Source: Paramacrobiotus metropolitanus
Lineage: Eukaryota; Tardigrada; Eutardigrada; Parachela; Macrobiotidae
Assembly (NCBI RefSeq): GCF_019649055.1
Contig: NW_026570298.1
Span: 124,001 to 188,000, forward strand
DNA length: 64,000 nt
Reading direction: 5' to 3'
In this document: positions 1 through 64,000 of the stretch, one piece after another
Numbering within the stretch: position 1 is the first letter of the stretch
Layout of the letters: the number at the start of each line of letters is the position of its first letter
Position numbers and translations under genes: made by a program
The notes under the pieces: model-generated
Told to the model about the DNA's origin: nothing
The model's input: only the letters and a program-made list of their open reading frames with translations
Databases searched by the model: none

Positions 1-196
1 CGAAAAATCATCTGACGCTCATGCCAGCATTTGCAAGTTAAAACATGAACTAACCGGTAAGCACACATCTGTTGCAGTCCGTTTTTAAAATTTTGATTGT
101 TCCTCATTTCAGTTTAGTTGTTCAGTTGTTCCATTATTATCCCGCCTTGCCGTTTCTGTTTATTAAAAGTTCCTTGGCACAGTTGCTAGCAGAAGA

Positions 197-2249
197 ATGC
201 TCATTTGCGGATTAAAATCCTTTGACATCCATCGAGTTAACCAGTGGAACTCGGTGGATGTGCTGACGGAGAGCGGTCTCTTCCAGCACGGCGAAGTGAT
301 CAACGTGGCGGAGAACGGTCTGATTGTGGATTTCCACTGCAGCGAGCAGCGATCACAGTTAGTCAGTTACGACAAAATTTTCACCGCTTCCGTTGCCCGG
401 TGTTCGGAGCCGTACCGCACGTGGCGCCAAGAACCCGATTTGACCCGCCTGGCAACGGAGAACGCCAGCGTGCAAGTGTTGTGGCGCCGGCATCCGGGTG
501 CTGCCTGGCTGTGGTATCCTGGCCGATTGCTCAGCAAGCCCATGATCTTCGAAACTATCGGCCTGGTGATTGCGACGGTGGAAGTGGATGGTTTGGGGCA
601 GATGGAACTGTTCCCCGTCGACCAGATGCGTTTTCCGCCGTCCGAGAGGCAGCTGGCCAGCCGAGCGCTTAATCCGCAAAGCTTCGGTGTACGTGAATGT
701 CGTTTGCCAGCGAATTACTGGTCGACGGTTACATCGGAATTAGAGAGCAGGTTCCGTCGTCGCATCGATACGACCCGACCTTTGCGTATTGTGTCCATTG
801 GCGGTCAAACGGTGGCGTTTCTGCAGCGACGATATGGGCAACCGTTGACGGAGGAAGAACTGGTGCGTTTTATTAATTTTGGTAATGTAAGGATTCTCTA
901 TTACAGAATCACATGTGAACTGCTCTTATCCAATCTACCAAAAGTGAAGAACACAAATAGAATTTTATTTACGAAAATAAATGCTTCTGTTGATTTTGCG
1001 TTTGATCTATCAACAGAAAAACGCGTACGAGATGACACTGGGGAGCGTTGCACAGTTGGAGGCCCCGGAGCAGGTCTACCAACACGAATCAGGCATGTCG
1101 TCCTTGGACACAACAAGAAAGCGCAAATACCCTGACGACGATGCGCAGTCGGAGACGGAATGTGTTTTACCCGTAGCAGCACACCTCTTGCGCGAGATCT
1201 TTGCCTCACTCGATGACGTCAGCTGTCTGCAACTGCGCCGCGTCTGTCCGCTGTGGAATGAAATCTTGACGGGCGCCGACAGCCATAAAACTGTACGTGT
1301 TTCCTTCGCACCGAACCCGTACTTCTCCATGGATTCGCCAGAATTGACCAGTGTCTACATGGCGGTCGGGGGGATGCTGCAGAGCATCGACCAGTCGACG
1401 GAACGGCTGATTGTCGAGCATGTCCGGGGCGAGTACGCGGAGGAAGTCGTGAGGGTAATTGGCCGGTTCATGCGCGGTGTCCACGTTCAACATCTCATCC
1501 TGCATCGTGTGACATTCCACTGGGATGATTGTATCTTCCGGGAGAGTGTCGGCAGTGACGGGCAGCTGATGATGGGAGTATGGTTTGCAGGCCGGTTGAG
1601 GTTTCGATATCTGTCGGCAGTTGTTGAGGGGTTGAAGGGTTTGGCTCCGTATTGCGGGGACTTGCGGCTGCGTCAGTGTGAATTCAGCTGCAGCGGACGG
1701 ATGAAGGCCATTATTCCGGATGCGATGATTATCCTGGATGTAGCGACGATTGAAACACAATGGTGGAACCTCTACGAGGCCCATTTGTCACGCGACGGAT
1801 TACATTTGCAGGAATTAGCCGAACGAATTCGCACAGGATCGGAAGAATTTCGCGAGATGGTGGCGCAGGTATACAACAAATAGCAGTGCCATGTTGACAA
1901 CGGTGGCAAACAATTTGCCACGCGGCCGGGATTTACGGTACTCTGTAGATAGTAGAACACTGTAAAACTCCTTGATGCTTGTGAAGTGTTACTACGGGTA
2001 GAGCATTGAAGCTGAGTCTGTTGTGTGATTTAAATTATAAATGGGAAACACGTATATAGGAAATCATGCAAATCGGAATGTGTTTGTCGCATGCAGATTC
2101 TGATGGATTGTCAGACGTTTGATCCGCGACCGACGACACGTTATGGTGTCCGCCAGTGGACGGTGGAGAATCTTGAGGATCTGGATGTGTCCCAGCTGAC
2201 CACCATTACACTGCGTGCCTTGAAGGAAATCCCTCCGGGAGGCGCTTGA
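197..2249 (+). CDS. TKF-1: Tudor/KH0-like + F-box protein, three exons, open
   Basis: Exons 197-862, 1017-1868 and 2097-2249 join in phase 0 into 556 aa. Donors are gtgcgt and gtatac; acceptors are caacag and atgcag. Residues 17-63 and 90-147 look like two Tudor/Agenet repeats (VDVLTESGLFQHGEV; VQVLWRRHPGAAWLWYPGRL). Residues 163-222 resemble the KH0 segment of FMRP (RECRLPANYW against its KLDVPEDL). A basic RKRK lies near 255 and an F-box spans 273-312 (LLREIFASLDDV..LQLRRVCPLW). A leucine-rich region follows, then the 50-aa terminal module. F-box proteins usually dock on Skp1 in SCF ubiquitin ligases; Tudor repeats bind methylated residues or RNA-protein partners. The start at 197 differs from the usual MHLY start of its paralogues. 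Exon limits come from comparison with the eight relatives; the Tudor/KH0 assignment is from remembered FMRP sequence. Confidence 0.8.
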
Positions 2250-3901
2250 CGATGAACATGGAAATCGCCGGGAAAAATAATGCCTGCGAACAGCTGCGCC
2301 AATCGCCGAAATGGGAAAGCCGAGAACCTTTTCAAGGTTCCTCTTTCGTTTGCCGCTTTCGCTGTGACTGGTACAGCAAATGATACGCTGTTGCGGTTTT
2401 AGTTAATTAATTCCTTTTACTTGTCAGTACTGAGTTCTTTTATTATTCGGACGTATGTGTCTAAAAGTGACAAAAAAGTTAGGATTTGTACGTCCTGCAG
2501 AAATGGTCTTTCTTTTTGTTTGAAATGGCTAATGTTACGAAATTAAAGCCAGTATGAATATAAATGGGACCAAGGGGTGTATCTTTGTTAAGTTTATCTT
2601 AACTGTTGCGTCGTAGCTGGTCGCTGCCGGCAGTCTGCACCGGGCAACGGTCTGGCTCGTTTTTGTTTTCGCAAGAGAAAGATCTAATAGGTAACTGCGA
2701 TATATTCGCGCTCATTATACGCGGACAGGGAAAGAATTTATGGTTAATTCACGAGAACTGAGAAGTGAAGAAAACAGTTAATAGCACAACAGCCTCGTTC
2801 GCCTCTAGTGGAGAGACAGCGCTAGTGGAACGACATCTGCTCAACGGTGGTCGAGTAGAAGCGAGATTTCGCATGCAGTTCGGTGGAGGGCCCGGACGTC
2901 ACGGTGAGTAGAGCACGGTATTTCCACTGGTTGACCATCACCAGCGCCGCGTACAAAGCCACGCAAATTAAGAAGGCATCCCGTGGGTGGCGGGTGATGT
3001 GGGGCGAAATGGGCGAAATTCGGCAGATTGGTGGTTGGGTTCCACTATTCGGCCGGACTGCCGAAGTCATGGCACGGTGGCCGGCTCATTTACCTTTCTG
3101 CCGAATCAACCCGTCCGCGTCAGTTGATTCAACATTCAGCAATGTCGCCGTTGAGTGCAATCATGTCCAGACTCCACAGTGAATTCACATGCCGCCAGGC
3201 AAATCGCTCTATCGCTCTAACCTCTATCGCTCTAATGTGCAGCCCATTTTTAAGATACTTACGCACATCAAAACCGTTTAAATTTTATTGTTTGAATATT
3301 TTTTATTTTTGCTTGACGTGTCACGTATGCCGCTTAGCATCATTCCCAAAACGCAGATTCGTCTAAAACTTTGAATTATTTATTAAACCCTGAATTATAT
3401 AATGCCGATTACATACTGCACAACTCCATTGACGGTATGCGCCAGGGCAGCCGCGCACGGACGGCAGTTCGTGAAAACCTGCGAGTGGTCGGAAGTCGCT
3501 GTTTCTGTCGCTAAGCATATGCTCGAAACAGTGACTTTAAATACTGCTCATCCAGCTAATGATCTGTTAGCAAAACCTAGACTATAACCAAACTGTACAG
3601 AAAAATGTGCTCTACAAGGAAATGTTAGCTGTCACATGGAAATCTGTGGCAGCAGTAACTTATTGCCGCCAGCGCATTGCACCATGAAATTCGGCATCAT
3701 AGATCTGGGTTATACTGCGCATCTGTAGTTTGCCCTGTTAGCGCTATGCTGAATTCTCTGTTGGTTAGACCACTCGTACAGCCAATGAGCGTGCTTGCAC
3801 CGGCACCGCCCCTCTACCGCATACCACAAATTGCGTTATGAATTATAATACTCGTACTCGTACAAGTTAAAATCGAATCTACTACTTGTACTAGTAAAAT
3901 A
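2250..3901. other. Intergenic, no gene assigned
   Basis: Between TKF-1 and the LINE. A minus-strand open stretch at 2822-3070 encodes one hydrophobic segment (near AFLICVALYAALVMV) that could be a receptor exon remnant, but no flanking exon was found. Nothing else is recognisable. Confidence 0.4.
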
Positions 3902-3926
3902 ATTATTATCAATGAAATTAATCATA
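3902..3926. repeat. Left target-site duplication of the LINE
   Basis: A 25-base string here is repeated exactly at 7909-7933. The two copies bracket the reverse-transcriptase element, so they are read as its target-site duplication. A length of 25 bases suits target-primed reverse transcription. Confidence 0.85.
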
Positions 3927-3955
3927 ATAATAAAAACACATAACTTAACCTATCA

Positions 3956-4650
3956 CAGGCCCGTCGCGAGACCCCTGTGCAATTTTCAAAAAAAAACTCC
4001 TCCTACAGTTTTTATCGGAAAATTTTTCTGAATACACCATTGGATTCGTCGTGAAATTCTGAACAAAACGGTTGAGGCCGATTTTTGAAATTCGCATTTC
4101 CCCCCAGATCGTTACTGCGGGCGGTCGCCAATGCGACAGCCCAGTTCTTGGGGCATTCCCCCCTGGCCCCCAAGGGCAGTCAAAGACACCTTCTCGAGCC
4201 ATTTTCAGCGATACAATTAGTATTTCAAGCGCAAATGGTTTCTCTATTTCTGAGGGGTCAGGGGGGAAAGCCCCAAAACTTGGGTTGTGACATAGGCGAC
4301 CGCCCGGGTGGACGTGCTTGGGGAGGAACGAATTTTGAAATTTGGCCTCAACCGTTTTGTTCAGAATTTTACGGCGAGTTCAGGAATGTTTTCAGAAAAA
4401 ATATGCGATAAAAACTGTAGAGTAATATATTTTTGAAAGTGCACGGGGGAATTCCCCAGAAGTCAGGCTGTCGAATTGGGGACCGCCCGTAGTGAGGGTC
4501 TAGGGGGAAATGTGAATTTCAAAAATCGGCCTCAACCGTTTTGTTCAGAATTTCACGACGAATCCAATGGTGTATTCAGAAAAATTTTCCGATGAAAACT
4601 GTAGGAGGAGTTTTTTTTGAAAATTGCACAGGGGTCTCGCGACGGGCCTG
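3956..4650. mobile_element. hAT-like MITE/foldback with 8-bp target duplication
   Basis: Ends are long inverted repeats of over 140 bases starting CAGGCCCGTCGCGAG. They are flanked by the exact 8-base duplication ACCTATCA (3948-3955 and 4651-4658). A third, diverged copy of the repeat lies inside at about 4330-4440. An 8-bp duplication with CAGG ends fits hAT elements. No transposase is present. It lies inside the 5' region of the LINE, so it either inserted after the LINE or travelled with it. Confidence 0.85.
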
Positions 4651-4969
4651 ACCTATCATAGGACTTTTCTAGGATTTTTATCGGAGTTTTATTACGAAAT
4701 TCATCCACATTTTTTTTACAATTTTGTGAAGCACGAAGTACACTGGGAAGGATCTGGATGGACATTTTTGCGCTAAATTTCCCAGCGCGTCGATAGTGAG
4801 CTTTCCTGTCGACTGCAAGGGTGGCTTCGGAGAATCTAACCGTGGCACCGTACCACGGAATGGGAAAGTGCCACGGAATGGGAAGCTGCTCGCGGCGGCC
4901 TGATTCTCCTGGGCATCCTGCCTCCCTCCGGACGCATTAGGTTGGTCTTTCTCCATTCTTACTATAACT

Positions 4970-7834
4970 ATGGCTCGCGATCAGCCTTGCCCGCACTGCA
5001 AAAAGTGTTTCACGCAGGGAGCTGGATTAGCTGCCCACACGAAAGCTTGTTCCCGCAAGCTCGCTACTGGTTCCTCCTCTACCCAGCCTCCGTTAACGCC
5101 ACCCGGAGGGACTCAGAAGCACCCTTTACATTCCTTCTTGGAAGGCGAGCGATACCACATTCCGAAACGTGTGCCTAAGGCGGTGCGTCACCAATGTGCT
5201 CAAGTGCTGACCGATTTGATTAGGAACTGCGTGCGCAAGAATTCGTCAGCTACCTGGACCGCACTGCGGTTGTTTGCACCGACCGCTTTATCGCTCCCAC
5301 CTACCAAAACTCTTCGCAGAGAATCTCTCACCTCCGTAATTAGGAAGAACCTGGCAGATTTGTCCCTTGCAAACCGCCATTCTCTGCCCCGTCGCGAACA
5401 AGCCAGAAATAATATTTCCGCACAGGATAATCTACGTGCTTCAGTAAATTCTATGTTCCAAGATGCTAACATTAAAGGAGCTATTAGGATACTGCTGGAA
5501 GATGATAAACTGGCCGAGATTAATGCTGAAACGGCTCAAGTACTACGGGATAAGCACCCGCCAGCACCTGACGACTGCCAGTTCCCTCCCACACCCGATG
5601 ACTCCTTCTTACCACCACCAGTTTCCCCAGCGGAGGTAATGAACGCTGTTTTCAGTTTTCCCACCGGATCAGCGGCAGGTATTTTCGGCCTTCGCCCGCA
5701 ACATTTGAAAGACCTTCTAAATCGCAAGGATGATCAGCAAAGTGATCTATGTCTCGCACTCACCGATCTGACGAATATGATTCTCAGCACAGACATACCT
5801 AATGATATTCGGCCGTATTTTTTTGGCGCCAATTTAATTCCACTGGGAAAAAAAGATGGAGGAGTGAGACCAATCGCTGTAGGGGATACGCTACGGCGAT
5901 TGACTTCAAAAATTGTCAGCAGCAGGTGCGCCGAAGAAGCAGCCGCTATGTTTTCTCCCGTGCAACTCGACGTCGGCGTAAGGGGAGGCGCAGAAGCTGC
6001 CGCGCATGCTGTTCGGAGTTACGTGGAAACGACACATGCGGACGCGCGCGTTATTGTAAAACTCGATTTCAGAAACGCCTTCAATACATTGCGTCGGGAC
6101 GTTCTGCTGACTGCTGTACGTGAAAAATTCCCTGCATATTTCCGCTACTTCTGGCAGTCCTACCGGCATGCGTCACACCTGAGTTGCGGCAAGTTCCTTT
6201 TGTCTTCAGAAACTGGTGTACAGCAAGGCGATCCCGCTGGTCCGTTTGGATATGGCCTTGCAACACTTCCACTCTTCGAAGGCTTACAGTGTGACATAGC
6301 AGTTGGATACCTTGATGACGTCACCCTAGCTGGTTTCGTGGAAAAAGTTATTGCAGCCATTCGACTGATCATTGCACGCGGTTTAAGAATGGGACTGGAG
6401 CTCAATCTCAGCAAATGCGAAGTTTTTAGCGTGGGACAATTCACTGCGGATCGGTTAAATGCTGTTCAAATGGTGCTCACTGCATTCCCCGAAATGGCCG
6501 TTTCTAAGGAAGAAGAAAGCACACTTCTTGGAGCTCCTTTAACGACAGCGGCGTGCGAGACTTTCCTCCGCAGTAAATCCGTGCAGCTGCAGTATTTCAT
6601 ATCGCGACTCAAACTGATACCTGCACATTACAGCTTATACCTTTTGCGAAATTGTTTACTGATACCAAAACTGCTCTATGGATTCCGCACAAGCAGATGT
6701 TATGAGCACGTGGCGTTGATTGCATCGCTGGATGACATCGTCCGTGCCGGTTTGCAGTCCATTCTTAACGTCCGCCTGAACGACGCACAGTGGACCCAGA
6801 TGTCGTTCCCTATCAGGGATGGGGGAATGGGGCTACGGAGTACGACATCGGTAGTTTTCCCTGCCTTTCTGGCATCGGCGTATTCGGTTACTTCCCTAGT
6901 CTCGATGATCTACCGCCCTGCAACGGAGACACTTCTCGATCCAATTGTGCTGCGATGGTCTGAAGAAACCAACTGTGAACCCCCTGCTATGGATCAGAGA
7001 AAGTTCCAGTCTGCATGGGATCGACCGTTGATTGACCAAGCAGTGTTGTTAATGAAGCAAACGACCACCGACGAAGCGAACAGAGCCGTACTTTTAGCTG
7101 CGCTGCACCGTGATTCGGGCGCATGGCTAAATGCTTTGCCTGCACCTAATTTGCGCACGTTCTTACGGGATGAAGAAGTGCGTATTGGCATCGCACTTAG
7201 GTTCGGACTTCCAGTTGTGGAAGAACACGACTGTGTGAACTGCGGAAGCCATGTGGAAACCAATGGTCACCACGGCCTATCCTGTTCCAGCAGCCGAGGA
7301 AGATGGTCTAGACATGTCGAACTCAACGACGTAACAAAGCGTGCTTTGGAACATGCTGGGTATCCATGTCAAAGCGAGCCACTGGGACTGTCCGGTATAA
7401 ATAATACGCGGCCAGACGGCATGACTCTCGTCCCTGTACGTGATGGCAAAGCGCTCGTTTGGGACGCTACATGTTGGGACACAGTTGCCTTATCGCACGT
7501 GCGGGCAAGCGCGAGTGCATCCGGAAGTGTTGCGCTTTTGGCCGAAGACAGGAAACGTCGTAAGTACGCGTTTGTGGAAGAAATGGGATATCTTCTTTAT
7601 CCCCTGGCGGTCGAGACCTTTGGAACCTTTGGTCCTGCATTTGCGGAGCTTATTCGTTTCGTTGGCAGAAAGATTCGCGACGTCACAGGGGAGCCCCGTT
7701 CTACTGCATTTTTAAAGCAGAGATTTAGCCTGGCTGTTGTAAAAGGAAATGCTGCTGCTGTTTTGGGCACTTTGAGTATGCGTTCTAAAATGACTGATAG
7801 CGCTAACGATTTTGGTTGTTTTTTTAATGTTTGA
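4970..7834 (+). CDS. LINE polyprotein: zinc finger, reverse transcriptase, restriction-like endonuclease
   Basis: One uninterrupted 954-aa frame. An N-terminal CCHC-type finger lies at residues 8-28 (CPHCKKCFTQGAGLAAHTKAC spacing), expected to bind target DNA. Reverse-transcriptase motifs follow in order: LRPQHLKDLL, RPIAVGDTLRRL, catalytic motif A VKLDFRNAF near 364, motif B VQQGDPAGPFGYGLA, and motif C GYLDDVTLAG near 447 (YLDD where most LINEs have YADD). The C-terminus has a CCHC knuckle (CVNCG...HHGLSC near 754) and a PD-D nuclease signature (RPDGMTLV near 814, VWDATC near 830). This order (one ORF, N-terminal finger, RT, then restriction-like endonuclease) is that of R2/R4/NeSL-type elements, which nick DNA and prime on the target. 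No apurinic endonuclease is seen. The start is the first ATG before the finger. Confidence 0.85.
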   Translation: MARDQPCPHCKKCFTQGAGLAAHTKACSRKLATGSSSTQPPLTPPGGTQKHPLHSFLEGERYHIPKRVPKAVRHQCAQVLTDLIRNCVRKNSSATWTALRLFAPTALSLPPTKTLRRESLTSVIRKNLADLSLANRHSLPRREQARNNISAQDNLRASVNSMFQDANIKGAIRILLEDDKLAEINAETAQVLRDKHPPAPDDCQFPPTPDDSFLPPPVSPAEVMNAVFSFPTGSAAGIFGLRPQHLKDLLNRKDDQQSDLCLALTDLTNMILSTDIPNDIRPYFFGANLIPLGKKDGGVRPIAVGDTLRRLTSKIVSSRCAEEAAAMFSPVQLDVGVRGGAEAAAHAVRSYVETTHADARVIVKLDFRNAFNTLRRDVLLTAVREKFPAYFRYFWQSYRHASHLSCGKFLLSSETGVQQGDPAGPFGYGLATLPLFEGLQCDIAVGYLDDVTLAGFVEKVIAAIRLIIARGLRMGLELNLSKCEVFSVGQFTADRLNAVQMVLTAFPEMAVSKEEESTLLGAPLTTAACETFLRSKSVQLQYFISRLKLIPAHYSLYLLRNCLLIPKLLYGFRTSRCYEHVALIASLDDIVRAGLQSILNVRLNDAQWTQMSFPIRDGGMGLRSTTSVVFPAFLASAYSVTSLVSMIYRPATETLLDPIVLRWSEETNCEPPAMDQRKFQSAWDRPLIDQAVLLMKQTTTDEANRAVLLAALHRDSGAWLNALPAPNLRTFLRDEEVRIGIALRFGLPVVEEHDCVNCGSHVETNGHHGLSCSSSRGRWSRHVELNDVTKRALEHAGYPCQSEPLGLSGINNTRPDGMTLVPVRDGKALVWDATCWDTVALSHVRASASASGSVALLAEDRKRRKYAFVEEMGYLLYPLAVETFGTFGPAFAELIRFVGRKIRDVTGEPRSTAFLKQRFSLAVVKGNAAAVLGTLSMRSKMTDSANDFGCFFNV

Positions 7835-7908
7835 ATGTAAATAATTTTGCGTAGTATTCTGCGTATGCAGTTTTTGTTGTATTGATGGCTTTTGCCCAAT
7901 AAAGCTAG

Positions 7909-7933
7909 ATTATTATCAATGAAATTAATCATA
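7909..7933. repeat. Right target-site duplication of the LINE
   Basis: Exact 25-base copy of 3902-3926, immediately after the LINE 3' end CCAATAAAGCTAG. Confidence 0.85.
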
Positions 7934-8290
7934 TTATTTTTGCTTCGCAAAAGCCACACGGAGGCGGTGACGGAGCTATGGTTTTAATTTTTATCGACCA
8001 TGGTGACCAACCGCTCCATGGTGACGGTCTATGGATTCCATATTTCCATGGTAAAATTATGTTTTTGCCTTTGGACTTTGAAGTGTTTGCACTTTGCAGT
8101 GTGCAACAGCCAGCTGCCAGCAGCACAAAATACAATAGTTGAACTTTTCTGAAATGTTTGAGCATTGAGACATATTGGTACAGCGCCGCTACAGCCGTAC
8201 AGCGCAGTCCGTAGAATAGCTTTCTCAATTTACCTTCAGCCATCTGTACGATTCCCACTCTCATCTTTCCCTGTTGTCTGCTAGCTGAAA

Positions 8291-11130
8291 ATGCACCTTT
8301 ATCACGGACGTTATTTTGGTTACAATCCCGTGTTCCAGTGGAACTCGGTGGATGTGTAAACAGAGAACGGTCTCCTGCAGCACGGCGAAGTGATCGATAT
8401 GACGGAGAACGGCCTGATCGTGGATTTCCAATGCAGCGAACAGCGCTCGCTCTTCATCAGCTACGACAAGCTTTTTCTCCCTTCCCTGGACCGTTATGTC
8501 GTGATGCAGAAACATTATCACGAACAACTCCAGAGGATCCCCACGGCAGTACAAAATGCCAGCGTGCAGGTATTGTGTCGCCCGCACCCGGGTGCGGCAT
8601 GGTGCTGGTACCCGGGACGGTTGCTGCGGCGCCCGTTCTTCTTTCCCCACACAGGAAGCAGCTTGGTGTGGGCCGCCGTCGACGTGGAGGGTCGCCGCCT
8701 AACGGAACTGTTCTCCGCTGATCAGGTGCGCTTCCCGCGTTCCAAGCTGTGGCTGGCCCAACGAGCACTGCCGCCGGACTGCTTTGCTGTGCGAGAATGT
8801 CGCCTGCCCGATGGTTTCTGCCCGATGCCCGCCTCTAAGGCGTCTGATGGTCTACGTCGCCAACTGGAGAGGAAGGATGTTCGTGTTATAAGCATTCTGG
8901 GTGGTACCGTCAAGTACCTGCAGCGAAGGGACGCCGAAGCCTTCTCCGAAGAGGATGTGGTGCGTGCTACGATAATGTTCATCTGACTACAATACTGTAG
9001 AATGTAGATATGCACACCAGCTACAAAATTTCTACTGATTTCCGCGAATTAAATGCTGATGTATTGTAATGTTGTTATAATTCTAATAATTATTTTCTAA
9101 TATAATTCTAATAATTATTTTATTATAATTATTTTATTTTTATTTTTACTTTACACACTGATATTTTTGTTTTATTTTGGCGCTAAGCTATCCGGTATAA
9201 CCGGTGCAGTTGTCCATAGGAATTTTTGTCTGCTTTATAATTTATTTAATAATTTGCCGCTCTCGGCTTGAAAATTCTTAACCAGAATCTTAATCGTCCT
9301 AGTCGCCTAGAACTTTTCTTTGTTAATTTATTTAAAATCCTTTCTAAAAAATATTTGAATAATTAAACATAATTTTTATATTGTATTTTTTTCGCAGCAA
9401 CAAGTATGCGAATTAAATCAAAAAGCCTCCCAGCGCTTGCTCCATAACGAGCAGGAGAATCTCGGGCTAGATCAGGTGCATATTGGTACGGAAGCGACCA
9501 GAAAGCGCAAACACCCCGACGACGATGCCCAACCGGAAGTGGAGCGGGTGCTCCAACGGCACCGCATCTCTTGCTGGAGATCTTCCACTCGCTGGACAGC
9601 GTCATCCGCGAGAAGCTGCGTCGCGTGTGTCCGCTGTGGAATACCGTGCTGACCGGCGCCGACAGCGCGAAAACGGACCGTTTTCGGACCGGACCGTGTT
9701 TCCTTCCGGATGAACCCGTTCTTTCCACTGGAAGAGGAGGATTTCACCGACGTCTACGGCGCCGTGGCGGGCCTGCTGAAATGCACCACCGCCACCACGG
9801 AACGGGTTATTTTGGAGGATATGTACGCGGAACAGCTCGATAGTACATTTCTGGTGGTTAAATGGGTGCTGCGAAATACCCGGCTGAAACAACTGATATT
9901 CCATCATGTGGAGATGGACTGGGAGTTTAATTTCGGATATAAATACGGCGACAACGGTGTCGTTGCTGTGACGGAGGACGAGGTGGAAGAGGAAGGCAGG
10001 ATAGTGTTCCAGCGTCTAGCCAAGACGCTAAAAAGTTTAGCACCGTATTGCTGTGAACTTCGTCTGCAACGGTGTGAATTCACGTCTTTGGAGAAAATGA
10101 GCGCCGTTATTCCGCAGGCGACGGTAACACTCGATGCCCCGGATTTGGAGGCACAATTCCGGGATCTCTATGAGGCACATCTGTCTCGCGATGGAGTGGA
10201 TTTGGAGGAAATGGCGGAGTGGATTCGCACCGGATCGCAGGACGTTCGCGAAATGGTCGTGAAGGTAAAATTGCCAGCTACATTGGGGAACGGGATTTTG
10301 CTCATTTTTTTTCTTTTACTGGTGGTGTTTTAACTGAAACTCAGTGTAATAACTACGTGTATATTTGTACTTAGTTCGACTGCATTAGCACCGGAATTGA
10401 TTACAGTACTTAGTGCAATATTCATTTATCCAGATGCAAGTTGTTAAACAATTTATATTAAAAAATCCGTGAAGTATGGTTTTCTGATCTTGCCATACTG
10501 TGCCTACATGACCTTTTTTAATATCCTTCGATCGGTAACTCCACTGTCCCACTGGTTCATATCCTCCATGTGTGCCAGTCGACAGTTTTCTGTAGGTCTG
10601 GAAAATGTCTTTAAATAGTGTATTGCTGCTTAAATTTTCCTGGTGTGGATTTATGTTATTTTGTAGCTAGCGCTGTTAGCCACGCTTTCAGTACTGTAAG
10701 AGCCTATGATCTGCTTGATTATGATGTGGAAAGAAGCGTTCCCATTGGTCTATATTTTGCTCTGTAGCCCTGTTCCCACCCCGTCTTCTGGACTATGCAA
10801 GTCCAGCCGATGTATGTTGTAGCAAGAGAGATGACGAGAATTATTGCAGTGGCATATTAACGTTAGCGCGTACATTTCCCCGGCCGTTCCTCACCACAAT
10901 GACCCCAATTAATATTGCGTTGAACTGTACAGTATCTTAAGGACTGGCAAAGTCACGATCCCCGCTCCACGACGCCGTATCGTGGTCACGAATGGACACT
11001 GGACAACCTGAAGGATGTGGATGTGTCCAAGCTGACCACCCTCACGCTGCGGGCTTTGAAGGAACGCCTTCCCGTGGAAATGGAACGGAGCGAAGATGAA
11101 GAAGATAGCGACGTGGAACACGTGCAGTGA
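8291..11130 (+). pseudogene. TKF-2: broken Tudor/KH0-like + F-box gene
   Basis: All three exons are recognisable: 8291-8959, 9398-10264 and 10933-11130, with usable splice sites (gtgcgt; ttcgcag; gtaaaa; tacag). Exon 1 has a TAA at codon 23 (8357-8359) where paralogues have a Leu codon. Exon 2 lost one base near 9546, just before the F-box, and gained 16 bases (GACCGTTTTCGGACCG) near 9672-9690. The two changes cancel in frame, but the stretch between them runs into a stop at 9650-9652. Exon 3 is open (65 aa) with an acidic tail, SEDEEDSDVEH. The rest of exon 2 from about 9710 stays well conserved, so decay is recent or the first two exons are no longer under constraint. Confidence 0.85.
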
Positions 11131-11910
11131 CCGGCTATCTGTCGTCCTTGTGTCGATGTCGGGAACGGTTGTGTGGGGCAGCTGCCATAGTTATTAACTT
11201 TACCGATTTGTTCACTGCTTCAGATTTCTCCTTCTGTTTTGGTGTCGGAAACGGGAGTGTTCGATTCTGTTGTACAAGCAGTCAGAGGAAGCGGTTAGCA
11301 TTTAGCAGATTGTGATTTGTGAGAACTAATGACTTTTGAATGTGCTCAGATCAGAGTCAGATGCGATGAATAATTCTGGCATAATTCATGCCTAGCGCTG
11401 TAAATTTCCACAGAATAAGAACAATTCACCAAGATGACTACTGTACTTGACGGTATCAAGTACACCGGTAGAATTTATCATCCTGTCCTTTTTATTCGTA
11501 CGATTGTACGAAATAACGAATTGGCTAAATACAAATTATTTACTTATATGGTTGTGTATGTACAGACTGTACTTATTCTCGTAGCTGGTCGGAATTGAAT
11601 AATTATTCATTTGTGACATCGGTTGTGTAATTTTTCCAAAACTCACGTGGATTTTTAAAGTCAGCATGGTAAGAAGTCTACGGAGAAAATTTGTTCGTCG
11701 GGTGTTCGATTTGTTTTGATTTTATTTGTTTCAAATAATTTGTTTGGAAGCGCTCGCCGCTCATTACGGGTCGTTTTCCAGCCGCCCAGGACGGCATGCA
11801 CGGTTCGATACCTTTAATTACGGCCTGGCTTGTTTTAGAACAGTACCCTGCATGTTGTGAACACAGAGACTACAGGGAAGCGGTGCATTTAGGCACGATC
11901 GTACGAGGCT
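11131..11910. other. Intergenic, 3' flank of TKF-2
   Basis: No gene seen. A stretch at about 11600-11640 (TTTGTGACATCGGTTGTGTAAT) resembles 34920-34945, so part of this is a dispersed repeat. Confidence 0.4.
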
Positions 11911-11961
11911 GATTTCTTATCTTGAGCAGTGCCAACCGCCCCCGTATGACGATCAACGGAA
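11911..11961 (+). promoter_or_regulatory. Conserved upstream box of TKF-3
   Basis: A block with core GTGCCAACCGCCCC and a following ATGACNATCAA lies 228 bases before the TKF-3 start codon. The same block occurs upstream of TKF-5 (37661-37710). Shorter CAGCCGCCC versions lie upstream of TKF-8 and TKF-9. Conservation of position suggests a promoter element, although recent duplication could also explain it. Confidence 0.45.
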
Positions 11962-12158
11962 CTAATGCCAGTAATGAAAATTAATGAGAAATATGCAGCT
12001 GACTTCGTGACTTTTTTCCACAAGATCACTTTTAAATTTTGATTACAGTATTACTAGCACTTTTCCGAAAATAGTCTTCTATAATTCAATCGCCTTCTGC
12101 CCCTACGTTCTTGTGAACTTCTAGAATCTAGTGCTTTGCAGTGGTCGATTAGCTGAGA

Positions 12159-12839
12159 ATGCACCTGTACAGAGAAAAGCATTGCCGATATCAACCCGTG
12201 CGTCAGTGGAACTCTGTGGATGTGCTGACGGAGAGCGGACTGTTCCAGCACGGTGAAGTGATCAACGTGGCGGAGAACGGGCTGATCGTGGATTTCCACT
12301 GCAGCGGACAGCGCTCGCTCTTCGTCAGCTACGATAAGATCTTCGACGCTGCCAGCTCCCCGTTTTCCGAGGTATACGAAAACTGGCATCATGAACTGCA
12401 GTGGAATCCCGCGCTGACGGAGAATGCCAGCGTGCAGGTGTTGTGTCGCCCGCACCCGGGCGCTGCGTGGCTATGGTACCCTGCGCGTCTCCTGCATCGC
12501 GCCTTCTTCTTCCCCTTCGACGACATCGGGCTGGTGTGGGCCGCCGTCGACGTGGGCGGTCGGCAGCTGACGGAACTGTTCACCGCTGATCAGGTGCGCT
12601 GCCCCCCAGCCGTACCACTGGAGACCCCAGGACCAGGGGCACTGCCGCCTGGCTGCTTTGCAGTGCGCGAATGCCATCTTCCAGTTGATTTCTTGTCTCT
12701 CACCACGTTTCCGTCCTCCGACCGTTTCCTTCAACTGCTGGAGACGCGAAAAAGGGCCATCCGGGTGCTGGCCATACGTGGTGATTCACTGCAGTATCTG
12801 CAGCGAACTGAAGCTAAACCGATGAGCGACGGAGAAGTG
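12159..12839 (+). CDS. TKF-3 exon 1: Tudor pair and KH0-like segment
   Basis: Open 227-aa exon from ATG (MHLYREKHCRYQ) to a strong donor GTGAGT at 12840. It carries both Tudor/Agenet-like repeats and the KH0-like end (CFAVRECHLPVDF). The only downstream family exon 2 before the next gene is at 21326, so the first intron is inferred to be 8.5 kb long and filled with transposon debris. Phases agree (0/0). With exons 2 and 3 the protein would be 563 aa. The link is not proven by sequence alone; exon 1 could be an orphan and exon 2 the remainder of another copy. Confidence 0.75.
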
Positions 12840-14080
12840 GTGAGTGTATTACTTATAATGTTATTAGACAGTAATCTGAGTAATGATTTAGTTTCAATTA
12901 ATCGTGTGTCTGTGACTCGTGTTTATGCCAGTGTAGTGTTCACTCTCCGCAGACTGCGAAGGATTTGCGCACATCACAGGGTTGAACGATGATTTTTATT
13001 TTGCCGTGGTATTACTAAACTATTCCATATTATTTCTACTTCACTACTTCAGTTTTTAAATTTCTCATTTTTTGTAAAATTAATTCCGTCTTTGAATCTC
13101 ATTCGAAGTAACATCTCACATTAATGTGGCATTTTAAATCTGTCATCTATGACTTCGTTTTCCAGTTTTACATTTTCAGTAAGTACTTGTATGTATAATG
13201 TATGTTTGACGTTTTCCCACCGGAAACAGAACACAAGCAATAAGATTTATAAGACACTCACCAGGGCACGTTCCTTCGCTATAAATTCAGAAAAATCTCG
13301 TTTTATGCAGAAAAATAGGAGAACTAAAGTAAGTAGGTTGCTTAAAAAATTATTTCATGTGCCATGGTAAATAGGGCGAGGCGCCGCGGTCTAACAAAAA
13401 AATCGCTTGCTGCTGCGTTGTGCCAACTGTATTAATGTACAACGTCAGTATCTGCATTGTGATACGATTTATTGTGATGCGTTGTTATATGGTTCTCTCG
13501 CTGTTGTTCGCAGTTGTCCCTGGTTCTTCCGCTATTGTTCGCTGGGGGGGGGGCGCTATTGTTCTCCCCGAGGGCAACGTTTTGCGACAGTTCCGATTTC
13601 CGAATTTCGTAAATTTTATAAAAGGATTTTTAACCTTTTTCCCGGGAGGGGGAGGGGTGCCCCCCCTCCTCACATAGCAAATATTAAACTGCCACGATAA
13701 TAAAAAAAGTCTGAGAAAAGCAGAAATTCATATGGGAATAAATTCAAAAAAGTCTACAAAAATTTAAACTGGATTTTAGTTTTACTGCTTTTAGATTTTT
13801 TTAATCAAAATTTGCTAGAATACCTGTCCGATGCTCATATAATTGGAATATTCCACCATTCCCTGGTCTTGGTATCATGGCCGATTCCTTTACAGTTTAA
13901 TCAAACAGTTATCGCCCTGGATAATTCGAACCAGAAGAAATTCTGTCTCTTATCACGATATGAAGTCCCAGAAGGCAAAGAAAGCAAACAGAAAAGGTTC
14001 ATTCTTAAAAAAAGCTGATGAAGTCTGAGGATGGAGAAGAGCCATACGAGCATAGGAGTATGGCTGTCCATGCATGGAAG
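12840..14080. other. Start of TKF-3 intron 1, no gene
   Basis: AT-rich DNA with a G run near 13545 and a CCCGGGAGGGGGAGGGG stretch near 13640. No coding signal was recognised. Confidence 0.4.
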
Positions 14081-14089
14081 CGATTGGCT

Positions 14090-14733
14090 GCCTCATCTAC
14101 ATTTCATCCATTTCACGCCCAGATATTACATACGCAGTGAATCGCCGGGCGTCGTTCGGGAAGAAGCTGGGATCCGACCACTGAACCGCCGTTAAACGGG
14201 TAATGCGTTACTTGAAGCAACACTGAGCTTATCATTAACGTATCGTACAGAACACATGAAGTTGGACGGTTACTGCGACTCGGACTGGGGCGACGATATG
14301 GAAGAACGGAAATCTACTTCCGGATACGTGTTCACTCTGGAAGGCGGATCTGTTGCGTGGAGTTCGAAATTAAAGAAAGTGAAGGCATTCTCCGCAACGG
14401 ACGCTGAATACATGTTACTGGCCGAGGCAAATAAACAAAACGAGTGGAGTAGAATGTTTTTGGATGCGCTCGGAGTGGACAAGACCAAGGCCACCCAGAT
14501 GTATGTTGATAATCAAGGCGCGATTGCCTTGTCGAAAGATCACGAATTCCATAAGTGGGCGAAACATGTCAGAATTCGCTACCATAAAATCCGGCAGGAA
14601 ACGAAAGCTAGATCGATTGAGGTGAGCTATATTCCAACGGAGTCGAAATCCATCGGCCATGCTGACGAAGGCGCTCGGGACGATCAAGGTCAAGTTCATC
14701 ACCGGACTTCACGGGTTGCTTGGAATGAATGAC
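14090..14733 (+). mobile_element. Ty1/copia retrotransposon fossil (end of pol)
   Basis: The readable part is a copia-type RNase H: GYCDSDWG, RKSTSGYVF, DAEYMLL, DNQGAIAL and KHVRIRYH motifs in order at 14256-14650. Before it lies the RT-to-RNase H connection (PDITYAVN, VKRVMRYLKQH), and after it the end of pol. The copy is old and broken, with several breaks. No LTR was identified on either side, so only the 3' part of pol remains. Confidence 0.85.
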
Positions 14734-14739
14734 CACGGA

Positions 14740-15333
14740 CAACGTGACCGGGGAGGAGGCGCGATGCAAAGATTCTTGCTTACAGCAAGCAGATGGATAA
14801 ATTACGAGCTAAAATTACAGATATTGAGAAGAAGTTCATATTGTATAATGACCCAAATTCATTTCGCATGATGATCCTGGATTCCTATCAAATCAGTAAT
14901 CAGTGCTCCATTTCGAAGGCGCAAGACTCCATTGTCCGATGATCAGCAACAGTTTAACGAAGACGTGAGCAGGTCCACAATTGTGTGGAATGGGGATTCG
15001 ATAAAATTGTTCATCAAAATGCATTCGTTAATTTTTCAAAAAAACCTGACAGTAGTAAAGCAGCCAGTGGGTAAATACTTTTTAGTTGCTGTACTGGTTA
15101 CAAATTGTCGTACGGTCACACCACACTTTACGGTAGTCAGACAGGATTGTAATTTGAAGTAGATCCAATATCTTTTAAGGAGTATTTCAGGAATGTAAAA
15201 TTTTAATTTTAATTGGGTGCAAAAGAGGCCTGTGCAGATGTTGACGTTTCTGCATCGATACCGAGGATTTTATTATACAAACCGGAAGTCAGAAAGTTTT
15301 CTGTGTAGAACCCCATACAAAAATTACATATAT
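14740..15333. other. Intronic DNA, nothing recognised
   Basis: No protein family, RNA gene or clear repeat seen between the copia fossil and the piggyBac left end. Confidence 0.4.
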
Positions 15334-15766
15334 TTAACCCAGGAAAATCGGGTACTAGAAGGGATGGGACTACGGTTTTGAAAATTTGCAGTCTGGGATA
15401 AAAAAATTTAATTAAAAGAAAAACATTTTTTCACAATTTTAGCGACCATAGGTCAAGCGGGAGATGACCATGTGGAAATAGCACGCAGGGAAACCATGTT
15501 TAGCCGACATGTTATCTCTTAACGTTTATAACAATAGTTACAAAAATCACAGAGGATACGACAATAGCTCAAACAATAGGTCTCAACGAGTACTTAAAAC
15601 AAAAGCATTGTGATGGTCATCGTAATGACCATTGGTCAAGAGAAAAATAAAAAAGTGCAGAAATACAGATTGCAACCGGCACAGTCGTTTCATCACACAA
15701 ACAGTCAGTGGAAAATGAGAAAAAACTGGAAACCATTTTCCAGGGAAGAAAATCAAGTTTCATACT

Positions 15767-17745
15767 TTACGTTTGTGGTATAACGGGGAGCAGGCCTTGT
15801 GCAAACGGACATTGAACTTCCCGCACTTCTGTCAAGCTGAACTTCGCCGGCAGTATTTGCAGTGGCCTCGCTTGCATTTTTCCACAATGTGATTGATCCT
15901 GCCAAACCGGACAGTGCTGGTCACTGGTGTTGAAGGTCCAAGACGAGCCGGCTTTTGCAGTCCCGTCAGAAGCAACCCTTCGACGACTACCGATAAAAAC
16001 TGCATCTGTGTCAGGTTTCCGCCTACCTCTCTGTGAATACGCCACGCTGCTACAGTCATCAGAGAAATCGAGTTGGCAAAGAATGGCCACCACCACTTCT
16101 TCGTCCGAATCATCGGACGGTAATCCCTGATGAACCTGTCGCATAAATCCACACCGCCCATGTACTTGTGATAGCTGCCGATCATTTTTGGCTGGTCAAT
16201 GTTGACGTGATTTTTCACCGATGCGTTTTATCGTCTTGCTTTCCCTAGTGGCGCGACAGTCTCGCAGTTTGAGGCCAGACAAACTGGAGTATTGTCGTGC
16301 CACTTAACGGTGACCACATCCAGCGGAGAAAACGTTGCGTGATGGCCACTCACGGTCTTTTTGCAACCTTTGTTATCCGGAAATGGGCAATGCAGCAGAC
16401 GGTTTTCGCGTACAGTGCCGGTAGCTTTGAAATTGAGTTGTCGTAATTCAACAAGCAAGTTGTACGAAGTAAAGTTATCGAAGTACAATGTATGGAATTC
16501 AGGATGGTCAACTTTCTCGATCAAAGACAGAACCACTCTTAAGCCAAGAGGTATCAGGTTAGGTGTACCTTCCTTTCCGGTGTATGCCGCAAGGGAGAAT
16601 GGATAGCCACTTGCTCCGCAAATCACCCACAGCTTACATCCAAATCGGCATGTCCGAAGTATGGGATCATTTGTTCGTCCACGCTGAGGTTCGATTCAAA
16701 CCATCCAAACTGCAGTAACCTCTTCTTCAAAATCGCCAAGAATGGATTGACCTTGCCAGCTTATCACCTTGCAACAGGTTTTTGTTCTCAGCCAGATGAA
16801 GGAATTTTTATTTCCTACAATGAAAGTACGGTGATTGAATACTGTATTATATACTAAACTTTTCATTTTCCAAAAGTTTCCCCCCTTGGGAAAACACCAC
16901 CACCGCCAAAATACTAAGTGTTTCGCAAAATTTTCTTCTGATTTATATTCCTCCCATTTTTAGCAACAAATTGTCTGCTGGACCGGAAGTACGAATTCTG
17001 GCTCGTTATGGAGTTATTTAGGAAAACCCCCTGGAGGGAATTTTTGCAACTGGACATACCTCAAAGCGGGTTCGGGATATCTTTGTCGAAACGCAGGGGA
17101 ACTCAAACCATGCTGACCACATCCAATAATGTCGCTGTGATGGCAGTTTCACAATGCCGCTGTAAATCAGAGTTCCCACAAAAATGCGTAGTTCTTCCGG
17201 CGACAAGGTAAAGTTGGCGTTCTTCTGGGCAGCGTAGAGTTCAGATTCTCTTATGATTCATTCCGAAACTTCTCCATCGAAATACATGTTGAACAGCTCC
17301 AGAGGTGTACCTGAAATCAACTCAGGGTGTGCATTTGCCAGTTTGACAGGAACGTTGTTGGGATCATTGTACATTGGCAGAAAGTTCGTTTCCCCATTCG
17401 CCCATGGCACTTCGGGCCGGCCACGGGCCGCACCTGTTGAAACCATCTGAAATATCGCCAGATTTTTGTGAAAATTTAATGGCTACGTACCTTTTCGCTT
17501 CTTAGACGGCTGTTCGGGTGCACACGGCTGGTCGTCGGTATCGCTGTCGTAGCAGACTTCATGCTCTCCCGAAACATCGGTAGGAAGCTGCGGGCTCAGG
17601 TCGTTGTCATCGATGTCTTCTTCGTCGGAGCAGCTAGCAACATCCGGTGGCAGGCAGACAATGTCAACTTCGCCATGTGGTATAGTTGCCAAATCTTACA
17701 AGATGTTTTGGGCTTCACGCAACGTTCTTGCTCGTGTTTGAGGCA
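15767..17745 (-). pseudogene. piggyBac-like transposase, decayed
   Basis: Read on the minus strand, the pieces run in piggyBac order. An acidic N-terminus with KKRK lies at 17483-17692. A short intron follows (donor GTACGT, acceptor TTTCAG, about 17450-17495). Then come LRIFVGTLIYSGIV (about 17190), SVDEQMIPYFG (about 16690, first catalytic Asp), LYFDNFTSYNLL (about 16480, second Asp), MGGVDLCDRF (about 16150, third Asp) and a C-terminal Cys-rich segment (GHCKYC). All three Asp motifs survive, but frame changes and stops (for example near 16228 and at the VSCG break near 16635) make it non-functional. The 16760-17010 stretch no longer aligns to the family by eye. Confidence 0.8.
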
Positions 17746-18078
17746 TTTTAAAAATATTTCTTCCAGACGTTTCAGAGAAATGTTCGTGCGGAATGAAAAA
17801 TGAAAGACGCGCAAATAAGTGCGCGACTTAGCCAAAAAACCAAGAAATGATGCGCGCCAGCAAAAATCTTTAGCTGTGGTATCTTATAAAGGACTGTGAA
17901 ACAATGAACTTACGACTGGAAAAGTTAGCTGTCCCAGCCGTCCACCACTGACCTAGTGCTCCAAGTATGCACAATCTCATTTTCATAATTATTCATGTGC
18001 TCATCGTGATGCCACGTATTCCAGGAATTTTGTGATATTATTGCTCTATCTAACTCGCAAATATCATTTTCTGTCGTA

Positions 18079-18543
18079 ATGGAGCCTGTCAGTGAATTAT
18101 TTGTTGAAAATGGATTGGTTTTGCCAAAATGGCTTGAATCAGCTGTTCAGAAACAGCTGGACCTTGGCCACAGTGGGAAGAAGGCCCGCAGCGATATATA
18201 TCGTGCGATTTATTGGAAGCTCAAGGTGTGGAGAAACTGCTGTTTTTTTATCGACATCATATTACGATTTGCATATTTTACAAATCCATAGTTAAATTTA
18301 TAATTTTTTTACGGATGCAGAATGCCAACAAATTGGGATACATTCATACTGTTGTTTATCCGATTGAATTGGTGGTCGCCATTGGGAAGGTATTCCTTGG
18401 CAACAACGAGCACAAAGACGTGAGTTCGCAGTTTTATGCTTCCCGTGTAGGTCTATTGAATTATCAAGCGTTTTTTCCTAAAATTAACACCATTGCAGTA
18501 CGGGGAAGCCAATATCTCGTTGGAGGATCTCGCCGAATTTTGA
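18079..18543 (+). CDS. Small three-exon gene, 96 aa, unknown function
   Basis: Not recognised. Exons 18079-18225, 18321-18419 and 18499-18543 are each a multiple of three and all junctions are phase 0. Donors are gtgtgg and gtgagt; acceptors are ggatgcag and cattgcag. The product is 96 aa, starting MEPVSELFVENGLVLPKWLE and ending ISLEDLAEF. It looks largely helical, with no signal peptide or membrane segment. It lies on the strand opposite to the piggyBac transposase, between that gene and the proposed right end, and inside the TKF-3 intron. It could be a host gene captured in the element, a second element-encoded gene, or a chance structure; the triple phase agreement argues against chance. 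Confidence 0.5.
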
Positions 18544-18998
18544 TAGCTGATTACTTAGCGCTTCTCATTTTTTTTCCCTGTTTGCCTGAGAGCTTAATGC
18601 CCATCCATGTCAAACTCGACACGAAAAGTTTCGAAGACCACCGAAGGCCACTGGCTATTGCTTTTTCCTCTAGTTGCGTTTTTTTAAGTTCAACTCTATG
18701 AGAATTACGCGTGACATTTTTTACGGAATTATAGAAAGGCTCTGAAAGTGTGTAGACCATGGAGACCTTCACGGTCTCCGTCAGCTCTGATTTGACCAAC
18801 TTTAAGCTCTCGGTGTGCGTAACTGCGCTGTTGTCTGGAATTGTGGTATTTTTGTAACTGTCATATAACATCTACTCTTTGTGATAAACCATTGAAAGTG
18901 ACTGAATCGCGTTCAGAAAAGCTACAGAAATTAAGTCCTCCACCCTATCGGCCTAACACGCTTCGTGTGGAACGGGTTAAACCTCCATTAAAATTATT

Positions 18999-19372
18999 CA
19001 CCACGTTAAAAATTGTGGCAAAGATTTACCCAGTATTTTTTTCCCTTTAAAGCGGTACGTAACCATTTGCCCAAGAATGCGATTGTTTTCGTACAGCGCT
19101 TCCGGGTTCGGTGAGAACAATCCACAGCGGCGGTCTTTGTAACGGACCACGCCCAATCTGAAGCGCCTAATGCTGACCAACAACGGCACTGCCGCAGTAC
19201 AGCAGGTGGAGCCTACAATGACCCTGCCGGCCCTCTGGATCGTGGCCTTGAACTGCAGTACCGTCATCAAGGCTCATCATTGGCTGCTGGTTTCGACGGT
19301 ACCGCATGTCGTTCGGTAGGGTGATGACGGCGGGGCCTTTGAGAGTAACTGCGACGAAGAAATGAAAGGTTA
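18999..19372 (-). pseudogene. Unassigned minus-strand exon-like block
   Basis: After a good acceptor (TTCTTCGTCGCAG on the minus strand, about 19352) a coding-like frame reads VTLKGPAVITLPNDMRYRRN. It then continues in another frame as FKATIQRAGRVIVG...LYENNRILGQM down to about 19030. The frame change suggests a broken exon. The family was not recognised. Confidence 0.25.
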
Positions 19373-19499
19373 GTCACTGCATTTCCATTATGATAGATAC
19401 TCACTTTAACACCCACGGTAACATACACAGTAACACCCACTGACAGTTTCTTTACGTAATTTTTCTGAGCGTTTCATGTTTATAGAACGGCAGCGAAAA

Positions 19500-20640
19500 G
19501 GTAACGACAAGATGACGAATTCATGGCTGAGTCAGGTAACTGACTTTACGAGGCTCTGGTGTTACGACTTCCAAGAAATTATTTTAATTGTTATGTCTGG
19601 AATGGGCATCCAACGGTCAGAAAAATTATCTGTACCAACCTTCTTGGCTCCGATTCATTCCGTATCCGACTGGTTGTCTGCACTAATACTTCCTAAGCAC
19701 GGCGTTGTCGACCTTGCTGGCGCTATGGAGTCATGGAATGTGAAAGCTTGTCTGCCGGTGCTTCTGGAACTAGCGATTCTGGAGGTCTCAAAGGCCTGGG
19801 ACTTACCGTTATGCAACGCCGCTTTATGAGCCTTGCTGGAACTACTCTCAGGTGACGATGTCAGTACAGCGCGTTTGCTTGCCCAGTCTAGGTCGGAAGC
19901 CGGCCTCTGGCTAAACGCTCAGTGTTGGGCTCACATCGGCAGTCTGCTGGGCGACGACGAATTAAAGATCAGCATTGGTCTCCGCCTCAGTGCCACAATC
20001 TGCGACCCTCATGACTGTGTCAAATGCCATAAACAAGTGGATTGTTTTGTGCGCCACGGTCTGTCATGTGCATTTTCCGCCGGACTGCATCCGCGTCACG
20101 GCGGGTTAAACAGCATCTTTTGCAGTGGTTGTGTATCCTGCAAAACTGGAGCTGCGTGGCTCCTCTCACATTTCCGAACGCCGCCCGGACTGCTGCACGA
20201 CATTCGCCTGGAAATGCAGGTTGTGTTTCGCATGGGACGTGGGTGGTACGTGACATGCATGGACGCGGTTGCGTAGTCGCAAATCGAAGCCACTTCCGCC
20301 ATGGCGGGAGCGGCCGCCGTGCAACCTGTGAAAAAGAAATCCAGATTGTACTCTATTTGGATGGCTGTTACCTGTTCGTGCCGATCGCTTTCGAAACGCT
20401 CGGGCCCGGTGGGGACCTACAGCGATCGCTGTAATCAAACTAATAGAGAAACGACTGCAGCAACACACGGTAGAAGCACGTTCGCAAAAATTTCTAAAGC
20501 AGCGTTTATCGATAGAAATCCAAAGGGAGAATACAGAGTGAGCGCTGACACGATAAACTGCACGGTATTTTCCTGTTGTAGTTTTGTGTGATTTTTAAAC
20601 ATTTTTTTACTGGATATGACTCAGCCAATAAAGCGATCAG
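19500..20640 (+). mobile_element. Degenerate copy of the R2-like LINE (3' part)
   Basis: Fragments follow the order of the LINE at 4970-7834. GMGIQRSEKLSVPTFLAP matches its GMGLRSTTSVVFPAFLAS. DDELKISIGLRLS..HDCVKCHK matches DEEVRIGIALRFG..HDCVNCGS. The 3' end CCAATAAAGC at about 20630 equals that of the intact copy. Frames are broken in several places (stops near 19829 and 20275 and frame changes between). It belongs to the same family but is older. Confidence 0.75.
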
Positions 20641-20883
20641 TTTTAGCAATTGAAACTGCTGTTAGTATCACTTACCAGTTACCAGTACGGATTTGGAAAA
20701 GCATGAATTCTGAAAGCAGCATTTGCTTGCAGCAATAATGGGCATATAGCGACAGATTCTGTTCAGAGATGTTGCCTCTGGTCAAGCCTCTGTTTTAAAC
20801 GATCTTTTCCCAAAAAAATTTGGTCGTGCATTTTGTGGGACTGTTCTAGATCTACTTCTCACATTCGTTCACTTTTACACATA

Positions 20884-21047
20884 GGCCTTGTCCCGAATTC
20901 GAAGCGAATCTCGCTATGGTACGGTTGCTCAACCGCACGAGGTGGCTGTATGCAGTGGCCACGCTTACAGATACGGTGCGCGAAGCCACCTCGCGAGGTG
21001 GAGTTGCTGTATCGCAACGAGATACGCTTCGAATTCGGGACGAGGCC
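20884..21047. mobile_element. 164-bp foldback MITE
   Basis: Two arms of about 70 bases are inverted copies (GGCCTTGTCCCGAATTCGAA at the left, its complement with few changes at the right), so the whole element can form a hairpin. ATA lies on both sides and may be a 3-bp target duplication. No coding content. Confidence 0.7.
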
Positions 21048-21325
21048 ATAAACTATCATCGAAATACAAGTATATCAAATATCGGGATACCGTAGTACTT
21101 CAGCCAAACTAAACAAAAATATTCTGGTCGATTGATAACGTTTACAACTTCCGGTTGGAGATAAGTAGATTTAGTTTTTATGGCTTGCCTTTGTCCGGAT
21201 ACATTGCTTTGAAATCAAGTTTAGGCACGGAAGTAAACCATAAAGATTTCTTAAGATTAATGTGGGGCTAGTTCGTATCAGTGTACCGGGTCGCTTCCCG
21301 TTGCCAATGTGTGATGGTTTTGCAG

Positions 21326-22798
21326 CAAAAGGTGTACAAGTCGAGCACGGAACCATCCTCCGAGCGGCAGAACTCTGATGAAGATGATACTCCTGAACCA
21401 CAGTTGCCAACTGTTGTGGAATCGAGCCGCAAGCGCAAACACCCCGACGACGATGCCCAACCGGAAGTGGAATGGGTGCTGCCAACCGCCCCGCATCTCT
21501 TGCGCGAGATCTTCGACTCACTGGACAGCGTCAGTCTGCTGAAACTGCGTCGCGTGTGCCCGCTGTGGAACACCGTGCTGACCGGCGCCGACAGCGCGAA
21601 AACGGTCCGTGTTTCCTTCCGAAAGAACCCGTTTTCCACACAGGAAAAGGGACGTTTCTTCCAGCTGTTTGGCGCCGTCGGCGGCCTGCTGAAATGCTCC
21701 ACGGCCACCACGGAACGGATCATCATCGAGCATCCGGTGGCGGAACATGTGGAGGGTGTACTGGGGGTGCTGAAGTACGCGCTGAAAAACCTCCGACTGA
21801 AACAGTTGATATTCCATCATGTGGAGATGGACTGGGATGATAGTTTTGAGCACGACTACACAAGCAGCGGTGTCGTTGCTTTCGAGGTGTCCGATGGGGG
21901 GAAGACGTTCATCCGGCGCCTGGCCAAGACGCTGCGGAATTGGGCGCCGTACTGCGATGAGTTGCGACTGCGCCGTTGTGAGTTCACGTGTATCGAAGGG
22001 AAAATGACCGCAGTTATTCCACATGCGACGATCACATTGGATGCCGCGGACATTGAGGCGCAACTGTGGAATCTGTATGAGGCGCATTTGTCCCGCGACG
22101 GAATCAACCTCGAGGAGACCGCGGAGTGGATACGCACCGGATCGGAGGAGCTTCGCATGATGGTTGCGCAGGTAAGGTCCATTTAGCGTTTTTTTTGTTG
22201 GTGTTATTTCTACCGACATTTTTGACTGCTTATGATTCGTCGATACCCGGTTGTTTCCCTGATATTTTGCGATTCACAACTAAGGAAAAGGTCACACATT
22301 TACTTTTACGCTGCATGACTATCTAACATAAAATTAATAATTATTTGAAAATTAAATTTGTTTCGAGGAAATAAATTGCCTACAAGTAATAATAAAACTT
22401 ATTTAAATCTAAATAAAAATATTAAATAAATTAAACCTAAATAGTAAATGAATAAATAATCAAAAATAAATAAATTATAAAATAATAAATAATAAATTTA
22501 TTTAACTCAATAACAGCTAAATAAAATTTACGAGTCTTAAATCACCGGAAGTCTTGAAGGCATGAAAACAAAATTTTGATTTTCATTAGCGCAAGCCGTT
22601 TACTTAAAAGTTGAGGTTTCCTTTCGATTGCAGTATCTGGTGGACTGGCAGAGTTATGATCCGCGATCAACAGTACATTATCGCGGTCACGAGTGGACAG
22701 TGGATAACCTGCAGGATCTGGATGTGGCCAAGCTGACCACCATCACGCTGCGTGCTTTGAAGGAACGCCTTCCGGATGACATGGAAGAAGCGAAATAA
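21326..22798 (+). CDS. TKF-3 exons 2 and 3: F-box, leucine-rich region, terminal module
   Basis: Exon 2 is 21326-22171 (282 aa, acceptor TTTTGCAG, donor gtaagg). It holds RKRKHPDDDAQ, an F-box (LLREIFDSLDSV..KLRRVCPLW), then leucine-rich stretches (LKQLIFHHVEMDW; CDELRLRRCEF) and the WIRTGSEELRMMVAQ end. Exon 3 is 22634-22798 (54 aa; DPRSTVHYRGHEWTVDNL). All frames are open. Exon 2 is very close to that of TKF-5, and the 3' flank up to about 23100 is shared with TKF-5 and TKF-6. The AT-rich intron 2 carries only low-complexity TAAATAAAT DNA. Exon 1 is inferred to be 12159-12839. Confidence 0.8.
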
Positions 22799-23131
22799 TT
22801 GCATTAATGGAAAGTTTGTCATAGGTTTCTGACATATGCAACCCGCTATCGAAACCTGACCTCTCCAAGAGATTTCTCGTTCTGTTACTGGACTGGGCCG
22901 CTGTTTTATGATAACTATTTAGGGCCGATAATTTTTTTGCCTCTGATGTTATCATGAGTTTCTCGCATTTCTGATAGGTAGTAGATTGATGTAAAATACT
23001 TTCAGTTTTCCGAACTGTTTTTAATCAAGGATACTAAGTCTTCTTTAACATAAACGCATTTATTCTAAGAACCTGAGAAACGGTTATCGGGAGAAAATAA
23101 TTTTCAATGTTTGTTGCACGTACATGATATC

Positions 23132-23345
23132 GGCGAACAAGTATCGGACAAGATGATTTTGAAAAAACCAGCGTTTTGCCGATTTTGTCGACAATTTTGG
23201 CAGCATGCTAAGTGTCCAATTTGCGGTGTCCAAGTTCCAACCACCTTCTGTCGGCAGCGACGGCTGATTCTGCCTGGCTTCAAGTCGCTTGTCAGTTCTC
23301 AGTTCGAATCACTTGCCAGACCAACATTAGTAAAATGTGATGAAT
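23132..23345 (+). promoter_or_regulatory. Conserved upstream region of TKF-4
   Basis: The box GAACAAGTATCGGACAAG at about 23134 and the CCAACCACC..TGTCGGCAGCGAC block at about 23240-23260 recur at matching places upstream of TKF-7 (44610-44790). In part they also recur upstream of TKF-6 (41377-41430 and 42380 onward). Read as a shared promoter type of the MHLYGG subfamily. Confidence 0.4.
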
Positions 23346-23539
23346 TTGAAAATCATCAGCTAAAGCGATAGAATCAAATCGTTATGATCAAATGTTTAAT
23401 AGTGAGACTGTCATATTATTGTGACTTTCTTCTTTGTAAGTGCTTTCATTAGCCTCGCATCCATCACGGTATTTTCACTATTTTGCTTGTAAACGAGTAC
23501 TGGTATCTGTGCAGGAGCTTTTACGTTAAGCAGTTGAAA

Positions 23540-24188
23540 ATGCATCTTTATGGAGGAAGACGCTTTGGCAGTGCCAGTCATCCCGTGTACCAATGGAATT
23601 CGGTGAATATACTGACGGAGAGCGGTCTCTTCCAGCACGATGAAGTGATTAACGTAGCGGAGGACGGTCTGATCGTGGATTTCCATTGCAGCGGACAGCG
23701 CGCGCAGTTCGTCAGCTACGACAAAATCTTCGACGCCTTCGTTGCCCCATGCTCGGCCGGTTACCGAGACTGGCGTGACGAACTGTGGCTGAACCCCGCG
23801 GCGACGGAGAATGCCACCGTTCAAGCACTCTGCCGAAAACACCCAAATGGTGCATGGTTATGGCACCCTGGGCGACTTGCCAGTAAGGTCAAGTTCTTGC
23901 CCTTGTGCAACGTCAGCTTGGTCGTCGCGGAAGTCCAGATTGAAGGACGTGAACAAACTTAACTGTTCCCCGTTGAACAATTACGTTTTCCGCTGTTGGC
24001 GATAAATTTGGCCGGACTGGCAGTGCAGCCGAATGCCTTCGTGCTGCGAGAGTATCGCCTGCCGGAGAATTATGGGTCGACCGTCACGGCTGGCTTCCGC
24101 GGGCGATTTGAGGCGTATCGTATCGGTTCTCAGCCAGACGTTCACGTATCTGCAGCGTTGTTAGAGGCCAGTGAGCGAAGAGAGATTG
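23540..24188 (+). pseudogene. TKF-4: orphan, broken exon 1
   Basis: Starts MHLYGGRRFG and aligns through both Tudor-like repeats. A TAA at 23960-23962 interrupts it where relatives have ELFPVEQ. A further frame change lies around 24120, in the KH0-like part. The exon end aligns at 24188 before GTACCG. No exon 2 or 3 follows; the next DNA leads into the chemoreceptor cluster. A truncated gene relic. Confidence 0.8.
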
Positions 24189-25621
24189 GTACCGCTGTGT
24201 AATGTCCTAGAGATGCTAATTATTCGCTGAACTTCTTCGTATATCTGGCGGTCAGCAAGGAGTACCGACAACAAGTTCACACGATGCTGACCACAGCATG
24301 TGGGGGGGGGGGTTGTATCACAGTCTTCCAAAAGGTCAGCCAGTCGGATTGTATCGTATTCCACGGCGACACCGGCAACGGTCGGCGGCCCGCGTTCGGT
24401 CCACTTCCAACCAAGATAAACCGGCACGCATACGCAAAGGTCACAAGCTGGCGATCAAGAAGTATTTTTATTTTATTCTGCCTTAGTGTACTAGCCGGTC
24501 CGGATGATTAGCACGAAAAGAAAACAGCGAAAATGTTAATTCATGGGATACGCGACTTACGCCAAACTACATAATTATATAATACGTCACGCCACTCGGG
24601 TTTCTTACATGCTTTTGGCCTGGCTGGCTGGTGCAGGCCTAATATTCAGGAACACTCGTATTAACGAATCACGATAACCGTAATCGCCGGGTGGATTGTG
24701 GTTAGACGAAAGTCGGCGCAATAGAGGCGATCTGGCTGCGAAGCAGTTTTTCGTTGCAACAATTGTATCGTATCTGTAGTGGCCATCCTGCAAAGCGCTG
24801 ACAGTGCTCTGAGCATGCACGAGCTGTATCTTAACGTGTTAAATTTCCGGACCGGCTTGTACATGTACCATACATTGTACGATATCTCATGCACATTAGA
24901 AGTAATTGTGTATCTGTGCATCATTCCGTCAATGACCGTAAAAATAAGCGTTTAGTTGGAGGCCTTATTCTACTATTTGTCCTACAGATCTCCCACAAAG
25001 TTTCTACATTTTTAAAGGTAACATGTTTAACCGTGTTTTCATTAAAGTGACCGTGTTGTGTGCACAGTAAATGTCGCCTTGCATCGTCTTCCACGGCAAA
25101 ACTCATAAACGGTCACGGTGAGCGTCCCATTTTCTATTCAAACAGAACCGGCATATATCGGCATAAATGTGTAAAGATCTGCACTCCAAGGCAATCTCCT
25201 CCATTTCAATCTGCTATGCCAAATAAAGTATTAATAAAGTATTTTACCTGTATTTGTGTTAGCACCTGTGTGTTGCCTGCGCATTAGTTTCTCATCACTC
25301 ATCAGTCGTCTAAACTAAAAACAAACCCCAAACCCTGGGGGGGGGGGGGGCATAATTCTGCATTAATGTTGTCGGGTTCTGTTGATTTTCTTTGAATGGG
25401 GTGAAATTAAGCGTGCATGGCGAAATTCCATTAGAGATAGCTGATTTACTTAATTTCGGCATAATGGGAGCATCCTAGTCCTTTCAGTTTCGAAGTAACT
25501 GCTAAAAACTGGAGGTGGTACAGAAAATGAAGGCTATAGTAATATAAGTGTGCCAGTAAAATACGCATTTAAGCAATACACATGAATATGGCACTAAATA
25601 AATGCCAATAAATTCCTGCGG
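24189..25621. other. Intergenic, no gene assigned
   Basis: Contains two G runs (about 24300 and 25340). No coding region or structured repeat recognised. Confidence 0.4.
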
Positions 25622-27106
25622 TTAGATGGATCCCCTTATTGATGAGTTCGAACAATTTTCGTGAAATGTTGTCTTTAAGCGCTCAATGTCCTCTGGAGAC
25701 AAATCCTCCCCTAACTCCACAATGACTAACGCGTACGTCGTAAGAGCACCAGCGAGCTAAACATTATGAAAAATAAGGGTAGCAAAACCAGAATCTCTGC
25801 AGTTACTGTAGCGCAAACGTGAAATTTCTGACAGCAAAACTCGTACCGACACTACAAAAGCACGGTCCACAAGGAAAAACTTTCCAATCGTAAAACCAAC
25901 TCGGCTGGTCTGAATCTGAGTGACGTAATATGATAGTTTATAGCGCGTTTCCTGGACTTCGACGAAACGCAAGCACTTGAATATTGTTGGCACAATGGCT
26001 TCCGCCTGTTAAACAATCCGTCCATAAGAACCCGAAACCACACTCGTATGGTTTCTCAAATTTTTTATTAAACGTAAACGATAATGTCATTTTTATTTAT
26101 GTGACGTTTTTTCGGTGTACGAATGCATAATTACCTGAGCGTTGGCAGCTACAAAACCAGCAGTAAGAACTGAAAGTCCGTAAATGGCCAACATGACCGT
26201 TTGCCCGCTACCAGGTATAGCATTGTTGCCGGTTAGAAAGGTCACGCCCAACATGAGAGACAGCACATAAAACAGGTAGACAATCAAATTGGGATACGCC
26301 AGCAGGGAATCCAGATCCTCGATCTCCTCAATCACTGTCGCGTGCTCGCTGAGAATTTCTTCGACTTTTGCATGGTCTTGTGCGACGGCTCTAACTAAGG
26401 AGTACTTGATTTCGCGCAAACAGAGTACAAAAGCGACACCCGTCAAGGAAATCATAAGCTGCACAAGGGTAACATGTATGAGATAGATACACTGGTGCCC
26501 AAAGCTTAACCACCGTATCGCAGAATATATTACAGGATGGGTGTCCTGTGAGTTTTGCAGCAGCCAAAGCAGTCCAGAAACTTCTGTCCCGTTTCCGGCA
26601 ATAAATGTCGCCCTGATAAGGGGCCATAAACGATAACCATACATTCCAATGGCGTTTAAGTAGAATATGTTATAAAACAGGCACCACCACTTTCGTGTGT
26701 CTGCATTCCACTTGGTTTCACTGAACTGGTCAATATGGCGCACCACATGCTCGATGCCAGTATGCACTCTCATTACCAGAACGCACACCAAAAACAGGCT
26801 AACAAACTGTACGCCGGCTAACGCCTCGCTCACCCGGTCCTGAATTGGCACGCTTTGTATTCTGGAAGAATTCGCATTTCTTTTGTACAGCAGAAGAGAA
26901 AAGCTCATCGCCATCCAAATGAAATAGACCACCACCCATATTCTCCAGGCAATTTGCGCAATACGCTTCCAGAAGGGCTGCTTCTGAATATTCTGAAGTG
27001 GAAACAGGCCGTGTCCGCAAAGCCGGAGGATTAGAAAACAAGGACGGATGCCATTCAGTATAAAGCCGCCGGGTATATTTTTGGAGTGAGAATGTATCAT
27101 TGTCAT
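25622..27106 (-). CDS. Gustatory-receptor-like seven-transmembrane protein, three exons, open
   Basis: Minus-strand exons 27106-26135, 26005-25847 and 25756-25622 join in phase 0 into 421 aa, the usual size of insect-type gustatory receptors. Donors are gtaatt and gtacga; acceptors are tttaacag and gtttag. Several hydrophobic segments are visible (WVVVYFIWMAMSFSLLL; VSLFLVCVLVMRV; LTGVAFVLCL; LIVYLFYVLSLMLGVTFL; AIYGLSVLTAGFVA). Exon 2 (RVGFTIGKFFLVDRAFVV) and exon 3 (GALTTYALVIVELG) match the conserved C-terminal layout of the family, with TYALVIVE in place of the typical TYxxxLxQ. It would act as a ligand-gated channel in sensory cell membranes. The start was taken as ATG at 27106; the frame stays open upstream to about 27225, so an upstream exon is possible. 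Confidence 0.8.
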
Positions 27107-27225
27107 ATTGTGACCGCTTTCAAAGGGTTTTAATTCAGGAAACTCACAAAGAGCTGAATGTAGTAATGCAATAACCAAGCACGTTTCGGACCTCAGGTAC
27201 TTTAAATCGGATGCCTTCCATATTC

Positions 27226-27930
27226 TTTAGGGAGCATCATAGACAGCAATTACTGCTACATTTGACTAAAGGCTTCGTCTCTGTTTCATGGTTCGTAAGG
27301 TTCGACCGTAGAACCGCGTGTATGCAGAGTTCGGATTAACCGTGTCCCTTGTTGGACCGTTGGACAGTATAAAATAAATAGTAAAATATTTGATTTAAGA
27401 CAGAGTATTTGTACAATTAATAGTTTTAAAAAATCTTGCTTGATCACGGTTTAATATTGTAGCTTATCTTGGATCTATGCGCATAGATTTTGATTACACC
27501 AGTACGCACATTAATGGTTTACATTCTAATTACAGTACGCAGCAAGATACACTGTACAGAACGATGTTCGAATGAATTTAATATCTACCTGATTCCGCAA
27601 TACAGATGTAAGTTTGCAAATACAAATATCACCAATGTAGCGCATCACCAATGGTTAACGCGTTTCATAGACCAAAATAAATAACCACGAGGGTGCAGTG
27701 TGGAGTCCACGTAAAACCTTACGCTAGCCTTAATTCCCAGAGACACCTAACTGGCCTCATACACTCTCAGGGGAAATCCATGTTGATGTTCCTGGAGCCA
27801 GGTCGATTTTACCATGACGTACACATGCTTGTATCTACATACCATACCATGTAACAGAGTGGGAATAAAATTCAGCTGTGTGAAACTGCCAATAAGCAAA
27901 CTAAAATAAAATATATCGACAAAAGTACAC
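27226..27930. other. Intergenic within receptor cluster
   Basis: AT-rich spacer; nothing recognised. Confidence 0.4.
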
Positions 27931-27938
27931 GTGCTTGG

Positions 27939-28420
27939 CTATTGTGCCGCCTTGTGCGTTACCCTACAGTAGTCCTTGGACGAAGCCCTCTTGATCACAT
28001 CCCCTTTACTGCCGCACTTGGTTAGTATCTGTAGTCTTAAGTGGTTTGCAGTGTTAAACCACTCCGCAGTTGCTGAAAAACTGCGCGAAACGAAATTGAA
28101 ATGTCGCTCGAAATCACTCTTGTAAAACTCATTCGCTACAGAAGACATGCACCAATGCCGCTAAAAGTGCAACAGGCTGGATAGATACAGTTATTTTGCT
28201 ATGTCTACTAGGAATTAAATTGTGAAGAGCCAGATACAAGTTGTATCCAAAACGCATAGGTACTGAATATAGTATACTGTAGCGAGCATTGTTATGCTTA
28301 AATAAAAGCAGCTTCGTACGGTAGCGTGTAAATTTATGCAGTCCACAAATGGAGAAAGACATTGCCACACATCGCCGGGATAACGGCAGAGCAGTGTGCC
28401 GTGCTGTTAACTGGCGTTCC
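27939..28420 (-). pseudogene. Possible third receptor remnant
   Basis: Minus-strand frames with hydrophobic segments (FGYNLYLALHNLI; PVALLAALVHVFC) continue, after a frame change near 28145, as VANEFYKSDFERHFNFVSRS. This resembles the N-terminal half of a chemoreceptor and overlaps the last exon of the neighbouring pseudogene in another frame. Weak evidence. Confidence 0.25.
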
Positions 28421-28984
28421 TTTATCCCCTAATTCCGACATGATCAGAGTATAGGTAACAATGGCTCCGGCTAACTGCAAAAAGTATGATAAATAAACGA
28501 TTTTCATTACGATGGAATCTGATGCATCACCAATTAGTGCTTACCGATACTACGAACGTTCGATCCATCACAAAAAAGTTTCCAACCGTGAATCCAACTC
28601 GGACGGTATGGAGAATTGTTATGTAAAAGGACAAATCAGAACGTTCATGGCGATCGTCAACTGTACGAAGGAACTTGAATAACAGCGGTATCACAGCTTC
28701 GGCCTGCAGACACAACATAATTCTTATTTTCAGTTAAGTCGATAGTACTGCCTTAAAACGATTCACCTTTGCACGACGCTGTTAATGCTCATTAGACTGC
28801 GTAACTGGAACGAAGCAACATAATGTGTAAAATTACAAGAATATCTAACTGCTCTTTTTCACGAAATTTCAAACTTAAAAGGTCATATGCCGACTCCTGT
28901 CAAGTTTAATTTTCCAAACTAAATTAGGTCAACGACGAGAGTTGTACAACTAGTATTCTGCAGTGCTGCATATCCCAAGATTTC

Positions 28985-29115
28985 GTAAAACAAATTATAT
29001 TGTAAACAAATTGTATTGTATTAATTGTATTGTATTAATTTGTATTGTATTAATTTGTAAAAACAAATTGTATTGTAAAAACAAATTGTATTGTATTAAT
29101 TTGTAAAACAAATTC
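28985..29115. repeat. Short tandem repeat TTGTATTGTATTAA
   Basis: Imperfect head-to-tail copies of TTGTATTGTATTAATT and AAAACAAATTGTATTG just before the 29146 start. It could be the promoter-like 5' end of the element encoding that protein. Confidence 0.6.
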
Positions 29116-29145
29116 GAATGCAGAACTCAATATTTTGAATATTTT

Positions 29146-30072
29146 GTGAAAATGAGCTTTCCTGAGTTTCCTCGGTCTCTGTATGACTTAAATGGTTCGA
29201 GTATTGTTTGGACAAAATTTATACCGCAGTTTAAAACTTTGGTGAGCTATGTGGAAAGCCTGAATGAGGAAGTTGAGCAGCTGACGGCCCTCAACAAGGC
29301 TCTGACAGGGCAGTTGGTTCAGCACGCGAACGGGTCCTGTTCTTCTGTGGCTCACCCCCCACCTGATGCATCTCAATCTTCAGATAATGTGGAAGCGACT
29401 GATAAAAATATTGAGGAATTGTGTGAAAGAATGTTTCTGGTTGAGTGTGCAGTTGGTCACCAGTGGAATGGGATGGATGAGTACATGAAGGAAGACCCCG
29501 ATTATGTGAAAACTGTGGACGAACATTTTGGAGTGACAGACTATTCGGTAGACATTCCTGGTTTGAAGCAAGCGGGTAAAATCTGGAGCCCTAAGAGGAT
29601 TGTCCCTGCGAAATTCGAGAAAGGACAGCTTGCCCAGTCACAATCGAAGAACCCCACCACATCCACGAACCATCCTACACTGGCGATGAAATCACAGTCT
29701 TACGCATCAGTTATCAAGAAGGCACCGAAGGTTGTGCATGGCACGCGTACTGGAACGAGTGAGGGACCCTCGAGAGAACTGACGGAAACACTACAAGCCA
29801 AGCACCAGCCACATGCGGACTTTTGTGTGAGAGGTATCCCACGGGTCGAGGATTCGAAGTTTGACAGTGTTAATGACTACAATGCGTTCATTGCCAAACA
29901 GCTGGAAGATGTAGGAATTCCCACAAGATTTGTGAGTGTATACGTTCCTGCTCGTGGAGATAGACGGTCTTCCACGTTTGCCCGCATTGGTACGTTTAAA
30001 GAAATGGCAAAAAAAATTATGGAACCTGAGATTTGGCCAACAAATGTGTTTGTAAGGGAGTGGGTGTACTAA
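29146..30072 (+). CDS. 308-aa LINE ORF1-like protein, intact, in receptor intron
   Basis: A single uninterrupted frame with no introns, antisense inside intron 1 of the receptor pseudogene. Residues about 20-60 are heptad-rich (FKTLVSYVESLNEEVEQLTA), giving a likely coiled coil. The middle is Ser/Thr/Lys/Gln-rich and basic. The last 90 aa (ADFCVRGIPRVEDSKF..VSVYVPARGD..TNVFVREWVY) have the alternating strand-helix pattern of RRM-like domains in ORF1 proteins of non-LTR elements. This layout (coiled coil, basic linker, RRM-like fold) suits a nucleic-acid-binding ORF1p. No ORF2 follows. Alternatives are a domesticated gene or a retrocopy. The family is inferred, not recognised by a specific hit. 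Confidence 0.55.
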   Translation: MKMSFPEFPRSLYDLNGSSIVWTKFIPQFKTLVSYVESLNEEVEQLTALNKALTGQLVQHANGSCSSVAHPPPDASQSSDNVEATDKNIEELCERMFLVECAVGHQWNGMDEYMKEDPDYVKTVDEHFGVTDYSVDIPGLKQAGKIWSPKRIVPAKFEKGQLAQSQSKNPTTSTNHPTLAMKSQSYASVIKKAPKVVHGTRTGTSEGPSRELTETLQAKHQPHADFCVRGIPRVEDSKFDSVNDYNAFIAKQLEDVGIPTRFVSVYVPARGDRRSSTFARIGTFKEMAKKIMEPEIWPTNVFVREWVY

Positions 30073-30964
30073 GTTGTGTGTGTCGTGGTGTTTAAATACG
30101 CTACAGTATTCTTGTTTATAGCTGTTATATTATTGTTAAAGCTTGATCTGTAATACTGTGTATTCTGGAGAATTGTTGCTGTTGTGAGTGTCTGCTGCCT
30201 CGAATTGGGATTCTTCCCTGAATGTGTGCGGACGTTAAACCATTAAACTTAAATATTACCTGACAGTTAACGGCGACGAAGCATGTAGTCATAATGATAG
30301 TAAAACGGACAGCCATTACGAAAACCTCGAATCCAGCCGTTTCGATATTGCTGCCCTTAAATGCTGAGATGCCCTGCATTAAGCCCAAGAGAAAGAATTC
30401 GAACAGGATAAACGCTGGTACCGCCATCAATTTATCGAACCGTGATACGTGATCACTCAGTGTCATGTGATCATTCAAAATGACCTTTACGGTTTTCAAG
30501 TCGCATTTTAGACAAGCGCATTTCAATGACCACTTTATCGCGTGAAAGCAGAACGATATGCCCGTCAACATAACAGCAATCATCAGCTGCGATATCAACA
30601 GCGACCAGATGTAGATGAAGTGGTGAATCATAACCAATACCCGTTTACAAAGAAACACAGAAGGATGACTATATTCCAAGTAACCAAATATCCAAATGAA
30701 TCCCACAACATCGAAGCCGCACGGTTACGAAGGTTCCTTTCACGGCGGTTACGAAGGTTCCTTTCACGGCGGTATAGAAACGCCAAGAAGCGGCGGAAAA
30801 ACTAATGACAGACAGCAAGGCAGCGCAGTACAAAAATGACCTTTCGTTTCTCTTGCTGAGATATTTAATGCCAAAAGGTCCACCTGGCGCAGTACATGAA
30901 TAATTTGATTGTGTATGCTGATCATGTAGATGCTCAGTGTACACATGGACACGTGGCTTAAGAT

Positions 30965-31517
30965 TAGAGCCCCCAAACAGCGCTTTTACAATGGGCTTGC
31001 CGTATACGGTACTGCCGTATACGGTATACGGTACGGTCATTAGAGGCTTTTTGCAACTGCTCCACTTAACCATAGCCATACACTTAACCATAGCGTATGG
31101 TTAAGTGCGAGCGTATGGTAAGTGCGGATACCATACAAACTCATTGTATGGTAGCCGACTTCCAGCGGTTCCTCTTAATTTCTAAACACTTTAACTTCAC
31201 TAGTCGTGGACTTTCCAAGCACAGAAAACATCAGAGAACTTGAATTTTAATGCTTCGAAGGAACCAAAGCTACGTTGCACGAGAAAAAAAATTAAATTCG
31301 AAGACTCCCAAAAATCAGTTGCGCCTGTTCTAAGGTATCCTGCACACTGCCACGGTCGTCTAGCTACCAGATAAGTGATGGTTAAGGTATGGTTATGGTG
31401 TTTTCTGCAAAAAGCCTCTATTCCAGTTATTTTTGCCGTAACCGTACCGTACAGTAGGAGCCGTAAGCGGAAACCGTACGTAGCCGTACAGAAATTTGCT
31501 ACTGTTTGGGGGCTCTA
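30965..31517. mobile_element. 553-bp hAT-like MITE with 8-bp duplication
   Basis: Perfect 16-base inverted ends TAGAGCCCCCAAACAG are flanked by the exact duplication CTTAAGAT (30957-30964 and 31518-31525). An 8-bp duplication fits the hAT superfamily. The interior is rich in short repeats (CCGTATACGG; CATACACTTAACCATA) and encodes nothing. It interrupts the receptor pseudogene. Confidence 0.9.
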
Positions 31518-31984
31518 CTTAAGATACCGCACAGCTGGTTGACGATGCTTTGAGTGGTCTTGTCACCTCGCAGCGCCGTGGAAATTCGACGGCATACGCT
31601 ACAAATCGCGAAAATTATTAGCAGTGCAATATACGAGTATATAACGATTCCTGCCCTCCAGAGTGTTTTTGTTATGCGCTTCCACGCGGGTACGGTTGAC
31701 AGTAAATGTTGGATAGGGAAGCAGCCATGCCCGAAGGTGGCATTTTATTATTTTACCGTTGCGCTTTCAGAGACTCCAAAACTAAAAGGTAGTCCAGTGC
31801 CTTCGCAGTATTCGGTCTACTTTGTGGCTGGGCTAAATACCAGCGACCAGCTGCTTCAAACGTCAGGCCCCGCAAGAAATTTGTGCTGTGCAAAAGGTCA
31901 GTTTCGTCGACCAGCGTCACTTCATAACGTTCCAGGTGTCGCCGGTCTTCGGCAAACGAACCCTTTTCTGCTAAAAGCAACATA

Positions 31985-32367
31985 GCAGTAATTCCCTTTT
32001 TCGTAACATTTCAACCAGCATTACCGTGTCAGCATCTGCTTCTTTCGAAGACAGGCAAATTCCGGTGTGCATCAAAAGATGGTCTTCGATTAATGCATGT
32101 CTGTCCTATAAAACTCGTTTAGAAACTGGCTTTAGATGTTAATCAGTTACGTATGAATCATACGGTATGACTTACGAAAATCGTAGATAATGCTGGGAAT
32201 AATTTGCATTTTGAGCAGGCAGTTAAATTCTTCTCAATAAGTATAACTTCTTGGTTGTTGCTGTCTTTGAGTACTCGTATTTCTCCTTTACTGGAGACGT
32301 TGCCGTCACAGTCAGCGTTGCCGAGCCCTGAAGAGGCACTGTTCCATTGCATCCTGGCGCACCGCAT
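31985..32367 (-). other. Unassigned minus-strand exon-like blocks
   Basis: One frame (32367-32179) ends at a strong donor GTAAGT at 32178 and encodes a hydrophilic peptide with CSKCKLFPALSTIF at its end. After an acceptor TTTTATAG (about 32118) a second frame reads DRHALIEDHLLMHTGICLSS. The blocks may belong to the receptor pseudogene's 5' end or to a separate broken gene. Not recognised. Confidence 0.25.
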
Positions 32368-32511
32368 TTGATGGCAAATATTTCTGAGACCTGTCGCGTA
32401 TGTTACAGCAATCGTTACTTATTGAAAGTTTCTGTTCCTACTTTCACTAGGGTAACAATAGAAGTATCGTTAACTCACCGCCTCTGGATCGGCATAGATA
32501 CGGCAGCGGCA

Positions 32512-32533
32512 TTGTTGTTGTTGTTGTTGTTTA
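32512..32533. repeat. (TTG)n microsatellite
   Basis: About seven TTG triplets in a row. Confidence 0.8.
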
Positions 32534-32654
32534 TTCAGCTTAATGTCTACAATAATCAGGACAACCCTGCTCGAGGTTGTAGACTACCACAAGAGAATGT
32601 GCTTCCATATTAATGAAAGCACTGCACTGCACAAAACAAAGAACAATACAAAAG

Positions 32655-34390
32655 AAATCTACAATAAAGGAAAATGCTTAGCATTAAGGAAGCGTTTGGT
32701 CCAATTTAATTCCGTCCATTTGACACGATCTACACTGTCGCCGAAGCAGGTGATGCTTGAGTACGACTCTCTGGGTAGTTTTAATTTGTTCCAAAGCTGC
32801 GCCATAAGGAATCCGAAACTCCTTTCACTTAGTAATATCCGTCCGTTGAAACACGTCTTCGAAGGGTCCACTGCATAAGGATGTCCGTCCAGGGCGGTAG
32901 CTTGGCGCGTTCTGCCTGCAACACAATCAGAAACGGCAGCATACTGTTCGCGAAGTTTAAAAAAACAATTCGCCGTAAGGGACAAGGCTAAATACCATTT
33001 TGTACATGAGGAGTACGAGGACGAGCTTAGTACATATGATAGACAAAAAAACTAGCGAGAGAATCTGATAACCATGCCCGGCCCGTGCAACACGGGCAAC
33101 CACCCAGGTCTGTCAGTGCTGGTAAATACATCACATTTAATACAAATAATCACCCCAGTATTAAATACCGCACGCTTTATTTCTTACAGTAAAACTTTGA
33201 CTTTGTAGAACCACATGTGAATTTCAGAGTACTCACTTTTTACCCATTCTGAAAGATTTTTAATTTTAGTCGGAGTATTTGTCACATCGCTAAGTCCGCT
33301 ACGAGTGTTTTCTTTTTCGCTTATTTTTCTGCATCAGTTTTTCTGCTTCCCGTTGCTCGAGCGCTGCGATTACTTTACTGTCAGTCGCAATAAGCCCTGC
33401 TTCGGCGCGCAGATTTAAGTTTTCTCTTTTCTGAGGACGTCGCTGGCAGGTTCCTCCACACAATTCTCACTCAACGGTAGGCCCGAAACAACGCTGATAC
33501 TCGTGAAAGAAATCTCCATCGCAGGTGCAGAAAACAAACTGGCAGGTAGCCGTACGTCGGTGATATTCTCAATTTCTCATCGTAGTACATCTCGCCAGAT
33601 GAATCTTTATATTTAGATGGTAATTTTATAACATTACTATCAAGAGATTGGTTAATTAATGTCAGTCACTGGTTACTGGAAATTTTGCGGAGAACCAATT
33701 ATAAACAAAGTTATAAAACCAAAACAAAACTCGCATTTAAATTTCAATACGAGTGTGCGTTACAGTAAATAGCAGACCGTGTTCAGCTAACGGCTGCGTG
33801 ACGGCGCGCGGCTACCGCCAGCCTAAGGTGGCTGACAGTGTTGCACAGCACGCAAATGGTTATCAGATTCTCTCGCTAGTTTTTTTGTCTATCACATGTA
33901 CTAAGCTCGTCCTCGTAGTGACTTTTTGATGCGGCAAAATAACAGCGATTTATAATTAGTCAGTCGTAGTGCTTCGGGATATTCAAAACTGCAAGGTCCT
34001 AAACGAATGGTCTTTAGGAATCGACACTGACATTGTTCAGTGAGGTCAATCAGCAGCTTATGTTGACAGAAAGCGACAGTGCTCCCGTACTCGGCGATGG
34101 GCTTGACGAGTGAGTCGTACAGCTTTTTTCTCGCAGCGGTATTTTGATAATTATGGAAACAGGGCATTCAGGTAGCGGATGCGTTTCCTTATTCGACTTG
34201 CTAAGTTTTCACTATGGTATTTCCAGTTAAGTTGACGGTCAAGATAGATACCCAGATATTTCGCCTCTTCCCGCAATTGGTATACTCTCGTTGTTGATAG
34301 AGTATACACTACCCTGTAGCTTAGCGCGTCTTTTCGTTCACGTGATGCGAAATAATCTGTATTTTATCGAAATTGACTGTACAAACTTGT
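32655..34390 (-). mobile_element. Jockey/CR1-type LINE remnant, C-terminal RT region
   Basis: The minus strand shows, in the expected order, VNFDKIQIISHH (about 34370), EAKYLGIYLDRQLNWKYH (about 34250), KKLYDSLVKPIAEYGSTV and TEQCQCRFLKTIRLG (34150-34000). After an interruption it continues with LMYKMVFSLVPYGEL (about 32990) and the end FGFLMAQLWNKLKLP (about 32790). These are the thumb and C-terminal landmarks of apurinic-endonuclease LINEs. The 5' two thirds are missing. A 900-bp MITE splits it at 33016-33915. A short frame change lies near 34170-34200. Confidence 0.75.
33016..33915. mobile_element. 900-bp Tc1/mariner-type MITE inside the LINE remnant
   Basis: Inverted ends of about 60 bases start CGAGGACGAGCTTAGTACAT and are flanked by TA on both sides (33014-33015, 33916-33917). 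A TA target and long inverted ends without a coding region fit a non-autonomous Tc1/mariner-like element. LINE coding sequence continues on either side, so the order of insertion is clear. Confidence 0.8.
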
Positions 34391-35384
34391 CTAGACTGTT
34401 GTTTCCTGCTGATTAGTATGACTGTGCCGACATGCTGTCCTGTTGATGAGCTATTTTCGGTTAAACGTTACTCGTTACTCGTTTCGGTTAAACGTTACTC
34501 GTTACACGTTACAAACATGCTGCGCCAAAAATGCTTATTATAATTATTAGACAAATTACTCACTCCTGACGTAGCATGCGCTTTATTTTTAGTAAACAGT
34601 CGGAGACCCTGACGGGCTAAGCGGAAGGGAAAGGATAAAAGTGCAGAATCTGCACAACCACTCACGTGAACGACAGCATTTTGGGATATCGATTCTGATA
34701 TCGTGCAGGTTGTACTTTGTACGCATGTTCTTGTTGGAACTGTAAGCTAAATTAGGTAATGACTCATGAGCTGCGTTATCTGCATTTGTTGAAGCCAGCG
34801 TTCGCAAAAGCACTTCCTGCTTCAGCAAGTTGTCCGTTGACTCGAACTTTCAAACCATTCAATAAACAGGCAAGCCATAGCACAATAATTTCTCGTAGCT
34901 CGGAATTAAGTGATTATCCGTTTGTGATATCGGTTGTATAATATTTTCCAAAACTGCGTAAGTATTGTAGCGATAGAAGTTGTACAACCGTAAGACCACC
35001 CAGTTATGATTCATCATTGCGTTATGGATTTCTGTCCATTTTACCGGCTAGCTGTTCTTCTTTACAATTTATTCTTGTCTCAGCTTGCTACAGCTTGCTA
35101 CTCAAGCTTAATATACACTGCGTGGACAATCTCTCGATTGTGTAGCGGCAGGACGGGATAAGAAAGAGGAATACTGGGATTTAAAATAATTTCGGATTTG
35201 TGTATATAAAAGGAATAATAATAGTAGGGGAAAAAAATTTGTGAGTGTATGAAGGACATGAGAGGCTGTGGGTGTTTCTTTACTACAGTTGAGACCTTGA
35301 AAATTGCGCGTTTAGTCTGTAACTTTCCATAGGTTTCACAGTCATTTTGGTGTAGTAATTTGTGTAGTAGTAATTTGCGTAGTT
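34391..35384. other. Intergenic with dispersed repeat
   Basis: The 34970-35105 part (AGCGATAGAAGTTGTACA, AAGACCACCCAGTTATGAT, GGCTAGCTGTTCTTCTT) recurs at 49776-49935 with few changes. No gene recognised. Confidence 0.5.
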
Positions 35385-36745
35385 AAGAAAGTTGATTGCT
35401 TAATGGAGCGAACTACTATGTTTTGCACTGATAGTCTTGGATGTGTAGTAACAGGTGGTTTGTATATGGGATGCAGGCTGGGACGTACATTAAAAGGTTG
35501 TTCGAGAGAATGTTTGGTTTAATTGGTTTGTTGACTGGATTTTTTGAGTTCGGTGGGTATATTAGAAGTTGAAGAACGTTGTGTTTGAGTTATTATGGAT
35601 TTGGCAAAGTATATGCAGTAAGGAGAATGTTTTTCTTGTTGGTTATTTTCTGGTGGCCGGTTTAGATTTTCGGAAGCGTACTGATTCAGGTTGTTGTGTT
35701 TTGTTTGGCTTTAATCTTTTTAGGTTGAGTATAGTTTAGCAAGTTTGCTTTCATAGAAAGTTTCTTTTAAGTATTGTTTTTTTTGATAAAATAATGGAAA
35801 CTGGTTGTGATTGCAAGAAATACATGCGTGAGTATGTGCGTGATTATAGAGAAAAAACCGCAAAACAAAAACTGATGGTAATTGTAGCAAGAAAGATAAT
35901 GAAGTAGTGATGATGTTAGACATGAAAATGTGAAGTTAAAAAACAAAAATGTAAACTTAACAGGGTCAGCAAAACACAACAATTTAGGACCAAATCGTAA
36001 AGTAATGCTTAAGAAAAGAGCCGGACAACCACTACACATTACCATACTCCGCAAATGTCGTTTAGCACGTTCCCTTTACAAAATTGTCCAATAATTGTCC
36101 AAAAATTCTCCAATAATTTTTTCCAAACATGCCAGAAAACGCACCACCTTTAGTATTCCGATTACATTTTCGTTTTTTAACTTTTACATTCTCATATCTA
36201 ACATCATCGCCACTTCCCACATTATCCTCCCTGCTACAATTACCATCAGTTTCGATTTTGCATTTCTTTCTATAATCACGCATATACTCACGCATGTATT
36301 TCTTACAATTACAACCACCTTCCATTATTTTATTAAAAAAAAGATTCTTAAACGAAAATAATGTATGAAAGAAAACTTGCTAAACCATACTCAACCTAAA
36401 AAGACTTACCAAAGCCAAACAAAAAACAGCAACCTGAATCAGTAAGTATCCACAAATCCACACCGGCCACCAAAAAATAACCAACAAGAAAAACATTCTG
36501 CTCACTCCATATACTTCGTCCACTCCATAATAACTCAAACACAAGATTCCTCAACTTCTTATATACCCACCGAACTAAAAAAATCCAGTCAACAAACCAG
36601 TTAAACTATACATTTTCTCGAACAACCTTTTAATGTACCTACCAACCTACTTCCCATATACAAACCACCTGTTTCAACACATCCAAGACTATCAGAGCAA
36701 AACATAATAGTCTGCTCCATTAAGCAATCAACTTTCTCGAAATTT
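35385..36745. repeat. Large foldback: two inverted arms of about 650 bp
   Basis: The left arm (about 35385-36030) and right arm (about 36070-36745) are inverted copies with scattered changes, for example AGAAAGTTGATTGCTTAATG at 35388 and its near complement at 36720-36740. Each arm carries a short frame running toward the centre (left from about 35793, right from 36325 on the minus strand) starting ME(T/G)GC(D/N)CKKYMREY(V/M)RDY. The two differ mainly by small deletions. The terminal part of the inverted repeat ends without obvious target duplication. Confidence 0.75.
36062..36325 (-). CDS. 87-aa basic peptide encoded in foldback arm, doubtful
   Basis: The best preserved of the two mirrored frames. 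It starts CNCKKYMREYMRDYRKKCK, a Lys/Arg-rich helix, and includes KVKKRKCNRN. RMREYR-like helices occur in several transposon proteins, but this is too short to place. The mirrored frame on the + strand (about 35793) is shortened by a stop. Confidence 0.3.
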   Translation of the reverse strand: MEGGCNCKKYMREYMRDYRKKCKIETDGNCSREDNVGSGDDVRYENVKVKKRKCNRNTKGGAFSGMFGKNYWRIFGQLLDNFVKGTC

Positions 36746-37039
36746 CTTGAATTTTCCATAATAATCCATCACTATCTACAACCCGCAACACACTCCATTT
36801 CCTGTAACACTTCATTAAACACTCAAATACGAATAACCAGAAATTCGAATATATTTATACCATACTACAGTAAAAATCCTTTTTTCTTCACCCAAATTCA
36901 ATGTAGACCCTTTCTTCGCTACACTCGATTAGTACACCCTTTCTTCATTATCACTTTTCGTCAAACAAATCACCTTTAATATAATTTACTATATTATTAA
37001 ATTCTCTATTCAGCACTTTATATTCCTACCCGTTATAAT

Positions 37040-37335
37040 CTCCACATACAATATGCTCCTGCAATGTACTCCTACATTATGTAGGAGCACATTGCAATAT
37101 GCTCTTACATATGTAGGAGCACATTGCAATGTGCTCCTACACATTACAATGTGCTCCTATATATATGTGCTCCTACATATGTAGGAGCACATTGCAGGAG
37201 CATATTGGATTACGTTTGTTTGGATACTACAATTCCGTTTTTTCTCCTCCAAGAACCGATGAAACCGATGCAATGTGCTCCTGCATAATGTACGAGCACA
37301 TTGCAAGGTGCTCCTACATAATGTAGGAGCACATA
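37040..37335. repeat. Array of palindromes built on TGTGCTCCTACAT
   Basis: At least six units of GCTCCTACAT / ATGTAGGAGC occur in both orientations, back to back with GCAATGTGCTCC spacers. A 55-base unrelated stretch (about 37205-37262) splits the array. Confidence 0.75.
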
Positions 37336-37660
37336 ATGTAACCTAAAAAAGATGCCGAACTAATAACGCCATCTACAACTTTCACGCATCGTTACTCGAC
37401 TCATGTCACATGACTCATGTCACATGACTGTTAGGCCCCACCGCTTCCTTCAACCGGCCGGAACCTTCCGTACTTTACGGGCGCCAAAAATTACTTTTGT
37501 TTACACACGGATATCGAAGACCAAAAACCGAAACTACAGTTTCCTATATGCTACGACTGATTCTAGTCGTATACCGCATATAAGAACCTGTCACGGTTCA
37601 ATGAACCTGCCGCAAAACATTGTTACAGAAGCAGCCAATCTAAAATCAAATGGCATTACT
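37336..37660. other. Intergenic, no gene
   Basis: Contains a doubled ATGTCACATGACTC motif near 37400-37425. Nothing else recognised. Confidence 0.4.
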
Positions 37661-37710
37661 GCCTTCTTATCTCGCGGAGTGCCAACCGCCCCAGGATGAC
37701 TATCAATAAA
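37661..37710 (+). promoter_or_regulatory. Conserved upstream box of TKF-5
   Basis: TCTTATCT..GAGTGCCAACCGCCCC..ATGACTATCAA matches 11911-11961 upstream of TKF-3. It lies 504 bases from the TKF-5 start; subtracting the MITE at 37785-38050 and its duplication leaves about 235, close to the 228 of TKF-3. Confidence 0.45.
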
Positions 37711-37784
37711 ACTGCTGCCAGCAAGGATGTGCTGTTTGGAGTATTATTGCAATACGGAGCTGAGTCAGACCGACTCAGACGTTA

Positions 37785-38050
37785 GGCGGCATCCATAAAT
37801 TACGTCACGCAAGCTGGGGGAGGGGGGAGGTCCTGAAAGCGTTACTGTTGTTACAAAGGGGGAGGGGGGTATTAAAAACTTTGTTACGATTCTGATGTCA
37901 CTATACTATATCTATGGAGGGTTTCTAAATTTGTTACGTAGCGCTCTGGGGGAGGGGATCTGAGTTTGTTAGCACTTAGCACTGGTGACATAGGGGGAGG
38001 GGGGTATCAAAATGTCGAATTTTCGCGTTACGTAATTTATGGATGCCGCC
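37785..38050. mobile_element. 266-bp MITE with TTA duplication (PIF/Harbinger-like)
   Basis: Ends GGCGGCATCCATAAATTACG and its complement CGTAATTTATGGATGCCGCC, flanked by TTA on both sides (37782-37784, 38051-38053). A TWA target duplication suits PIF/Harbinger. The interior carries repeated GGGGGAGGGGGG blocks on one strand. It sits in the TKF-5 promoter region. Confidence 0.85.
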
Positions 38051-38184
38051 TTATTCAATAAATTCACGTTACAGTAAAATACTTAGTTTACATTGTTTTC
38101 GAAACCGATCTGTAAAATTTGATCCCCTACTTCCATTACGTCCCTGTGGGCTTCTAGTGCTTTGAAGTGATCAGTTAGCCGAGA

Positions 38185-41068
38185 ATGCACCTGTACAGAG
38201 AACAGCACCGCCAGTATGAACCCGTACACCAGTGGAACTCGGTGGACGTGCTGACAGACAGCGGACTCTTCCAGCACGGCGAAGTGATCAACGTGGCGGA
38301 GAACGGGCTGATCGTGGATTTCCACTGCAGCGGACAGCGCGCGCAATTCGTCAGCTTCGACAAGATCTTTGACTCTTCCGAGGCCCCGTGTTCCGCGCCG
38401 TACGAAGACTGGCATCGCGAACTGCAGTGGAATCCCGCCCTGACGGAGAATGCCAGTGTGCAGGTGCTGTGCCGTCCGCACCCGGGGGCCGCCTGGTTGT
38501 GGTACCCAGCACGTCTCCTGCAGCGTGCCTTTTTCTTCCCCTTCGATAACATCGGGATGGTGTGGGCCGCCGTCGATGCGGGCGATCGACCGCTGACGGA
38601 ACTGCTCCCTGCGGATCAGGTGCGTTCCCCGCCATCCGAACCAATGATGACCCTGCCGTCGGGCAGCTTTATCGTGCGAGTATGCCGTTTACCGGTTGAT
38701 TTCTGGGCGACCACGACTTTTCTGGCAGCGGACCATTTCCATCAACAGCTGGAGGGGCAGAAAGTGGGCGTTCGGGTGCTAGTCATTCTGCGTGAATCTC
38801 TGCGGTATCTGCAGCGCACTGACGACAAACCGATGACCGATGAGGAAGTGGTGCGTAAACAACTTTTATTATTTTAATTTATTATTTCAGGTAGTCGGGG
38901 TTAGGTGCAATAACTGTACTGTTCGCTCGCCGCCAGTGGCGAATTTAAGGGGTGTCATGGCACCCCCAGCTTCAGGATTTTACTGCTTCAAAAACATAAA
39001 AAAAATCAGTAAAACCATCATTGAAGAATTACAGTTGTTTTTTTTAAAATACGTGCATTGTTTTTTAAAATACGTGCGATAATACATAATCCCTTATAAG
39101 TAATAATTAGCAGAATACACCGCGACTTGAGAAATTATAATTTTTCTAAAAAATAGAGAGAGAGAGAGAGAGAGATACACACTGAGCAGCAACGTACAAG
39201 TATCTTGCGATTTTCTTGACACTTCCAAATCCAGTCACAACTGCCCCGAAAGCGCTCTAACCCGCACCATCGGCATTTTTGTGCATGCCTAAGGGATTTA
39301 TATGATAGTCCTTTTTTCAGAAGCCGTGCCCCTAAGGTTGCTCTTGTATGCATCCTGACAGAAGCGCAAGGGTCATAGGAAGAAGTCTGATCTGTAGGAA
39401 AATACTTCACAGTTCTCTTCCGAGTTACTATCTGCTTTTTTGCTGAATATCTTGCACTTTTCGAGGAAAACTCATTTTTATTAAAAATGGTTGCTCTTCT
39501 CTCGTGTAATGATAGCGAAAATAACTGCGCGTGGTTTTGCAGCGCAACATATACGAGTCGAGCAAGGAAAAATTCTCCGAGCAGCAGGACACTGGGGCAC
39601 AGAATAGTCCTGGACTGTTGCAGCCAGCTGTACTGGAAACGAGTCGCAAGCGCAAACATCCTGACGACCCAGCCCAACCGGAAGTAGAATGGGTGTTGCC
39701 AACAGCACCCCATCTCTTGTGCGAGATCTTCCACTCACTGGACAGCATCAGCCGCGTGAAGCTGCGCCGTGTGTGTACACTGTGGAACGCCCTGCTAACC
39801 GGCGCCGACAGCGGACGGGTGGTGCGCATTACGTTTGCGCTGAAACCGTTCTTCCCGCTGGATAATTACTTCCGAGTGCTGGGCGCCGTCGCTGGGTTGT
39901 TAAAGTGCACCACGGCATCCACGGACCGCATCATCATCGAGCATATGGTGGCAGAGCATGTCGATGCTGCCCTGGTGCTGCTTAAATCCTTGCTCAAGAA
40001 CCTCCGACTGAAGCAGCTGATATTCCATCATGTGGAGATGGACTGGGATGACACCTTTGAGCACGAGTACACCGACAGCGGTATCCTGGCCGTTCCGGTC
40101 GAGGAGTTTGTCGGGCGGGGTAAGAAGTGCGTCCGGCGTCTGGCCAAGGTACTGAGGAACTGGGCGTCGTGTTGCGATGAGCTGCACCTCCATCGGTGTG
40201 TGTTCACGTGTATCGAAGGCAAAATGACCGCGAGTATTCCGGATGCGAGGATTAAATTGGATGCAGCGGATATTGAAGCGCAGTTCTGGGAGCTCTATGA
40301 CGCGAATTTGTCCCGCGACGGAATCAACCTAGAAGAGGCGGCGGAGTGGATACGTACCGGATCGGAGGCGCTTCGCACGATGGTGGCGCGGGTAAGGCCC
40401 ACAGAGCATTTTTTTGTTGATTTTGTTTCTGGAGACATTTCTGACTGCTTACTGAATGATAATTAGTCTGTACTCGGTTGTTTTTCGTTAAACATTTTCG
40501 TTGACTTATTAGAAACAGGTCACAAAATTACAGTACACGAACAAATACCGTAAAATTAATCTTAATTTGTAATTTAATTTTACTTACTTTTAGGCACTTT
40601 TAATGAACTTTATCGAAGTGTTTCGATAAAGTTCATTAAAAGTGCCTAAAATTAAGTAATTTACCGCTATAATATTTTATTTAAATGACCTGAAGTCTGG
40701 AAGCAAAGAAAACTGATTTATTTTATCTTAATTAAATGAATCGTTTTTCCTAAAAGGAATGTCGCCGGAAACGGAAAACATAGCAGAAGTGTTTTTGTTA
40801 TAGGCTGCTTACATTATCATTTCAGTTTTCCACCTTTATTTCTGTTTTAGATTAGTAAATGAACTTACAAGTTGAAGTTTCCTTTCGATTGCAGTATCTG
40901 GTGGATTGGCAAAGCCACGATCCGCGATCGACGACGCAGTATCGCGATCGTGAGTGGACGGTGGATAATCTGCAAGATCTGGATGTGTCCAGGCTGACCA
41001 CCATCACGCTGCATGCTTTGAAGGAACGCCTTCCGGAGGATATGGACGAAATGAAAAACTTGGATTGA
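38185..41068 (+). CDS. TKF-5: Tudor/KH0-like + F-box protein, three exons, open
   Basis: Exons 38185-38850, 39543-40391 and 40895-41068 give 562 aa with every junction in phase 0 (donors gtgcgt, gtaagg; acceptors TTTTGCAG, GATTGCAG). Exon 1 starts MHLYREQHRQYEPVHQWNSV and keeps both Tudor-like repeats and the KH0-like IVRVCRLPVDFW. Exon 2 has TSRKRKHPDD, the F-box (LLCEIFHSLDSIS..KLRRVCTLW) and leucine-rich stretches. Exon 3 ends LKERLPEDMDEMKNLD. Closest to TKF-3 in all three exons. Intron 1 holds a (GA)n tract at about 39153-39174; intron 2 holds a 64-base hairpin. A possible poly(A) signal AATAAA lies near 41268. With TKF-1 this is the best candidate for a working member. Confidence 0.85.
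39151..39175. repeat. (GA)n microsatellite in TKF-5 intron 1
   Basis: Uninterrupted GA dinucleotides. Confidence 0.85.
40588..40651. repeat. Perfect hairpin, 29-base arms, in TKF-5 intron 2
   Basis: The left arm begins TTTTAGGCACTTTTAATGAA (40588-40616) and the right arm 40623-40651 is its exact complement, with a six-base loop AGTGTT. Imperfect pairing continues outside (TACTTAC / TTAAGTAA). It may be a tiny foldback insertion or a small-RNA precursor. Confidence 0.75.
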
Positions 41069-41413
41069 TGGAAAATGTGTCGGCGTTTGCTAAGATGTGC
41101 AAGCAGTTACAGATGCCTGACCTCTCCAATGGAATTTTCCCACTGTTACTTGACTGTGCCGTTGAATGAGGTCGATTAATTTGTTTTGCCTCTGCCGTTA
41201 TCATTGGTTTCTCGCATTTCCGATCAGCAGCAGTTTGATTTCGAACACGTTCAGTTTCCGAGCTGTTTTTAATAAAGAATCTTCTTTAGCATTAACGCAC
41301 TTGATTCTAAAAATCTGGGAACGGCTATCAGAAAAAAATCGTTTTTCAATGTTCGTTACACTTTGATTGAATCAGCGAACGAATATCGGACAAGGTTGCG
41401 TACGAATATCGGA

Positions 41414-42421
41414 CAAGGTTGCGTATAAAGTTTATTGGGTTAGTCACATTAGTATAGTACAACGTAGACTGAACGCTACGTACTGGATTGCCTTTCCGGC
41501 GGCCCAGTCGCCAAATTATCCGTAACTGTAATCACTATGATGGTGTAGAAGTAACGAGGATAAAGGGAACGCAACAACAACAGGTTTTGGCAGTAGTTTA
41601 ATAACGTTCGGTCGATCGATCGGTCGTTTGTAAGAAGTCGTTAGAATGGAATTGAATCTCTCGTATACAGTAACAGACTGCCATTTTATAGGCGAAGAAA
41701 CAATGAGTGTTTAGGAAGGCTAAATGAAATGGGATAGGTTTTTTTGATTTAAGATTACACTCAAAAAGTTTACACTTTACACTCACACAGTTTACTCATA
41801 CAACACTTGTACATTATTAGTCACATACGCTATAATAGGTTAACAACTTAACAGTAAAATTACGCAGGTCGTCATTTCAACACATTATACACTTTGTCCA
41901 GTCTTTTACCGATACAAAACGTTTCCTGAACACATGCAGCGTTACCTCGCATTAAAGCAACACTGATTCGCTGCTTCAGAAATTGAGTAGACCGTTTCTC
42001 CTGTGTTCTCATAAAAAGCACCTTACCGAGTGTAGAGATCTTACATTTAGCTTCTTTAGCCCACACACCCATTGTTCAAAAACCAAAGCAGAGAAAATAA
42101 AGTTAACCCGTAAATAACCGTGCTTCTGGCTTTTTCTTCGCTTCTGCCATGGTGGCCGCCGCACCGGCTTCCTAGGATGTCCTCGCAGTGTACGAAATGG
42201 CCATGGTGTCCGGGCAAGTGACATCCCAAACCCAAGATTTTCCCTGGCTGAAGGGGACCGAGGTCATGCCGTCTGGTCGGTTCAAAAGTATCGCGATACA
42301 GGCCCCGTGGTTCCAAAACTGACGGGATACTGGCCGAACCACACGCACAACGGCACAAGGTGATTCTGAAAAGGACAAGCGCTTTGTCGACTTGTCGCCA
42401 ATTTTGACACTTGGCAGTCAT
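41414..42421 (-). mobile_element. R2-like LINE fossil, 3' part, upstream of TKF-6
   Basis: On the minus strand, RPDGMTSVPFSQGKSWVWDV (about 42290) matches the endonuclease motif of the intact LINE, and RSTQFLKQRISVALMRGNAA (about 41980) matches its C-terminus. The coding part ends at about 41872. The AACCCAATAAACTTTATACG string at 41414-41434 may be the 3' end, implying a longer 3' UTR than in the intact copy. Frames change between the two matches. It splits the upstream region of TKF-6. Confidence 0.65.
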
Positions 42422-42573
42422 TTGTCGGTTATCAACCGCTTATTACTCGTACTTCGCAGCATTATCAAGATGCGATGGAATGTGAAAATAATCAACTAGA
42501 ATCGAATCGTCGTCATTCGTCATTTCGACTTTCTTTTTTGGATGCGCTCTTATCTTTATCGCATCCATGATCC

Positions 42574-44234
42574 AGCTCCGCCACGTTAATCACTTCGCCG
42601 TGCTGAAAGAGACCGCTCTCGGTCAGCACATTCACCGAATTCCACTGGCACACAGGAGAACTGGCATCGGCAAACTGTTTTCCTCCATAAAGAAGCATTT
42701 TCAATTGGTGAACATAAAGTCCTCACACTTGAAGAGACCAGACTTGGAATCCCTTTGGGGTTGTCTGCTCTTGTGCCGTAATGATAATAATAATAGTTAC
42801 CAGATCTGTTTCAAAGCAAAAGACTGCGCTGGAACGGTTTCATCATGGACTTCCACTGCAGCGGACAGAAAGCGCAATTTGTCACCTACGAAAACATGTT
42901 TTACGCTTTCGTTGCCCCGTGCTCCGAGGGGTACCGAGATTGGCGTAATGAACTGCGCCGAAACCCCACGGTGAAGGAAAACGCCAGCGTGCAAGTGTTA
43001 TGTCGAGCGCATCCGAATGCTGCATGGATGTGGTACCCGGATCGCCTTGTTAACAAGGCCATGCATGTTCTTTCTCTGTGGGCAAATCGGTGTCGCGGAA
43101 GTTCAGATTGAAGAGCAATAACAAGCGGAAGTATTCCCTGTGGAGCAGGTTCGTTTTCCGCTGTGTGCGACAGATCTGGCTGGGCGAGCGCTGAAGCCGA
43201 AGGCCTTTGTGTTGCGGGAGTGTCGTCTGCCGGAGAATTTTTTGTCGACCGTAACGGCGGGAATCGCCGCTTGCTTTCGCGGGCGAATTGAGGCGATGGG
43301 GGCCATGGGCGTGTGCGAATTGTTTCGGTTCAGAGCCAGGTGTTGACGTATCTGCAGCTATGGGATAGACAACCAGTGATGGAAGAAGACGTGGCGCGTA
43401 AGAAACGCTTTTGAGAAAATTAAAGTCGCAGTTGTAGCAAACATGGACTGCAGAGATTGTGCAAAACGGACGCATACAAAATTAATAAAAAACATTCCGA
43501 TTCCTGGTTATCCATTTGCTATTTATAAAATTAATAATTCTTATCACGTTAGTTTATGTTTTTCTCTACTTACTTTTTATTATGTGCCTGTATGTAATTA
43601 ATTTACTTTTTGACTTTGCTCGTTTTTTAAAATTACTTATAAGTTATAATTATACTAGAACCAACGGTCTTTTAGAAGTCTATTTGTTTCTTTTACAGTA
43701 CCTTGTACTCTTTTTGCCTTTATGTTTGACAGGACTTTGCGTAAGAGATGGACGTCAAAACTGTCAGAATCAGCAAGCGCAAAAATCCCGAAGACGATAG
43801 ACAGTCTGAGGCGGAAGGAGGGTGTTTATTGCCAGGAGAGAATCATCTCCTGCGTGCCTGTTGCTGGGAAGACGGGTCGCAAGCGCCAAAAGCCTGACGA
43901 CGAATACGATGCCCAATGGGCATCGAACGTCGGACGTGGACTGGGTGTTATCAACAGCGCCACGATCTTTCACTCTCAGGACAGCAAAAGCGTCAGCCGC
44001 ATAAAACTGCGTCGCGTCTGTCTGCTGTGGAATACCCTGCTGACCGGAGCCGACAGCGGACGGACTGTACGCGCTCCCTGTGCGATAAGCCCATTCTTCC
44101 CACAGGAAAGGCGGAATTTCGCCCAAGTATTTGGCACCGTCGCCGGTCTGCAACGGATCACAATCGAGCATATGGTGGCGGAACACGTTGAGCGTGCTGT
44201 CAACGAACGCTACCCGGAAGATGTGGAAGAATAA
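42574..44234 (+). pseudogene. TKF-6: gene relic with inverted 5' end and internal deletion
   Basis: The first 44 codons (MLLYGGKQFADASSPVCQW...VINVAE) lie on the minus strand at 42579-42704. The rest of exon 1 (NGFIMDFHCSGQ...) is on the + strand from about 42832, so about 260 bases were inverted. Exon 1 then has a stop near 43118 and frame changes before its end near 43397, where the donor reads GCGCGT. Exon 2 starts at 43733 but has TAA at codon 4. Its F-box region survives in another frame (KSVSRIKLRRVCLLWNTLL). It jumps at about 44195 from VAEHVERAV directly into the exon 3 end NERYPEDVEE, so half of exon 2, intron 2 and most of exon 3 are deleted. The 3' flank matches those of TKF-3 and TKF-5. 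Confidence 0.8.
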
Positions 44235-44607
44235 TGGAATCGCTGGATTAATGGCGAATTCGATGTGTTTTTCTCAGATGTGCAAACAGAAGGCATCAAG
44301 TTGAAATCAACTATCGATTATCGAAGCCTGACCTCTCCAAACAGATCTGCGAATCTATTACTGGACTAGATCCATTGTTTTGTGAATTTATTATGGAGAC
44401 GAATGATTTATTTTGCTTGTTAATGGTTGTTATCATGAGTTTCTCGCATTTCTGATAAGTACTTCTAGGCGTTCTAGCAATTTGATTTCGAAAACTTCCA
44501 GTTGCGAAACTGTTTTAAATAAGGATACTTTTTAGCATAAACCCATCTGAATCTAGGAATAGGTATCGGAGAAAAAGCAATTTTAAATGTCTGGTGCATT
44601 AAATCAG

Positions 44608-44790
44608 GGAACAAATACCGAACAAGGCATTTCTCCCAAAAACCAGCGGAACATTTGGGTTTGTCGACAATTTTGCCACCAAGGTGACAATGCGCAGTAT
44701 CCAACCACCCCTTGTCGGCAGCGACCCTTGATTCTGGCTGCCTTGTCACTTGTCAGTTCGAAATTTCAAATTTCGAATCAGTGGAATCAC
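44608..44790 (+). promoter_or_regulatory. Conserved upstream region of TKF-7
   Basis: GAACAAATACCGAACAAGG and CAACCACCCCTTGTCGGCAGCGAC match the TKF-4 upstream region in order and spacing, about 400 bases before the start codon. Confidence 0.4.
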
Positions 44791-45020
44791 TAATACAGTA
44801 AGTCTCGTCAGTTGTCAACCGTTTTATATACTCGCAACTTCGCAGCAGCAGCCAACTTGAAAATCATAAGCTGAGAATCGAATCGTCATCATTAAACATT
44901 TAACAGTAAGATGAGTGACTTTGTCAAATTATTTTGATTTTCTGTTTTGGAAGTGCTTTTGTTCGCCTCGCATTCAGCGCGGTTTGTTGTTTTCGAAGCC
45001 TTTGTCTGCATCAATTGAAA

Positions 45021-48000
45021 ATGCATCTTTACGGAGGAAAACGCTTTGCCTATGTCAGTTCTCCGGTGTACCAGTGGAACTCGGTGGATGTGTTGACGGA
45101 GAGCGGACTCTTCCAGCACGGTGAAGTGATCAATGTTGCGGAGAACGGGCTGATCGTGGATTTCCACTGCAGCGAACAGCGCGCACAGTTGGTCAGCCAC
45201 GACAAAACCTTCTACGCTTTCGTTGCCCCATGCTCCGCGGGTTACCGAGATTGGCGTGACGAACTGCGGCGGAACCCCGCAGTGACGGAAAACGCCAGTG
45301 TGCAGCTGCTGTGTCGAGCGGATCCGGGCGCTGCGTGGCTGTGGTACCCGGGTCGCCTTGCCAGCAAGTCCATGTTTTTTTCCTATGGCAACATCGGCCT
45401 GGTTGTCGCGGAGGTTCAAATAGAAGGACAACAACAAACGGAACTGTTCCCCGTCGAGCAGGTTCGTTTTCCGCTGTTTGCGGCAGATCTCGTCGGATGC
45501 TACCGGATGCCTTCGTGTTGCGGGAGTGTCGTTTGCCGGAGAATTATGAGTCGACCGTCCCGCCGGGAATGACTGCTGGCTTTCGTGGGCGCATTGAAGC
45601 CACGCTGCGTGCGCGTGTTGTGGCGGTTCTCCGCCAGACGTTTACGTATCTCCAGCGAGGGGATAGACCACCAGTCAGGGAAGAGAAAGTGGTACGTTAG
45701 GAATTGTTTTACATTATAAAATAAAACTGTAACTTATAAGTACGAATAAAAAGTGCTCAAAATACCGTCCGTGGGCTGCAATGAATGAGCGAAACAGCCG
45801 CATGCATGCCTCTTAATGTTTCCTGCCATTTGATAATTCCGTTTGAGTAATTTCTGCTGCTATATCGTCTGTAGAACTAAAAATTGATAGTTTTCTGCAT
45901 ATGCTTGAAATCATAAAATTAGAAATTACGTTTTTTTATAGGGTACCCTTATAGGCACCCCTAAAACCCCTGTTTATTGTAGGCACCCCTTCTCACACCC
46001 CGTTTATTATAGGCACCCTTTTTTGAATTAAAAGTTAAAATAATATTATGTGAAAGGAATATAATTCACATATTCCAAAAAATTATTTTATCATTTTATA
46101 TTAAGTACAAGATCTATACTACGCGCGGCGCCCCATAGTTTTGAGATCTCTATAACCATAAAACTTCTGGAAAAACGGACAACGCCATTAGATCCGGGAT
46201 AGTTCAGAAGTGGCCGGCATGTGCTTTTTTATGAAAATATCGAGCCGGTATCAAGCCGGCATCAAGACCAGATTGATCCAACCCATCTTAAAGGTCACCT
46301 TGAAACTTAGAAATATTTGCCTAGATACAATACAAAATACCAATTGACATAATTATCACACTAATTAAACCGAAAAATAAATAAATTATTGTACTTATTC
46401 GAACACTCGCGTTATTCAAACATTGTTGCCGAGCTCGAAACACGTTTAAAATCAACCGATATAAAATATAAAAATATCAAATATAAAATCAATACGAAAA
46501 ATCACTGGACGAGTGAGTGACCGAAACACTATCACCGACCACTGAGCGGAATCTCTAGATGAGTGGGTGACCGAGCTACCACCACTGACCAGTAAGAAAA
46601 ATCCCTAGACAAGTGAGTGACCGAAACACTATTACTGCCCACTGAGCGGAATTTCTACTAGGTGAGTGAGTCATCGAGCGGGCTTTGCTCTTGCTCACCT
46701 AACGGGCTCTGTGCACTGGACAGTAGTTGTAGCAGGGTCACATCCTCACCTAGCGATTTTTCTCCTTACCTAGCGATATTTCTTACTGGACAGGTTGAGC
46801 TCGGTCAGTCACTCACCTAGTGATTGAGTGCGTCAAAAAATCGCTAGGTGAGTACGTGACCGAGCTACCACCACTGTCCGGTGCCCAGAACCCGTTAGGT
46901 GAAAGAGTACCGAGCTACCACTACTGTCCAGTGCACGAACTCCGTTAAATGATCTAATGAGCGAGCTAGCACTACTGTCCAGCGCATAAACTCCGTTAAG
47001 TGATCTAGTGACCGAGTTACCAGTACTGTCCTTTGCATAGATCCCGTTATATTAGGTAGGTGGGTGACCGAGCTGCCATAGCTATCCAGTGCACAGAGCC
47101 CGTTAGGTGAACGTATGACCAAACTGTATTACTGAGCAAAATAGAGCAGGGCCTGCTAAGTTCTTAATGGGTGACCTATCTAGCACCACTGTCCAGTCTT
47201 AGCGTCCTTTTAGTTTGTAATGTGATACTCTCGTGGGTGATTTGATTCGGATGGGTTTTCGCTAAGAAAATTTAAAAAAAATGATCTGTAAAGTCAAAGT
47301 AATTGCGTTCGACTGCACGAAACCAAAACATCCATTTTTTAATAAAATTTTTGTTATCGGGCTCTTCAGATTTATCCGTTCTAAGTTAACAATCCGTAAA
47401 CCGGCCAAGGAGTTTAGAACCCAAGAAACGCGGAGGCGAAGCCGAGGCTGTTTCTTGTAGTTGCTATGACCGTAAAAACTTACTTTGGACAAAAGGTCAT
47501 TGTAATATGGTTATCAAGGAAATCAAGGAAAAGATCTATATTACAGCGGAATACCCCGTACGATCTGGTCAGAACAAACCACAAAATCAATCGAAAAACT
47601 GCTAACGCCATTCGATTCAGCACGTCTGGAAACTGTGTCACATGCATTTTGTTTTGGTGTTATCCGCTCCGGCTCCCGTGCACAGGCGCCGGTGCCGGTA
47701 GAGCTGCAAACTCAAGGCGATCTTGAAAACCATTTCAGAGTCCTGTTGCATGGAGCAAAAAATCAGCTACTAGAATGTTACTAAATAAGTGTAAATTTTG
47801 TTCTCAGTTCTGATTTCTAGGCAAGCATTGACAGTAGACATTCACTTCGTTTACTTTCTTTTTCCTTTATGTTTAACAGAATGAGGCGTACGAGATGGCC
47901 GTCGGAACCGTTAGAGTCAGAAACCCCAACAGCCTCGAAGTGCAGTCCGAAGGGGGGTGTCTGTTGCCAGCGGAGAATCACCTCTTACGCGCGATCTTCC

Positions 48001-49074
48001 AGTCATTGGATAGCGTCAGCCGCACGAAGCTGCGTCGCGTGTGTCCGCTGTGGAATGCCGTCCTGACCGGCGCCGACTGTGGCAAAACCGTGCGCATTTC
48101 CTTCGCAGCCAGTCCGTTCTCCCCCATCCAGGCGGGGAATTTCGGCAGGGCGTACGGCGCTGTCGGTGGGATGCTCAAGTGCGTTAATAATTCGACGGAA
48201 CGCCTGATCATCGAGCATCTGCGTGGCGCGCACGTGGAGAGTGTTATGACAGTGATTCGGTGGATACTGCGGCATGTCCGAATTAAACAACTGGTTTTTC
48301 ATCGCGTGGTATTCAACTGGGTTAGTAGTGCTCTATCAGAAGATGTTGGGGAGGAGGCGATGATGCTGCCACCGGTGGGTGTCCGCCGTCTGGCGGTAGG
48401 CCTCCGCGGCTTGGCGCCATTCTGCGATGAACTGCGGATGCGGCAGTGTGAATTCAACTGCACTGCACGGATGAAGGCCGTTATTCCGCCGGTGAGGATT
48501 CAGCTGGAAGCAGCGGATATTGAAGCGCAGTTCTGGGATTTGTACGAGGCGAACCTGTCCCGCGACGGACTGAATGTGGAGGAAATGGCCGAGTGGATTC
48601 GCAGCGGATCGGAACAACTTCGCACCATGGTTGCTCAGGTAAAATCCGTTCAACGAGTGAATGATAACCTGAACTGGGACGACGTTTCTATGCAGTCAGA
48701 ATTTATGGTATTCATCGCGAAGTAAAATTTGCCTGGCTTGAAAGGTGTCAGTTCTGCCGGACTTGAAACCCATAACGGAATTACATTACTGTCGATTAAA
48801 TCCTAGAATTATATCGCATTTTATTATTTGATCGAAAAATGAATGCATGTCAGTCAAAGTTGCTGTCTTGTAGTCTGTGGAAGACTGGCAAAGTCACGAT
48901 CCGCGATTGACAACGCAGTATCGAGGTTATACGTGGACGGTAGAGAATCTCCATCAGCTGGATGTTTCCAAGCTGACCACCATGACGATGCGTGCTTTGA
49001 AAGATATTCTCCCCGCCGATTATGCATTTTTGCAACGTGGGGACGAGGACGATGAAATTGTCGAAGATCACTGA
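45021..49074 (+). CDS. TKF-7: Tudor/KH0-like + F-box gene, frameshift in exon 1
   Basis: Exon 1 45021-45691 (start MHLYGGKRFAYVSSPVYQWN, donor gtacgt) is open through both Tudor-like repeats. It lost seven bases near 45495-45505 (FPLFAADLVG then AFVLRECRLPENY in another frame), so its length is not a multiple of three. Exons 2 (47880-48638, 253 aa, acceptor TTTAACAG, donor gtaaaa) and 3 (48874-49074, 66 aa, acceptor CTTGTAG) are open. Exon 2 lacks the RKRKHPDD linker seen in other members and goes straight to LLPAENHLLRAIFQSLDSVS. The tail of exon 3 is acidic (RGDEDDEIVEDH). Intron 1 is 2.2 kb and includes a minisatellite. Either a recent pseudogene, a gene that uses exons 2-3 without exon 1, or a sequencing error. 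Confidence 0.7.
46490..47210. repeat. Degenerate minisatellite in TKF-7 intron 1
   Basis: Units of about 60 bases with GTGACCGAGCTACCACCACTGTCC and CCGTTAGGTGA cores. Orientation changes around 46670-46800, where the complement (TTGCTCTTGCTCACCTAACGGG) appears. Confidence 0.7.
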
Positions 49075-49775
49075 TAATTTGTGCTGTTGAGGGTATCAGC
49101 TACTTGGTGTCTCACGTTTTTCGGTTGGTTTTGGTAAATGAAACGACTTCTTTAGTCTCACATGCTGGATTGTTCATAATTTCATTTGATAAATCTTGTG
49201 TGTATTTCACGATTGAGCCGGATAGATGCGTCAGCCATCATGTTGGGTGCTTTTTATATCCAAAAGACCACATTAGGTAAAACCGGCTATCCGCAGAAGT
49301 AAGAGCGTGTCCTTGTAGGCGTGACAAAAATAGGAATCGTGTGTCAACTGTTTTATTAGCTAATTAGCGGCACTCTTTCTTGTATTAACTCTTGTGTTGT
49401 AACTCTTTCTTGTATTAATCTGTTATGTTTCGATACATGGCGCCTTGTGTTTGATTTGACCAATAAAAAATTCCCATTAGCGGCATAATAAATGGTTCAA
49501 TTTGGTGTTGCACTCATCTCAGCTGTTGCAACTTGGCGGCGTGGTATCCTGAGATGATTTGTATTTCCCCAAAGGACGTTACTAAGCTTGCTGTCCGGCA
49601 TTCGACGGGGCTCACTGCCCACACAAAAACACATTAAGGGGGCTAGTTTACGTAGCACATGCCACACACAGAAACAAATAGGTGGGTAGTGGTTGCACAT
49701 TCGTATGAATTCTGGATGCAATGGAACACTTCGGGTTGCAGCCCGGTTTAACAGATGCCGTGTCTTTCGATATTC
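49075..49775. other. 3' flank of TKF-7, no gene
   Basis: A possible poly(A) signal AATAAA lies near 49462 (GACCAATAAAAAATT). Nothing else recognised. Confidence 0.4.
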
Positions 49776-49975
49776 TAGCGATAGAAGTTGTACAGCCATA
49801 AGACCACCCAGTTATGATTTATCATTGCGTTATGAATTTCTGTTCGGCTAGCTGTTCTTCTTCACAATTTCTAGAATTCAGTCTTGCCTTCGCTTGTTAC
49901 AGCTTGCATCAGCTTGTTCCGCTTGTTATACCCTTGCCTAAACAGGGAGCAAGGTTTAGGCTAAACCTTGCTCCC
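49776..49975. repeat. Dispersed repeat with terminal hairpin
   Basis: 49776-49935 is a diverged copy of 34970-35105. At its end lies a perfect 15-base inverted repeat GGGAGCAAGGTTTAG / CTAAACCTTGCTCCC with a one-base spacer (49945-49975). Confidence 0.65.
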
Positions 49976-50640
49976 AGTTTGCATTGTCCTTGTCATTAAA
50001 CATGCCGTGAACTTCCGTTGCTACGTTCAGTGATTGTGTTACGTCAGTAAGAGCGTCCACGACCGCACCGTTGCCGGTTGTGCCAACCTTTCATCCCAAC
50101 AGCCCACACAACATCGTGGTACGGTCAACACGCCAACCCACTAGAACAGCAGTCAGATCGGCTACTGTTACAATATCGTGCAAGTGTCTATGACGGACAT
50201 CTGCTGGTACTGGGAATACTGGCGTGCGGGTGGTTATGATTATGAACACACTTAAGTAACCGCAAATTATCCGCAATAGACATTCAGAAACTTTTGCACA
50301 GTATAAAACCAATGTAGCAGCCAATCGGCAGAGCTTCTATTTTTCGAAGTTACTGTACTGTGCGCGTCAGATGGATTGGTCAGCTTCAGCAGTACGTATG
50401 GTTGGCAAACTCAGGGCACCGAAAACAAGTTTTTAGCTGACAAACAGCGGTTTACCGCTGACAAACAGTTTATAAGGGAAGAGAAGACAAACGTCGCAGT
50501 GACCGAAGCGGTATGAAAGCAAGCTGCGCTACCTATGAAGTTTGGGTATGTGGCGTACGCTGCTTATGCCTCATCTTTACACGAAGTGGTCGACATATTG
50601 CGCAGTATTGTCGGTACGGACTCGGCAGTGACTCCTTCCA
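49976..50640. other. Intergenic, no gene assigned
   Basis: A minus-strand frame at 50091-50324 has one hydrophobic segment (LRIICGYLSVFIIIT) but no supporting exon. A repeated CGGTTTACCGCTGACAAACAG lies near 50445-50470. Confidence 0.35.
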
Positions 50641-51520
50641 AGAATAATGTGCGCTCCTAACCGAATTATGGACGAATGGCTATTCGCTTGAAGTCCCCGG
50701 TCCGAAAGTCGCCGGTTTCAGTCAGCTTGGACAAGTTGGACAGCAGCGCAGCAGACCAGAACAGTGACCCGGATGATGGAGAACGCCGACCTACTTACCC
50801 GGCGTCTTTTGTTGGCAGCATCCTTACCGGAATCCCACGCATGACGCATCGGAATCCTTATCGCGCATCCCACGCTAGCTTCATTGCCAGTCTCAATTTT
50901 GGAGGATGCTGATTTAGGCTCGGCAGTGGTTCGACGATTGGGAGCCTCAGTATGCCGACAGTACGTGATGTCACTGCGGAGGCACCGCGAACAATTTCGA
51001 CCACAACGGTCTGGTATGCTAGCTGGGCAAAGGATGACACGGTACTTATGACCTGTTGAACGCTGCAGCAAGAACCCTGCATTTCGCCTGAATGCCGTCG
51101 ACGCTTGAGCAAACGGGACTGGATAGAGCAGATGAAGGAGACGGCCGGACGGAGTTACGGCTTTCCCTTGGCGCAATGGGAAAGCCTTAGTACAGGAAAT
51201 CACTGCTGTCAATACGTTCGCCCAAACCTTCATAGGTCATAACTTAAAGATCAGGTGTTTCAGGAAACGCAGCGGAAGTAAAAGAGAATCAGAAGTGACG
51301 GAAGTACTACGCACTCGCAGATCGATACGTAGAACAACCTCTGGCAATTGAGACTACGGGAACTTTTGCAGCGCTAACAAAGAAATTTTTTAAGGTTTGT
51401 CAAGGAAGATTTGCGAATGTTGCGGATCAATACTGAGATACAACGCGGAAGCGCAGTGTCTGCCCTCGGAACATTTAATGATAATATAAGAGACAACGAG
51501 GACGTTTTTTAGCTTTTAGA
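50640..51520 (+). mobile_element. R2-like LINE fossil, very decayed
   Basis: Short matches occur in order to the C-terminal third of the intact LINE: YPASFVGSIL (its FPAFLASAYS), GRTELRLSLGAMGKALVQEI (its GMTLVPVRDGKALVWDA) and NTEIQRGSAVSALGTF (its VVKGNAAAVLGTL). Frames change often. Older than the 19.5-20.6 kb copy. Confidence 0.45.
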
Positions 51521-51970
51521 GTGGCAGATCGGGAATGAAAATTCTCGATGTTGTTATTGCTGTGATATTTTTGTTTTTGCTCGATATGCTTTGCTGTGAC
51601 TTTGTTCAGGTCATACTCGTAATAATAATTAAAACACCGTCTAGTTTATAACTGCCGGGCGAAGTTTGCGCACTCCTCAGCCGCCCAAATCCCAATACGG
51701 TGCGATGTAAAGGCATTTACACTTTGACGTTATCTTGTTTTAGTCATTCTTTAGTCTTTATGTAGTACTCTATACTCTTTACTACTGCATTTTGGGATTT
51801 TTGAGGCTTGGTTTGCACCGTCTTGGATACAATTTTCAGTGCTGAAATATTTTGCTAGTTTCATTGTATTTACCCTCTGAATCCTTCCAAGTTCCAATAC
51901 TTAAGTATTTGTTACTTTTTCGTAGTTTCTCTGCTTTCGCAGCTATCTGCTAGTTACCTATTAGTTAAAG

Positions 51971-54735
51971 ATGTTCCTCTATGAAAACAAGTCCGTTGCA
52001 TGTCATCCTGTTTACCAGTGGAATTCGGTGGATCTGTTAACGGAGAACGGTCTCTTTCAGCACGGTGAAGTGATCGACGTGGCGGAGAACGGTCTTATCG
52101 TGGATTTTCGCTGCAGCGGACAGCGAGCGCAGTTCGTCAACTACGATAACATTTTTCTCGGTTCGCTCATCCCGTGTTGCGCGGGATACTCCCACTGCAA
52201 CGACGAATTGCGGCGCCATCCCAAGGCGACGGAGAACGCCCGCGTGGAAGTACTGTGTCGCTCACAGCCGGGTGCTGCGTGGCTGTGGTATCCTGGCCGA
52301 CTTCTCAGTGAAGTCAGGTCCTTCCTGATGCAAGGCATCCCTTTGGTGATCGCTGAATGGGAGCGCACAGACGGATTTGTTCCCCGACGAGCAAGTGCGT
52401 TCGCCGCCGTCGAAGAAGGATCTGGATCAACGAGCTGTGCAGCCGTGGGATTTCGCTTTGCGAGAGTGTCCTTTGCCGGCGAATTATTGGTCGACCATCA
52501 CGTCTGCGATTGAAAATCGCTTTCGTGAGGAAATTGAAACGAGAAAGATGGTCCGAGTTGTGTCGGTGCTCAGCGGAGTGCTCAAGTATGTGCAGCACAG
52601 TGGCCAGGAACCGCTGACTCAACACGAGCTAGTAAGTAATCGTGACTCCTGAGATTCGGTGTGTAATTCGATGCGCCTCAAAGATAGACGGTCATTTAAC
52701 GTCAGTGTAGAACTGTAGATACTATACACACACACGCAAACAGCCTCACTTATGGTTATGACTCACTTGGTCCGGACAGGGAGACATTGTAGGGGGTGTC
52801 AACAAGTAATTTTTTTCGAATTTGACTCGCCCGTTTTATCCCTAATAGCTCCCCTGTCGAAGTTTGATACCCCTCTTGGCAACAATATTACGCGCTGCTT
52901 TGTTAGGGGATTAGCAGTGCATCGTGTATCTGCAGTGCGTCACTGAGGAAGGGCACTCGTACTCGTATTGATTAACTGTGATCAAATATTATTATCAATA
53001 TTATCATACTTCGAAGTACTTTTAACAAGACACATAAAGTTTATTGAACAATATACATAAGTTTAATGAACAAGGTACATTTAGTTTATTGATGCTTGAT
53101 TAAGTTTTGATGTTGTAAAAACTGCTGTTTTCAAGTATTGCATAAGACGTTGGTTGGTCCTCAGGTGAATAAAGAATACAGTCATTATACAGACACATTC
53201 AACTTCTTATTAGTTTTAATTTTCTTAACAGAAATCCGCGTACGACCGGACCTGTTTGAACGCTCCCCGGCTGAGGAATGACAAACAGGGCGTCTTCGGC
53301 CTGTTATCTCTCAACCCCACGAGAAAACGCAAACACCCTGGCGCCTTTGCGCAGTTGGGAGTGAGAGGTCGCATTCCTACGGAGACGCATCTGCTGCGCG
53401 AGATTTTCCTGTCACTGGATAGCGTCAGCGGTGTGAAACTGCGTCGTGTATGTCCGCTGTGGAATTTCGTCCTGACCGGCACGGACAGCGGTAAACTTGC
53501 CCGTATTTCCTTCGGGGCCACTCCCTTATTCCCACCGAAAGTGGAGTTCTTCGAAACCGTGTACGGCGCTGTCAGTGGGATGCTGAAATGCACCAATCAG
53601 ACAACCGAACGACTGATCGTCGAGAATCTGCCGCACGAGTACACGGATTGTGCGTTGACGCTGATTCGCTGGATGCTACGGAATATCCGCATTAAACAGC
53701 TTATCTTCTCTAACGTGGAATTCAGTTGGGATTACTATGACCTAGAAGAGAGCCTCGTTGATGTGCCGATTAAAAGGTTGTTGGGAAACGGCAGCTTTGC
53801 TGGTATCCGCCAACTGACGGGGTCTCTGAAGGCCTTGGCGCCGGTCTGTGGTGAACTGCGGATCCGGGGATGCGAATTCAGCTGTTATCGACGAATGAAA
53901 GCGACGGTTGCGTATGCTACAATAAAACTGGACTCCGCAGACGTTGAATCGCAATTCTGGGAGCTCTACGATAAGAATTTGTCCCGCGACGGAGTGAGTT
54001 GGGAGGAAACAGCCGAGTGGATTCGCACAGGATCGCAACGCCTTCGCAAGATGGTGGCTCAGGTAAGAACTGTAAAACAGTGCAGCACCATGTTTTTTTC
54101 ATTTACTGGCATTTGCAGAAAAGATTTGAAATAATTGGATCGGGATCGATTTGTTACTCTTGTCGTACACTCGGAAACGGCATTTTTTAATACTCGTTTG
54201 TGCTTACATATTTTGGGAAATTAGAGTAAATGTATCGTTGCTTTGCCTTAACTGCTTCTAACTCCACATGCTGGTTGTGATCGCTTATTCGCTTGAACTG
54301 CAGGCATCGTTACTAAACACAGAATGTCTCGAACTGAGATACGATTTGGATTACTATTTAAATGAAGGTCTTATTTTACTTGAAGTGTGTGCAACTGTAT
54401 GTATGTGGTGTTTCGTGCAGTATGTGACGGATTTTCAAGGCTGTGATCCGCGGTTGACGACGCATTATCGTGGCTGTAAGTGGACGGTGGACAGTCTGAA
54501 CGATCTGGATGTCTCCAAGCTGACCACCATCACGCTTCGGTCGTTGAAACAAGTTCCTAGAAATCTGGAATATTTGGCTGAAACGGACAGCTTTGAAGAT
54601 GACGATGACATCCAGCAGGAGGATGACACCGAAGACGATGAAGACACGGAACATGATGAAGACACGGAACATGATGAAGACGTCGAACATGATGAAGATG
54701 TCGAAAATGCTGAAGACGAGCAAGTCAGCGAGTGA
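51971..54735 (+). CDS. TKF-8: Tudor/KH0-like + F-box gene with acidic repeat tail, frameshift in exon 1
   Basis: Exon 1 51971-52631 (start MFLYENKSVACHPVYQWNS, donor gtaagt) lacks eleven bases near 52358 compared with TKF-9 (EWELNGCTQTDVFPAEQ becomes EWERTDGF). The KH0-like part then reads in another frame (FALRECPLPANYW). Exon 2 53232-54062 (277 aa, acceptor CTTAACAG, donor gtaaga) is open, with TRKRKHPGAFAQ and the F-box LLREIFLSLDSVSGVKLRRVCPLW. Exon 3 54421-54735 (104 aa, acceptor CGTGCAG) is the longest in the array because it ends in tandem EHDEDTEHDEDVEHDEDV repeats. Such acidic tails often mediate charged protein contacts. Without the eleven bases the full protein cannot be made from exon 1 in frame. 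Confidence 0.7.
54583..54735 (+). repeat. Coding microsatellite, acidic tail of TKF-8
   Basis: Head-to-tail 18-base units (GATGAAGACACGGAACAT) in frame, each encoding DEDTEH or DEDVEH. Five to six copies, slightly diverged. Confidence 0.8.
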
Positions 54736-54818
54736 TTCTGCTTCGATGCAGCAGGAACGCAGGAACAATTTATTGCGCATTGCCATAATCTTCTTAAGGT
54801 TTAACTAAGTAATAAGTC

Positions 54819-55120
54819 CTACATCTTTTGCGCCAGGCAAGCTGCTGTACCAGATCCCATAGTTACGACGATATAAAGTGGCTTTGTTGTTTTAATGTTC
54901 AGTTTTTGTATGTAACTCCCGAAAACGGGAACGATGGGTGAGTTGATGATGTGGAAAAACGCTACGGGATTGAAATCATCTAACTGGAAGGCGGATGTAC
55001 GAGCTACTTGGACAGAAAGGTGGCCCGAAAAGAGTTGCTGACTTCGGGCAAACAGTATGCATTCCCCGCTCGTAATCTCTTTCAACCAGATTCTTGAAAA
55101 AAGTTGTGTCCAGCGACAAT
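54819..55120 (-). pseudogene. Solitary gustatory-receptor-like C-terminal fragment
   Basis: The minus-strand frame reads ECILFARSQQLFSGHLSVQV, then SAFQLDDFNPVAFFHIINS, then PVFGSYIQKL. The spacing (amphipathic helix, then a polar turn with LDDF, a last membrane-like segment and a Y-Q pair) resembles the last transmembrane exon of chemoreceptors. No upstream exon is present. Tentative. Confidence 0.3.
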
Positions 55121-55137
55121 AGTGGTGTGATCGACCT

Positions 55138-56060
55138 GGTGTAGCGAGGTGGAAGTTATCCGCGGCGAATTGTCGCGGTGCACAGAATTTTACTGTCCCG
55201 ACCGCTTCCACCTCGCTACACCGGCACCGCGACATTTCGCCGCGGACAACTAGTCGCAGGACTTTTGGTCGCAGACATTTCACCGCAAGGTCATCTCGCC
55301 GCGCGACGTTTCGTCGCAGGACATTTCGTCGGTAGGACATTACGCTGCACGACTTTCTTTCGCATGGCCGCTTCGACGCAAGGATGTCTTGACGAAGCGA
55401 CATTTCGCCTATCAGATAAATGATTTACTAAACTAAAAAAAAGAGTCAAGGAAAGGAAAACTGAAAAACAAAACCAAACAAACAACCCAAGAAATATAAG
55501 AAACCCAGGTAACCCAAAAAAATCCAAGGAACACGAGAAACAGAAGAAACTCAAGCAACCTAAGAAACCAAAGAAGACCTAAAAAGCCTAAGAAACCTAC
55601 GAAACCTAAGAGATCTAAGAAACCTGAGCAAATCCTAAGAAACCTCAGAAACCCAATAAACCTAAGAAACCTGAAAAACCAAAGAAGCCTAAGAAAATCT
55701 AAGAAAGCATAAGAGGACCTAAGAAAGTCTGAGAAAGACAAAGAAAACCTAGGAAAAACTAAGAACAAGCCTAAAAAGGCTGAAAATATAGTGAGAATGA
55801 AGCGCGGTGAATTATTTTGCGGCATTTAGTCGCATCATTCGAAAAAAGCTAAGACGAAATGTCCGCGACCAGACGTATTACGTCGAAATGTCGCAAAGAT
55901 AAAATGTCTCAAAGCATAATGTCCCAAACCCAAGTGTCCAGCGTCCGAATGTCCGGCGGAGAAATGTCTTCGCGGCAAAAATTCGCGCGTCGAGTTTGAG
56001 TGCTGCAACATGTCACACTCCCAATTGTCCGGGTGTGAAATTGGCACATCCCCAGTCGGC
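55138..56060. repeat. Foldback built of GGACATTTCGTCGCA repeats with minisatellite core
   Basis: The left part (about 55180-55420) has many short units of GGACATTTCGTCGCA; the right part (about 55800-56060) has the same units inverted (TGCGACGAAATGTCC type). Between them (about 55430-55790) lies an AACCTAAGAAACC minisatellite. At the left edge an 18-base sequence GGTGTAGCGAGGTGGAAG (55138-55155) is exactly inverted at 55205-55222. No coding content; long minus-strand frames here are products of the repeat. Confidence 0.65.
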
Positions 56061-56235
56061 TCCGGTGTCTGGAGTTCAGAATGTGATTTCCAATCCTGCA
56101 GTTCAGGACGAGCTGACGAAGTGGTCGTATTCCCTGTATGTATATCACCTGGTTTAGTTAGCAGGCAGAGTTATAGACACCATTCGGATATATTCTAAAA
56201 CAAACAGCATTAGGACCGTCAGAACTGCGAAGTCT

Positions 56236-56262
56236 GTGCACGTCTCAGCCGCCCCATAAGGT
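56236..56262 (+). promoter_or_regulatory. Conserved upstream box of TKF-9
   Basis: TGCACGTCTCAGCCGCCCC matches GCGCACTCCTCAGCCGCCC at 51667-51685 upstream of TKF-8. Following parts of both upstream regions also align down to the start codon. About 240 bases before the start, comparable with the CCGCCC box of TKF-3. Confidence 0.35.
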
Positions 56263-56488
56263 GAACTGCAAATGTAATGCCATAAATATTAAACAGACGG
56301 TGTGTTATTCTAGTCACTCTTTACTGTTTTGAGTTTTTCAGCCCTAATTTGACGTTTTTGATACAATCTTTAGTGCTGAAATATTTTGCTACTTTCGTTG
56401 TATTTATTAGTCATCTGAATCCTTGTCCCTGACAGCATTTACAGTATTTGTTTCTGTTAGTTTCTCTGGTTGAAAGCCCAGGTTAAAG

Positions 56489-58564
56489 ATGTTCCTGTAC
56501 GAAGAAAAAGGCGTTGCATGCCATCCCGTGTACCAGTGGAATTCCGTGGAAGTGCTAACAAAGAGCGGTCTTTTTCAGCACGGTGAAGTGATCGACGTGC
56601 TGGAGAACGGTCTCATAGTGGACTTCCGCTGTAGCGGACAGCGAGCGCTGTTCGTCAACCGCGACAATATCTTTCTCGGTTCCCTCATCCCGTGTTGCGC
56701 GGGATACTCTCATTGCAACGACGCAATGCGGCGCCATCCCAAGGCGACGGAGAACGCCCCGCGTGGAGATACTGTGTCGCTCACAGCCGGGTGCTGCGTG
56801 GCTGTGGTATCCTGGCCGACTTATCAGTGAGGTCAGGTCCTTCCTGATGCAAGGCATCCGTCTGGTGATCGCGGAATGGGAACTGAATGGTTGCACACAG
56901 ACGGATGTGTTCCCCGCTGAGCAAGTGCGTTTGCCGCCGTCCAAGGCCGATCTGGATCAACGAGCGCTGCAGTCGTCGGATTTCGTCGTACGAGAGTGTC
57001 GTTTACCGGAGAATTATTGGTCTACCGTTACGTCTATGACAGAAAAGCGCTTTCGTGAAGAAATTGAAACGAGAAAGATGGTGCGTGTTGTGTCGGTGCT
57101 CAGTGAAGTGCTCAAGTATGTGCAGCATAGCGGCCCGCCGCCGCTGACAAAAGACGACCTAGTAAGTATCGTGACTCGTGAGATTCGGGTGTATACTGTG
57201 TACGTACTTCCATTAGTCCAATGTGCCTCAAGTTCAATTATGGATGGACTATTTTGAACACCACTATATGCGCACAAACAGCCTCTCTTATAGCTCAGTC
57301 TGTTCCAGCAGAAGGGTGGTTTAAAACCAAGGGTGGTTTTAAACCAGTATTTTTTTGAATTTGACCCTTATTTTCCTAATAGCTTTTGTGCCGTGTTAAA
57401 ACCTGGATAATTCTTAAATAGGTTATGACACCGCGTGACAGATTGTTCAACATACAGAGTACAAAGTGCAAACTGCTGGAATTAACGCTGCCCGGCAGTC
57501 AATTTAGGGCTGAGTCAGTTTTCACTTTTCTCCAGTTTTCGGGAACAAGTGAGCCCGCTGTCAGAATATGACAGCACTCTTGCCAACGATACTACGCGGT
57601 GTTATGTTGATTGTTAGGATCGGTAGTTGTTGGGATCAGTGGGTGTTGAGACCAGTAGTGCGTCATGTAGTGCGTCGCTGAGGAAGGGTACTCGTACAGT
57701 AGACTCAGACTTTATATAAGGCACACTGGAGTTCTTAATAGTATTCATTTGGAGCAGGAATCCATGTACGACTGGACCAGTTTTGGCCCTCCGCGGCTAA
57801 AGAGCATGTCATCTTTTAACCCTACGAGAAAACGCAAACACCCAGGTGCAATCGCGCAATTGGGAGTGAGAGGTCGTATACCTGCAGAGACGCATCTCCT
57901 GCGGGAGATTTTCCAGTCATTGGATAGCGTCAGCCGTGTGCAACTGCGTCGTGTGTGTCCGCTATGGAATTTTGTCTTAACCGGCACGGACAGCGGCAAA
58001 GTTGTCCGTATTTCCTTCGGGTCCACTCCGTTATTCCCAACGGAAGTGGAGTTTTTTGAAACTCTGTACGCCGCTGTCAGTGGGATGCTCAAATGCATAA
58101 ATCAGTCAACCGAGAGACTGATTATCGAGAATCTGCCGCACCAGCACACGGACTGCGCACTGACGCTCATTCGCTGGATGCTACGGAATATCCACATAAA
58201 GTAGCTTATCTGTTCTGATGTGGAATTCAACTGGGAGGACTTTTACCCCTACGACATGGCGGCTTTTGGGCCGTTGGGTACTGTGGGCTGTGCCGGTATC
58301 CGTTGTCTGGCGCGGTCTTTCCAGGCCTTGGCGCCGTTCTGTACGGAACTGCGGATGCGCGGATGTCAGTTCAACTGCTATGAACGGACGAAAGCGAAGA
58401 TTGCGGATGCTACCATTAAACTGAATGCAGTCACTGCAGTGCATGTTGAAGCGCAGTTCTGGCAGCTTTACGACGCCCATCTGTCCGGCGATGGAGTGAA
58501 TGTGGAGGAAACCGCCGAATGGATCCGCACAGGATCGGAACGGCTTCGCGAGCTGGTCGCTCAG
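56489..58564 (+). pseudogene. TKF-9 exons 1-2: Tudor/KH0-like + F-box gene, broken
   Basis: Exon 1 56489-57161 (start MFLYEEKGVACHPVYQWNS, donor gtaagt) has one extra C near 56757 (GCCCCG against GCCCG in TKF-8). The second Tudor-like repeat and KH0-like part (FVVRECRLPENYW) are therefore in another frame. Exon 2 57758-58564 (269 codons, acceptor GGAGCAG, donor gtgaaa) has a TAG at 58202-58204 where relatives read KQLIF. The F-box (LLREIFQSLDSVSRVQLRRVCPLW) lies before the stop and the leucine-rich remainder after it. Exon 3 is probably the partial exon at the end of the window. Very close to TKF-8, so both arose from a late duplication. Confidence 0.75.
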
Positions 58565-59827
58565 GTGAAAAATATAGAAATTTTGTAGAACGTGTAAATT
58601 TGTTTGCATTAACGTTTGAACATTACTTTGGTATTGGACGAAAGTAGACATAATGCTGTTGTCAAGACCAGACATGACATATGCTTGCATATCTTGTAAA
58701 TACAGATTAAAAGTCGGGCATTTGCCTTGTTTATTTTTGGTTGTACATGTTACCATGTTAAAATTCTTGAACGGTTCGCATCTTCAAGCAATATAAAATA
58801 ACTTGAAACTAGTATAGAAGGTCGTAACCGCCCTTAGTGCAAGCGAGCGAGCGTGTAAGACTTTTAACACCAACAACAGTAAACATGCGGGGGTCTGTCT
58901 TACCGTTCCCAGCTGCATCATATGCTGGGACATATCAGTAAGCTGTTTACGTCAGACGTCCTATACTATGTCGGTCCTGGCACCGACTTTCAGAATAAGA
59001 CGACCGTATTTGTTTGTACATCCTTTTATTGGGTATAAATAGGGTATAGAAGGGTACATCCTTTTATTAGGTAATGAAGTCTGCTGTAAATTTTTAATAA
59101 GAACCCCATTTTTTAATAAGAACCACAGCAAAACCCGATAAATGATCTCATACAATTCTGGCAACCCGCAAACTTGTCTGTTTGTTATAGACAGAAAGCG
59201 ATTATTAAACAGATGTCTGTCTGTGCAGAAGTAGCGGTAACTATTTTTCAAATTAAACATGTTCAGGCTACCGGGTCATAGCTGGCTTAGTGAGGCCAGC
59301 CCACTGACACGACACTGAAGTCCACGGACACGACCACCAGTACTGACAGGCAACTTAGAAGCACGAGGACCCAGTTGTGGTTGGACTTCAGGTTCGAGCG
59401 TAGGCTCAAAATGAAGCTTAGAAAGTACTTTATTTTTTACCATTTTTATAAATGCCACTGATATCATACATAAGTTTAAAAAAGCACTCAAAGTTGGTAT
59501 TGAGTAGCGTTCCGTGACGTCGGTATGCGCAGATCAAGGGCAAAGAGAGTCGCGAAGCAAAAACTTGAAACGAGAATAAAACATATCCTTATGTCAAATA
59601 CAATATAGAAGAAACATTATTCCACTCAGTGGGATGCGTTTCTGCTGTGACTGCAAGAAATAAGAAGAGTAGTTGGCCTTCACTGCACGGAAAGCGCAGG
59701 CTTAAGGAAGTTGAATGTAAAAGTATGATTCAAATAACAAAAAGTGGTTAATCAAGTAAAAGCGAGAAAACAAGGGTAAGTGGTGGCGGAAAATGATATA
59801 GTAATTATGATAATAACCGATAAGGTA
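58565..59827. other. Presumed TKF-9 intron 2, first part
   Basis: No gene recognised. Short inverted and repeated stretches occur (GAAGGGTACATCCTTTTATT and its neighbours near 59020-59070). Confidence 0.35.
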
Positions 59828-60080
59828 CTACTTACGACGGAAAACGATAAAGTAACTGGCAGTTAAACAACATGAATAAATGAATGCGAAACCAACTTTT
59901 CCAAAACCCATTCGAGTCCATGATTTTGGGATGTCAGAGCCATTGCAGTTAAACACCAGTGGCTCTTCATTTTCTTGCGCGTACTGGCATGCGGAAGATT
60001 CGAAACAACGAAATTCGGTTCCGGTGATGAATAAAAGCAGGAGCAGATACGCGAGAATTTGTTCGAAGATGGCGGTTTGC
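59828..60080 (-). CDS. Possible exon of a small secreted or membrane protein
   Basis: From ATG at about 60080 the minus frame reads MQTAIFEQILAYLLLLLFIT (a signal-peptide-like start). A Cys-containing hydrophilic stretch (FRCFESSACQYAQEN) follows, then a membrane segment (VGFAFIYSCCLTASYFIV). It meets a donor GTAAGT at about 59834. The next exon was not found. Antisense within the presumed TKF-9 intron. Family unknown. Confidence 0.35.
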
Positions 60081-60112
60081 ATTTGACAAATCATATAGTG
60101 AATATTTGACAC

Positions 60113-62455
60113 TCAATTTTTTGCGTTCAGTGGCGGCACTATCTGGCTGTGGTGGTTTTTTCGTGCCGTATTCGGTGGCACAGTGGCTTCGCAACCTGTA
60201 ATCAATCGCCGATAGTGTCGGTTTGCCACCCTTAGCTAGCAGGCTGTAGACTTAGGTGACTATCCTGGTTAGCATACCAAGGGTCTACCGGGTAGGCCTT
60301 GTTCTTTTTTACCTTGTCCGTGGGAATGGGAACGACGACTTGCCTTCACTTCAGGTAACGGATGCTTTGAACGATATCCGTATCGCAGTGCCAAATCTGG
60401 CATTCTACCGTTAAGCAAGGATAGTTGAAGCCGTCCAAGGGGGTGGCCTTTATTTCTTTCACCTCATTCCGGCTGTTGAACTGTAATTTCCGCGCATGAG
60501 GGCTCGTCATTGGTGACAGATTTTTTTAGGGCCCTCGTTTTCATGAGATGCTCTTTGCCACATGTTCTGCACGATGCTGGTATCTTATTTTCCAGATGGG
60601 TGCTGGTATTGCATGGACCGGCAGGTAGGCCTGTTTAAATCTAAGCGCGGAATTTCAATGCCGTGTGGTACAGAGATCCCATACTCCATAAACTCCATGT
60701 GGAGGACTATTGCCTGTCTTCCCGCCTGATGGCTTCTTCCTTTTAGGGTGTTGGGGGGGCAAGAGTTAGCCGTGTGATCTGCTTCATTTCGTTTTTTCTC
60801 AACTGCCTCTGGGGTTTTGGTATCGGGATAGGCTGGGGCACCCCATAGGTGCAGCTGGTTTGGTTTGCAAGCCACTCTTTCTGTTTGCGGCTTTGTCTGT
60901 GTGGAGGTTTCAGCTCCATGTCAATTATTGCGGTTGTTGGCGTCGGCCATATGTGGATCTGACGTGTCAATGCTCGGACGATTTTTGTCTGCTCCGGTCG
61001 AGTTTAGGAAAACAACGTCTCGAATCACTGATCTACCAGTTATTAAAGGCATTTGTCTGTAGTTATTTGTAGCTGGTCTGCTTCTACTCGAGTCTTCATG
61101 CGGGACCTGAGAGCCGTCTCTCGATGTCGTATCACAGTTACCCAGGTTTTGCACTTCCCGACGGGCGGCTTTTTGCTGCTATGAGCTGCGACCACGTTTT
61201 CTTGAGAGAGATAATTATGTTGTACAGCTCCAGCAACCACCTTAGGCCTTTCAACGCAGTGTAGCTTTTGCTAGAGTTTTGTTCTGGCTCGAGGCAACTG
61301 GCAGGGATCTGCATCCTGCGGCTCGATACTAAAACGATACGGGTACTTCCAAAAATTGTTGACGGATCGCTCCAAGTTCTGTCTGGTCGAATCTGTCGAT
61401 ACTCACTGACGCGAATTTACTGGTGGTTCAGTGGTTATCTTTAAGTTGGTTAACTGATCCCGCCGAAAAGCTGTGAAATCAGGATCAAATGGCCGGCAAA
61501 AGATCTGTTAAAATGACCAAAAAACTTTAATCTGGGTCCAGCCTTGACAAGCCCTTCGTAAATCGACTGCCGATCCACACTTCAATTCTGCAGAACAATT
61601 TTGTGTGATGCCATTCTGGCGGTTCCTCGGTAAGGACGGAGTTGATTTCGCTCAGCAACTCCAGATAAACGTAATCGGGGTCAATTGAACGAATGTATTT
61701 GCAATCGCTTGATTCTACGTTGCATAATTTGGACGATGCATTATTGGATACTACGTTGCAATATTTACCTTTAAGCTTTAGTAAAGGTATCCTTTGATTG
61801 TGATAAATGGCTTTAAGTAAGTTTCATAGCGGCGGCCACAATTTGTTTCAAGCGCAAAGGCGCAATAAATCGGGAACCTGCTTGAACTGTTGCAACTGTC
61901 GAGCTGCGGGTTCTACTGGTGGGTCAACCACCGATCTAGATTAAACCGCTAGTTCAGGTTCTTGTATACCTTGTGATAGCGACATCGGGTTTGCTTGTGA
62001 ACGTGATTCGTTTGGTCACATTCTTGTTGCAGCTGGCAACGATTCGGACGTCGCCAGATGCAGCAAAAATGTTGCATCTGTCTTTTATTTTAAAAACAAA
62101 ACAAATAAAAATTGCTTTAATTCCTAGTCCGTGTCACGCAAGTACTATCAGTTTTTTTTGGAGTCTCGGAACATCAGTGAGTAGCAGTCTCGAGATGGCG
62201 ACGGCACAGCCATATAAGTTTGAGCAGCAGTTGATTGGCTTCGATTGGGCCGGCTGGATTCTAAAATACAGCCGAGCTGTTTATGCCTGCTTGGTCTTTC
62301 TGCATTTTGGAAACTAAGCAATTGCCTACTGAAAGCTTGCCGGAAAAAACATTTTAAAAGTTGAACATTTCCCTTTTTACAATGCTCAACGCCGTTTTGA
62401 TAGATCAAAAGTTCTTCAGTTTTGGTAAACGTTGTTCCCGTGATTTATTTTGCCG
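60113..62455. other. Presumed TKF-9 intron 2, middle part, no gene assigned
   Basis: Coding-like stretches on the minus strand (EIKATPLDGFNYPCLTVECQ near 60430; DPDYVYLELLSEINSVLTEE near 61660) are not recognised and are not continuous. They may be remains of one old insertion. Confidence 0.35.
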
Positions 62456-63705
62456 TCGTAAAACCAAGTTCTGGACCGAAAACGAACTTTCCGGAGCAGG
62501 TCCAAATTTACGCCCCCATACAATAGAACGGTGGCTTCGTTTGTATTGAACAGATGGTTCTCTGCGTGACGGTTAACAGCTCATCCAACACACCACCTAA
62601 ACCCGTCAAAATTCTCAGACTGGGTCAAAATATACGGTTTCACCTTACATAAGTACCGCGGGTTCGCTTATAATGCCCGGATGGCTTTCCGTGTGACGGT
62701 TCTTCCAAAACACGCCACCTGGACCGGTCAAAATTTCCGGACCGGGTCCAAATTTACGCCCCGCCATACATTAGTACGGCGGGTTCGTCAAAAATGCCCG
62801 GGTGGTTCTATGCGTGACGGTTCTTCCAAAACACGCCACCTGGACCGGTCAAAATTTCCGGATCGGGTCCAAATTTACGCTCCCGCCATACATTAGTACG
62901 GCGGGTTCGTCAATAATGCTCGGGTGGTTCTCTTCGTGACGGTTCTTCCAAAATACGCCACCTGGGCCGGTCAAAATTTTTGGACCGGGTCAAAATTTAC
63001 GGCCCTGCTATACTTTAGTACGGCGGGTTCGTCAGAAACGCCCGGGCGGTTTTCTGCGTGACGGTTCTTCCAAGACACGCCACCTGGACCGGTCAAATTT
63101 CCGGACCGGGTCCAAATTTACGCCTCCGTCATACATTAGTACGGCGGGTTCGTCAAGAATGCCCGGGTGGTTCTCTTCGTGACGGTTCTTCCAAAATACG
63201 CCACCTGGGCCGGTCAAAATTTTTGGACCGGGTCAAAATTTACGGCCCTGCCATACTTTAGTACAGCGGGTTCGTCAATAATGCCCGGGTGGTTCTCTGC
63301 GCGACGGTTCTTCCAAAACACGCCACCTGGACCGGTCAAAATTTCCGGTTAGGGTCCAAATTTACGCCCCCGCCATACATTAGTACGGCGGGTTCGTCAA
63401 TAATGCCCGGGTGGTTCTCTGCGTGACGGTTCTTCCAAAATACGCCACCTGGGCCGGTCAAAATTTTTGGACCGGGTCCAAATTTACGCCCCCGCCATAC
63501 ATTAGTACGGCGGGTTCGTCAATAATGCCCGGGTGGTTCTCTGCGTGACGGTTCCAAAACACGCCACCTGGACCGGTCAAAATTTCCGGACCGGGACCAA
63601 ATTTACGGCCCTGCTATACTTTAGTACGGCGGGTTCGTCAATAATGCCCGGGTGGTTCTCTGCGTGACGGTTCTTCCAAAACACTCTACCTGGGCCGGTA
63701 AGTAC
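62456..63705 (+). repeat. 122-bp satellite, about ten copies
   Basis: Unit landmarks are GTACGGCGGGTTCGTCA, GACGGTTCTTCCAAAACACG, CACCTGGACCGGTCAAAATT and CCGGGTCCAAATTTACG. The landmark GGGTTCG starts at 62660, 62781, 62903, 63025, 63146, 63268, 63390, 63512 and 63631, giving a period of 119-122. The first copy is degenerate. Copies alternate between two slightly different types (ACACGCC..GGACC and ATACGCC..GGGCC), suggesting a higher-order dimer. Confidence 0.9.
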
Positions 63706-63737
63706 TGATAAATTTTGTGGTACCTTCTCGATTGTTT

Positions 63738-63875
63738 CAGCGGGGGGCTGCGCCCCCCGCACCCCCTGCTTATTGGGGCTCCGCCCCAAACCCCGGCCAG
63801 GGGCCTCGCCCCTGCACCCCGGGGACCCAGCTCTCCGCGTGACGCACTACAACTTAAAAACGCTCGCTCGCTTCG
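63738..63875. repeat. GC-rich stacked palindromes
   Basis: GCGGGGGGCTGCGCCCCCCGC, GGGGCTCCGCCCC and GGGGCCTCGCCCC follow one another, then a CGCTCGCTTCGCTCGCTCGC stretch. Each can fold on itself. Base composition is far from that of the neighbourhood. Confidence 0.7.
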
Positions 63876-63959
63876 CTCGCTCGCTTGATTATGTAGATCA
63901 GTAGATATAATTTATCATAAAGGTCTGCTGATGCTTGAAGCATATGGTGTCTTACGCAG

Positions 63960-64000
63960 TGTGTGACGCGTGTCCAAAGCTATGATCCGCGTTTAACGAC
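63960..64000 (+). CDS. TKF terminal exon (exon 3), cut by window end, probably TKF-9
   Basis: After an acceptor TTACGCAG the frame reads CVTRVQSYDPRLTT, matching YVTDFQGCDPRLTT at the start of TKF-8 exon 3. As the only family exon 3 after the TKF-9 exon 2, it is taken to be its last exon, which makes intron 2 about 5.4 kb with the satellite inside. It could instead belong to a further copy. Confidence 0.75.

Follow-up and report, generated by a model that had tools for sequence, protein, structure and literature searches.

A tandem array of three-exon F-box genes with a first exon resembling the FXR tandem Tudor

The 64-kb stretch of DNA analysed here (the window) contains a tandem family of three-exon genes that encode an F-box and whose segments differ markedly in constraint. 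On balance we favour reading the family as substrate adaptors of SCF ubiquitin ligases that carry an FXR-like tandem-Tudor reader. Homology of the tandem-Tudor part of exon 1 to the FXR N-terminus is moderately supported, though not proven, and an FXR-like reader joined to an F-box would, if confirmed, be an unfamiliar combination.

Nine related copies (C1 to C9) run from position 197 to the end of the window, and only an inverted piece of C6 departs from the + strand (Table 1). All share exon 1, as the original prediction had it, and an F-box-type exon 2 is present in eight, C4 being without one. The gene had been taken to have two exons, but a conserved third had been missed; it is found in six copies (C1, C2, C3, C5, C7 and C8) and is 50–57 residues long where the copy is intact. 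A search of the window for exons 2 and 3 of C4 found neither. In the C1, C3 and C5 models the splice junctions are in phase 0 with GT donors and CAG acceptors, and only these three copies have an intact reading frame throughout, of 556, 563 and 562 aa, respectively. Exon 1 of C5 is 74% identical to that of C3 and 52% to that of C1, and the exon-2 rows are 46–72% identical. The G+C content of the window is 45%.

Table 1. Positions of the exons of each copy, and of the segments and motifs of C5, in the window
Feature	Position	Strand	Remarks
C1 exon 1	197..862	+	intact; two Tudor-like segments and third segment
C1 exon 2	1017..1868	+	F-box 22.1 bits, cut-off 20.5
C1 exon 3	2097..2249	+	ends with stop
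C2 exon 1	8291..8959	+	stop inside
C2 exon 2	9398..10264	+	F-box part: frameshifted stretch and stop
C2 exon 3	10933..11130	+	
C3 exon 1	12159..12839	+	intact
C3 exon 2	21326..22171	+	F-box 25.5 bits
C3 exon 3	22634..22798	+	ends with stop
C4 exon 1	23540..24109	+	stop inside
C5 exon 1	38185..38850	+	intact
C5 Tudor-1-like segment	38236..38370	+	residues 18-62
C5 Tudor-2-like segment	38449..38640	+	residues 89-152
C5 third segment, proposed KH0-like	38656..38850	+	residues 158-222; KH0 identity unsupported
C5 exon 2	39543..40391	+	
C5 RKRK basic motif	39645..39656	+	NLS-like, judged by eye
C5 F-box	39711..39800	+	Pfam PF00646 match, exon-2 residues 57-86
C5 exon 3	40895..41068	+	ends with stop
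C6 remnant	42546..44192	+	exon-1 pieces (42546-42656 inverted), broken exon-2 pieces
C7 exon 1	45021..45694	+	frameshift
C7 exon 2	47880..48638	+	F-box 19.6 bits, barely below cut-off
C7 exon 3	48874..49074	+	
C8 exon 1	51971..52631	+	frameshift
C8 exon 2	53232..54062	+	F-box 13.0 bits, below cut-off
C8 exon 3	54421..54735	+	tail is an acidic repeat
C9 exon 1	56489..57161	+	frameshift
C9 exon 2	57758..58564	+	single stop
C9 exon 3	63942..64000	+	start (near 63942) only; continues past window end

How close is exon 1 to the FXR N-terminus? It has no confident family match, and its sole Tudor-type match in Pfam is the FXR model. Tudor_FRX1 appeared unprompted on Tudor 1 of C9 (one of 14 rows) with an E-value of 0.15 and 12.5 bits against a cut-off of 25.9, fourth by E-value of five weak matches headed by DUF6745 (0.016). 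When an FXR HMM was run against the 916 six-frame ORFs of at least 40 aa, the top seven were all exon-1 ORFs (E 0.0067–0.34), and the six alignments shown all lie on Tudor 1 in a single register; since the seven are paralogues, they amount to one piece of evidence. Comparison by hhalign of the exon-1 profile, which includes the start of exon 2, with a four-sequence FXR profile aligned both Tudors colinearly (P 0.00087, score 30.66). None of 300 column shuffles reached that score (best 24.47), and the reversed and exon-2 controls scored 11.4 and 14.8; an earlier three-sequence comparison gave P 0.0019. Taken as single sequences in colinear alignment, Drosophila FMR1 gave P 0.003 and human FMRP P 0.12. 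The decoys 53BP1, UHRF1, SPIN1 and SMN (P 0.41, 0.43, 0.11 and 0.73) aligned over 9–25 columns only, each as a single sequence set against a four-sequence profile on the FXR side.

The signal is unevenly spread over the exon. The strongest local signal comes from Tudor 1 alone (P 0.00027 over 33 columns), and in global alignment one of 150 shuffles of this segment reached the observed score. Shuffling Tudor 2 alone gave no such score in 150 global alignments (best 10.99 against 13.58). In local alignment the same treatment scarcely lowered the score (from 30.66 to a median of 29.81, with one of 150 reaching the observed value), and therefore nearly all of the local signal resides in Tudor 1. 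Tudor 2 on its own gave only P 0.018, and its partner in that alignment was the end of Tudor 1 in FXR. At the level of sequence, exon 1 thus appears to contain an equivalent of FXR Tudor 1 and, more weakly, of Tudor 2.

The order and register of the two segments are like those of the N-terminal tandem Tudors of FMRP, FXR1 and FXR2 (PDB 4qvz, 4ova, 3kuf and 3h8z), whereas the linker between them is longer here. Among interface residues of FXR, the equivalents of W79 and R113 are present in all nine copies and that of F15 in seven of eight, and there is an acid at the E7 equivalent in six of the seven readable copies. With the Y96 and R48 positions mapped partly by eye (hhalign puts Y96 one residue earlier, at A in C5), R48 of the ionic lock is kept in none of the nine copies, the E66 equivalent is Q in seven of nine, and the pocket tyrosine equivalent, in contrast to the FXR proteins, is V in six of seven readable copies and W in C9. 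For the methyl-lysine pocket in Tudor 2 of FXR1, PMC2970552 names Y95, W97, V66 and E104. The V66 equivalent is kept in six of nine copies, and that of E104 is E in five and D in two of the seven readable. This pocket appears to be largely unconserved in the present family, with W97 unplaced. The spacing F-x7-P after Tudor 2 is preserved in all nine copies, as in FMRP, and fits KH0. Yet the third segment alone gave P 0.87, and 57 of 150 global alignments with this segment shuffled alone reached the observed score; the KH0 assignment is thus not supported. The FXR link first proposed from motif order is moderately supported for the tandem Tudor, on the Pfam match, the hhalign shuffles and the fold search described below, and unsupported for KH0.

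Confidence in the structural model of exon 1 (mean pLDDT 39.3, pTM 0.31) is too low to settle the fold. Foldseek gave no match to it at E ≤0.001, with FXR chains at ranks 1, 2, 4–9 and 12 (nine of the first 12; TM-score 0.15–0.19 by query and 0.19–0.29 by target, rmsd 12–21 Å). Tandem Tudors of BAHCC1 (ranks 3 and 10) and UHRF1 are mixed into the same list. Exon-1 profiles A1 and A3, searched against PDB chain sequences at E up to 10, gave four matches and one match, respectively, all with E of at least 0.44 and no FXR chain among them.

These data leave room for two other accounts of exon 1. It could be a tandem Tudor of the wider Royal family whose likeness to FXR arose by convergence or reflects an unsampled family, so that the protein would still be an F-box adaptor, not derived from FXR. 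That the FXR pocket and half of the ionic lock are not conserved would fit this, as would the unsupported KH0, the presence of BAHCC1 and UHRF1 among the Foldseek matches, and a P-value for FMRP alone that is no better than that for SPIN1. We nevertheless consider it a minority possibility, given that the top fold-search ranks are mostly FXR chains, that none of the four single decoy sequences gave a colinear profile match, and that the one Tudor-type Pfam model to emerge is that of FXR. The other account, appreciably less probable, makes exon 1 an unrelated beta-rich domain with a short chance similarity to FXR in its first segment. The 33-column extent of the best local signal, its indifference to shuffling of Tudor 2, the failure of the PDB profile searches to return FXR and the low confidence of the model could all be read in that way; against it, shuffled Tudor 2 segments almost never match the observed score in either alignment mode, and the fold search favours FXR.

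The F-box foreseen in exon 2 is clearly there. It scores above the Pfam cut-off in C1, C3 and C5 and below it in C7 and C8 (three of five copies tested), and PF00646 is matched by six of the eight exon-2 rows at E up to 10. It occupies the place that KH1 and KH2 have in FXR proteins, and no KH domain was matched in the eight exon-2 or six exon-3 rows. In the model of exon 2 (mean pLDDT 60.8) strands and helices alternate downstream of the F-box; the exon had been described as leucine-rich, and no LRR family is among the Pfam matches of the eight rows. The best 50 of 730 fold-search matches to this model are mostly barrel enzymes, with no F-box protein by title and none at E ≤0.001, and the exon-2 profile had no match among PDB chain sequences. 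Exon 3 belongs to no convincing family (best E 0.56 over six rows). Matches to adenovirus E1B, lactamase, queuosine-salvage, FAM167, holin, linocin, C19orf84 and DUF6745 were taken as chance, each being confined to a single row and either below cut-off or at E of at least 0.016.

Six of the nine copies are broken. Exon 1 is interrupted by a stop in C2 and C4 and by a frameshift in C7, C8 and C9. Exon 2 contains a frameshifted stretch with a stop in C2 and a stop in C9. C4 consists of exon 1 alone, and C6 is reduced to fragments. Transposon remains lie both within and between copies, and intron 1 of C3, at ~8.5 kb, contains a transposase remnant. Nine functional adaptors would be too many, since only three copies are intact. 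The history of the cluster is best read as duplication, transposon insertion and decay. Comparison of C5 with C3 gave dN/dS of 0.04/0.31 for Tudor 1, 0.22/0.22 for the linker between the Tudors, 0.08/0.60 for Tudor 2, 0.14/0.69 for the F-box and 0.09/0.45 for exon 3. Thus constraint is highest on Tudor 1, strong on Tudor 2, the F-box and exon 3, and absent from the linker. The listed pairs have at least 40 codons and were computed with exon-1 rows C7b, C4b, C6a and C6b, all of C6 exon 2 and the front of C2 exon 2 excluded; the last exon-1 pairs lie outside the set. A family that once worked and now survives only as a dying, non-functional remnant is a very improbable reading of the cluster, despite the broken majority and the transposon remains, in view of three copies open over 556–563 codons with sound splice sites and a C3–C5 dN/dS of 0.26–0.32 across the three exons, a ratio that reflects past rather than present constraint.

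As an SCF adaptor, the protein would dock on Skp1 through its F-box and thereby on a cullin, while the tandem Tudor would act as a reader recruiting a partner, possibly a modified or RNP-associated protein, for ubiquitination. The region after the F-box could form a second contact surface together with exon 3, and the RKRK motif that precedes the F-box may point to a nuclear role. Constraint peaks in the first half of the N-terminal tandem-Tudor-like module, so that the family would link a defined reader with ubiquitination. More speculatively, and in our view unlikely, an animal lineage would have captured the FXR tandem Tudor, joined it to an F-box and amplified the fusion. The resulting SCF adaptors would use an FXR-type reader to target the partners of FXR proteins, or the FXR proteins, for degradation, and would thereby connect the recognition of RNPs or chromatin by such a reader directly to proteolysis. 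What the FXR reader binds is still weakly defined, with values of 0.4–1 mM for histone peptides in PMC2970552. If the FXR origin holds, the fragile-X reader would have been re-used outside an RNA-binding protein, and the family would offer a handle on its ligand.

No relatives from outside the window were found in viral and prokaryotic contig collections. In the open-licence PMC literature, at the level of titles and the starts of abstracts, no family combining an F-box or ubiquitin ligase with a Tudor, FXR/KH0 or Agenet domain was found among the entries listed, tardigrades included. Recurrent expansion of F-box families is seen in both animals and plants, with the substrate usually contacted by the part of the protein outside the F-box. 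KDM2A and KDM2B (FBXL10/11) are chromatin readers joined to an F-box and LRRs. They share the joining of reader to F-box, but their domains are JmjC, CXXC and PHD, against a Tudor-like module here. UHRF1 is a RING-type ligase. Its coupling of a tandem-Tudor reader to ubiquitin transfer (PMC2970552) is alike in outline, whereas the present family has an F-box adaptor, and the UHRF1 tandem Tudor did not align colinearly with exon 1. The FBA2 and FTH F-box expansions of Caenorhabditis (PMC8665587) are likewise lineage-specific, animal and attached to a divergent region. The word Tudor is absent from the main text of that paper, and in contrast to those expansions the strongest constraint here falls on the N-terminal Tudor 1.

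The gene array is made up of nine copies (C1–C9) of a three-exon gene, all on the forward strand except for one inverted piece of C6, and duplication and decay mould the cluster. In character the window resembles animal DNA: it has a G+C content of 45%, no tRNA was found in it, and there was no Rfam match at gathering scores. Exons 1 and 2 are as described in the original prediction. The protein similarity of exon 2 stops at a common GT donor, CAG/GTAAG-like in most copies, and a third exon was thus found. It is present in six copies, with 19 invariant columns across the six rows, while a seventh begins at the window end; it has no convincing family match. Open models of 556, 563 and 562 residues can be built for C1, C3 and C5, with phase 0 junctions, GT donors and CAG acceptors. 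The remaining six copies are broken. An acidic repeat extends the exon 3 tail of C8; the other copies stop sooner past the conserved part.

Features of the gene array and its surroundings (window positions)
Feature	Position	Strand	Remark
C1	197-2249	+	
LINE-type reverse-transcriptase ORF	4904-7834		between C1 and C2; 976 codons open; RVT_1 E 5e-14
C2	8291-11130	+	
C3	12159-22798	+	
Copia-like RNase H remnant	14196-14732		by eye; no Pfam match at 0.01
piggyBac-type transposase fragment	16228-16695	-	C3 intron 1; DDE_Tnp_1_7 E 2e-15
Similarity downstream of C3	22847-23298		
C4	23540-24109	+	
Related ORFs	26093-27226 and 30224-30718	-	
C5	38185-41068	+	
Similarity downstream of C5	41197-41395		
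C6	42546-44192	+	one piece inverted
Similarity downstream of C6	44319-44759		
C7	45021-49074	+	
C8	51971-54735	+	
18-bp repeat in C8	54625-54717		
C9	56489 to past 64000	+	runs past window end
122-bp satellite unit	62488-63699		~10 copies; putative 5.4-kb intron 2 of C9

The F-box of exon 2 is borne out by Pfam. PF00646 exceeds its cut-off of 20.5 bits in C5 (23.7), C3 (25.5) and C1 (22.1), lies under it in C7 (19.6) and C8 (13.0), and matches six of the eight exon 2 rows at E up to 10. Past the F-box, strands and helices alternate in a model of medium confidence (mean pLDDT 60.8), a predicted pattern that by eye appears compatible with leucine-rich repeats. That name finds no support from Pfam over the eight rows, nor from the fold search, where no E up to 0.001 occurs among the best 50 of 730 matches. 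An RKRK motif precedes the F-box in C1, C2, C3, C5, C8 and C9, is altered in C6 and missing in C7; it hints at a nuclear location.

How close is exon 1 to the FMRP/FXR (FXR) N-terminus, proposed as Tudor, Tudor and KH0? A profile of exon 1 with the start of exon 2 aligned to a four-sequence FXR profile with a score of 30.66 (P 0.00087; an initial three-sequence version gave 0.0019), residues 20-153 falling on FMRP 6-119. None of 300 column shuffles reached this score (best 24.47), and reversed and exon 2 controls scored 11.4 and 14.8. Against single sequences, Drosophila FMR1 (P 0.003) and FMRP (0.12) were colinear; SPIN1 (0.11), 53BP1 (0.41), UHRF1 (0.43) and SMN (0.73) gave non-colinear matches of 9-25 columns. 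Taken alone, Tudor 1 matched FXR at P 0.00027, and Tudor 2 at 0.018, but onto the end of FXR Tudor 1. The third segment gave 0.87. In global alignment (observed 13.58), shuffling one segment reached the observed score in 1/150 cases for Tudor 1, 0/150 for Tudor 2 and 57/150 for the third segment. In local alignment 1/150 Tudor 2 shuffles reached 30.66, but their median was still 29.81, so nearly all the local score comes from Tudor 1. When an FXR HMM was run against 916 six-frame ORFs, seven exon 1 ORFs came top (E 0.0067 to 0.34), with two more at ranks 10 and 20; the six alignments of top exon 1 ORFs among the matches listed are all within Tudor 1. The shuffle and segment results therefore suggest a tandem Tudor carried mainly by Tudor 1, with a smaller share from Tudor 2. 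KH0 has no support beyond the F-x7-P spacing common with FMRP in all nine copies.

Among the undirected searches, a scan of 14 exon 1 rows against 24 736 Pfam models matched five families weakly, one row apiece: DUF6745 (E 0.016), holin (0.13), linocin (0.14), Tudor_FRX1 (0.15) and C19orf84 (0.17). The Tudor_FRX1 match (12.5 bits, cut-off 25.9) covers C9 residues 20-49, the site originally proposed for Tudor 1. Among PDB sequences, profile searches with a limit of E 10 did not recover any FXR chain. The AlphaFold model of exon 1 is poor (mean pLDDT 39.3), with strands at 18-57 and 91-142 as expected of two barrels. When this model was run through Foldseek, FXR1, FMRP or FXR2 N-termini took ranks 1, 2, 4-9 and 12 among 350 542 chains, at E 0.04 to 0.16 (none < 0.001); their TM-scores were 0.15-0.19 relative to the query and 0.19-0.29 relative to the target. 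The ranking is suggestive and not proof, since low-confidence models can mislead and Foldseek also uses amino acids.

FXR1 has an ionic lock, E6-R47/E65-R112, an F14-W78 contact and a Tudor 2 pocket comprising Y95, W97, V66 and E104, as described in PMC2970552, whose numbering is by our count one below the FMRP numbering used here for the copies. Compared with FXR, the interface is kept in part. W79 and R113 are kept in 9/9 copies, F15 in 7/8 and an acid at E7 in 6/7, whereas R48 is kept in 0/9 and E66 is Q in 7/9. The pocket tyrosine is mostly absent (V in six of seven readable copies, W in C9; W97, with no position assigned, is left out of the comparison), and FXR-type methyl-lysine binding seems doubtful from these residues.

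Between C5 and C3, dN/dS is 0.04/0.31 in Tudor 1, 0.22/0.22 in the linker, 0.08/0.60 in Tudor 2 and 0.27/0.57 in the third segment; 0.28/0.41 in the exon 2 head, 0.14/0.69 in the F-box and 0.18/0.68 in the remainder; and 0.09/0.45 in exon 3 (whole-exon ratios 0.32, 0.31 and 0.26). Between C5 and C1 the exon 1 values are 0.05/0.70, 0.59/0.62, 0.29/1.53 and 0.67/1.16 in the same order, with 0.26/1.58 for the F-box and 0.26/0.61 for exon 3. Constraint is strongest in Tudor 1, and is similar in Tudor 2 and the F-box. Two constrained blocks and a free linker would be the pattern expected of two folded domains.

F-box proteins dock on Skp1. The best-supported reading of the family is an SCF adaptor, in which the F-box would contact Skp1, the putative tandem-Tudor module would act as reader and other parts of the protein may provide a second surface. 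We class the family as a new F-box adaptor variant, not as a member of the FXR family. Its novelty is provisional, judged against the open-licence PMC literature, where we found no Tudor-F-box family. A 2025 paper on F-box innovation, based on a screen of 10 million eukaryotic proteins (PMC12062965), uses none of the terms Tudor, FMRP, KH domain or Agenet in its main text, and an F-box survey in Caenorhabditis (PMC8665587) does not mention Tudor in its own.

The stretches that follow C3, C5 and C6 are also similar outside the exons (67-68% in pairs with C6), which suggests that these units were copied along with their flanks. The LINE-type frame has a start that is zinc-finger-like by eye. The two related ORFs, which are 32% identical across 167 aa (E 2e-24), have many hydrophobic stretches and no Pfam match at 0.01, and by eye are gustatory-receptor-like.
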